From: Prevotella sp.
GTDB lineage: Bacteria > Bacteroidota > Bacteroidia > Bacteroidales > Bacteroidaceae
Direction of reading: 5' to 3'
NCBI GenBank assembly: GCA_017412705.1
Contig: JAFPWS010000050.1
Span: forward strand, 1 to 38,175
Length of the DNA: 38,175 bases
In this document: piece by piece, positions 1 through 38,175 of the stretch
Position numbering within the stretch: the first letter of the stretch is position 1
How the letters are laid out: each line of letters begins with the position of its first letter
The notes under the pieces: model-generated
What the model saw: only the letters and a program-made list of their open reading frames with translations
What the model was told of the DNA's origin: nothing
The model's database searches: none
Translations under genes and position numbers: made by a program

Positions 1-907
1 TATCCCAGATGGGCACCCAGTCGTCGCTGGTCTCATGGAGTCGCTTCAGGTAGATGTCAGTCACCTTCTGGGCATGGTCGAGGAAGCGCTGTTCCTTGGT
101 AAAGCGGTAGACCATGGTATAGCCGTAGATAGCCCACGACTGACCTCGTGCCCACATTGACGAGTCGGCATAGCCCTGATGGGTGACGCCCTTGATGAAA
201 TTGCCTGTCAGTGTGTCGTAGACGGCGACGTGATAACAACTGCCATCCTCGCGGAAGTGATAGCGCATGGTGGTGTCGGCATGGCTGACGGCAATGTCGC
301 GCAACCGCTGACTCCCACCATTCTCACTGGCCCAGAACAGCAGCTCCAGGTTAATCATGTTGTCCATGATGGTGTTGTGACCACCATAGTCCTTGACGTG
401 GCGAGGCCACGAGAGGATGGTACCCACCTTATTATTATATAATGTGGCCAGTGTATCGGCAGCAGCCAGTGCGATGCGCTTGTATTCCTCATTACCCGTA
501 GCCTCGTATCCTTTCAAGAATGAGTTGATGACCAAGAACCCTAAGTCGTGGTCATATACAGGCCGTTCAGCTAAGAAGTTGAGCGACGCGGTATATCCCT
601 CGGCAACCTTTCGGATGCTGTCATCCTTGGTATATGTGTAATCCATCCACAGCACGCCCGGCCAGAAGCCTGAGCACCACTCCTCGGCACTGGCTTTGCG
701 ACAGTTCCATACCGTATCTCCCTCCAGAATGTTACGAGGCTCCATGGTGAAGTCGTAACCGCCTTCGACATCGTGCAAAGCATCCAAAGCCTTGCTAACC
801 TGTGATGTGCAATAGTCCAGTGCCTTGTTAACATCAAATGACTCTGCCTTTGGGGCTTGACAGGCCACCAGCCCACAGAGCATCATTCCTAAAACTACCT
901 TTTTCAT
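1..907 (-). CDS. GH88 unsaturated glucuronyl hydrolase, lipoprotein (3' end outside window)
   Basis: This reading frame starts at the ATG on the minus strand at 905-907 and runs off the left edge after 302 codons. Its N-terminus is a lipoprotein signal with lipobox LVAC (Cys16), so the product is probably anchored in the periplasm or outer membrane. Family hallmarks of GH88 seen in order are YDHDLGF, DNMINLELLFWAS and ARGQSWAIYG; the Asp residues in the first two are the usual catalytic and substrate-binding positions. GH88 enzymes hydrate the 4,5-unsaturated uronic acid that polysaccharide lyases leave at the non-reducing end, releasing 4-deoxy-5-keto-uronate. That matches the PL38-like lyases in this window. 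It is divergent from the enzyme gene at 1025, with 117 bases between the start codons. I am sure of the family; the substrate is inferred. Confidence 0.9.
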   Translation of the reverse strand, partial: MKKVVLGMMLCGLVACQAPKAESFDVNKALDYCTSQVSKALDALHDVEGGYDFTMEPRNILEGDTVWNCRKASAEEWCSGFWPGVLWMDYTYTKDDSIRKVAEGYTASLNFLAERPVYDHDLGFLVINSFLKGYEATGNEEYKRIALAAADTLATLYNNKVGTILSWPRHVKDYGGHNTIMDNMINLELLFWASENGGSQRLRDIAVSHADTTMRYHFREDGSCYHVAVYDTLTGNFIKGVTHQGYADSSMWARGQSWAIYGYTMVYRFTKEQRFLDHAQKVTDIYLKRLHETSDDWVPIWD

Positions 908-1024
908 ATCGTTTTATGCATTCTTTATTATTAACTACGATTCATCTTCTTTTATTACTTAAAAAAACAATCTTTTTACGTATCTTTGCACTCTCAAGCG
1001 TATTATTAGAAACATTATTATTAT
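908..1024. promoter_or_regulatory. Divergent intergenic promoter region holding PUL element copy A
   Basis: This 117-bp gap separates the minus-strand GH88 gene from the plus-strand lyase/hydrolase operon. It holds copy A of the window-wide bipartite element: CGTATC at 979-984, 14 bases, then CGTATT at 999-1004 followed by ATTAGAAAC, 26 bases before the ATG at 1025. The first half also contains TATCTTTG (981-988), a full match to the Bacteroidales -7 box TAnnTTTG, but no TTTG lies at the right distance upstream. On the minus strand the palindromic TACGTA at 978-983 gives CGTAAA, with AGTAATAAAAG 21 bases on; this is a weaker candidate site facing the GH88 gene. Confidence 0.6.
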
Positions 1025-3436
1025 ATGAAACGACTGATTATAGTTTTATCGTTGGTTATCTGCCCATTGTTGCAAGGCTATGCACAGGACAACTATAAGC
1101 TGGCGGGACCCTACGAGGTGGTGGCGCGTGACGGTGAGTACCGGAAGTCGAAAGGCGGTAGCGAGCGTGATATGTGGCAGGCGTGGCAGCGGGTCCAGAA
1201 GGGTGACACGGCCACTACATTATATATTATTAATGCTTACGCCAAGACGCTACAGCACTTCGACGGTCATGATGCACCGTTGTGTACCATTCAGGCCTAC
1301 TGGTTGCTGCGTGCGATGATACTGTCCAAGGCGCATCAGACACCAGAGTGGACAGCGATGGTTCGTCGGGCCATACTGCCTGTTCTTGATAAGTTTGAGG
1401 CTGACAGCCCGTATGCCAACGGCAACTGGGGACACATCGTGAACCGCTGTCGCATGGCCGCAGCTATCTTCCTGGAAGACAAAGAGCTCTATCAGCATGC
1501 TATTGACACCTATTTATATGCCAACGACAATGGCTCCCTGCCCAATTATGTCAGCGAGACGGGTCAGTGTCAGGAGACTGGGCGCGACCAGGGACATGCC
1601 CAGCTTGGACTGGGTGCCATGTGTGAAATTTGCGAGATGGCGTGGGAACAAGGGGATGACCTTTGGGGAGCCTTGGACAACCGCCTGATGAAAGGTATCG
1701 AATATACAGCGAAGTACAACCTGGGCTACGACGTGCCCTTCGAGACGTGGACCGACTGCACAGGTCTCTATAACGACTGGACAGAGCCAGGCGCGATGGG
1801 ACGCGGCAACATTCGCTGCATCTACGATTTGCCTTATCAGCACTATGTGGGACGCAAGGGATTGAAGATGCCTTATACCAAGAAGTTGCTCGATTTGCAG
1901 GCCAAGGCCGAGAAACATGGTGAAATCAAGCGCAATCCCGAGGCCGACCAATTCCGCGTAAAGGGCGTGAAGGAGGGTGCCAAGTTGCACAGCATCTATA
2001 CTTATGCTGCGCCAGAAGGTGCTCCGCTCAAAGCTGACTACGACGTCTACATCCAGCCACGCGGACAAAAGGAGTGGACGAAGATAGATACCTATATGGC
2101 GAAAGTCAAGGGAGGCGAGATCAGCTATGCCTTCTTCAACTTTACAGGCGACGTGTTTGTGCGTGTCATCACGAAAAACAAGAAATTTAAGTCAGCATGT
2201 ATCCGTCCCGACTATCGCGGAACGATTGCCAATGTGCAGAACGACTCGACGGTGCAGTTCTTGTTGTTCCAGCCCGAAAATGTCAGTGTGGAGTTTGACG
2301 GGAATATCACCGATAATTTGTTAGTCTTTACCTCGAAGCCAACCATCAGCAAGGAAGAAGCCGAGAAAGCAGCCAAGGCACAGGGCCGTGACTTCCGCTA
2401 CTATGCCCCCGGCATGTACACGGAAGACATAATCAAGGTGCCGTCGAATACTACGGTCTATCTCGACGGTGGCAGTTATTTCTCCGGCACCTTCGCTGTG
2501 GAAGATGCTGAGAACGTTAGCATACTGGGGCGTGGCATTGCTCGTCCGCAGAATGGCTATGAGGGCTGTCATGTATATCGCTCGAAGAATGTGCTGATTG
2601 ACGGACTCATCGTGAATACCTGTCCTATTGGCGAGTCCTCGCAGGTGACGCTGCACGATGTGCGAAGTATTTCCCATCCCCAGTGGGGCGACGGTCTGAA
2701 TGTCTTCGGTGGCAGCAGCGATATTCTCTTCGACCGTGTATTCTGTCGTAATAGTGACGACTGTACCACTGTATACGCTACCCGCAAGTTCAGTGCAAGC
2801 CGAGAGCAGAACCAAGCAGGCTTGAATTCTGCCGAGGCGCAGCCTGAACTCGACCGACAGGTCAAAGGCTTCAAAGGCAGTGTTCGTAATGTCCGCATGA
2901 CGAACTCGACGCTGTGGGCCGACGTGGCACACCCCATCTTCATCGGTCTGCATGGTAATCCGCAGGTGGGCGATAGCATCGTGGGACTGAAGTACGACAA
3001 CATCGACATCATCTGTCAGAACGAGCCGCAGGTGGACTACCAAGGCTGCTTGGCCATCAACTGCGGTGACGGTAACTACGTGAAGGATGTCGTGTTCGAC
3101 AATATCCGTATCGAACTGCCTGCCCAGGTGGCTCCACAGGGCAGTATCCTGCAGGTGAAAGTGGGCTGGAACCAGAAATACTGCACGGCAGCCGGTGGAG
3201 GTGTGGAGAATGTCCTCTTCCGAAACATCCGTTACTACGGTGCGCATCCCAACATGTCGGTCATCATGGGTTATGACGGTCAGCACAAGGTGAAGAACGT
3301 CACCTTCGAAGGACTGAAGATAAACGGTAAGAAGATTTACGATGACATGCCAGGCAAGCCCAGGTGGCATCAGACTGCCGACTACGTGCCGATGTTCGTC
3401 GGTTCCCATGTAGAAAACCTAATATTCAAGAAATAA
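1025..3436 (+). CDS. Secreted two-module enzyme: alginate-lyase-superfamily (PL38-like) domain plus GH28/GH49-like beta-helix
   Basis: The 803-residue protein begins with a signal peptide ending near GYAQ. Residues about 25-300 form an all-alpha lyase-like module with Asn134-Trp135 and the block CQETGRDQGHA at 182-192. The same block occurs in the two PL38-like proteins at 27423 and 32081. Residues about 310-410 look like a beta-sandwich linker. Residues about 425-803 are a right-handed beta-helix with WGDG at 554-557 and NSDDC at 576-580; Asp556, Asp578 and Asp579 are placed like the acidic residues of GH28/GH49 hydrolases. The protein would cut a uronate polymer with one domain and a glycosidic bond with the other, probably in the periplasm. 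Its TAA shares one base with the GH97 ATG (taATG), so the two are translationally coupled. Copy A of the PUL element lies 26 bases upstream. The PL38 label is a family inference, and the fusion is unusual. Confidence 0.8.
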   Translation: MKRLIIVLSLVICPLLQGYAQDNYKLAGPYEVVARDGEYRKSKGGSERDMWQAWQRVQKGDTATTLYIINAYAKTLQHFDGHDAPLCTIQAYWLLRAMILSKAHQTPEWTAMVRRAILPVLDKFEADSPYANGNWGHIVNRCRMAAAIFLEDKELYQHAIDTYLYANDNGSLPNYVSETGQCQETGRDQGHAQLGLGAMCEICEMAWEQGDDLWGALDNRLMKGIEYTAKYNLGYDVPFETWTDCTGLYNDWTEPGAMGRGNIRCIYDLPYQHYVGRKGLKMPYTKKLLDLQAKAEKHGEIKRNPEADQFRVKGVKEGAKLHSIYTYAAPEGAPLKADYDVYIQPRGQKEWTKIDTYMAKVKGGEISYAFFNFTGDVFVRVITKNKKFKSACIRPDYRGTIANVQNDSTVQFLLFQPENVSVEFDGNITDNLLVFTSKPTISKEEAEKAAKAQGRDFRYYAPGMYTEDIIKVPSNTTVYLDGGSYFSGTFAVEDAENVSILGRGIARPQNGYEGCHVYRSKNVLIDGLIVNTCPIGESSQVTLHDVRSISHPQWGDGLNVFGGSSDILFDRVFCRNSDDCTTVYATRKFSASREQNQAGLNSAEAQPELDRQVKGFKGSVRNVRMTNSTLWADVAHPIFIGLHGNPQVGDSIVGLKYDNIDIICQNEPQVDYQGCLAINCGDGNYVKDVVFDNIRIELPAQVAPQGSILQVKVGWNQKYCTAAGGGVENVLFRNIRYYGAHPNMSVIMGYDGQHKVKNVTFEGLKINGKKIYDDMPGKPRWHQTADYVPMFVGSHVENLIFKK

Positions 3437-5391
3437 TGAGAAAGAGCCTGTTTCTTTTGGCATTCCTGCCCCTGCTGTCTATGGCACAGCAGTTGTCGTC
3501 ACCTGACGGCAAGTACACTATCAGCGTCGACGGCATGACCTATAGTGTGACTTATAATAATAAGGTGATTATCGAGAAGAGCCAGCTGGGCGTCGACATT
3601 GACAACCGGCTCTTTGAGTCGGCTCTTGCCGTGCCTCGTGGCGTTCACGAAAACTGGTGCGCCGATTTGCAATTGAAGGGCGAGGAACGCCTGTCAGTAG
3701 ACACCACATGGACTCCGCTGTATGGTGAGAACACCCGCATTCGCGACCACTACAACCAGTTGGTGCTGCATTATGAGAAGGGCAGCAATGGTCAGGGCAC
3801 CGTCACTGAAGGCTACGACAAACGCAAGTACTATGCCATGGACATCGTGGTTCGTGCCTACAACGAGGGCATTGCTTTTCGCTACCATTTCCCCGAAACG
3901 GCCAATAGCCTCTTCCTGCACATCACGGGAGAGCAGACGTCGTTTGCCATGCCGACAGGGACAATGGCCTGGTATGAGGAATGGGCACAGGGAGCATACG
4001 AGAAAAGAAGCCTCACCCCCAGCCCCTCTCCAAAGGGAGAGGGGAGTGAATGGTTTGAGAGTGAACGACCGCTGTTGCTGCTTGTCCCCCCTCCTTCGGA
4101 GGGGACGGGGGAGGCCACCTATGTCGCCCTGCTTGAAGCAGCGATGAAAGACTATACCCGAGGCAAGTTCAAGTTGGCAAAAGACAATGTTTTGCAGATA
4201 GCCATGTACTCATGTGCCGACATCATCTCGCCCTATGATACTCCATGGCGTGTCATCATGGCGGGCGACCGCGCCGTCGACCTCATCAATCATAAAGACT
4301 TGGTGCTGAACCTGAATGAAGAGCGCGCTCAGGAAGACTGGTCGTGGGTACGTCCCGGCAAGGCTTTCCGTAGTGGCAAGTTGGCTAAGGATGCCATTAT
4401 GAAGAGCATCGATTTCTGTGCAGAGTTTGGTATTCCGTATGTGGAGTTGGATGCTGGCTGGTACGGTCCTGAAGGTAAGGTGGCGAGCGATGCCCGCAAG
4501 GTCATCGAGACGCGCGACTTTACCATGCCCGAGGTCTGTGCTTATGCCAAGTCGAAAGGCATTGGCGTGTGGGTATATGTCAACCAGCGTGCCCTCTATC
4601 GTCAGCTCGACGAACTGCTTCCGCTCTATCAGCAGTGGGGAATCAGCGGCATCAAGTTCGGCTTTGTGCATATCGGCAACCAACAGTGGAGCACATGGCT
4701 GCATGACGCTGTGGAGAAGTGCGCCAAGTATCACATCATGGTTGATATCCACGACGAGTACCGTCCCACGGGTCTCTCCCGCACCTATCCTCATCTACTG
4801 ACCCAGGAGGGTATTCGTGGCAACGAGGAAATGCCCGACGCCACGCACAACGTGACGCTGCCTTTCACCCGCTACCTCTGCGGCCCTGGCGATTATACGC
4901 TGTGCTACTTCAACTCACGGGTGAAGAATACCAAGGGCCATCAGTTGGCGATGGCGGCCGTCTATTACTCTCCCCTGCAGTTCTACTTCTGGTATGATAA
5001 TCCATATATGAAGGGATGGAACAATGCTGAGTTGAAGTTCTGGAAAGATATTCCTACCGTCTTCGATGAGAGTATCGCCCTCGATGGTCAGCCTGGTGAG
5101 TACATCATCCAGGCCCGCCGCAGCGGTCAGGACTGGTTCATGGGCTGCATGACTAATACTGAGGCCCGCACCGTTAGCATCCCCACCGACTTCCTGCCCG
5201 CAGGTAAATATGAAGTGGAAATCTATAACGACGACCCCACGCTTGACACCCAGACCAAGGTCAGCACCATGAGGAAAACTATCAAAGTAGGCACCCCCTC
5301 CCGTTGGAGGGGGCAGGGGGGAGGCTCCATCACCCTTCAACTCCAACCCAGCGGTGGAGCCGCCCTGCACATAAAACCCGTCATCAAATGA
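3436..5391 (+). CDS. GH97 family glycosidase, inverting type by motif
   Basis: The 651-residue protein starts at the ATG overlapping the previous stop; the signal peptide MRKSLFLLAFLPLLSMAQQ supports this start over any further upstream. It has the full GH97 layout: N-terminal beta-sandwich (about 20-270), catalytic TIM barrel (about 280-560) and C-terminal beta domain. Motifs include YVELDAGWYG, GIKFGF at 405-410, DIHDEYRPTG around Glu441 and QEGIRGNEE at 457-465. Retaining GH97 alpha-galactosidases have an Asp nucleophile after GIK; here that position is Gly, and Glu residues are kept at the SusB-like positions, so an inverting alpha-glucosidase-type mechanism is more likely. Three palindromic elements are inserted in frame (4009-4046, 4086-4115, 5294-5326) in surface-loop or C-terminal positions. 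The end overlaps the GH127 start as ATGA. Family assignment is secure; the sugar is not known. Confidence 0.9.
   Translation: MRKSLFLLAFLPLLSMAQQLSSPDGKYTISVDGMTYSVTYNNKVIIEKSQLGVDIDNRLFESALAVPRGVHENWCADLQLKGEERLSVDTTWTPLYGENTRIRDHYNQLVLHYEKGSNGQGTVTEGYDKRKYYAMDIVVRAYNEGIAFRYHFPETANSLFLHITGEQTSFAMPTGTMAWYEEWAQGAYEKRSLTPSPSPKGEGSEWFESERPLLLLVPPPSEGTGEATYVALLEAAMKDYTRGKFKLAKDNVLQIAMYSCADIISPYDTPWRVIMAGDRAVDLINHKDLVLNLNEERAQEDWSWVRPGKAFRSGKLAKDAIMKSIDFCAEFGIPYVELDAGWYGPEGKVASDARKVIETRDFTMPEVCAYAKSKGIGVWVYVNQRALYRQLDELLPLYQQWGISGIKFGFVHIGNQQWSTWLHDAVEKCAKYHIMVDIHDEYRPTGLSRTYPHLLTQEGIRGNEEMPDATHNVTLPFTRYLCGPGDYTLCYFNSRVKNTKGHQLAMAAVYYSPLQFYFWYDNPYMKGWNNAELKFWKDIPTVFDESIALDGQPGEYIIQARRSGQDWFMGCMTNTEARTVSIPTDFLPAGKYEVEIYNDDPTLDTQTKVSTMRKTIKVGTPSRWRGQGGGSITLQLQPSGGAALHIKPVIK
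4009..4046 (+). repeat. Intragenic palindromic element 1 (SLTPSPSPKGEG reading)
   Basis: The element has arms CCCCTCTCC and GGAGAGGGG around a short A-rich loop, preceded by AGCCTCACCCCC. It lies in frame inside the GH97 gene and reads as SLTPSPSPKGEG. It belongs to the same family as the copies at 6108, 6630, 7191, 17989 and 18199 (same orientation) and 4086, 5294 and 9949 (opposite orientation). Confidence 0.85.
4086..4115 (-). repeat. Intragenic palindromic element 2 (inverted)
   Basis: Arms CCCCTCC and GGAGGGG flank TTC, followed by ACGGGGGAGGC, the reverse complement of the GCCTCCCCC lead seen in the plus-oriented copies. In frame in GH97 it reads PPSEGTGEA. It is only 39 bases after element 1. 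Confidence 0.8.
5294..5326 (-). repeat. Intragenic palindromic element 3 (inverted)
   Basis: CCCCCTCCC and GGAGGGGG arms are followed by CAGGGGGGAGGCT, again the reverse-oriented form. It sits close to the C-terminus of GH97, is read as TPSRWRGQGGGS and leaves the frame open. Confidence 0.8.
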
Positions 5392-7220
5392 AAAAGATGC
5401 TATTAACAGTATTCGCGTTTGCTTCGCTGTCGATGACGGCACAAACGTTATGTCAGCCGTTTGCATTGAAAGATGTAAAACTGCTACACAGTCGCTTTCA
5501 GCGTAACATGCAGCGCGACTCGGCATGGATAGCCTCGATTCCCGTAAACCGGCTGTTGCACTCGTTCCGCAATACGGCGGGCGTGTATTCTGCTTTGGAG
5601 GGCGGCTATGACGCAGGGCTGAGGCTCGGTGGCTGGGAGTCGCCCGACTGCGACCTGCGCGGGCATATCACCGGTCATCTGCTTTCGGCAATGGCCTATC
5701 TGCAGATGAAGGAGAAAGCCGACTCGCTGGTGCAGGGTTTGGCCGAGGTGCAGCGTCAGTATGGTACGGGCTATCTCTCAGCCTTCGGCGAAGGGCTTAT
5801 AGACCGTAATATCCAAGGCAAGTCGGTTTGGGCACCGTTTTATACGTTGCATAAAATCCTGCAGGGTTTGATAGACCAATACACGATGTGTGGTAATGAG
5901 AAGGCATTAGAAGTGGCTAAAGGTATGGGTGACTGGGCATACAACAAACTGAAGCCATTGTCAGAAGAAACCCGTCTGAAGATGATTCGTAACGAGTTCG
6001 GTGGCTTCAATGAGGCCATGTATAACCTGTACAGCATCACCCGCGACGATAAATATCTCTGGGTGGCCCGTTTCTTCTATCATAACGACAAGATAGACCC
6101 GCTGAAGAGCCTCCCCCTGTCCCCCTCCGAAGAAAGGGGGAAACCGGATCTGGGTACGAATCATGCCAATACGTTTATCCCCAAGCTGTTGGGCGAATGC
6201 CGCAACTATGAGCTGTTCGGCCAGGAGGACAGTCGCCATGCTGCCGAGACATTGTTTTGGACGCTGGTCAACGACCACGCCTTTGTAACGGGCGAGGTAT
6301 CAGACAAGGAACATCTGTTCAAGCCAGAGACACAGTCGAAGCATCTGACGGGCTATGATGGTGAGAGCTGTTGCACCTATAATCTGCTGAAGTTGGCAGA
6401 CCGTCTGTTCTGCTACGAACCGAATAGCAAGATTGCCGACTACTACGAGCGCGGACTCTACAACCACCTGTTAGGTCAGCAGGACACGCTCTCGTCGATG
6501 GTGTGCTACTTCACGCCCCTGATGACGGGCGGTTATCGGCTTTACAGCACTCCTGACAGCAGCTGGTGGTGCTGTGTGGGCTCTGGTTTCGAGACCAACG
6601 CCAAGTTCCAGGCAGGCATCTATTATAGAAGCCTCACCCCCGGCCCCTTTCCAAAGGGAGAGGGGAGTAAAGTCCTGTATGTAAATCTCTTTATTCCGTC
6701 TGAACTGAATTGGGACGGTACGATTGTCCGTCAAGAGACATCATTCCCTGAGTCAAACAAGACCGTCATCACGGCTTCATCGAAGGTAAATATGAAAGTC
6801 AGATACCCGTATTGGGCAACATACATGAAGGTGAATGGCAAGAAAGTGAAGGCTGGAGCCGATGGCTATGTGTTGGTTAAGAACGTCAAAAAGTCAGAAA
6901 TAGAATTTGGCATGAATCTGCACGAGGAGGCTACCAAGGACGACCCCACGCGTGTCGCCCTACTCTATGGGCCCATTGTTCTCGGCGGTCGCCTGACAGA
7001 TGTGGAAAAGCCCTTCAGCGACCCCACGAAGCATAACGACTATTACACTTTCGACTACGGCAAGCACCCTGATGTTAAGTTGGGTGATGTCAAACACCTC
7101 GGCGGTCTCCGCTTTGCGAATAGCGACGGCACACCGATTCAGCCCTTCTACGACCTCCAGCACTGCCGCTATGTGGTATATTGGATTAAGAGCCTCCCGA
7201 CAAGCGGGAGGCGGCTATAA
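5388..7220 (+). CDS. GH127-type (DUF1680) beta-L-arabinofuranosidase
   Basis: The 610-residue protein starts at the ATG inside the ATGA overlap with GH97 and has a signal peptide (MKKMLLTVFAFASLSMTAQ). GH127 enzymes are retaining beta-L-arabinofuranosidases with a zinc-bound cysteine nucleophile. The required residues are visible: GESCCTYN with Glu326 and Cys328, and WWCCVGSG with Cys395-Cys396, matching the Glu-x-Cys and Cys-Cys zinc site of the characterised HypBA1 family. An (alpha/alpha)6 barrel fills about residues 30-450, followed by beta-sandwich sequence. Three palindromic elements lie in frame at 6108-6140, 6630-6667 and 7191-7212. The last one supplies the C-terminal residues SLPTSGRRL and the stop, so the natural C-terminus may have been replaced. 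The sister family GH146 is an alternative label. The gene is last in the operon and convergent with hipA. Confidence 0.9.
   Translation: MKKMLLTVFAFASLSMTAQTLCQPFALKDVKLLHSRFQRNMQRDSAWIASIPVNRLLHSFRNTAGVYSALEGGYDAGLRLGGWESPDCDLRGHITGHLLSAMAYLQMKEKADSLVQGLAEVQRQYGTGYLSAFGEGLIDRNIQGKSVWAPFYTLHKILQGLIDQYTMCGNEKALEVAKGMGDWAYNKLKPLSEETRLKMIRNEFGGFNEAMYNLYSITRDDKYLWVARFFYHNDKIDPLKSLPLSPSEERGKPDLGTNHANTFIPKLLGECRNYELFGQEDSRHAAETLFWTLVNDHAFVTGEVSDKEHLFKPETQSKHLTGYDGESCCTYNLLKLADRLFCYEPNSKIADYYERGLYNHLLGQQDTLSSMVCYFTPLMTGGYRLYSTPDSSWWCCVGSGFETNAKFQAGIYYRSLTPGPFPKGEGSKVLYVNLFIPSELNWDGTIVRQETSFPESNKTVITASSKVNMKVRYPYWATYMKVNGKKVKAGADGYVLVKNVKKSEIEFGMNLHEEATKDDPTRVALLYGPIVLGGRLTDVEKPFSDPTKHNDYYTFDYGKHPDVKLGDVKHLGGLRFANSDGTPIQPFYDLQHCRYVVYWIKSLPTSGRRL
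6108..6140 (+). repeat. Intragenic palindromic element 4
   Basis: AGCCTCCCCCTGT followed by CCCCCTCCG, a short spacer and AAGGGGG. In frame in GH127 it reads SLPLSPSEERGK. The second arm is partly degraded compared with copy 1. Confidence 0.75.
6630..6667 (+). repeat. Intragenic palindromic element 5
   Basis: Almost identical to element 1 (AGCCTCACCCCCGGCCCC lead, AAAGGGAGAGGGGAG tail). In frame in GH127 it reads SLTPGPFPKGEG, the same reading phase as element 1. Confidence 0.85.
7191..7212 (+). repeat. Short palindromic element 6 forming the GH127 C-terminus
   Basis: GCCTCCC and GGGAGGC arms around GACAAGC, preceded by AG as in the longer copies. The reading frame passes through it as SLPTSGRRL and ends six bases later, so this element provides the last residues of GH127. 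It could also act as a transcription hairpin at the end of the operon. Confidence 0.7.
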
Positions 7221-7270
7221 TGCAGAGGGCAAATTTAATGCCGTTCCAGATAACGGGGCAGGAACAACTC

Positions 7271-8376
7271 TTACACGAACTGGCGGACGTGCGCCTCGCT
7301 CATCTTCGTGCCGCCTTGTTCGATAGCGAGGCGACCTTTGGGCGACTTGGCACTGAAAGTTACCTTGTATTCCTGTCCATTGAGCTTGGCAGTCAGTCGC
7401 ATGGCTCTGTTGCCCATCTCCTCCCATTGTGCATCCTCCACATGTACACCCTGCAAGATGAAGCTGAACACATGCGGATTGTAGCCGTGCAGCCCCGACA
7501 GCAGATCGGGTGACATCTCGGCGAAGTGGCGCTCGATAACGTCCTGCCAATAATCGCTAACTCCGTATTGCGTAGCGTATTGGCGGAAGTTCAGAATAGT
7601 GTCCACGCACTGGCGGATGATGCTATCGGGCTTGTCGATGTTAGACATTCGGGCAAAGCTGATCATGTCATCATGGCTGATAGCGGTGCGCTTGCCGTTC
7701 ATGCTGAGATAGTGGTATTCGTCGAGCTTGTTGTTTGGGTTGAAGCATGAGAAGGTGAGGTCGAAGGCTGGGGTGATATGCCACTGTCCGCTTGGCTCCA
7801 TCATAAACTCGAAGTTGCGTATATGGGCGTCCACATTGCAGGTCAGGATGTTGAAGATGGCCCTGCGGTATGTCTCTTCGCGCTCCTTATAGGGTAGTCC
7901 CAACCTAATACACACTTCCATCAGCTGTTCGTAGGAAGTGGCTTCGGGATTCATCGCTGCCAACGAGAGGGTATGCACTTTATGTTGTCCCCGACGGTCG
8001 TAACGTTCCGTCAGGAAATGACGCTCTCCGTCTATCTCTATCAACTCAGAAGGCATCATCGTAATGCCGGCCTCTCGGGCCATGTCGGCATATACCATCT
8101 CCACCGTTGTCAGCGGATAATACTTGCTCTCGGCGAACTTCAGAAGATAGTAGGTGAAGCCCTCTGGCAGCATGACCTGTCCGCTGCGTATCTCACCTGT
8201 CTCACGGTTGATGGCGATGACGGCCTTCGAGTGGTTGCCGACAGGGGCGCGATGTCCAGTCCGCCCTTCAGGAAGTCGGGATGATAACTGAACACAGCTC
8301 GCTTGCGCCGCTCTTCCCAAAAGAGGCTGCCCACCTCTTTGCCCCAGAGCATTACGCGTACAATATTATTTTGCAT
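7271..8376 (-). pseudogene. hipA: hipA-like toxin kinase, broken by internal deletion and frameshift
   Basis: The start codon at 8374-8376 opens a HipA N-terminal segment (MQNNIVRVMLWGKEVGSLF ... FLKGGLDIAPL). At about 8239-8244 the frame is lost, and the kinase core continues in another frame from VGNHSKAVIAINRETGE to the stop at 7271. The core keeps the HipA Ser/Thr kinase features: the glycine/serine-lysine ATP loop (GNHSK), NVDAHIRNF with the catalytic Asp, and TPAFDLTFS with the metal-binding Asp. Compared with usual HipA proteins of about 410-440 residues, roughly 100 residues expected between IAPL and the ATP loop, including the SLPDxFG-type block, are missing. I read this as a deletion that also shifted the frame. 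A split HipS/HipT-type system is less likely, because the N-terminal half has no clean end of its own. Its start overlaps hipB by 11 bases. Confidence 0.75.
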
Positions 8377-8674
8377 GTCTCACTCTTTTACGTTTTCCTT
8401 GTTGTATCTTCTCTAACTCGTATGGCGAAATGGGTATCTCTGGCAATACATCATCCAGTCCCTGCATAAAGTCGATGGCTCGCAGCAGTTCAATGAAGGT
8501 AGCCATCGTGATGTTATGCAGCTGGCCGTTCTCAAACTTCCGGATGGTTACGATGTTGACTCCCGACTTGTCGGATACCTCCCGCTGCGTCATGTCCGTA
8601 CCGATGCGGTAGTCCTTGAAGCGTTTGCCCAGCATCGACACAATCTCAATGGTGTACATTTGCGATATGTTCAT
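8366..8674 (-). CDS. hipB: HipB-like XRE-family antitoxin/DNA-binding protein
   Basis: The 102-residue protein carries one XRE-type helix-turn-helix at about residues 15-72 (MTQREVSDKSGVNIVTIRKFENGQ is the recognition region) and a basic tail GKRKRVRHAK. HipB proteins bind their own operator and neutralise the HipA kinase. It overlaps the start of the damaged hipA gene by 11 bases, the usual antitoxin-first order. The frame is intact while its toxin is not, so it may persist as an orphan repressor. The pair sits convergent to GH127 between two PUL operons and looks like an insertion into the PUL. A perfect promoter lies directly against the start codon. Confidence 0.85.
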   Translation of the reverse strand: MNISQMYTIEIVSMLGKRFKDYRIGTDMTQREVSDKSGVNIVTIRKFENGQLHNITMATFIELLRAIDFMQGLDDVLPEIPISPYELEKIQQGKRKRVRHAK

Positions 8675-8678
8675 ACTG

Positions 8679-8710
8679 CAAAGGTAAACATAATTTCGCT
8701 TATATGCAAA
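8679..8710 (-). promoter_or_regulatory. hipB promoter, near-leaderless
   Basis: Read on the minus strand, TTTG (8710-8707), 20 bases, then TACCTTTG (8686-8679) matches the Bacteroidales promoter exactly. Only four bases separate the -7 box from the ATG of hipB at 8674, so the transcript should have no or almost no leader. Confidence 0.75.
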
Positions 8711-8767
8711 TATATTAGGTAAAAGATAATAAATTTACGGTTAAAATTAACAAAGAAAAGGGTTTTA

Positions 8768-8804
8768 AGTATTATTCCCTGCCGATTCGTATTAAATATA
8801 AAAG
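8768..8804 (+). promoter_or_regulatory. PUL element copy B, upstream of GH43
   Basis: AGTATT (8768-8773), 14 bases, CGTATT (8788-8793), followed by AAATATAAAAG. The second half begins 24 bases before the GH43 ATG at 8812. This leaves no room for a separate downstream promoter and argues that the element is itself the promoter or covers it. Confidence 0.7.
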
Positions 8805-8811
8805 GTAAGAG

Positions 8812-10476
8812 ATGCGAAAGACCTATTTGTTATTTATTGCTTTTTCTTTATTATTGAACACCGCAGGAGCTCATTGCGTGCCACACTCATACCTTCAGGT
8901 GAGAGAGAGTGTGTGGTGCCCAGACAATGGTGACGGGACATACACTAATCCCGTGTTGTATGCCGACTATAGCGACCCTGACGTGTGTGCTGTTGGTGAA
9001 GACTACTATCTGACGGCAAGTTCCTTTAATTGTATTCCTGGGTTACCTATTCTGCATTCTAAGGACTTGGTAAACTGGACGATTATCGGCCATGCCCTAC
9101 AGGAATTGGAGCCAAAGGAGGTCTTCGACAAGCCACAGCACGGCAAGGGGGTGTGGGCACCGTCCATCCGCTATCATAATGGCGAATTCTATATCTACTG
9201 GGGCGACCCTGACTTGGGAATCTTTATGGTCAAGACGAAAGACCCTGCGGGAGCGTGGGAGAAGCCCGTCTGCATCATCCCTGGCAAGGGCATGATAGAC
9301 CCCTGTCCGCTGTGGGATGATGACGAGCGTTGCTATCTCGTTAACGGCTGGGCCAACAGTCGCTGTGGTTTCAATTCCGTGCTGACGGTTCGTGAACTTT
9401 CCAAAGATGGCACCAAGCAGATTGGTCAGCCGCGCATCGTCTTCGACGGCGGTCAGGTGAACCACACCTCAGAAGGTCCTAAGTTCTACAAGCGCGACGG
9501 CTACTACTGGATTATGAATCCTGCTGGTGGCGTAGCGATGGGGTGGCAGTTGGCCATGCGGTCGAAGTCGCCCTACGGTCCCTACGAATGGAAGCGGGTG
9601 ATGTGGCAGGGTAAGACCGACATCAACGGCCCGCATCAAGGGGCATGGGTTCATACCGCTTTCGGTGAAGACTGGTTCCTGCACTTCAACGACAAAGGTG
9701 CATACGGGCGAGTGGTCTACTTGCAGCCTGTCGACTGGTCATCAGGTTGGCCCATGATGGGAAATCATGGTGAACCCTATACCAAATATCGCAAGCCAAA
9801 GTCTTCCTCCAATACCATCGTCAATCCGCAGGAGAGTGACGAGTTCAACGACGGCATCTTGGGTAAACAGTGGCAGTGGCACGCCAACTATCATCAGTTC
9901 TACGGCATGCCAACCGCTGACGGCACCATGCGTCTTTACACTTATGATCTCCCCTCCCTTGGGGAGGGGCAGGGGGTAGGCTCTTTATGGGATGCCCCTA
10001 ACCTGCTGCTACAGAAGGCTACGGCTCCCCGTTTCACCGCTACGGCCAAGGTGCGCTTTGCCTCAAAAGAGGATAACCAATATGGTGGTGTGGTGATGAT
10101 GGGTCGCGACTACAGCGCATTGGTCATCTATCGACAAGGCGACACGTTCCTGCTCCAGCGTCACACCTGCATGGGAGCCGACGAGGGTAAGACGGAGACG
10201 GAGCAGTCACTCGCCACGCTACCGCCTACCGACCGCGACACCATCCCTTATTCGCCTGCCATCTATTTAGACTTGTACCTGCGTATGACCGTCAACGACG
10301 GCCTTTGTACCTTTAGCTACAGCACCGACGGCAAGCGTTTTAAGGACGCGGGTGAATCCTTCAAGATGCGCGAGGGCAAGTGGATTGGTGCCAAGTTCGG
10401 CTTCGTGGCCGAGTGCCGCAACCATAAGGACTCACGCGGCTGGTTAGATGTTGACTGGATGAGAATTACCAAATAA
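8812..10476 (+). CDS. GH43 family glycosidase (arabinofuranosidase/xylosidase type) with C-terminal beta-sandwich
   Basis: The 554-residue protein has a signal peptide (MRKTYLLFIAFSLLLNTAGA). The N-terminal five-bladed propeller (about 35-330) has the three GH43 catalytic carboxylates in place: base Asp55 in YSDPDV, modulator Asp163 in MIDPCPLWDDD and acid Glu221 in HTSEGPKFYK. Residues about 345-554 form the C-terminal beta-sandwich common in two-domain GH43 enzymes. GH43 enzymes invert and usually remove alpha-L-arabinofuranose or beta-xylose, some beta-galactose; which one cannot be told here. One inverted palindromic element (9949-9982) reads in frame as LPSLGEGQGVGS in the sandwich domain. 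The gene starts a unit with DUF4861 seven bases downstream and has PUL element B 24 bases before its ATG. Confidence 0.9.
   Translation: MRKTYLLFIAFSLLLNTAGAHCVPHSYLQVRESVWCPDNGDGTYTNPVLYADYSDPDVCAVGEDYYLTASSFNCIPGLPILHSKDLVNWTIIGHALQELEPKEVFDKPQHGKGVWAPSIRYHNGEFYIYWGDPDLGIFMVKTKDPAGAWEKPVCIIPGKGMIDPCPLWDDDERCYLVNGWANSRCGFNSVLTVRELSKDGTKQIGQPRIVFDGGQVNHTSEGPKFYKRDGYYWIMNPAGGVAMGWQLAMRSKSPYGPYEWKRVMWQGKTDINGPHQGAWVHTAFGEDWFLHFNDKGAYGRVVYLQPVDWSSGWPMMGNHGEPYTKYRKPKSSSNTIVNPQESDEFNDGILGKQWQWHANYHQFYGMPTADGTMRLYTYDLPSLGEGQGVGSLWDAPNLLLQKATAPRFTATAKVRFASKEDNQYGGVVMMGRDYSALVIYRQGDTFLLQRHTCMGADEGKTETEQSLATLPPTDRDTIPYSPAIYLDLYLRMTVNDGLCTFSYSTDGKRFKDAGESFKMREGKWIGAKFGFVAECRNHKDSRGWLDVDWMRITK
9949..9982 (-). 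repeat. Intragenic palindromic element 7 (inverted)
   Basis: CTCCCCTCCC and GGGGAGGGG arms around TT, followed by CAGGGGGTAGGCT. In frame in GH43 it reads LPSLGEGQGVGS, the same phase as inverted copies 2 and 3. Confidence 0.85.
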
Positions 10477-10483
10477 TAGAAGA

Positions 10484-11581
10484 ATGATGAAGAAAATAAT
10501 CCTTTGTGTCTTTGTTTCTTTGTGTTCTGTAATGATATCGCAGGCACAGACCATTACGATAGAGAACACAACCAGTCTGCAACGTTCGGAACTGGTGGCT
10601 GTCAGTGCCGATGAGCTGGGTATAAAGAGCGGCACCGATGTCGTGGTGCGCGACGTGTCCAACATAGAACGCCCTACCCAGTGGACGTATGACGGCAAGC
10701 TGTTGATGGAGGTGCATGCGCGTCCTCACAGCAAGGCCGTGTTTACCCTGCAGTCAGGAACCCCTGCTGCATTCCGCTCGTGGGTGGATGGCAGACAGTA
10801 TCCTGAGCGTCTCGACGACATCGCTTTCGAGAACGACCGCATAGGCTTCCGCATCTATGGTCCGGCCTTACAGCGCAAGGGCGAGAAAGGCTACGGCTAC
10901 GACCTGTGGGTGAAGCGTACCACAGAGCTCGTCCTTGGTGAACTCTACCGCAACGACCCGCGCCTGTCGTTCCATCTGGACTATGGCAAGGGCGTCGACT
11001 GCTTTGCCGTAGGTCCTACGTTAGGTTGCGGCACGCCAGCCATGTTACAGCATGGAGAGATACGCTTCCCATGGTGCTACGAGACGTACAAGATACTGGA
11101 CAAGGGACCGCTGCGCTTCACCGTACAGATAGATTTCCCCACAACGGACGACGGCATCACCGAGCATCGCATCCTGTCTATTGACAAGGGTTCGAACTTT
11201 GTCGAGAGCACCGTATGGTTCGACGGTTTGAAACAGCCCACCGACGTGCTGGCTGGCTTCCCTATCCGCCCGGCAGGGGCAGAGACGCTGGTCAAGGGCG
11301 GTGGCTACATCCAGTATGCCGACCCCACCATCGAGCCGGACCGCTATCAGTCGCAGGTATATGTCGCCTTGCTGTTCCCCGACCAGCAGGTTGACATCGA
11401 CGTCGTGCAGCAGCATGGCGTGGGCATCCTTCGAGGCTACACCTCCAATCAGCGTTTCCATTATTATATCGGTGCCGCCTGGAGCGAGTTCGACGTGCGC
11501 TCGCAGCAGGAGTGGCAGTCGCGCATCGACGGATTCATGCAAGCCCGACAGGCTCCTTTACAAGTGGTTGTTGTTAAGTAA
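10484..11581 (+). CDS. DUF4861 family secreted protein, possible uronate-processing enzyme
   Basis: The 365-residue protein has a signal peptide (ending near SQA), so it acts in the periplasm. Features typical of DUF4861 are visible: LDDIAFENDRIGFRIYGPAL near residue 110, GYGYDLWVKRT, LDYGKGVDCFAVGPTLGCG, and a C-terminal HYYIGAAWSEFD. The family is beta-rich and has no established reaction that I can name. It follows GH43 by seven bases and precedes the KduD-like dehydrogenase by 51. In uronate pathways that place is often taken by the isomerase KduI, which is absent from this window. An isomerase or lactonase-like role on unsaturated or keto uronates is therefore possible, but this is context inference only. 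Its TAA lies inside PUL element C, so the element for kduD overlaps the end of this gene. Confidence 0.8.
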   Translation: MMKKIILCVFVSLCSVMISQAQTITIENTTSLQRSELVAVSADELGIKSGTDVVVRDVSNIERPTQWTYDGKLLMEVHARPHSKAVFTLQSGTPAAFRSWVDGRQYPERLDDIAFENDRIGFRIYGPALQRKGEKGYGYDLWVKRTTELVLGELYRNDPRLSFHLDYGKGVDCFAVGPTLGCGTPAMLQHGEIRFPWCYETYKILDKGPLRFTVQIDFPTTDDGITEHRILSIDKGSNFVESTVWFDGLKQPTDVLAGFPIRPAGAETLVKGGGYIQYADPTIEPDRYQSQVYVALLFPDQQVDIDVVQQHGVGILRGYTSNQRFHYYIGAAWSEFDVRSQQEWQSRIDGFMQARQAPLQVVVVK

Positions 11582-11612
11582 AGTCGCAGCATCGTTCGTA
11601 TTGACAGAAAAC
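11577..11612 (+). promoter_or_regulatory. PUL element copy C, upstream of kduD
   Basis: AGTAAA (11577-11582), 14 bases, CGTATT (11597-11602) followed by GACAGAAAAC. The first half overlaps the stop codon of DUF4861 (11579-11581). The second half starts 36 bases before the kduD ATG. This suggests kduD and the transporter have their own start of transcription within the regulon. Confidence 0.7.
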
Positions 11613-11632
11613 ATTCATTAAAAGATATTGTT

Positions 11633-12433
11633 ATGGCAAACATTTTTTCATTAGAGGGCAAGAATGCCTGGATTACGGGTGCCTCTTATGGCATTGGTTT
11701 CAACATTGCAAAGGCTTTTGTGGCCGCAGGTATCAAAACCATCATCTTCAACGACCGCAACGAGGAGGCTCTGGAGCGCGGACTTCAGAACTACAAGGAG
11801 GCTGGTATTGAGAATGTCAAGGGCTATGTGTGCGACGTTACTGACGAAGCTGGCGTGAAGGCTGTCGTCGAGCAGATTCACCAAGAGGTGGGCAACATCG
11901 ACATCCTCGTCAACAATGCCGGCATCATCAAGCGCATCCCCATGCACGAGATGAAACGCGAGGAGTTCCAGCAGGTCATCGATATCGACCTTGTGGGTCC
12001 GTTCATCTGCGCCTCAGCTGTCATCCCTGAGATGATGGAGCGTCGTGAGGGTAAGATCATCAACATCTGCTCGATGATGTCAGAGCTGGGTCGTGAGACC
12101 GTCTCTGCCTACGCTGCCGCCAAGGGTGGCCTGAAGATGCTGACCCGCAACATCTGTTCGGAGTATGGTGAGTACAACATCCAGTGCAACGGTATTGGTC
12201 CGGGCTACATCGCCACCCCGCAGACCGCTCCCCTCCGTGAGCGTCAGCCCGACGGCAGCCGTCATCCGTTCGACAGCTTTATCTGCGCCAAGACTCCTGC
12301 AGGTCGTTGGCTCGATCCTTCAGAGTTGGGAGGTCCGGCCGTGTTCTTGGCATCGAAGGCTTCTGATGCCGTCAACGGTCATATCCTCTATGTAGACGGT
12401 GGCATCCTGGCCTACATCGGCAAGCAGCCCTGA
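11633..12433 (+). CDS. kduD: KduD-type short-chain dehydrogenase (2-keto-3-deoxygluconate / gluconate 5-dehydrogenase family)
   Basis: The 266-residue cytoplasmic SDR has the complete classical signature: TGASYGIG near residue 16 for NAD(P) binding, NNAG near residue 93, and the catalytic Ser147, Tyr160 and Lys164 (YAAAK). The C-terminal block NGHILYVDGGILAYIG is typical of the KduD/Ga5DH branch. KduD interconverts 2,5-diketo-3-deoxygluconate and 2-keto-3-deoxygluconate, downstream of GH88. Related SDRs in alginate pathways reduce the open-chain 4-deoxy-5-keto-uronate directly, and that is an alternative here because no kduI is seen. It is followed 37 bases later by the transporter, and PUL element C lies 36 bases upstream. 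Confidence 0.85.
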   Translation: MANIFSLEGKNAWITGASYGIGFNIAKAFVAAGIKTIIFNDRNEEALERGLQNYKEAGIENVKGYVCDVTDEAGVKAVVEQIHQEVGNIDILVNNAGIIKRIPMHEMKREEFQQVIDIDLVGPFICASAVIPEMMERREGKIINICSMMSELGRETVSAYAAAKGGLKMLTRNICSEYGEYNIQCNGIGPGYIATPQTAPLRERQPDGSRHPFDSFICAKTPAGRWLDPSELGGPAVFLASKASDAVNGHILYVDGGILAYIGKQP

Positions 12434-12470
12434 TTTGGCTATTAGTTAACAGCTAATTGCTAACTGCAAA

Positions 12471-13652
12471 ATGAAAGTGACTATGGAAAAGAAAAATAAT
12501 GTTTGGGCGGCGTTGCCCGTCCTGTTCGGCTTCTTCGTGATGGGCTTCTGCGACATCGTGGGCATTTCTTCTGACTATGCCGCGTCGGCCTTTGGCTGGA
12601 GCCAGACCATGGCGGGACTGATTCCCTCCGTGGTGTTCGTGTGGTTCTTCCTGTTGGGTGTACCCGTCGGTCTGATGATGAACCGCATCGGGCGCAAGAA
12701 CACGGTGCTGCTGTCGATGCTCGTGACTGTCATCGGCATGGCGCTACCCCTCATCCACTACGACAGCGCGATGACCCTTCTGGCCTACGCCCTGCTGGGT
12801 ATCGGCAATGCCATCCTGCAGGTGTCAGTCAATCCGCTGCTGCAGAACGTCATTACCGATGAGAAGCTGCTCACTTCGAGCCTGACAGCCGGTCAAGTGG
12901 TCAAGGCTATCTCGTCCTTTGTCGGACCCTTCATCGTGCTGGCTGCCGTCAACTGGTTAGGCGGTGGCGACGAGGGCAAGTGGTATCTGTGCTTCCCGCT
13001 GATGGGAGCCATCACACTGGTGTCGGGCCTATGGCTCTTGTTGACCCCCATCCCGCGTGAGGCCACCGTTCCCGACGGATCTTCGTCAGGTATCGGCAAG
13101 ACATTAGGATTGTTAGGTGACAAGACCATCCTGCTGCTCTTCTTCGGCATCTTCTTCGCCGTGGGTACTGACGTATCGACCAACTTCCTCTCCTCGAAAG
13201 TCATGATAACGCGCTTCGACTACTCGAAGGAGGCTGCCGGCATGGCTCCGCAGGTGTATTTCGTCTGCCGCACCATCGGCGCCTTCATCGGCATGTTCCT
13301 CATGACAAAGATGTCGGAGGTCCGCTATTTCCGCCTGAACATCGTCGCCTGTCTGCTGTTTGCCGTGGTGCTGGCCCTGGTCAGCCACGAGTGGCTCGAC
13401 TTCATCTGCATCGGCGGCATCGGCTTCTGCTGTTCGTGCGTGTTCCCCATTGTCTATGGTCTGGCCTTGAAGAGCCGTCCCGACAAGGGCAACGAGATCA
13501 GCGGTCTGATGATTATGGCCGTGGCTGGCGGTACGGTGTCGTTCCTCGTAGGTGCTGCCAACGAGCAGGCGGGCATCATGGGCGGCGCACTGGTCATCGC
13601 ACTGGAGATAGCCTATCTGACCTATTGTGCCTTTTTCGTAAAAAAAGCCTGA
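12471..13652 (+). CDS. MFS sugar/uronate transporter (FucP/GluP-like)
   Basis: The 393-residue protein is strongly hydrophobic with about 12 predicted membrane segments and an MFS loop-2/3 motif MMNRIGRKN near residues 65-72. Length and the pattern in helices 1-4 (MGFCDIVGISSDYA, GIGNAILQVSVNPLLQ) resemble the FucP/GluP group of sugar:H+ symporters in Bacteroidales. It should carry the released monosaccharide, probably the unsaturated uronate or a ketouronate, across the inner membrane; the substrate is inferred from kduD next door. The start may be 12471 or the second Met at 12483. The 37-bp gap from kduD holds a short inverted repeat (AGTTA...TAACT), and no PUL element lies in it, so it is co-transcribed with kduD. 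Confidence 0.85.
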   Translation: MKVTMEKKNNVWAALPVLFGFFVMGFCDIVGISSDYAASAFGWSQTMAGLIPSVVFVWFFLLGVPVGLMMNRIGRKNTVLLSMLVTVIGMALPLIHYDSAMTLLAYALLGIGNAILQVSVNPLLQNVITDEKLLTSSLTAGQVVKAISSFVGPFIVLAAVNWLGGGDEGKWYLCFPLMGAITLVSGLWLLLTPIPREATVPDGSSSGIGKTLGLLGDKTILLLFFGIFFAVGTDVSTNFLSSKVMITRFDYSKEAAGMAPQVYFVCRTIGAFIGMFLMTKMSEVRYFRLNIVACLLFAVVLALVSHEWLDFICIGGIGFCCSCVFPIVYGLALKSRPDKGNEISGLMIMAVAGGTVSFLVGAANEQAGIMGGALVIALEIAYLTYCAFFVKKA

Positions 13653-13660
13653 GCACATTG

Positions 13661-13699
13661 CGTAGTAGTGTCACCTCATCCGTATTATAGATAACAAAC
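13661..13699 (+). promoter_or_regulatory. PUL element copy H, not followed by a gene on its strand
   Basis: CGTAGT (13661-13666), 14 bases, CGTATT (13681-13686) followed by ATAGATAAC. It matches the other seven copies in both halves and in the 14-base spacing. It lies 8 bases after the transporter stop, and the next gene is on the other strand. A terminator follows about 100 bases on. Confidence 0.65.
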
Positions 13700-13813
13700 A
13701 TAAAGTAAAAATTAGCTTCATATAGTTTATGTTAGTAATGTAGTTAGTAGTTTTCAGATTAGGTTAGTATTTTTTAAGGTAAAAGCCGGATGCGTGAAGC
13801 ACCCGGTTTTTTT
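13692..13813 (+). ncRNA. Candidate small RNA driven by PUL element H
   Basis: Between element H and a strong terminator (13786-13813) lie about 120 bases with no worthwhile reading frame; the only ATG-started frames are a few codons long. The stretch is AU-rich with repeated GTTAGT motifs (around 13728-13770) and ends in a stem-loop with seven T. A promoter-like element, a short AU-rich body and an intrinsic terminator make the simplest reading a regulon-controlled sRNA. The alternative is a simple 3' untranslated region of the transporter operon. The start position is estimated from the distance to the element and is not exact. Confidence 0.45.
13786..13813. terminator. Rho-independent terminator between convergent genes
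   Basis: CCGGATGC (13786-13793), loop GTGAA, GCACCCGG (13799-13806) with one A-C mismatch, then seven T. It serves the kduD-transporter operon and the candidate sRNA. On the other strand a shorter T run may also end the DUF6078 transcript from 13819. Confidence 0.85.
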
Positions 13814-13818
13814 GTCGC

Positions 13819-14280
13819 TTACCAATTCCAGTCTTCTACCTCGCCATCGTAGACAATAGGACCTGTCCAGCCATGATGCCGACAGGCGTAGATGACATCC
13901 TCTTGCTGTTGGGGGTTGATCAGGCGCTCGCCTTTTCGCATCTCGAAGTAGCGCTTCCTGCCCCATATCAGTTGGAGCAGCAGGCGAATACGGTGCTCCT
14001 TGTACCGAGGCATCTCTTGATAAAGCTGGGTCATGCCACGCTTCATCATGACGCGCTCCTTCTTGCGGAACAGCGCGCACTGCTCGCCACCATTCTGCGG
14101 ATTACGTGGGTTAACGCCTGTATATGCAGGCAGTGTGGTATCGACATACAGACCTACCAGCCAGCGCAGGCACTCCTCGTGCAGCGGACATTGGTCGTTG
14201 AAACATACCAGGTAGTGGCCGGCCTTTTCGCGAAACGCTTTTTCTTCTTCTTTAGTCAAAACAGGTTTTGTCGTATTCAT
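13819..14280 (-). CDS. DUF6078-like conserved hypothetical protein
   Basis: The 153-residue protein starts at the ATG at 14278-14280 (MNTTKPVLTKEEEKAF). It contains CFNDQCPLHEECLRW near residue 25, a Cys/His arrangement typical of a Bacteroidales family I recognise as DUF6078, then NGGEQCALFRKKE and a C-terminal CRHHGWTGPIVYDG. Three or four conserved Cys and His residues could bind metal, but I know no function. No signal peptide or membrane segment is seen, so it is probably cytoplasmic. The gene is oriented against the PUL, is convergent with the transporter operon, and has a promoter directly against its start. Longer starts upstream (to 14376) are less likely because they lack family resemblance. 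Confidence 0.7.
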   Translation of the reverse strand: MNTTKPVLTKEEEKAFREKAGHYLVCFNDQCPLHEECLRWLVGLYVDTTLPAYTGVNPRNPQNGGEQCALFRKKERVMMKRGMTQLYQEMPRYKEHRIRLLLQLIWGRKRYFEMRKGERLINPQQQEDVIYACRHHGWTGPIVYDGEVEDWNW

Positions 14281-14285
14281 CCCTG

Positions 14286-14316
14286 CAAAGATACGAATAA
14301 GCGAGCGCAATACAAA
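14286..14316 (-). promoter_or_regulatory. DUF6078 gene promoter, near-leaderless
   Basis: On the minus strand, TTTG (14316-14313), 19 bases, then TATCTTTG (14293-14286) fits the consensus. Only five bases lie between the -7 box and the ATG at 14280, so the mRNA would start at or next to the start codon. A second -7-like TACCTTTG occurs at 14381-14374 without a clear partner. Confidence 0.65.
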
Positions 14317-14592
14317 ACAAAAACCAATTTTTTTGTTTTTATTGCCGAGCGAAAGTATCTTCGAGTCTTGCCTCAAAGGTACGAAATATTTTCCAATTAA
14401 AAAATCTATTAAAAATAGGTATTAACGTCACTTCATGACTTATATTGCTTTATATCAGAAGGTTAAGTGCTGACGGTAACAATTGTATAACATCAGTATA
14501 ACGTCATTATTCAATGGCGAATCGTCTTTCTATAGCTCTTAAAAGGTTTATTTCCAATGGTTTATGGTTCATTTTGTCTTAGGTAGATATAT

Positions 14593-14655
14593 AGTTTCCA
14601 ATAAGGAAACTGTTAGTTTCTCGGTAGGAAACTGCCAGTTTCCTACCGAGAAACT
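14593..14655. repeat. Stacked perfect inverted repeats
   Basis: AGTTTCC and GGAAACT flank AATAA (14593-14611). Three bases later AGTTTCTCGGTAGGAAACT (14615-14633) and its exact reverse complement (14637-14655) are separated only by GCC. All four arms share AGTTTC at an end. The large hairpin has 19 perfect pairs and no T run on either side, so it is not an ordinary terminator. Confidence 0.9.
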
Positions 14656-14662
14656 ATGTCAC

Positions 14663-14745
14663 AGGCCGAGGCTGAACGGCCTTCAGGCCGAGCGTGAAAA
14701 GGTGTTAGGCCGAACCTGAACGGGCATGAGAACTAGGCTGAAACG
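14663..14745. repeat. Three tandem 22-bp imperfect repeats plus a partial fourth
   Basis: Units begin at 14663, 14685 and 14707, each starting AGGCCGA and continuing with a TGAA at position 11-14. A shortened unit AGGCTGAAACG starts at 14735. The units are contiguous with no spacers, so this is not a CRISPR array. Confidence 0.75.
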
Positions 14746-14882
14746 ATAGAAATGACGTTAAAATGATGTTAGCATGACGATAATAATGGCTTAACGTCAT
14801 GAGTTAAATCAGTGTATGTTAGTGGCTTAAGTGATAAAATGACGATAAAATCTAATTTTGATGATGATTTAATGATAAAATT

Positions 14883-14914
14883 TTTGGATAACAAGAAATT
14901 TTTTAATAACTTTG
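14883..14914 (+). promoter_or_regulatory. Promoter of the VirE-like gene
   Basis: TTTG (14883-14886), 20 bases, TAACTTTG (14907-14914): a full consensus Bacteroidales promoter. The ATG at 14928 is 13 bases after the box, so the leader is very short. Confidence 0.75.
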
Positions 14915-14927
14915 CAGAAAACAATGT

Positions 14928-17072
14928 ATGACGATGGATACAAGAGTAACGATTATCAAGAACTACCGTAACAGGGAGACGCTGCGACTCGATGGGTTGC
15001 AGGCTGTGGCAGAAGCCATCCGCACGGGTGAATATCAGGAAGAGGTGAGCGAGTTTCGTCGGGAGTTCCCGCTGATGACGCTGGCCAGCCGCAAGAGCGA
15101 CGGGACGTTGAACGGCTATGTGAAATGGCCCAAGGAGCTGCCTCGCATCTGCTTTGCACTGGAGCAGGAGAACCGCAAGGGCGAGCGTGTTGTCAGAGGC
15201 TACAACGGACTGGTGCTGCTGGAGGTGAACAACCTGACCGGCCACGATGAGGCCAGTGCCGTGCGTCGCGGTGCTGCCGAGATGCCCCAGACGCTGATGG
15301 CCTTTGTGGGTGCCGACGGACAATCCGTGAAGATTATCTGTCGGGGCGAGCTGTTTCCTGGCCAGGGATTCCGTCTTCCCTCAGGGGATGGCGATATGGG
15401 GCTGTTCCATGAGAATCTGTATGAGCGCGCCCGCATGATATATAATGGTCAGTTAGGTGTGACGGTAGAGAAGCTGGAGCCCCTGCCTCAGCGCATCTGC
15501 TATATGAGCTACGACCCCCAGCTGGTCTTCAACCCGTTGGCGACAGCCATCTATGCCAAGGCCGAGAAGGCCACCGACGCGCTGAACCGCCAGCCTTCAA
15601 CGCTCGAACAGACCGACGACGAGCTAGGCTACGACCGCTATCGCAGTCTGCATACCGTGTTCGAGTTCAACCTGTCGAAGGCCTGTGACGACACGGAGGG
15701 TATTGCCGATGCTGACGAACGCCTGCATGCCCGCCTCGTCCGGTTGGCCCAATATTGTCAGGAGACGGGGCTTGCCATGGGGCCCGCCATGCGTCAGGCC
15801 CTGATGCACTCTGCCTTCTGGAAAGATGGCGAGCTGGTGAAGAAAGTCTTCGAGAATGCCTATCGTGACGAACATGTCAGGAAATACATGGAGCGCAAAG
15901 GCCTCCGGCGCCAGAAGAACATACCGCCGGAGACGCTGCTGACGATGAAGGTCAACATCTTCCTCAATACCCACTACGAGCTGCGTAAGAACGTGATGCG
16001 AGGGGTGGCGGAGTATCGTGTGAGGACGGGCGTCGGCTTCTCGTTCCAGGACCTGACGGAAGAGGCCCGCAACTCCATCACCATGCGCGCCCTGGAACAG
16101 GGCATTCGCTGTTGGGACAAGGACATCCGCCGCTATGTCAACTCTGACGACATACAGCGCTACGACCCCATGAACGACTATCTCGACCACCTGCCACGGT
16201 GGGACGGCAAGGACCGCGTAACGGAGCTTGCCGGACGAGTGCCTACGGAGTGGGCGGAATGGACCTACCTGTTCCATATCTGGATGCGCTCGATGGTGGC
16301 CATGTGGCTGGGCAAGGGTCAGCTCACGGGCAATGCCCTCGTACCGCTGTTGATAGGCCGGCAGGGCTGTGGCAAGTCCAGCTTCTGTCGCATCCTGCTG
16401 CCTCGCGACCTGTTGGACTACTACAACGACCGCATCAACTTCAAGAACGAGCAAGACCTGAACCTGGGGCTTACCTCGTTCGGCCTCATCAACCTCGACG
16501 AGTTCGACCGCGTCACCCAGCGCCAGCAAATCGTCTTGAAGTACCTCGTGTCGACTGCCGACCTGAAATACCGTCCGCCCTACGGCAAGGCCTATACCAC
16601 CAACCGGCGCTACGCCTCGTTCATTGGTACTACCAACGAGCAGACACCCCTCGTCGACCCCAGCGGCAGCCGTCGGTTCGTGTGTGTCAGTATTGACGGC
16701 GACATCGACTTCCAGACACCCGTCAAGCACGACCAGCTATATGCCCAGCTGCTCCACGAAATCAATCATGGCGAGCGCTACTGGCTGACGAAGGACGAGG
16801 AGCACAACCTGATGGAGCACAACCTGCAATACCAGCGTCTGAACGGATTGGGCGAGATGATGCTGTCGCTCATCCAGAAGCCCCGACCAGATGACGAGGG
16901 TGTGTGGATGTCGCTGAAAACCCTCTCAGCCCTGATGAAGAAGCACTTCCGAGGCTACAAGGAGGATGACGCCACCTTCCGCAAGATGGGCAGCTACCTG
17001 AACCGTCCTGAATACAAGTTCAAGAGCAGGCACAGCCAAGAGGGCGTCCTATACTGGGTGAAGCTCAAGTAG
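14928..17072 (+). CDS. VirE/DUF3874-type primase-helicase-like ATPase (BT4734-like N-domain)
   Basis: The protein has 714 residues from the ATG at 14928 (the Met at 14934 is also possible). Residues about 1-230 resemble the BT4734/VirE N-terminal primase-like domain (YNGLVLLEVNNLTG, FVGADGQSVKII). Residues about 390-640 are a VirE-type P-loop ATPase with Walker A GRQGCGKSS (477-485) and Walker B LINLDEFD around Asp524-Glu525, followed by the sensor-like FIGTTNEQTPLVDPSGSRRF. The C-terminal winged-helix-like tail resembles DUF3874. Such proteins are common on integrated elements of Bacteroidales and probably act in DNA replication; none is known to act on polysaccharides. Here the gene stands alone between PUL genes with a repeat-rich region before it and no integrase in the window. 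It may be what remains of an integrated element. Confidence 0.8.
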   Translation: MTMDTRVTIIKNYRNRETLRLDGLQAVAEAIRTGEYQEEVSEFRREFPLMTLASRKSDGTLNGYVKWPKELPRICFALEQENRKGERVVRGYNGLVLLEVNNLTGHDEASAVRRGAAEMPQTLMAFVGADGQSVKIICRGELFPGQGFRLPSGDGDMGLFHENLYERARMIYNGQLGVTVEKLEPLPQRICYMSYDPQLVFNPLATAIYAKAEKATDALNRQPSTLEQTDDELGYDRYRSLHTVFEFNLSKACDDTEGIADADERLHARLVRLAQYCQETGLAMGPAMRQALMHSAFWKDGELVKKVFENAYRDEHVRKYMERKGLRRQKNIPPETLLTMKVNIFLNTHYELRKNVMRGVAEYRVRTGVGFSFQDLTEEARNSITMRALEQGIRCWDKDIRRYVNSDDIQRYDPMNDYLDHLPRWDGKDRVTELAGRVPTEWAEWTYLFHIWMRSMVAMWLGKGQLTGNALVPLLIGRQGCGKSSFCRILLPRDLLDYYNDRINFKNEQDLNLGLTSFGLINLDEFDRVTQRQQIVLKYLVSTADLKYRPPYGKAYTTNRRYASFIGTTNEQTPLVDPSGSRRFVCVSIDGDIDFQTPVKHDQLYAQLLHEINHGERYWLTKDEEHNLMEHNLQYQRLNGLGEMMLSLIQKPRPDDEGVWMSLKTLSALMKKHFRGYKEDDATFRKMGSYLNRPEYKFKSRHSQEGVLYWVKLK

Positions 17073-17112
17073 GCAGGCAACACGGAAGCAAGTGGCTGCC
17101 TCGCTCAGAAAA

Positions 17113-17155
17113 ATCCAAATATATTTGGATATTTGCCAAATATTTTCTACTTTTG
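17113..17155 (+). promoter_or_regulatory. Regulator gene promoter with perfect 18-bp palindrome over the -33 box
   Basis: TTTG (17124-17127), 20 bases, TACTTTTG (17148-17155) matches the consensus promoter. The -33 box lies inside the perfect palindrome ATCCAAATATATTTGGAT (17113-17130), and a further ATTTGG...CCAAAT pair spans 17123-17141. A dimeric repressor bound here would block RNA polymerase. This site is unlike the PUL element, so the regulator gene seems to be controlled separately. Confidence 0.65.
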
Positions 17156-17181
17156 TCGTTGAAAACGGTTAATTAGCTGTA

Positions 17182-20034
17182 ATGAGACGAACAAGGACAG
17201 GGATTTTTGCATGTTTATTGCTGATGGGGCAGTTGCTCTTTGCGGCCACTATTGGTGAGGAGCGCATCGTCAGCCTGACGCTGAACGACGGGCTGACGGG
17301 CGAGACAGCCCATTGCGTGATGACCGACCACAATGGCATGACATGGATAGCGACGAACAGCGGCATCAACGTCTATAATGGCAAGTCGATGGACAGCTTC
17401 CGTATAGAGAACGAGCGGGGGCGCTATGTGTCGGTGGAGAGCCTGTGCGAGGTGGGGAACTCAGGCATCTATGCCGCCACGTTAGAGGGACTTTACCGCT
17501 TGCCGCATGGTTCTGGCCGCTTTGAGCGCGTACTTCCCGAAATACAACAATGCAGCAGCCTGTTAGCTGTTGGCGACACGCTCTATATCGGCGGCCAGCA
17601 GGGACTGATGGCCTACGACGGCCGACAGCTGAAGCACGTCGATGTCAGTCCGAGCGGCAAGGGCTTGGATAACATCGTGCGCCAGTACGTCTTGGGTGAC
17701 GACGGGCTGGTATGGTTCCTCAGCCGCTTCGACCTGAACAGCTACAATCCTCGCAGCGGAAAGATGACCCCCTACCCTCTGGGGCGGCAGCTCATCCTGA
17801 CACAGTTTGCTCCTATCGGTGACGGTTTATATATAATAGGTACGCGAGGTAACGGACTCTTTACCTTCGACATCCATACCAATGAGATGAAGCCAGTGGA
17901 AGGCGTGGGCAATATCGTCATGTCGGTGCAGCGTGCTGCCGACGGCAGCATCTGTGTGGCGACCGACGGAGCGGGGGCGTATCGATTAAGCCTCACCCCT
18001 AACCCCTCTCCCAAAGAGAGGGGAACAATAAGGTTAGAGGTGAGGGAGCACTTCGACACCGAGGGCGACGTTTCGCACCGGCTGATGAGCAATGGTGTCT
18101 ACTGCTACTACCGCGATGCAAACGGTGTCAACTGGTTTGGCTTCGTGCGCCACGGGCTGGCCTATACCTACTATAGCGGTGACGTGTTCCGCGTGTTCAG
18201 CCTCCCCCCAGCCCCCTCCCGTAGGAGTGGGAGCACTGAGAGGGCTTTCACCACGGAGGGCATGAATGTGCGCACCTTCTGTCGGCATGGCGACGATGCG
18301 CTCATCGGTACGCAGAACGGCTTTCACTATGTCAACACGCAGACCGGCCAGCATCGCTACTACTCGCCACAGGAGCTGGGCGGCGGACATATCGTCACCA
18401 CCATTGTCTGGTGGGAGGGCCGCTTCTATGTCGGCACCTTCGACGGCGGTCTGCACGTCTTCGACCCACAGACGTTGCAGCTCAGCCCTCAGACATTCTC
18501 CCCACTGCTTGACGACACCTCGATAGGCGACCTGAAGACTGGTCCTGACGGACGGCTGTGGATAGGCTGTGGACACGGGCTGATGATTGTCGGCGACGGC
18601 AAGCTGCAAGAGCACTTCACCGAACAGAACTCCCACATCGTGGGCGGACTCATCCTAAGCATTGCCTTCGACCGTAGTGGCAATGCCTGGTTGACGGGAG
18701 CTACAGGCTGCTCGCTCTACAGCGTGCGCAGCCATGACATCGTGGATACCAACTTTCCCAAAGGTTTCTTCAACCGCGAGACGTGGATGAAGGCCTATAA
18801 CGGCCACGACGGTCTGGTGTTTATGCGCACAGGACCGCAGACCTTCTACACGAACGAGCAGATGACCGACTTCGGCGAGTTGCAGTTGCCTATCCGGTTT
18901 AACGACAAGTGGTGTCGCAATATGGTGGACGACATGCACAGTTACTATGTGTTGGCCTCCGAGCGCGGTGTGTTCCGCTTCAGCTACGACTTGAAGGAGA
19001 TGCAGCATTTCGGCTACGGCGAGGGGTTGCGCGGCGACTTCATCAACGACATGGGTGTAGATACTGATGGACACCTGTGGGTGGCCACCTCGCAGGGACT
19101 GTTCATGAGCGACCAGAAAGACATGGCGGCATGGCGGTCCTCCAACCGCTTCAAGATTATGCTGCTGAACATCCGCCGAGGCAGCGACCTGTTGCCTATG
19201 ACTGAGTACTATCAGGCCAACACGGAGCACCGTCTGCGCACCACCTGGAACCTGACCTCCGAACCGTTGCAGATGGAGCCGTTGCTGATGGACTACTCGA
19301 AGCAGACAGGCCGCTTGTATGAATACCGAATAGGTGGCGGCGACTGGCAACAGGTCAGCGACGGTCAGTTTATCGACCTGCGCCATTTGGATTTAGGCCA
19401 GAACCGGTTTGAGGTGCGGCTGGCCGGTGCCGAGGGTACGGCCTCGGTCTACACCGTTACGGTGGTACCGTCGTTTTGGGCGTGGTTCGAGTTAGTGCTG
19501 CTGATTGTGGCCGGCGTGCTGCTCATCCTGTGGTGGCGCTACAGAAAAAATACGAAGATGCTGTTGGCTGAACGTGACGAGATTGAGGATGCACTTATTG
19601 AAAGTGAAGAGTTAAGAGCGAAGAGTGAAGAGTTGTTGGAAGAACCAACGGAGAAGTACCAGAAGGTGAAGATAGACGAAGCGGAGTGTGCCGACATTGT
19701 CGAGCGCATGAAAGCCTACATCGAGCGCGAGGGGGTCTACACCAATCAGGACCTGAAGATGAAAGACTTGGCCGACGTGCTCCACCTGTCGGCACCCAAG
19801 CTCAGCCAGGTGTTCAACCTCTACTTGGGACAGAACTACTACGACTTCATCAACCAGTACCGCCTTGCGGAGTTCAAGCGCCTGATAGCCGAGGGAGAAA
19901 TCAAGCGCTACACCATCACCGCACTCTCCGAGCAGTGCGGATTCAAGAAGTCGAACTTCTTCTCCACCTTCCGCAAGGTAGAGGGCTTGACTCCCGTCGA
20001 ATACCTCAAGAAAATGGGAGTGAAAGCCACCTAA
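17182..20034 (+). CDS. Membrane-spanning propeller sensor fused directly to AraC-type DNA-binding domain (no kinase)
   Basis: The 950-residue protein has a signal peptide (about 1-22), a periplasmic region of two-component-regulator propeller repeats (blades such as DHNGMTWIATNSGINVYNG near residue 50 and DTDGHLWVATSQGLF near 630), and a Y_Y_Y-like beta domain (about 705-760). One membrane helix follows (about 765-785, FWAWFELVLLIVAGVLLILWW), then a coiled coil rich in Glu/Lys (about 790-830) and a C-terminal AraC HTH_18 domain (about 845-948). In the usual hybrid two-component regulators a histidine kinase and receiver lie between the membrane helix and the HTH; both are absent. It should bind an oligosaccharide outside and control PUL genes from the membrane. 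Two palindromic elements (17989-18023, 18199-18232) are inserted in frame in the propeller. It stands just before the sigma factor and susC. Confidence 0.85.
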   Translation: MRRTRTGIFACLLLMGQLLFAATIGEERIVSLTLNDGLTGETAHCVMTDHNGMTWIATNSGINVYNGKSMDSFRIENERGRYVSVESLCEVGNSGIYAATLEGLYRLPHGSGRFERVLPEIQQCSSLLAVGDTLYIGGQQGLMAYDGRQLKHVDVSPSGKGLDNIVRQYVLGDDGLVWFLSRFDLNSYNPRSGKMTPYPLGRQLILTQFAPIGDGLYIIGTRGNGLFTFDIHTNEMKPVEGVGNIVMSVQRAADGSICVATDGAGAYRLSLTPNPSPKERGTIRLEVREHFDTEGDVSHRLMSNGVYCYYRDANGVNWFGFVRHGLAYTYYSGDVFRVFSLPPAPSRRSGSTERAFTTEGMNVRTFCRHGDDALIGTQNGFHYVNTQTGQHRYYSPQELGGGHIVTTIVWWEGRFYVGTFDGGLHVFDPQTLQLSPQTFSPLLDDTSIGDLKTGPDGRLWIGCGHGLMIVGDGKLQEHFTEQNSHIVGGLILSIAFDRSGNAWLTGATGCSLYSVRSHDIVDTNFPKGFFNRETWMKAYNGHDGLVFMRTGPQTFYTNEQMTDFGELQLPIRFNDKWCRNMVDDMHSYYVLASERGVFRFSYDLKEMQHFGYGEGLRGDFINDMGVDTDGHLWVATSQGLFMSDQKDMAAWRSSNRFKIMLLNIRRGSDLLPMTEYYQANTEHRLRTTWNLTSEPLQMEPLLMDYSKQTGRLYEYRIGGGDWQQVSDGQFIDLRHLDLGQNRFEVRLAGAEGTASVYTVTVVPSFWAWFELVLLIVAGVLLILWWRYRKNTKMLLAERDEIEDALIESEELRAKSEELLEEPTEKYQKVKIDEAECADIVERMKAYIEREGVYTNQDLKMKDLADVLHLSAPKLSQVFNLYLGQNYYDFINQYRLAEFKRLIAEGEIKRYTITALSEQCGFKKSNFFSTFRKVEGLTPVEYLKKMGVKAT
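17989..18023 (+). repeat. Intragenic palindromic element 8
   Basis: AGCCTCACCCCTAA, then CCCCTCTC (18003-18010), CCAAA, GAGAGGGG (18016-18023). In frame in the propeller of the regulator it reads SLTPNPSPKERG. Confidence 0.85.
18199..18232 (+). repeat. Intragenic palindromic element 9
   Basis: AGCCTCCCCCCAGC then CCCCTCCC, GTA and a degraded second arm GGAGTGGGA. In frame it reads SLPPAPSRRSGS in the regulator propeller, in the same phase as the other plus-oriented copies. Confidence 0.75.
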
Positions 20035-20121
20035 ACGGCATTTCTAATTTAGATGGACTGAAACGAAATGCACTGATAATGAGATAGTTGAATCATTTGG
20101 ACTACTGACTAAACCAGTTGG

Positions 20122-20161
20122 CTGCAAACAAGGACGAAAAACTTGTTTGCAGTTTTTTTTT
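20122..20161 (+). terminator. Strong rho-independent terminator after the regulator gene
   Basis: CTGCAAACAAG (20122-20132), a nine-base loop, the exact complement CTTGTTTGCAG (20142-20152), then nine T. The second arm also carries the -33 region of the next promoter (CTTG at 20142-20145), so terminator and promoter are merged. Confidence 0.95.
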
Positions 20162-20173
20162 GCTCTATCTTTG
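20142..20173 (+). promoter_or_regulatory. Promoter of the ECF-type sigma gene
   Basis: CTTG (20142-20145), 20 bases, TATCTTTG (20166-20173), a full -7 box match, with the ATG at 20206. It is a housekeeping-type promoter; no PUL element lies here, so the sigma gene is not obviously under its own control. Confidence 0.75.
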
Positions 20174-20205
20174 CGGTATCAAATCTAATTTAAAACAATT
20201 TGCGT

Positions 20206-20718
20206 ATGGATACTATCGAAGCTAAAAACCGACAGATTATCGGTGAGACTTACCAAAAGGTACGTCAGGAAATTTTCTCCATCTTCCGTCAGGCATGTAT
20301 TGACGTGGACACGTGCGAGGACTTGGTTCAGGATGTGTTCATGAAGATAATGGGACTGGACGTCATCCTTGAAGACCAGTTGAAGGGTATGGCCGTGACC
20401 ATCGCCTACCAAAAGCGTGTCGACTACCTGCGCCGTCGCGCATGCATAAATAAGGTACACGACAAGCTGGGTTGGATGATGGAGCGCAGCTACACCAACA
20501 CAGAGGCAGAGGTGAACGACATCTTGCAGGTGGAGTTGAAGGCTATCAGCTGTATGTCGGACATGGACAGCAAGATTTACCAGATGACGCGTTTCGAGGA
20601 GATGACCGCCGACGAGATTGTATTGGAGACCGGTCTCACGAAACGTGCTGTAGAAAGTCGTATCTACCGCACCCGCAATCTGGTGCGCAACAATGTACGC
20701 GAGGCAATGGGCTTTTGA
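20206..20718 (+). CDS. ECF-type RNA polymerase sigma factor, no anti-sigma gene nearby
   Basis: The 170-residue protein starts at ATG 20206 (MDTIEAKNRQ). Sigma region 2 is at about residues 10-85 (DTCEDLVQDVFMKIMG, then YQKRVDYLRRRA) and region 4 at about 105-165 (MTADEIVLETGLTKRAVESRIYRTRNLVRN, a helix-turn-helix). This is the size and layout of an extracytoplasmic-function sigma. PUL-linked ECF sigmas usually come with a FecR-type anti-sigma and a SusC with an STN signalling domain. Here no anti-sigma gene is found and the SusC lacks STN. It lies between the propeller-AraC regulator and susC, 121 bases before the susC ATG. It is a plausible reader of the bipartite PUL element, whose CGTA half resembles the -10 of many ECF promoters. 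Confidence 0.85.
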   Translation: MDTIEAKNRQIIGETYQKVRQEIFSIFRQACIDVDTCEDLVQDVFMKIMGLDVILEDQLKGMAVTIAYQKRVDYLRRRACINKVHDKLGWMMERSYTNTEAEVNDILQVELKAISCMSDMDSKIYQMTRFEEMTADEIVLETGLTKRAVESRIYRTRNLVRNNVREAMGF

Positions 20719-20763
20719 GTTCACAATTCATAGTTTACAGTTCATAGTTTTACGTGTGTTACG

Positions 20764-20799
20764 CGTAAAACAGGTGAATGGAGCGTATCACAAGAAAAC
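20764..20799 (+). promoter_or_regulatory. PUL element copy D, upstream of susC
   Basis: CGTAAA (20764-20769), 14 bases, CGTATC (20784-20789) followed by ACAAGAAAAC. The second half starts 56 bases before the susC ATG, the longest distance among the copies. Confidence 0.75.
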
Positions 20800-20839
20800 A
20801 ATCAAATTCACGTTATTATTAATAAAAACCTATCATTTT

Positions 20840-23800
20840 ATGGATCAAACAAAGAAATGGTTTGTTGCACTGTGTCTGATGATGACCGCTACGGTGGCTT
20901 GGGCGCAGGGTACTGTCACCGTCACAGGACAGGTGACCGACCAGCAGAATGAACCGCTGATTGGCGTGACGGTCATGGTTGACGGTCAGACCTCGGGCGG
21001 TACTGTGACTGACTTTGACGGTAACTACAGCATCAAGGTAGCCCCCAAGGCTACGCTGAAGTTCTCGTACATCGGCTACAGCGACCAGAAGATTGCCGTG
21101 GGTGGCAAGACCACCATCAACGTGCAGATGAAGGAAGACGCCGAACTGCTTGAAGAGGTGGTCGTCGTCGGCTTCGGTACTACGAAGAAGGAGTCGCTGA
21201 CGGGTGCTGTCACCGTAGTCGACGCCAAGGCCTTCGAGGGCAAGGGTTCGTTGTCGAGCCCGCTGGAAGCCCTGCAGGGTCAGGTAGCCGGTGTGATGAT
21301 TACCCGTTCGAGCTCGGCTCCTGGTGAAGAAGGCTGGGACATGAAGCTCCGTGGCTCTGTATCAAAGAACTCTGGCGGCCCGCTGGTCATCATCGACGGT
21401 GTGGCCGGTGATATGGGTTCGGTGAACTCTGCCGACATCGAGAGCATCAACTTCCTGAAGGACGGCTCGGCAGCCATCTACGGTTCGCGTGCTGCCGACG
21501 GTGTGGTTATCATCACCACCAAGAAAGGTAAGGAAGGCAAGGTGAAGATTAACTATTCTGGTTCGCTGACCATCAAGAAACCTGGCTTGCAGCCAGAGCT
21601 GATGTCGCTCACCGAGTGGGCCGACGGCTTGATGACCACCTTGGAGAACGACCAGAACACCTCGAGTGTGTGGTACACCTACGCCCAGTTAGCCAAGCAG
21701 TACCAGGGCCGTTATATCGACCTGTCGACAAGTGCCAATCCCTTCGGTTCGGCAGCCTTTACGGATGTCGCCGATTTCGTGTTCTCTGATGTCGACTGGC
21801 TGGGCGGCCTCTTCGGCAACGCCTATAACCAGGAGCACAACCTGAGCGTGAGCGGTGGTACCAATAAGAACTCGTACCGCATCTCGTTAGGTTACAACTA
21901 CGACGGTTCGAACCTGAAGTACGGCAACAACTCGAACAAGCGCTTCAACGTGCGCTTCAACGATACCTATAAGTTCACCGACAAGCTGAGCCTGCAGTCG
22001 AGCATCGCCTACTACCGCAAGCAGCAGGTGGCGCCTACTCGCATTGCTGCCGCACTGACCACCACCACGCCGCAGCCCGGTCTGCCGATGGCTGCCCTCA
22101 ACGGCAAGGCATACGCCTGGGGTACCTGGGGCTCACCTGTAGCCAAGGTGGAGGACGGCGGTGACAAGACCACTGCTGTCAGTCGCATCGACATCAGCGA
22201 GACGCTGAACTACGACATCACCAACTGGCTGACGGCCAACGTCAACCTGGGCTATAATACCAGCGACAAGATGGTCGACGAGGTGCAGAACCCCATCAAC
22301 TTCTATAACATCACAGGTGAGCGCGTCACACTGACCGATCCCACTCAGGCTAAGTCGTACTACGAGCAGATGTCAGAGCGTATTGACAACTATGCTTTCA
22401 CAGCCTACGTCAACGGTCACAAGACCTTCTGGAACGACCATAACTTCTCACTGACCCTCGGCACGCAGTACGAATTCAAGGAGCTGAAGCGCTTCGGCGT
22501 GAAGGCTACAGACATCCTGGAAGGTCTGGAGGTGGTCAACGGTACGGGTGACATTACGCTTGACGACGTCAGCAAGTACCAGAACAGCATCCTCTCCTAC
22601 TTCGGACGCTTCAACTACGACTACTTAGGCCGCTACCTCGTGGAGTTCAACGGTCGTTACGACGGCAGTTCAAAATTCCTGCCTGAGAACCGCTGGGACT
22701 TCTTCTGGGGTGTCAGTGCCGGTTGGCGTCTGACCGAGGAGCCGTTCATGAAGAACGTGAAGTGGCTCTCGAACCTGAAGCTGCGCGGCAGCTATGCCGA
22801 GGTGGGTAACCAGAGCGGCATCGGCAACTACGACGGCATACAGCTCTACAACGTACAATCCAACACCGGTGCCTACTTAGGTTCAGGCCTGGCCTCGTAT
22901 ATCGCCACTAACGGCACCTTCGCCTCGAAGACCCGTTCATGGGAGCGCATCAAGAACTACAACGTCGCCATCGACTTCGGGCTGAAGCTGGCTCCCGGCC
23001 ACAACCTGAACGGTACGGTGGAGTACTTCCTGAAGAAGAACGACAACATGCTGGTCAGCATCACGCTGCCTGGCACCTTAGGCGACTCTGCACCGTCGGC
23101 CAACAAGGGTAAGTTCAAAGACTACGGCTGGGAAGGCCAGCTGAACTATACCGGCCGCATCGGTCAGGTGGACATTCACGCCGGCGGCACCTTCACCTTC
23201 GCACGTAACAAACTGACAGAATATGAAGGCACGACGGTGAAGTCATCTGGCTACACCTCGAACATGGTAGGCTATGGCATCTCGTCGCTCTTCGGACTGC
23301 GCTATGCCGGCAAGATTCAGAACGAGGAGCAGCTGGCAGCCTATACAGCACTCTACTACGAGAACAACGGCATCGGCATGCCGTCGAACCTCCGTGTCGG
23401 CGACAATATGTACTGCGATGAGAACGGCGACGGCCGTCTGGACGAGAACGACTACATCTTCCTCGGCTCCAGCGAACCCGAAATCTCGTACTCGTTCAAC
23501 TTCGGTGCCTCATGGAAGGGTATCGACGTCAACGTGGTGTTCCAGGGTGCTGCCAACCGCTTCATCTACCGTGGTAACGACACTAACTGGACCGTCCCCT
23601 TCCGTGGACTCTATGTCAACAGTCTGAAGTCGAGCATCGGCAACACGTGGAGCGAGAGCAACCCCGATGCCTACTATGCACCGTACACCAACGACTCGAA
23701 CATCAACCAGTACAACTATCAGGCCTCGTCGCTGACGGCTCAGGACGGTCGCTACCTCCGCCTGAAGAACATCACCGTCGGCTACACCTTCCCCAAGAAG

Positions 23801-23977
23801 TGGCTGCAATATACCCGCATCATCGACTCGCTGCGCATCTACTTCACTGGTGCAGACCTCTGGGAGACAACGAAGATTGAAGACGGATGGGATCCCGAGT
23901 CGAAGATCTCGAAGAGCGGTACCTCGCTCTATCCCTTCACGCGTAACTACACCTTCGGACTGAACGTAACGTTCTAA
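20840..23977 (+). CDS. susC: SusC-like TonB-dependent outer-membrane transporter
   Basis: The 1045-residue protein starts at ATG 20840 (MDQTKKWFVALCLMM, signal peptide ending at AWAQ); starts further upstream would add a sequence with no signal. A carboxypeptidase-regulatory-like domain (about 27-105, GQVTDQQNEPLIGVTV) follows directly, so there is no STN domain. Then come the TonB-box-like EEVVVVGFGTTKKESLTGAV, the plug (about 120-230, with GSAAIYGSRAADGVVIITTKKG) and the 22-strand barrel to the C-terminal Phe (FGLNVTF). It imports the oligosaccharides released at the surface with the SusD partner encoded 30 bases on. PUL element D is upstream. Family assignment is certain; the substrate is inferred from neighbours. 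Confidence 0.95.
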   Translation: MDQTKKWFVALCLMMTATVAWAQGTVTVTGQVTDQQNEPLIGVTVMVDGQTSGGTVTDFDGNYSIKVAPKATLKFSYIGYSDQKIAVGGKTTINVQMKEDAELLEEVVVVGFGTTKKESLTGAVTVVDAKAFEGKGSLSSPLEALQGQVAGVMITRSSSAPGEEGWDMKLRGSVSKNSGGPLVIIDGVAGDMGSVNSADIESINFLKDGSAAIYGSRAADGVVIITTKKGKEGKVKINYSGSLTIKKPGLQPELMSLTEWADGLMTTLENDQNTSSVWYTYAQLAKQYQGRYIDLSTSANPFGSAAFTDVADFVFSDVDWLGGLFGNAYNQEHNLSVSGGTNKNSYRISLGYNYDGSNLKYGNNSNKRFNVRFNDTYKFTDKLSLQSSIAYYRKQQVAPTRIAAALTTTTPQPGLPMAALNGKAYAWGTWGSPVAKVEDGGDKTTAVSRIDISETLNYDITNWLTANVNLGYNTSDKMVDEVQNPINFYNITGERVTLTDPTQAKSYYEQMSERIDNYAFTAYVNGHKTFWNDHNFSLTLGTQYEFKELKRFGVKATDILEGLEVVNGTGDITLDDVSKYQNSILSYFGRFNYDYLGRYLVEFNGRYDGSSKFLPENRWDFFWGVSAGWRLTEEPFMKNVKWLSNLKLRGSYAEVGNQSGIGNYDGIQLYNVQSNTGAYLGSGLASYIATNGTFASKTRSWERIKNYNVAIDFGLKLAPGHNLNGTVEYFLKKNDNMLVSITLPGTLGDSAPSANKGKFKDYGWEGQLNYTGRIGQVDIHAGGTFTFARNKLTEYEGTTVKSSGYTSNMVGYGISSLFGLRYAGKIQNEEQLAAYTALYYENNGIGMPSNLRVGDNMYCDENGDGRLDENDYIFLGSSEPEISYSFNFGASWKGIDVNVVFQGAANRFIYRGNDTNWTVPFRGLYVNSLKSSIGNTWSESNPDAYYAPYTNDSNINQYNYQASSLTAQDGRYLRLKNITVGYTFPKKWLQYTRIIDSLRIYFTGADLWETTKIEDGWDPESKISKSGTSLYPFTRNYTFGLNVTF

Positions 23978-24007
23978 TAAACAATTGATAATTGAAAATT
24001 GATAATT

Positions 24008-25759
24008 ATGATTACCACAAGCATAAAGAAAATCATCTGCAGCTGTCTCGTATGTTGCGGTATTACCGCAACCCTCACCAGCTGTCTGAACCTCGACCCG
24101 AAGGACTCGCTGGGCGACAACCTGGTATGGGACAAGGCTGACAACTTCCAGCTCTTCGCCAACCAGTTCTATGGCTGGACACGCGACTTAGGCAGCGGCA
24201 CAGACTACCAGAACGGTGTCAGCGACGGTGTACACTCCGACTACCGTTCCGACCTCATCTGCACCAGCGCAGTGAACACCTATAGTCAGGGCACGAATGC
24301 CATCCCCGAGAAGGACGGCAACTTCACCCGCCTGTATAAGAACATCTACTATACCAATCTGCTGTTGAAGAACGCAGAGGGCTTTGCCAACCAGGCTGCC
24401 ATTGCCACCCCAATGGGTGAGGCCTACTGGTTCCGCGCCTACCTGCACTTCGAACTGGTGCAAATCTATGGTGACGCACAGATTCTGACCGAGCCGTTGG
24501 ATATCGACAACCAGCAGCTCTACGGCTCGCGCAACGACCGCTACGAGGTTGTCAGCCAGTGCATCAGCGACCTGCAGAAGGCTACCAACCTGCTACCAGA
24601 GACCGCCAGCGAGGAAGGACGCCTGTGCAAGGATGCCGCCTACGCCCTGCTGAGCCGCGTAGCCCTCTACGAAGGCACATGGCAGAAGTTCCACAACAGC
24701 AACAGCTCTCGTGCCAGTGAACTGCTGACCATCGCCAAGAATGCCGCCAAGCAAGTCATCGACAACGGACACTACAGTTTGTTCTACAATGCCAGCCTCG
24801 TCAATAGCGGCATCAGCAACATCAACCAGAGCTATCGCTACATGTTCTCTCTGGAGGACGTGCAGACTAATCCTGCAGGTTTGCTGAAGAAGGACAACAA
24901 GGAGTATATCTTGTCTCATCGTCATCGCGAGACTGACAGGATGACGCTCAACGTGACCCACGCCATGGTGGCCAACGTGTGCTACATCACCCGCAAGATG
25001 GCGAACATGTATCTGTGCACGGACGGTCTGCCTGTTGACAAGAGCCCGCTGTTCCAAGGCTACACGCAGGCTGCCAGCGAGTTCCAGAACCGTGATGCCC
25101 GTATGGACAACACCATGCTGTGGCACGGCGAGAAGTACTGGAACAACGACGGTAAGTGGCGCACCTCATGGACCGACGACGACCTGAACAGCAGTCTGAC
25201 CACCAATGCCCGCTCGAACTCAGGCTATCAGAGCCAGAAGTGGGGTGTGGAGTGCCAGGTGGCCGACTACTACGAGTCGATGGACTATCCCGTCATCCGC
25301 TATGCCGAGGTGTTGCTGAACTATGCCGAAGCTGCCTACGAGCTGAGTGAGGGCATCACTGACAGCGACCTCGACCTCTCGCTGAACCTCGTCCGTCGTC
25401 GCATCAACCCCTCCATGCCGAAGCTCTCCAACAGCTTTGTCAGCAGCAACGGCCTCTCCATGCGCGACGAGATTCGCCGTGAGCGTACCGTGGAGTTGTT
25501 CCTCGAAGGTTTCCGCATTGACGACCTGAAGCGTTGGAAGACTGCAGAGACCGAGATGCCGCAGGACCAGTTAGGCGTGAAGATGACCGGCACATGGTTT
25601 GAGAGCAACTGGGCTGCACAGGCCCGCTCGCTCAACAGCGACGGCTGCATCCTGATGTACGGTGGCCGTACTTGGGCTCAGAAGAACTACCTCTATCCAC
25701 TGCCACAGGATCAGCGTCAGTTGAATCCGCAACTGGGACAGAACCCCGGATGGGAGTAA
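24008..25759 (+). CDS. susD: SusD/RagB-like glycan-binding lipoprotein
   Basis: The 583-residue protein starts at ATG 24008 with a lipoprotein signal ending in LTSC (Cys26). The RagB/SusD fold is shown by the N-terminal LNLDPKDSLGDN, the TPR-like stretch (YWFRAYLHFELVQIYGDAQILTEPL, AYALLSRVALYEGTW), and the C-terminal RYAEVLLNYAEAAYE ... RRERTVELFLEGFRIDDLKRWKTAE ending in YLYPLPQDQRQLNPQLGQNPGW. It caps the SusC barrel and binds the glycan at the cell surface. The spacer to susC contains a repeated TTGATAATTG/AAATTG leader with no Shine-Dalgarno. Confidence 0.95.
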   Translation: MITTSIKKIICSCLVCCGITATLTSCLNLDPKDSLGDNLVWDKADNFQLFANQFYGWTRDLGSGTDYQNGVSDGVHSDYRSDLICTSAVNTYSQGTNAIPEKDGNFTRLYKNIYYTNLLLKNAEGFANQAAIATPMGEAYWFRAYLHFELVQIYGDAQILTEPLDIDNQQLYGSRNDRYEVVSQCISDLQKATNLLPETASEEGRLCKDAAYALLSRVALYEGTWQKFHNSNSSRASELLTIAKNAAKQVIDNGHYSLFYNASLVNSGISNINQSYRYMFSLEDVQTNPAGLLKKDNKEYILSHRHRETDRMTLNVTHAMVANVCYITRKMANMYLCTDGLPVDKSPLFQGYTQAASEFQNRDARMDNTMLWHGEKYWNNDGKWRTSWTDDDLNSSLTTNARSNSGYQSQKWGVECQVADYYESMDYPVIRYAEVLLNYAEAAYELSEGITDSDLDLSLNLVRRRINPSMPKLSNSFVSSNGLSMRDEIRRERTVELFLEGFRIDDLKRWKTAETEMPQDQLGVKMTGTWFESNWAAQARSLNSDGCILMYGGRTWAQKNYLYPLPQDQRQLNPQLGQNPGWE

Positions 25760-25815
25760 TGGCTTCGAGATGTCGAAATAACGCAATGTTGAAATAACGA
25801 AATAACGAAACAATT

Positions 25816-27393
25816 ATGAATACCAAGATCAATAAGATATTTGCAGCAGGATTGGTTGTCTGTGGTGTTGCCGCAGCCTTCACTTCCTGTAGCAAGGACG
25901 ACAACCGCATCCCTAACGTGACGGATGCCTATTGCCCCAGCGCCATCGAGATGCAAGTTCCTGCTGACATGCAGAAGTTGATTTATACTGATAATACAGG
26001 TGCCGACGTGCTGCCACTGGTGGTAGGCGAGAGCGTACAGCTGGACTATACGCTGGAACCGGAGGATGCTACGTTCAGCAGCGTCGTATGGTCATCGAGC
26101 GATGAGAATGTGGCCACCGTTGCCGACGGCATGGTGCTGGCACTGAGCGAGAAAGGACTGGGCTACACCATGGTCACCGTGGCTCCAACAGGTATGTATG
26201 CCGGCTCCGGCGTGCTGAGCACGCTGAAAGTGAAGGTGGTGTCCCACTTGCAGCTGGCCAGCAGCATCACGCTGTCGGCAGCAGAAACCGAGGTCTATGA
26301 GGGCGAGCAGATTGCGCTCGACTACGAGATAGAGCCCGAGGCTACCACCTATCGTACTCTGGAGTGGTCGTCGAGCGACCAGAGCGTAGCTACCGTCGAC
26401 AGCAAGGGTGTGGTGACAGGTGTCAGCACGGGAGGAACTGCCACTACGAAGCAGGTCACCATCACGGGTAAGGCTATGGACGGCTCTGGCGTGTCGGCCA
26501 GCATCGTCATCACCGTGAAGCGTCTGGTACAGCCACAGAGCATCACACTCGACCAGACCTATTCTATGGATAACGGCTATGCCTTCGCACTCAACGAGCA
26601 GGGCGTCAACCTGAGCTTCTCCACCGTACCGGCAGAGAGCACGAAGAGCCTCATCGAGTGGTCGTCGAGCGACGAGAGTATTGCCACTGTGGAAGCCGGT
26701 TATGTCAGCTTCAAGGGCTTCGGCGAGGTGACCATCACCGCAACCTGTCCTGAGACGGGCAACCAGAGCAGCATCAAGCTGAACATCCCTGCTGGTCTGC
26801 TGCGCGAGACCTTCCACAACCCGAACCACTACAGTATCTATAATGCTGCACAGTCGGGCAACGGCACCAGCTCCAGCCACGAGTGGCACGACGGCTACCT
26901 GACCATCACCACCTATAAGGTGAATGCTACTACGGAGCGCGCTGACCTGAAGTGGTGGGATACGCCAGCCACCCTGCATGCAGGCAACTATCCCATCATC
27001 GCTATCAAGATTGATGACGTGAAAGACCTCTACAAGGCCGACGGTGTCACCGCACGCAACCTGAACTTCGACGTCGTCGGTAAGTCAGAGAGTGGTGCCG
27101 ACTTCAAGGCCCTGGGTAATGGTAACAATAAGTACACGGGCGACCTGAAGTGCTCCGACGGCTCGCATGTCTTCATCTACGACCTCTCGACGCTGTCCTT
27201 CGGCACGGGCGGAGTGGCTCCCACCAATGAGAGCATCTCGTTCAACACCTTCCAGCTGAAGTATGCCGACATCAAGACCATCGACCATCAGATTACGTAC
27301 AACCTCTACTGGTTCCAGACGTTCAAGAGCGTTGACGACGTGAAGAAATACGTGACCGATGTCGACGGACTGACCTACGAAGTGATTAAATAA
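25816..27393 (+). CDS. Surface lipoprotein with three Big_2-type Ig domains, probable glycan-binding protein
   Basis: The 525-residue lipoprotein has lipobox FTSC (Cys25) and a signal peptide resembling those of the neighbouring SusD and lyase. Three Big_2-like Ig repeats lie at about residues 50-120, 125-205 and 208-285, each with the phrase WSSSDxSxATV. The C-terminal 240 residues (from LLRETFHNPNHYSIYNAA) are a separate beta-rich domain with many exposed Trp and Tyr residues. It resembles the glycan-binding modules at the end of surface glycan-binding proteins, possibly DUF4979-like, though I am not sure of the label. Its place after susD fits a surface glycan-binding protein that gathers the polysaccharide for the lyases. 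The spacer before it has repeated GAAATAACG units. Confidence 0.8.
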   Translation: MNTKINKIFAAGLVVCGVAAAFTSCSKDDNRIPNVTDAYCPSAIEMQVPADMQKLIYTDNTGADVLPLVVGESVQLDYTLEPEDATFSSVVWSSSDENVATVADGMVLALSEKGLGYTMVTVAPTGMYAGSGVLSTLKVKVVSHLQLASSITLSAAETEVYEGEQIALDYEIEPEATTYRTLEWSSSDQSVATVDSKGVVTGVSTGGTATTKQVTITGKAMDGSGVSASIVITVKRLVQPQSITLDQTYSMDNGYAFALNEQGVNLSFSTVPAESTKSLIEWSSSDESIATVEAGYVSFKGFGEVTITATCPETGNQSSIKLNIPAGLLRETFHNPNHYSIYNAAQSGNGTSSSHEWHDGYLTITTYKVNATTERADLKWWDTPATLHAGNYPIIAIKIDDVKDLYKADGVTARNLNFDVVGKSESGADFKALGNGNNKYTGDLKCSDGSHVFIYDLSTLSFGTGGVAPTNESISFNTFQLKYADIKTIDHQITYNLYWFQTFKSVDDVKKYVTDVDGLTYEVIK

Positions 27394-27422
27394 GTTCGAA
27401 ATAACGAAATAACGAAAAAGTT

Positions 27423-28829
27423 ATGAAAAAGATTAAGAATATACTGTTGGTTGGCTTGGTAAGCTGCGGCGTTGCCGCAGCCACCAGCTGCCAGAAGAAT
27501 GACTACGGCACGGTGGACCTCTCGGGATATACCCCCGAGCCAGAGGTGACGCTCGTCTACAACCACCCCTGCGCACTCTATAGCGCCGCCGACTTCCAGC
27601 GTGTAAAGGCCGCCATCGCCGCCGGTACGCTGAACAGCGCCCAGCAGGAGGAGTATGCTGCCCTGCAAGCCAGTCCTTATGTGATGGGTGACTATGGAGT
27701 GACTGTTCACGCCCATCGTCAGATTGTGCGTGGTAATCCTGCCGGTACCGACGAGGGTGTGCAGAACTATGGCGATGCCATGAAGGATGCCGCTGCTGCC
27801 TATCAGTTTGGGCTGCTTTGGCAGTTGACTGGCAATACGACGTATGCAGAGAAGGGTGTGAAGATCCTGAAGGGCTGGGTGGCTACCTGTGAAGAGGTGA
27901 CCAGCAACGACAACGACTTCTATCTTGCCGCCGGCGCCCAGGGCTTCACCTTTGCACTGGCCGGCGAGGAGCTGCGCGACTACAGCGGCTGGTCGGAATC
28001 GGAGTTTACCGAGTTCAAGAACTGGATAATGAACGTCTTCGGCGACAAGAACTATAAGTTCCTGCAGCTGCATGGTTCGTCGAACTGCGGCTCGCCCAAG
28101 CACTACATGTCCAACTGGGATATGGTGAACCTCTGCTCCTACTTCCAGATTGGCATCCTGACGGAGAACGACGACATCATCCAGTATGTCACCAACTATT
28201 TCACCCGCACGGGCGACGGCTTAGGTGCGCTGCCCAACGTGGTGCAGGCAGTCTACGACTTCACCCTGCCCGACGGCACTGTGGAGAAGATAGCCCAGGC
28301 CCAGGAGTCGGGCCGTGACCAGGGTCACGCCACCATGGCACTCGTCGTTGCCGCGCAGCTGGCACAGTCGGCATGGGCACTCTATGAGGACAACCCCGAC
28401 TACACCGACCTCGACTTCTTCTCCTCGAACGACTACGCCCTGCGCAAGATGGCTGAGTACAACGCCATGGCCAACCTGAAGAGCGGCACGCATGCCGACA
28501 TCACCATCGTAGGTGGAACAGGCGTACAAGGCGGTAGTTTCCTCTACCCCGTGTCGCAGATACCGTTCACCCCCGTGGGACAGTGGTGCTCCAACCCGAG
28601 CCATGAGGCAGGAAAGATGCAGCAGGCCTTTGGCGAGGAGGCTCGCGGACAGTTGCGTCCGGGCTTCGAAATCCTCTACAAGCACTATGGCAGCGGCGAA
28701 AATAGCTATTTCCTCAAGAAGTATGCCGAAGTGCAACGTCCCGAGTGCGGTGCAGGCGATGACCGTTACGGCTCAAACTCCGGTGCTTTCGACCAGATAG
28801 GCTGGGGCACGCTGATGCTGTACCAATAA
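27423..28829 (+). CDS. PL38-like (alginate-lyase superfamily) lyase lipoprotein
   Basis: The 468-residue lipoprotein (lipobox ATSC, Cys23) is a single (alpha/alpha) toroid lyase domain from about residue 45. Key residues seen are Asn231-Trp232 (SNWDM), QESGRDQGHA at 294-303 with Arg298 and His302, and the C-terminal GSNSGAFDQIGWGTLMLYQ. PL38 enzymes cut glucuronan or mannuronate-rich alginate by beta-elimination, giving unsaturated ends that GH88 removes. It closes the susCD operon at the cell surface and probably makes the first cut. A perfect hairpin (GCTGCGGC and GCCGCAGC, 27463-27481) lies in the signal-peptide codons. The family label rests on motifs and is not verified by search. Confidence 0.8.
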   Translation: MKKIKNILLVGLVSCGVAAATSCQKNDYGTVDLSGYTPEPEVTLVYNHPCALYSAADFQRVKAAIAAGTLNSAQQEEYAALQASPYVMGDYGVTVHAHRQIVRGNPAGTDEGVQNYGDAMKDAAAAYQFGLLWQLTGNTTYAEKGVKILKGWVATCEEVTSNDNDFYLAAGAQGFTFALAGEELRDYSGWSESEFTEFKNWIMNVFGDKNYKFLQLHGSSNCGSPKHYMSNWDMVNLCSYFQIGILTENDDIIQYVTNYFTRTGDGLGALPNVVQAVYDFTLPDGTVEKIAQAQESGRDQGHATMALVVAAQLAQSAWALYEDNPDYTDLDFFSSNDYALRKMAEYNAMANLKSGTHADITIVGGTGVQGGSFLYPVSQIPFTPVGQWCSNPSHEAGKMQQAFGEEARGQLRPGFEILYKHYGSGENSYFLKKYAEVQRPECGAGDDRYGSNSGAFDQIGWGTLMLYQ

Positions 28830-28854
28830 GATATTCCATTACGCAAATGGTGTT

Positions 28855-28899
28855 GCGGGGGGAATAGTCGTGAGGCTGTCCTCCCGCTTTTTAGTTTTT
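28855..28899 (+). terminator. Terminator of the susCD operon
   Basis: GCGGGGGGA (28855-28863) pairs with TCCTCCCGC (28879-28887, one G-T pair), then TTTTTAGTTTTT. The stop of the convergent RAYT gene (28891-28893) lies in the T run. Confidence 0.85.
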
Positions 28900-30012
28900 A
28901 CCCTCTGCAATATCTTCTGCCATTCTATTCAGCATCAAACATTGCTCACGGGATATGGTCTTACGCTCCATATGGTATTCCCAAGGGCTTATCGGCAACA
29001 GGCGACCTTCAGAGCAGGTGGTGAAGGATTCGCCCGTCGGTTTGTACAACGGAGGGAAGCCGTTCTCTCGGAGCAGGATGATGGAGTAGCCCCTGTCCAT
29101 GGCCTCGCGCATCACCGCCTTCTCGCGGGTCGCTATGGCTGCGCTAACCAAAACACCGCCAGCCTCGCCACAGGCCAGCCACTGTTCGCGATATTCAGCA
29201 TATTTCTTGTCGCTGTAGCCGCCATGGACGATGACGGCCATCTTCTGCGGGATATCAAGGAGGAAACGGTTGCCCACCATCTGGCAACTATGGCCTGCGA
29301 CAACAGCCTGATGGATGACAGTGAAGAGATCGGGGCGCAGACGCTTAACGGCAAGACGGCGGGGGTTGTCGTCAAGGTAGCGCTTCCAGTTGTCCAGTTG
29401 CCCTTCGCGGAGGAGAATCTTGTCGTTGTAGCCAGGCTCGAAGAGGCTTCTACCTGCTGAAGAACCAGCAGGAACAGGGGCTGCCCCCGTTCCTGGCGTG
29501 GTTCCCGTTCCCGGTAGTTCTGCCCCCGTTCCCGGCGGTTCTGCCCCCGTTCCCGGCGGTTTTTCGCCGGGTCCTTCTATCCGCCACCAAGCCTTGGTGC
29601 AGCCCACCTTAAATCCCCATATCACCTGCCCCAGATGCTTCTTTTCTGGCATATTCTCCTTTACCCTGACTATCATGTGGATATGGTCAGGCATGATACA
29701 CACCTTCCAGACTTCCACCATGGGGTAGTGCTCACCTATCTTCCGTGTCTCTTCGTCGCGAATAGCCTTCCCTAACTTCGTCAGCTCCACCTGGGCTGCC
29801 TCGGTTCTTTGCAGTTCTGCCCCCGTTCCCAGCGGTTCTTCGCCGGGCATACAAAGCCTTCCCAGCAGCGGCTTCCTCCCTTCCACTACCAGCGTCAGCA
29901 TATACGTCCCTTTTTCACGATAATCATGCCAAGGTGAGCGCCGCTTCATATGGTGCTTGGTCTCAGAGACCTTCACTCCCGCTGCTTCTGCTTCCGTTCT
30001 GCTTCTGGTCAT
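28891..30012 (-). CDS. RAYT/REP-type tyrosine (HUH) transposase with Rossmann-like C-terminal extension
   Basis: The 373-residue protein starts at ATG 30010-30012 (MTRSRTEAEA); a start at MKRRSPWHDY is also possible. The HUH core has SPWHDYREKGTYMLTL near residue 24, the metal-binding His110-Ile-His112 (MPDHIHMIV) and a likely catalytic Tyr212 (RYLDDNPRRL). Such REP-associated transposases nick and move single-strand hairpin repeats. Two low-complexity stretches of PGE(E/K)PxGTGAE (about residues 56-66 and 145-184) come from GC-rich hairpin repeats inside the gene. After the core, about 140 extra residues (GVLVSAAIATREKAVMREAM, IILLRENGFPPLYKP) look like a DprA/LOG-type Rossmann fold. The gene lies between the two lyase units on the opposite strand and could have moved the palindromic elements found in this window; that link is inference. 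Confidence 0.8.
   Translation of the reverse strand: MTRSRTEAEAAGVKVSETKHHMKRRSPWHDYREKGTYMLTLVVEGRKPLLGRLCMPGEEPLGTGAELQRTEAAQVELTKLGKAIRDEETRKIGEHYPMVEVWKVCIMPDHIHMIVRVKENMPEKKHLGQVIWGFKVGCTKAWWRIEGPGEKPPGTGAEPPGTGAELPGTGTTPGTGAAPVPAGSSAGRSLFEPGYNDKILLREGQLDNWKRYLDDNPRRLAVKRLRPDLFTVIHQAVVAGHSCQMVGNRFLLDIPQKMAVIVHGGYSDKKYAEYREQWLACGEAGGVLVSAAIATREKAVMREAMDRGYSIILLRENGFPPLYKPTGESFTTCSEGRLLPISPWEYHMERKTISREQCLMLNRMAEDIAEGKN
29518..29571. repeat. GC-rich tandem repeat and hairpin inside the transposase gene
   Basis: Two exact copies of a 21-bp unit (TTCTGCCCCCGTTCCCGGCGG) occupy 29518-29538 and 29539-29559, followed by the second arm of the hairpin CCCGGCG...CGCCGGG (29552-29571). A third copy with one change and its own hairpin arm lies at 29815-29847 in the same gene. 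Confidence 0.8.
29815..29847. repeat. Dispersed copy of the transposase-internal hairpin repeat
   Basis: The same 21-bp unit with one base change, followed by CGCCGGG as in the copy at 29539-29571. Both are read in the same frame in the transposase, giving the repeated PGE(E/K)PxGTGAE. Confidence 0.75.
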
Positions 30013-30032
30013 ACTCCCTTCGTTTCTCCCTG

Positions 30033-30064
30033 CAAAAATACAACAAAGTAATGAGTTGTGCAAG
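30033..30064 (-). promoter_or_regulatory. Transposase gene promoter
   Basis: On the minus strand CTTG (30064-30061), 20 bases, TATTTTTG (30040-30033), 20 bases before the ATG at 30012. It faces away from PUL element E, only 20 bases distant. Confidence 0.55.
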
Positions 30065-30083
30065 CAAATTTTCCTTTTCTTTG

Positions 30084-30120
30084 CGTAAATCTATATTTAT
30101 CTCCGTATCACAAGGAAAAT
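30084..30120 (+). promoter_or_regulatory. PUL element copy E, upstream of the beta-helix protein
   Basis: TTTG followed at once by CGTAAA (30084-30089), 14 bases, CGTATC (30104-30109) and ACAAGGAAAA. The second half starts 35 bases before ATG 30139. Confidence 0.75.
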
Positions 30121-30138
30121 ATTAATCTAAAAGTTATT

Positions 30139-31701
30139 ATGATGATGAAACAAAAATTACTCAAAACAATTGTGCTCGCCCTGGCCGTGCTGGGGGGAGC
30201 AAGTAGTGCGTGGGCGGTTAGAGACACTGAGAAGCCCATCTATTGCCCAGTCAACGACGGGTCGTATGACTATGTTCTGGAGGCATTCAATGCAATTAAA
30301 GACAATGCTGCTACAGAGTTGGAGATTCAGATTTGGGGCACGAGACCAAAGTTGGGAACTGAAAATAATTCGCGCATCAACATCCCCGCTGGCAAGACGC
30401 TGAGCATCACACCTATGGTCGACGGCATTATCCTGACTTCAGGTAGTCATAACCGTAGCAACATCTGGTTTCTGAACGCTCAGGACAATGCTACTTTCAA
30501 TATTGGCAGTGCTGACCATGCCATGACTATTGAGGGCTATGGTTTCAATGACAACAACACCCAGATGAATGCCGTCTGCGCCAACGAGAAGAAAGGTGTA
30601 ATGAACATCACAAATGTCACCTTCCAGAAGTTTCGCTTCGGTACCAACAATTCGACATATGGCTACGTCTATGCCAATAAGGTGGCTTCTACCAGTAGCA
30701 CGGAGGGCTACGTGACGATGACCGACGTCACCATTACCAACTGCCAGACGGCCAACGATGCCTTCATCAACAGCATAAATACCAATAACGATGCCATCTG
30801 CTTAAAAGGCAACTTCACTATCAACCACAAAGACAGCAACACTGAGCCTGTGTTCTCTCTGATGGGACGTATTAAACTGGGCGATAAGTCCAGTGACGCC
30901 GTATACAGTGGTTTCACGGCTCCTAATCTGATAACAATTGTTTGGGCTAAGAGTTCTCCTGCAATTGGAGATAATGTCATTGTAAAGGTTCCCGAAAGTC
31001 AGAAGACAGGCATTTTCGATGTGACCAATGAAGGCTACGGTCTGGTTCGTTCTGGTAACGGCGGCGATATGAAGCTCACCCAGGCCTATACGCTCAGTGT
31101 CTCTGAGGCTGGTGCTGCTACGCTGGTTTTGCCGTTTGAGTCGACTATTCCTACAGGGGCTACGTGCTATGACTTGACTTATTCAAGTGGTGATAATATT
31201 AATGTCACAAGTGTAACAACTACATTGGCTAAAGACGAAGCCGTGCTGGTGATAGCTAATGAGGGTTCTTATAAGTTTGTCTCTACCGCCACATCCGGTG
31301 ACTTGGCTACAGGTAGTGGCCAGACTTCAGCCAATGGTGTCTTGATAGGCAACTATGATGCTAATTACGTCGTTCCTACTGACGGCTACATCCTAACCAA
31401 CCATAGTGGTACGGTGGCGTTCCGCAAAGTGGCAGAAGGTAATACCAATAAAATTGGTGCAAACCGTGCCTATATGAGTGTCACATATTCTTCTGGCGGT
31501 TCTAACAACGCTCCTGCTTATTATTCTATCATATTCCCTGGCGATGGCGATAATGGTACAACAGCGATAATGGCAGTGGATGTGGAGAAGCCTCTTGTTG
31601 ATGACGGTGAGATTTATAACCTTCAGGGTGTCCGTATGACGGGCAGCAACCTGCCGAAGGGTATCTACGTGAAGAATGGTAAAAAGTTCGTGATTAAGTG
31701 A
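30139..31701 (+). CDS. Secreted beta-helix protein with type IX-like C-terminal sorting tail
   Basis: The 520-residue protein starts at ATG 30139 (MMMKQKLLKTIVLALAVLGG, signal ending near AWAV). Residues about 35-290 are a parallel beta-helix-like stretch (ITNVTFQKFRFG, TMTDVTITNC) without evident catalytic acids. Residues about 305-370 hold the module TQAYTLSVSEAGAATLVLPFEST, which is also present in the protein at 35055. The C-terminus EIYNLQGVRMTGSNLPKGIY ending in GKKFVIK resembles the Prevotella/T9SS-type sorting domain, shared with the protein at 32081. It is probably released or attached at the cell surface and may bind the polysaccharide. No enzyme family can be named. It has its own PUL element and shares a terminator with the small peptide gene that follows. 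Confidence 0.75.
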   Translation: MMMKQKLLKTIVLALAVLGGASSAWAVRDTEKPIYCPVNDGSYDYVLEAFNAIKDNAATELEIQIWGTRPKLGTENNSRINIPAGKTLSITPMVDGIILTSGSHNRSNIWFLNAQDNATFNIGSADHAMTIEGYGFNDNNTQMNAVCANEKKGVMNITNVTFQKFRFGTNNSTYGYVYANKVASTSSTEGYVTMTDVTITNCQTANDAFINSINTNNDAICLKGNFTINHKDSNTEPVFSLMGRIKLGDKSSDAVYSGFTAPNLITIVWAKSSPAIGDNVIVKVPESQKTGIFDVTNEGYGLVRSGNGGDMKLTQAYTLSVSEAGAATLVLPFESTIPTGATCYDLTYSSGDNINVTSVTTTLAKDEAVLVIANEGSYKFVSTATSGDLATGSGQTSANGVLIGNYDANYVVPTDGYILTNHSGTVAFRKVAEGNTNKIGANRAYMSVTYSSGGSNNAPAYYSIIFPGDGDNGTTAIMAVDVEKPLVDDGEIYNLQGVRMTGSNLPKGIYVKNGKKFVIK

Positions 31702-31794
31702 GAGAAGTATCGAGCTTACTCGAATTCTTCCGAACGTGAACGAACTCGAGTGAAACTCAAGTTTGTAATTAAATAATATAAGGAGTACAGAATT

Positions 31795-31938
31795 ATGAAG
31801 AAAACATATATGAAGCCCGCAACAAGAGTTGTAGCTTTAAAAAGACCTTCTCTGTTATCAGGCAGTGGTCAAGTCGGCACGACAAGTGTCCGCATGCAAT
31901 GGAATGAGAGTGCCAATAATGATGAAGAAGGACTGTAA
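31795..31938 (+). CDS. Small peptide, 47 residues, leader-like N-terminus
   Basis: The peptide begins MKKTYMKPATRVVALKRPSL, continues LLSGSGQVGTTSVRMQWNE and ends in an acidic tail NNDEEGL. Small peptides with an MKKxYxKPxxRVV start and an LLxGS centre recur in Prevotella-like genomes; I recognise the type but not a function. The LLSGSG stretch is reminiscent of cleavage sites of peptide leaders, so a secreted peptide is possible. An AGGAG lies 10 bases before the ATG, unusual in this window where other genes lack a Shine-Dalgarno. It is flanked by the beta-helix gene (93 bases before) and by a strong terminator (30 bases after), which supports a real gene. It has no PUL element of its own. 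Confidence 0.6.
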   Translation: MKKTYMKPATRVVALKRPSLLSGSGQVGTTSVRMQWNESANNDEEGL

Positions 31939-31967
31939 GAATTACGCATTCTCAAGAATAAATCTGA

Positions 31968-32007
31968 AAAAGGCAGCACCCACTGTGAGGATGCTGCCTT
32001 TAATTTT
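31968..32007 (+). terminator. Terminator after the small peptide gene
   Basis: AAAGGCAGCA and TGCTGCCTTT are exact complements with a 13-base loop, followed by AATTTT. PUL element F begins nine bases later, which insulates the next transcription unit. Confidence 0.85.
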
Positions 32008-32015
32008 CCTGTTTG

Positions 32016-32052
32016 CGTAAAGCGGTGGCCCTGTTCGTATCACAAAGAAAAC
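32016..32052 (+). promoter_or_regulatory. PUL element copy F, upstream of the CBM96/PL38-like protein
   Basis: TTTG then CGTAAA (32016-32021), 14 bases, CGTATC (32036-32041) and ACAAAGAAAAC. The second half starts 45 bases before ATG 32081. Confidence 0.75.
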
Positions 32053-32080
32053 ATTTTTAATTCATTAATACATTATTATT

Positions 32081-34873
32081 ATGCTAAAACGATTTTACTC
32101 ATTAACTTTAGTGTTGCTGTGCACCCTGATGACAGCTTGGGCTTCTGAAGTAACTGTTAGCCCGACACTGGACGTAAACTTCCGTACGGCCTCAGGCAAC
32201 ACCGCCTGGAACTCAGGCTATCCCAAGAGTGCTGCCGAGGATGGTAACAACGACTTCGAGCTGACCTATGCGGCAGGTCTCTTTGCCCTGCAGAAGTACA
32301 CGGTGGCTGACTTGCAGAACGCCAGCAAACTGGTGATTACGCTGACTGTGGGCAGCAAAAGCGGTGTGGATGCCGTGAAGATGTGGCCCTTTGCCAACAA
32401 CACGTGGACGGCAGAGACGGGTGTCGACGACATCATTCCTTTAGTGACCACCGCTGTTGGCGTAGCTCCACGTGCTACTGAGGGCACGGTCAATACGCCT
32501 GCTATCAGTGGTAAAAAGGTGTCGGGCAGTGACCCTGCTCAGGCTACCTTTACCATCAGTGGGGATGCTCTGGCTGCCATCAAGGCCAATGCTACCAGCG
32601 ACGGAACATTTACCCTGTTGCTGACCAACAACGACCTGCTGAACTCGAACAACAAGCGTTCGTACCTCTCTAATAATACAGCCAATGCAGAGACCAGCCG
32701 TCCTCAACTGGTGGCCACCATTGAGACCCCTTCGGTGGTCAACAAGACCACGGGTGTGAGCTATGGCACGCTGGCCGAGGCTTTCGCTGCTGCAGTAACC
32801 GCAGGAACGGACGCAGAGCTGGAGGTAAGCGACGACCAGACACTGACAGGCCGTCTGACGTGGAACAAGGCTGCTACTCTGACCATCACCCCGACGAAGG
32901 ACATCACCATCAAGGGACACAAGAACGGCATGTGGTTCCTGAACAATGCTAAGAAGAGTGGCGACAACGTGGGTGTGCTGAATATCGGTGGAGGCAACTA
33001 CACCATCACACTCGATGGCCAGAACAATGAGTTTGGCTACGACGTGACGAAATATGAGGAGAACGGAACCATCGCACTGACCAACGTGGTGTTCCAGAAC
33101 TTCAACCTGAATAACGCAGGCCACCTGGTAGGCTCAAAGGCCAGCGAGGGTCAGATGATTCTCGACAAGGTGACCTTCAAGAATTGTACGAATCCTGCTG
33201 ATGCCTACATCTACAAGGCTCGCGTCACCAACGACCGCGTGGTGCTGAAGGGCTATCTGAACATCGACAGCGACTGTCCCGGAACAGCTATCTATGCGGC
33301 TTCAGAAACGAAGACCAGTGGTACGACGGGCCGTATCAAGATTGATGACGACGAGTTCACGGCCTCCAACACCATCACCATCGAATGGCCTGGCACAAAG
33401 GCTGAGGGCATTGTGGTAGTTATCGGTTCAAAGGCTGCCAATGCTTCAAAGTTTAAACTGACCGATACCGACTGGCGTCTGGAACGCAAGTCCAGCAACG
33501 GCGACCTCATCATGAAGCCCGCAAAGAGCGACTTAGGTCCTTGGCTGGATTTCGTACAGGGCAGCTATACCCATCCCGGACTGTTGCACACCAGTGCAGA
33601 CATTGATGCTGTAAAGGCTCGACTCACAGCCAACGAAGCTTTGGCAACGGCAGCCTATAGTCGTTTGGAGACTCAGAGCGGTGGCACGGCAGCTGGTGCA
33701 GTGGAATACCTGAAGCGTATGGATAAGAAATGGGAGTCAACATATAGTGACTATGCCAACTTCTCACGTGCCGTCACCGATGCCAAGCTGGCTTACAATC
33801 TGGCTTTGCGCTATCAGTTGAAGAACAGTACGGCATCTGCCGATGCTGCTGTGAAGATTCTGAACGACTGGGCAAAGAATTGTAAGGGTATTCTGCGTAT
33901 TGACGATGGTTCGTACGTCAATAATGTGCCCGACCCCAACGAGTATCTTATCACTATTCAGGCTTATCAGTTCGCCAATGCTGCCGAACTGCTGCGCGAC
34001 TACAGCGGTTGGCAGGCTGACGACTTCACAGCCTTCAAGACCTGGATGCGCAACACTTTTGGCGAACTGGCCTATCGCTTCCTGAATAACCATCACGGCC
34101 AGAGCAACAAGCTGCACTACTGGTTGAACTGGGACTTGGCCTGTCTGAACGCCATGCTCTCTGTGGGTATCCTCTGCGACGACAAGGCAATGGTTGACTA
34201 TGCACTGGCTTATCCCACCAGCGGTGAGGGTACTGGCAACGTGAATAATGCCATTGTTGCTACCCACCAGGATCCCGACTCTGACGAGACGCTTGCACAG
34301 TGCCAGGAGTCAGGTCGCGACCAGGGTCACGCCACACTCGACGTCACTCTGTTGGGTGTACTCTGCTTAACCACTCAGAATAGTGGGGCGAATATCGACC
34401 TCTGGACAGCATACAAAGCACTGGAGATGGCCGAGTATGTGGGTAAGTACAACCTGAAGAACACTGATGGTAGCTACGTTTATGCTGCTGACAAGGTGCC
34501 CTTCACCACGTATAACAACGGCGAAGTAGAACATACCGCCCTCTCTGAGGATGCCCGCGGTACGGAGCGTCCCTGCTGGGAACTCTTCCATGCCTATGCC
34601 AAGAAGAACTCGAAGGCCGATGCTTACACAGAGGCTTGGGTGAAGTACTGGCGTGCAAAGAACACCTACGGTGAAGGCGAGTCTGCCGCTAACGACGAGC
34701 TGGGCTTTGGTTCGCTGATGTTTGGTGCTGAGGTTTCGACCACAGGTATCCAGACACTCCAGAAGAACCAGTCAGTTCAGGATGGTGTTTACTATAATCT
34801 GCAGGGCCAGCGTGTAGACAACCCCACCAAGGGTCTCTACATTGTCAACGGCAAAAAGGTTATCATCAAATAA
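32081..34873 (+). CDS. Secreted modular lyase: CBM96-like, beta-helix, PL38-like domain and sorting tail
   Basis: The 930-residue protein has a signal peptide (ending at AWA). Residues about 22-225 resemble a CBM96/DNRLRE-type beta-sandwich (VSPTLDVNFRTASGNTAWNSGYPKS, TSRPQLVATI). Residues about 230-480 are a beta-helix-like region (LTNVVFQNFNLNN, LDKVTFKNCTN). Residues about 485-895 are the alginate-lyase-superfamily domain with Asn683-Trp684 and QESGRDQGHA at 742-751. The last 35 residues (YYNLQGQRVDNPTKGLYIVNG, ending KKVIIK) are the same kind of sorting tail as in the beta-helix protein at 30139. It is probably a large cell-surface lyase that holds on to the polymer while cutting. A 94-bp stretch (32816-32909) is almost identical to the end of the window in the next gene. 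Confidence 0.8.
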   Translation: MLKRFYSLTLVLLCTLMTAWASEVTVSPTLDVNFRTASGNTAWNSGYPKSAAEDGNNDFELTYAAGLFALQKYTVADLQNASKLVITLTVGSKSGVDAVKMWPFANNTWTAETGVDDIIPLVTTAVGVAPRATEGTVNTPAISGKKVSGSDPAQATFTISGDALAAIKANATSDGTFTLLLTNNDLLNSNNKRSYLSNNTANAETSRPQLVATIETPSVVNKTTGVSYGTLAEAFAAAVTAGTDAELEVSDDQTLTGRLTWNKAATLTITPTKDITIKGHKNGMWFLNNAKKSGDNVGVLNIGGGNYTITLDGQNNEFGYDVTKYEENGTIALTNVVFQNFNLNNAGHLVGSKASEGQMILDKVTFKNCTNPADAYIYKARVTNDRVVLKGYLNIDSDCPGTAIYAASETKTSGTTGRIKIDDDEFTASNTITIEWPGTKAEGIVVVIGSKAANASKFKLTDTDWRLERKSSNGDLIMKPAKSDLGPWLDFVQGSYTHPGLLHTSADIDAVKARLTANEALATAAYSRLETQSGGTAAGAVEYLKRMDKKWESTYSDYANFSRAVTDAKLAYNLALRYQLKNSTASADAAVKILNDWAKNCKGILRIDDGSYVNNVPDPNEYLITIQAYQFANAAELLRDYSGWQADDFTAFKTWMRNTFGELAYRFLNNHHGQSNKLHYWLNWDLACLNAMLSVGILCDDKAMVDYALAYPTSGEGTGNVNNAIVATHQDPDSDETLAQCQESGRDQGHATLDVTLLGVLCLTTQNSGANIDLWTAYKALEMAEYVGKYNLKNTDGSYVYAADKVPFTTYNNGEVEHTALSEDARGTERPCWELFHAYAKKNSKADAYTEAWVKYWRAKNTYGEGESAANDELGFGSLMFGAEVSTTGIQTLQKNQSVQDGVYYNLQGQRVDNPTKGLYIVNGKKVIIK
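32816..32909 (+). repeat. Long direct repeat, copy 1 (module start)
   Basis: This 94-bp stretch codes for ELEVSDDQTLTGRLTWNK and following residues at the start of the beta-helix module. It returns with few changes at 38082-38175 in the next gene. Confidence 0.85.
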
Positions 34874-34892
34874 ACTCAGCCTTAATTCAATG

Positions 34893-34934
34893 AATCGGGA
34901 GGCAGGCTACAGATGGCTTGTCTCCCGATTTATT
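34893..34934 (+). terminator. Terminator after the modular lyase gene
   Basis: AATCGGGAG (34893-34901) and CTCCCGATT (34922-34930) are exact complements, with partial pairing in the loop and a weak T run (TATT). Confidence 0.7.
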
Positions 34935-34992
34935 GGATAAAGTTATAATAATGGGTGAAGCATTGCCGGAGTTAGGGGAAACATAAAGTATG

Positions 34993-35029
34993 AGTAAAAA
35001 GGGAGGGTGGAGCGTATCACAAAGAAAAC
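34993..35029 (+). promoter_or_regulatory. PUL element copy G, upstream of the right-edge gene
   Basis: AGTAAA (34993-34998), 14 bases, CGTATC (35013-35018) and ACAAAGAAAAC. The seven-base spacer end GGTGGAG is close to the TGGAG before the same half in copy D. The second half starts 42 bases before ATG 35055. Confidence 0.75.
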
Positions 35030-35054
35030 CTGAAATAGTATAAATAAAAAAGAT

Positions 35055-38000
35055 ATGCTTATGAAACAGTCAACTTACTTAAAAAGCCTTTTGGCTTTCC
35101 TGCTCCTGACGGTAGGAGCAAGTTTCGCTTTTGCAGAGGACTGGACGCTCGACAGTGAGTCATACGGTCGTACTAATCTTAACGAAAGCACATATAGCTG
35201 GAACAGCGGATGGCCTAGATCTCCGAGCAGCACAAATAACACGTTTAATGCCAATGTAAGAAAGACGGGTATGTTTGTGGTGCAAAAGTACACGGTCAAC
35301 AATCTAGCCGCTGTCAAGTCACTGACACTGAAACTGACAGGTCCCACTAATGGAGGCACCGATGCCTTGGCAATATGGTCTTACGGTTCTACAAACCCAT
35401 GGCCTTCAAGTTCTAATGTTGCTGAAGTGGCGTCCGCCGTGAATACAATAGTTGGTGTTTCTCTTAACACCACAACTGGTTCTGTCAACACACCCCTTGT
35501 AGACGGAGGCAGCAATAAAACCACTGAGACCAACTACATGACTGCTACATTTACCATTAGTGGCGATAAGCTGACAACATTGAAGAACTCAGCTAATGGT
35601 AACTCCTTCTATCTGCTTATCACCAATAAGACCAGTGAGATAACAACGAGTGATGCTGAACGTAAATTCTACAGCAGCGGACATGAGACAACTAGCTATC
35701 GCCCGACGCTGACCGTAACTTACGACAAGGTTGGCGTGACATACGGCGACGGCACCAAGACCAACTATAGCTCTTTCGAGGCAGCCAGAAGTGCAGTTGC
35801 CACTGCCGCACAAGATGCCACCATCGTCGTGATGGAAGACCAGAATATCACCTCACGTGTGAATGCCATCACTGGAAAAACTATCAACATTGTCGCAGGT
35901 GTTGATGGCGTAACACTAACCAATACCGCTTCTAACACGCTGTCGTTCTTGGCCAATGCGAGCAATGCCGGTACCATTAACGTGGGCAGTTCCGACCATA
36001 CCCTGATTATCAAGAATAGCGCAACAACCACTAACAGTGTAGTGGAAGTTTCTGGTACGGGTGATGCAGCGGCAAATGCCATTATTAACATAGAGAATGT
36101 CACCTTCAAGGATATTACTAAGACGGCAAAAGCAGAGAATCCAGATGTTAATGGTCTGATTAAGACAAATAACTCCGCTCCAAAGGTTTCGTTGAAGAAT
36201 GTCACTTTCGACGGATGCAGTGTTGCTGGTACTGATGAAGGCATTGTTTTATGTAATGCCAATGGAATGGTGACACTGAGTGGAGGATTGACATTTAATA
36301 ATTGTACTGGGCACAATTTCAGGGTCAAGGGCCGTATGGAGGAGAACAGCTTCACGCCTTCGCAGGTGATGACCATCTACAGCGACGGCATCGCCCTCGG
36401 CTCGTCGGCAGTCATCAAGATGACACCAGCCAATACTGCCTATTATACGCTGGTCAACGAAGACCGCTGCCTCATTGGCAAAGGCAATACCAGCAACGAA
36501 GAACTCGTAGTCAGCGAAGCCTATACACTGAGTGTACCATCCACAAACGCCACGACCCTGATTTTGCCTTTCGCAACAACGATTCCCGAGGGTGTTACAG
36601 CCTATACCTTGGCCTATACTGATGGGGCTGCATCTGTAAAGGCTACTCAGGTTGAAACTACTCTACCGGTCAATACTCCAGTATATATTAGTGCTACAGG
36701 TTCTGAAGCAGGAACAAAGTATAAGTTCAATGCCAGCACACGTGCAACTTCAGCGACTGCGTCAAATACCAATGTTGAAGAAACTGCAAGAACAAGCGGT
36801 GCCTTGACGGGTGTGTATTCGTCGACAAATATATCATCTGGATATGTGCTTAGTGGAGCAAGTTTTGCAAAGGTGACTGAGTCCACTGCCGTTGACGCGT
36901 ACAAAGCCTATCTCACCGCAACGGAGACAGCACCTACGCCTCTTACAGTTAACACCTCAGGTGTTGAGTATACGATTACTCCCAATGTCGCTGAGAATGG
37001 CACCCTATCTGTATCCCCCACTGCCGCAGGTGCAGGCGAGACTATTACGGTGACGGCAACTCCTAATGATTCTTATACGTTGACGGCACTCAAATATAAC
37101 GATGGTAGTGACCATGATATTTCGATAGAGACAACACCATATACATTTGAGATGCCCGCTGCTAATGTAACTGTATCAGCAACATTTACAGCTCCTACAA
37201 CTCAGTACATGCTGACCATCGGCGAAATGACCAATGGTAAAATTCAGATTTCTGAAGCAGATGCTGCAACGACCAAGTATGATGCGAATACAGAATTGAC
37301 ACTGACAGCTGTGTCAACAAACGATAGCTATGAGTTTGACAAGTGGACATCAGACGGAACAACAGAACTTACAGCAAACGAAGACAACATTATTTCCATC
37401 AACGGAAGCACAATGAATGTGAAGATGACAAAAGACTTCACTGTTGTTGCCACGTTCAAGGAAAAATCTACAAGTCCAACGACATACGCCATCACAAAGG
37501 CTGATGCTACAAATGGAAGCTTCACGGTGAATGTGAGTGACGCAGAGGTAACTGAAGCTGCTTCGGACGCAACAGTTACAATTACAGTTACTCCAAACAC
37601 TGGCTATGAAGTGAATACAGTCACTGTCGTTAAGACTGATGAAACAACAACCTCAGTTACAGTAAATGGTGAAGGAAACTCTCGTTCTTTCACTATGCCG
37701 GCCTATGCAGTAACTGTAACTGTGACATTCAAGCAGATAAAGTATACCATATTAAAGACAGAAACTACAAATGGTAGTTTTACTGTCAATGTAGGCGAAG
37801 ACGAGGTTACGTCAGCAGTTGAAGGAGCGACGGTAACTATTTCTGCTATTCCCGCAGAAGGCTATGAGTTGGCTACACTAACTTATACGCCAGAAGGTGA
37901 AAATGCTCTAGATATCAAAGAATCAAAGCAATTTACGATGCCCGCTAAGGCAGTAACTATTACAGCTACCTTTACAGCACTACCACCTTCAGCCTACCTA

Positions 38001-38175
38001 GTATATGACGTGACCAACAGCAAGGGCTATGCCACGCTGAACGCTGCCGTAGATGCCCTGAGCGGGGCAACCAGTGACGTGGAGCTGGAGGTGAACGAAG
38101 ACCAGACACTGACAGGCCGACTGACCTGGAACAAGGCATACACGCTGACCATCACTCCGACGAAGGACATCACCA
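35055..38175 (+). CDS. Large secreted modular protein with CBM96-like domain, beta-helix and InlB-like repeats (3' end outside window)
   Basis: The frame starts at ATG 35055 (MLMKQSTYLKSLLAFLLL, signal ending near AFA) and stays open to the right edge, 1040 codons. Residues about 28-225 are CBM96-like (STYSWNSGWPRS, TSYRPTLTVTY). About 226-480 are beta-helix-like (INIENVTFKDI, SLKNVTFDGCS). About 490-560 are the AYTLSVPSTNATTLILPFATT module shared with the protein at 30139. Four InlB-B/Flg_new-type repeats follow (36964-37197, 37204-37464, 37484-37735, 37741-37980), each ending in a (M)PAxxVTxTxTF phrase. A second beta-helix module then begins with the 94-bp repeat seen at 32816. By analogy with the neighbouring protein it may continue into a PL38-like domain, but this cannot be seen. 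It probably acts at the cell surface. Confidence 0.8.
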   Translation, partial: MLMKQSTYLKSLLAFLLLTVGASFAFAEDWTLDSESYGRTNLNESTYSWNSGWPRSPSSTNNTFNANVRKTGMFVVQKYTVNNLAAVKSLTLKLTGPTNGGTDALAIWSYGSTNPWPSSSNVAEVASAVNTIVGVSLNTTTGSVNTPLVDGGSNKTTETNYMTATFTISGDKLTTLKNSANGNSFYLLITNKTSEITTSDAERKFYSSGHETTSYRPTLTVTYDKVGVTYGDGTKTNYSSFEAARSAVATAAQDATIVVMEDQNITSRVNAITGKTINIVAGVDGVTLTNTASNTLSFLANASNAGTINVGSSDHTLIIKNSATTTNSVVEVSGTGDAAANAIINIENVTFKDITKTAKAENPDVNGLIKTNNSAPKVSLKNVTFDGCSVAGTDEGIVLCNANGMVTLSGGLTFNNCTGHNFRVKGRMEENSFTPSQVMTIYSDGIALGSSAVIKMTPANTAYYTLVNEDRCLIGKGNTSNEELVVSEAYTLSVPSTNATTLILPFATTIPEGVTAYTLAYTDGAASVKATQVETTLPVNTPVYISATGSEAGTKYKFNASTRATSATASNTNVEETARTSGALTGVYSSTNISSGYVLSGASFAKVTESTAVDAYKAYLTATETAPTPLTVNTSGVEYTITPNVAENGTLSVSPTAAGAGETITVTATPNDSYTLTALKYNDGSDHDISIETTPYTFEMPAANVTVSATFTAPTTQYMLTIGEMTNGKIQISEADAATTKYDANTELTLTAVSTNDSYEFDKWTSDGTTELTANEDNIISINGSTMNVKMTKDFTVVATFKEKSTSPTTYAITKADATNGSFTVNVSDAEVTEAASDATVTITVTPNTGYEVNTVTVVKTDETTTSVTVNGEGNSRSFTMPAYAVTVTVTFKQIKYTILKTETTNGSFTVNVGEDEVTSAVEGATVTISAIPAEGYELATLTYTPEGENALDIKESKQFTMPAKAVTITATFTALPPSAYLVYDVTNSKGYATLNAAVDALSGATSDVELEVNEDQTLTGRLTWNKAYTLTITPTKDIT
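36964..37980 (+). repeat. Four InlB-like protein repeats coded in tandem
   Basis: Units begin with YTITPNVAENG, YMLTIGEMTNG, YAITKADATNG and YTILKTETTNG and are 80-90 residues each. The last two are the most alike in DNA (around 37497 and 37756), which suggests recent duplication. They probably act as a spacer stalk between domains. Confidence 0.7.
38082..38175 (+). repeat. Long direct repeat, copy 2 (cut by the edge)
   Basis: Nearly the same 94 bases as 32816-32909, in the same reading frame (ELEVNEDQTLTGRLTWNK). The identity may continue outside the window. Confidence 0.85.

Follow-up and report, generated by a model that had tools for sequence, protein, structure and literature searches.

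A fixed-spacing sequence element in a Prevotella-like fibre-degrading locus is most likely the start signal for a specialised sigma factor controlled by a membrane sensor

The catabolic transcripts of what appears to be a Prevotella-like fibre-degrading cluster, and of loci related to it, are marked by a two-part sequence element, TTRMGTA-N16-CGTAT followed by an A-rich tail, which judging from the sequence is most likely read as a start signal by a dedicated sigma factor that a membrane sensor controls. Nine copies lie in the window, which is the whole stretch of 38,175 nucleotides that was analysed (Prevotella sp., GenBank assembly GCA_017412705.1, contig JAFPWS010000050.1) (Table 1). The promoters of many sigma factors in polysaccharide loci of Bacteroidota are largely unassigned. 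In the available parts of the papers, promoter prediction for PUL sigma factors is called challenging without start-site data (Ravcheev et al., 2013; PMC3878776), no motif is given as known for any alternative ECF sigma factor of B. thetaiotaomicron (Ryan et al., 2020; PMC7366714), and a 2025 study ties two ECF sigma factors to the older PM2 motif (PMC12596196). If the proposal is true, the combination of a promoter of fixed anatomy, a candidate sigma factor, a conserved small RNA and an upstream sensor that has an array of its own would make a circuit ready to be tested, and the element could be used to find more members of the regulon.

Table 1. Features of the window discussed in the text
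Feature	Position	Strand	Basis
Element copy nine, before GH88-family gene (ATG 907; PF07470)	924..959	-	pattern match, Pfam
Element before ORF 1025-3436 (Alginate_lyase-like)	979..1014	+	pattern match
Element before GH43 (8812)	8768..8803	+	pattern match
Element before SDR/gluconate 5-dehydrogenase-like gene (11633)	11577..11612	+	strict pattern with one mismatch
Element ahead of candidate small RNA	13661..13696	+	pattern match
Candidate small RNA	13693..13815	+	start inferred from element; C-poor, GUUAG-rich 5' part
Membrane regulator: Reg_prop propeller, membrane helix, coiled coil, AraC HTH	17182..20034	+	Pfam; helix by eye; coiled coil inferred
Direct-repeat array, units 20044, 20088, 20109 (steps 44 and 21 bp)	20044..20121	+	alignment, pattern search
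Housekeeping TAnnTTTG box of sigma gene	20166..20173	+	sequence match
ECF sigma factor, 170 aa	20206..20718	+	ORF, family scan
Element before susC (ATG 20840)	20764..20799	+	pattern match
Element before gene at 30139	30084..30119	+	pattern match
Element before modular lyase-like gene (32081)	32016..32051	+	pattern match
Element before right-edge gene (start 35055 or 35061)	34993..35028	+	pattern match

The element, its spacing and its position are directly observed. An earlier note on this DNA had listed eight copies, each of which was found in its place; the total rises to nine because one on the minus strand had been overlooked (AGTA from 959, 959→924), 32 nt upstream of the ATG of the GH88-family gene. 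Counterparts of this copy occur in the corresponding divergent position in five related loci (G149, G095, G086, L167 and L171; the genes behind them were taken without a Pfam scan). The strict form MGTA-N16-CGTATYA is exact at seven of the eight listed sites, and with at most one mismatch it has 9 matches in the window against 1.36 expected, a number reached in none of 100 shuffles; the ninth match of this kind is at 31343 on the minus strand, antisense within ORF 30139-31701. The distance of 24–56 nt before the ATG claimed for seven genes was borne out when measured from the C of CGTA. For the gene at 30139, earlier described as beta-helix, no match was found in Pfam or NCBIfam.

From the window and related loci 78 sites were collected, and a matrix was built from the 44 that have CGTAT and are followed by an ORF within 110 nt (sites of small RNAs, truncated genes, CGTAA/CGTAC variants and stray matches such as G211 −12020 and G238 −5089 were set aside). 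Matrix columns that the search pattern prescribes are necessarily at 100%. The A-rich tail belongs to the element: counting from the C of CGTAT, positions +12 to +14 have A in 89, 93 and 82% of the 44 sites. The TTR before MGTA (T 75%, T 93%, A 45% plus G 50%) belongs to it as well. The distance from CGTAT to the ATG is 17–87 nt with a median of 36 nt (44 sites), which is often too short for another promoter downstream.

The spacing is fixed in related loci as well: upstream of 298 predicted genes [AC]GTA-N-CGTA has 40 matches at a gap of 16 (7 from the window, 4 from the G083 and G095 stretches, which had been fetched for pattern matches, and 29 independent of that selection) and 0–4 matches at each gap of 8–15 and 17–26; in 600 gene-interior controls the gap-16 form is absent. 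There are also 17 antisense gap-16 matches in this survey, some of which lie in divergent spacers and belong to the neighbouring gene; there each of the two genes has its own, oppositely oriented element. A housekeeping TAnnTTTG box is present within 130 nt of only 9 of 49 element genes versus 87 of 167 genes that have no element and whose intergenic space is 100 bp or more (Fisher p 3e-5); the element thus largely takes over from this box.

A perfect TAnnTTTG box (981-988) does overlap the first half of the element before ORF 1025, and the same is seen in G095, G086, L167, G230 and G149, although the G086 gene, in the corresponding place, has no match to the window ORF. One could therefore think of the first half as the housekeeping −7 box, its GTA giving the TA of TAnnTTTG, with the second half lying in the leader. 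This is very improbable: when the 11 TTTG-like sites are removed, the remaining 33 of the 44 are without TTTG at positions 6–9 (T 18, 33 and 30%, G 36%), and the overlap was found to be confined to one promoter family.

The earlier note had held that a genome scan finding the motif as often inside genes as before them would speak against a regulon. In the genome of origin (3.42 Mb, 96 contigs) it is the location that is special, whereas the raw count is not above control, with 12 exact matches versus 13 for the reversed pattern. Seven of the 12 are in the window, three in contig C95, which repeats window positions 1-19320 at 99.99%, and two elsewhere, one of these (C95:41349) being antisense inside an ORF. 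With the tail included and at most one mismatch, 12 of 14 matches are the eight sites or their four C95 copies; at up to two mismatches there are 38 matches versus 49 in the control. Among 200 genomes of the genus, 41 have at least one match to TTRMGTA-N16-CGTATNA, mostly a single one and about at the level of the control, and at least three matches occur in G000, G095, G083 and G149, all regulator-bearing, and in G167, in which no regulator was found.

Two-box architecture, a fixed spacing of about 16 bp and CGT(A) in the −10 box are shared by the element and the general ECF promoter consensus of other bacteria. We consider it probable that the element is the −35/−10 promoter of the ECF sigma factor of the locus, under a regulator acting via a separate array; TTRMGTA would be the −35 box, CGTAT the −10 box with a 16-bp spacer in between, and transcription would start in the region of the A-rich tail. 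This is the first of two readings in the earlier note, whose idea of a regulon is supported, and it is favoured by the geometry, the few TAnnTTTG boxes, the short distances to the ATG and the separate AraC-like array.

The array and the gene neighbourhood are, like their conservation, direct observations. The array consists of like half-sites with a step of about 21 bp beside an AraC-type regulator, as is typical of HTCS/SusR operators, and it is likely to be the operator of the regulator. A strict two-unit pattern occurs once in each of 17 of 24 sigma upstream stretches in regulator-bearing loci and nowhere else there, missing 7 of the 24, and it is absent from 24 control loci (which include the near-identical pair L178 and L249); in the own genome it has one exact match and one place at one mismatch (control 3). 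It should be noted that the array alignment takes over-long ORF starts as the sigma starts for L170, L171 and G054, and that in G108 and G052 the sigma gene is not adjacent to the regulator gene. No kinase or receiver family was found by Pfam scan in the window regulator and four relatives, which by domain content would then not be a hybrid two-component system (histidine kinase plus receiver), and no anti-sigma (FecR-like) family was found among the window ORFs scanned.

From these comparisons we infer the pairing of proteins with motifs, the points where transcription begins, the ligand and how control flows, as follows. A glycan fragment would be sensed by the membrane regulator, whose AraC domain would bind the array and thereby activate the housekeeping TAnnTTTG promoter of the sigma gene; RNA polymerase with this ECF sigma factor would then read the element and transcribe the structural genes of the locus and the small RNA.

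The main difficulty is that across loci the element does not follow the sigma factor, as the motif of an ECF promoter should. Co-occurrence was dropped as a means of telling sigma from regulator, for both travel together: in a sample of 200 genomes the sigma factor was found in 9 (E ≤ 1e-15) and the regulator in 12 (E ≤ 1e-100), with 8 common to both, and the profile from the sigma alignment is unspecific at E 1e-10 (213 of 398 genomes; regulator 25 of 398 at 1e-70). The informative case is G332, whose regulator nests among those travelling with a window-type sigma (support 100/100) and whose sigma factor belongs to another clade (99/95) and is only 25% identical to that of the window, yet the element is the same. 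On sequence grounds this sigma change speaks against the sigma-promoter reading, and the AraC protein may be the reader instead. G230, which is spread over two contigs and absent from the regulator tree, resembles G332 (C-terminal piece of the regulator 68–71% identical, sigma 28%), and the other sigma type is combined with the element also in G108, G160, G211 and G238. By eye, the two sigma clades can be told apart in regions 2 and 4; a clear shift of the tail position with sigma type was not seen (45 and 10 sites). The trees leave out the sigma rows L178 and L250 (near-copies) and regulator pieces below 400 aa (including those of G160 and G230).

Conversely, no element was found near five regulator-less sigma factors grouping with the window type (100/99), nor in any of 24 ECF loci without regulator. 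Because it is constant across sigma clades and absent near regulator-less sigma factors, the element, by these comparisons, tracks the regulator better than the sigma. There are exceptions on both sides: G308, G361 and G123 have elements and no sigma gene was seen (deletion or join; contigs of 12 and 6 kb), the window-type regulator-sigma locus L170 has no element match in 20.5 kb, and none was found in the distant-regulator loci G014, G194, G396 and G160:C196. G187 and G052 mostly have CGTAA or CGTAC as the second half.

These findings give some weight to the second reading of the earlier note, in which the AraC-type regulator would bind the element as a dimer, the operator being an imperfect direct repeat with a step of 20 bp like those of HTCS/SusR regulons, while the sigma factor would have another role. 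The element is seen in loci with the regulator for both sigma types, the HTH of the regulator shows high conservation outside the most distant rows, and published HTCS motifs include steps of 20–21 bp. Still, we regard this reading as rather unlikely, disfavoured relative to the promoter reading. CGTA comes down to 20–21 nt from the ATG, which leaves no space for a promoter downstream, TAnnTTTG boxes are scarce at element genes, and nothing would be left to read the array in front of the sigma gene. Moreover, the two halves differ: TTR precedes the first and the A tail follows the second, and the positions of the first half that match this tail avoid A. As half-sites they have in common only MGTA plus a T two bases before it.

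That regulator and sigma factor act together at the element, somewhat like PorX and SigP, with the sigma factor making the −10/−35 contacts and the regulator nevertheless constraining the element, would account for both the promoter geometry and the constancy after a change of sigma, and direct binding of PorX to SigP is described (PMC4800418). We think this improbable, since positions −35 to −5 upstream of TTRMGTA show no additional conserved block (less than 0.45 bits each) and PorX itself is reported, in the available part of the same paper, not to bind target promoters.

The preferred sigma-promoter cascade has partial likenesses among known systems, compared here as far as the available parts of the papers describe them. 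In Bacteroides the motifs of HTCS regulators repeat directly at steps averaging 21 bp (Ravcheev et al., 2013; PMC3878776), like the array beside the AraC-type membrane propeller sensor, but no kinase or receiver was found in the window regulator, and the array is at the sigma gene rather than at structural operons; the element differs from these operators in its 20-bp step, its unequal halves and its position against the start codon. In PorXY-SigP of Porphyromonas gingivalis a signalling protein likewise acts via an ECF sigma factor, but this is a two-component pair with direct PorX-SigP binding and different genes, and the SigP motif differs from the element (PMC4800418). A CGT −10 box has been assigned to ECF sigma factors in Flavobacterium, and the SM6 promoters of F. 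psychrophilum, compared on the CGT box alone, serve a different regulon (T9SS) (PMC9723704). The PM2 (−30/−10) promoters of B. thetaiotaomicron (SigW-1/SigH-1) are likewise a non-housekeeping class proposed for ECF sigma factors, one of which acts on part of a PUL, but, compared from text and not from logos, they have TGTT at about −10 instead of CGTAT (PMC7366714; PMC12596196). The literature search, as far as the available text of the papers reaches, gave no report of the element, the array or the small RNA.

FecI/FecR-like sigma/anti-sigma pairs of PULs likewise have the sigma gene next to susCD and a CGTA-type −10 box, but in the window no anti-sigma gene was found among the ORFs scanned, and the sigma gene lies behind an AraC-type sensor and the array.

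The copy at 13661 has no protein gene downstream and precedes a short TTAG-rich stretch with a terminator, a candidate small RNA that this copy may drive. No consistent target emerged when duplex energies of its 5' part were computed for the regions around translation starts in 13 loci: top rank went to the sigma leader in the window and L168 and to the regulator leader in G086, the latter coming second in G095, and against background the window, G086 and G095 pass the 5% level, none the 1% level and L168 neither. A pairing with the regulator leader that is visible by eye in three loci (G149, G095 and G086) did not hold more widely. In Rfam no family reaches its gathering score; FopS of Bacteroides (RF04319) scores 20.9 bits (E 0.41) versus a gathering score of 56. 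According to the available part of the paper (PMC11697453), FopS RNAs are also PUL-related with a single-stranded 5' part and a terminator hairpin, but are multicopy with housekeeping promoters.

Similar units are present in 13 of 30 regulator-bearing loci; their likeness is partly by choice, because they were picked by eye as an element followed by a TTAG-rich stretch and a terminator before the next ORF (the other 17 loci had no dedicated scan, and several of their contigs end too soon). In 9 of the 13 the regulator gene directly follows the element of the unit. The earlier placement of the regulator and sigma genes simply outside the regulon needs change: they are probably the upper tier of a cascade. 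More tentatively, the whole might be a three-tier switch with neither kinase nor anti-sigma factor, from sensor to array and sigma to promoters, in which the small RNA would close a feedback loop and the sigma module could be exchanged between lineages without rewiring the promoters. The small-RNA candidate ends in a predicted intrinsic terminator hairpin (about 13784-13808), which is maintained through compensatory changes in 12 aligned units (that of G123, where the terminator rule is weak, was left out); the rule fired in 11 of the 13 units, and in the other two, L165 and G332, a hairpin is visible.

The element is a candidate promoter of ECF-sigma type, TTRMGTA-N16-CGTAT followed by an A-rich tail, and all eight positions that the earlier note had listed for the shorter form MGTA-N16-CGTATYA were recovered, seven as exact matches and one with a single mismatch. 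With up to one mismatch allowed, the window contains nine matches where 1.36 are expected (none of 100 shuffles scored as high). Separately from that count, a ninth copy of the element was recognised in minus orientation, from 959 down to 924, 32 nt ahead of a GH88-family gene. In a scan of the source genome, which the earlier note had proposed, the count is not above control, but the matches cluster at these sites. The exact pattern occurs in 12 places (seven in the window, three on contig C95 of the same genome and two elsewhere) and the reversed control pattern in 13, so that the number of matches alone proves nothing and only their location is informative. When the tail was added and one mismatch allowed, 12 of 14 matches were window sites or their copies on C95. 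The apparent second copies exist because C95 overlaps the window: it repeats positions 1-19320 with 99.99% identity (2 mismatches), extends about 28 kb further leftward and has its other end inside the regulator gene. Past the left border of the locus, C95 carries ORFs (L034, 21475-27340) that by their starts and order we take to resemble a gliding/T9SS gld-type cluster.

When 200 genomes of the genus were scanned with a similar pattern, most stayed near the control level. At least three matches were found in four genomes that have the regulator, and also in G167, in which no regulator was found. A near-identical sequence starting TTAAGTATTAATC and ending CGTATNA is present in G149:C17, G162:C52, G167:C11, G035:C45, G041:C61 and G095:C111; it fits the pattern because of its own conservation and is probably unrelated to the element.

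The anatomy of the element was derived from related loci of other genomes in the genus and of named assemblies. In the upstream regions of 298 genes predicted there, [AC]GTA and CGTA are separated by a gap of 16 on the gene's strand in 40 cases (7 from the window, 4 from stretches fetched for a pattern match and 29 from neither), by each other gap from 8 to 26 in 0-4 cases, and by a gap of 16 on the antisense strand in 17; none of 600 gene-interior controls contained a gap-16 pair. In a 44-site matrix the first half reads T75 T93 R M before GTA, and the second half CGTAT; counted from its C, positions +12 to +14 are A in 89/93/82% of sites. The spacer is C/T-rich without conserved order and no position from -35 to -5 stands out. 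The distance from the C to the ATG is 17-87 nt (median 36), with 20-26 frequent. The housekeeping box TAnnTTTG precedes 9 of 49 genes with the element versus 87 of 167 without it whose free upstream space is 100 bp or more. The exception is the ORF at 1025, an enzyme gene, where a perfect TAnnTTTG (981-988) overlaps the element's first half. The overlap is kept in the orthologs of G149, G095, L167 and G230 and at the G086 gene in the corresponding place, and this conservation points to a second, constitutive transcription start that the gene probably has.

Regulator, array and sigma gene in the window
Feature	Position	Description
Regulator	17182-20034	propeller repeats, AraC HTH and, by eye, a single membrane helix
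Array units	20044, 20088, 20109	form CTAAnnnAgnTGG, steps 44 and 21 bp
ECF sigma	20206-20718	relatives found among solved structures: E. coli and another sigma-E chain

No kinase or receiver domain was found in the regulator. The sigma gene has its nearest named relatives in Prevotella, Prevotellaceae and Bacteroidales assemblies, and the genome to which the window belongs is accordingly described as Prevotella-like; among the 200 genomes the regulator occurs in 12, the sigma factor in 9 and both in 8. In loci that have the regulator, the region before the sigma gene was compared (24 stretches), and the CTAAnnnAgnTGG units recur there with their 44- and 21-bp steps; 17 of the 24 carry the strict two-unit pattern, the units being degenerate in the remaining seven. 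At all other positions of the scanned loci the strict pattern is absent, as it is from all 24 ECF control loci; the source genome has it once exactly and once with one mismatch (control: three). TAnnTTTG lies upstream of 20 of the 24 sigma genes. For HTCS operators an average step of 21 bp is given in section 8 of PMC3878776. In G308 (L237, 14619-15770) a susC-like fragment comes after the array, and the sigma gene and the greater part of susC are absent through either a deletion or an assembly join.

Judged by sequence, the array fits an AraC activator and the element an ECF promoter. Since two proteins and two motifs thus have matching fits, we favour a chain in which the regulator would act on the array, the sigma factor would then be expressed and would read the element. 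Several results speak against this chain. In G332, the regulator nests among those accompanying the sigma clade of the window (protein tree, 100/100) but its sigma factor groups with another clade (99/95; 25% identity), and the element is present. G230 gives the same picture spread over two contigs, the other sigma and the element also occur together in G108, G160, G211 and G238, and G187 and G052 have variants of the element. Regions 2 and 4 are visibly different between the two sigma clades. Either the two sigma factors share one specificity, or the regulator, alone or with the sigma factor, constrains the element. Five sigma factors without a regulator group with that of the window (100/99), and no element was found in their neighbourhoods, nor upstream of predicted genes in ECF loci without a regulator (0/24). 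L170, a locus with a regulator/sigma pair of the window type, has no match in its 20.5 kb. Because of these results, our confidence in the chain from regulator through array and sigma factor to element stays only moderately above even.

The copy at 13661 fronts a candidate small RNA. Its counterpart in G149 and G095 sits between an MFS gene and the regulator gene, with a TTAG-rich stretch and a terminator after it; this unit and the regulator are adjacent there, and in G149 the regulator's TAnnTTTG box comes after the unit. In the window two genes at 13819-17072, DUF6078 on the minus strand and VapE-like on the plus strand, separate the unit from the regulator, apparently an insertion. Among 30 regulator-bearing loci 13 units were picked, of which nine are just upstream of the regulator, those of the window, G086 and G187 lie 3 to 19 kb from it and that of G123 is divergent. 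Their 5' part is C-poor (2-13%). In 12 aligned rows, every one of the 11 base pairs predicted for the terminator hairpin has one or more rows in which both sides differ and pairing is kept, and each is broken in 1-3 rows. No Rfam family reached its gathering score in the window (FopS 20.9 bits versus 56), and no target of the small RNA was established.

Literature searches found no report of this combination, for whose sensor no kinase and for whose sigma factor no anti-sigma gene was found. Its single parts match known kinds, namely an AraC-type PUL sensor, an ECF sigma factor and a small RNA with a terminator; the combination is a variant, with the array at the sigma gene, a single type of promoter for the structural transcripts and a predicted RNA from the same promoter.

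Weak similarity, with both matches under their cut-offs (Y1_Tnp, E 0.0025; NF047646, E 1.6e-6), links ORF 28891-30063 (minus), elsewhere in the window, to REP-associated tyrosine transposases.
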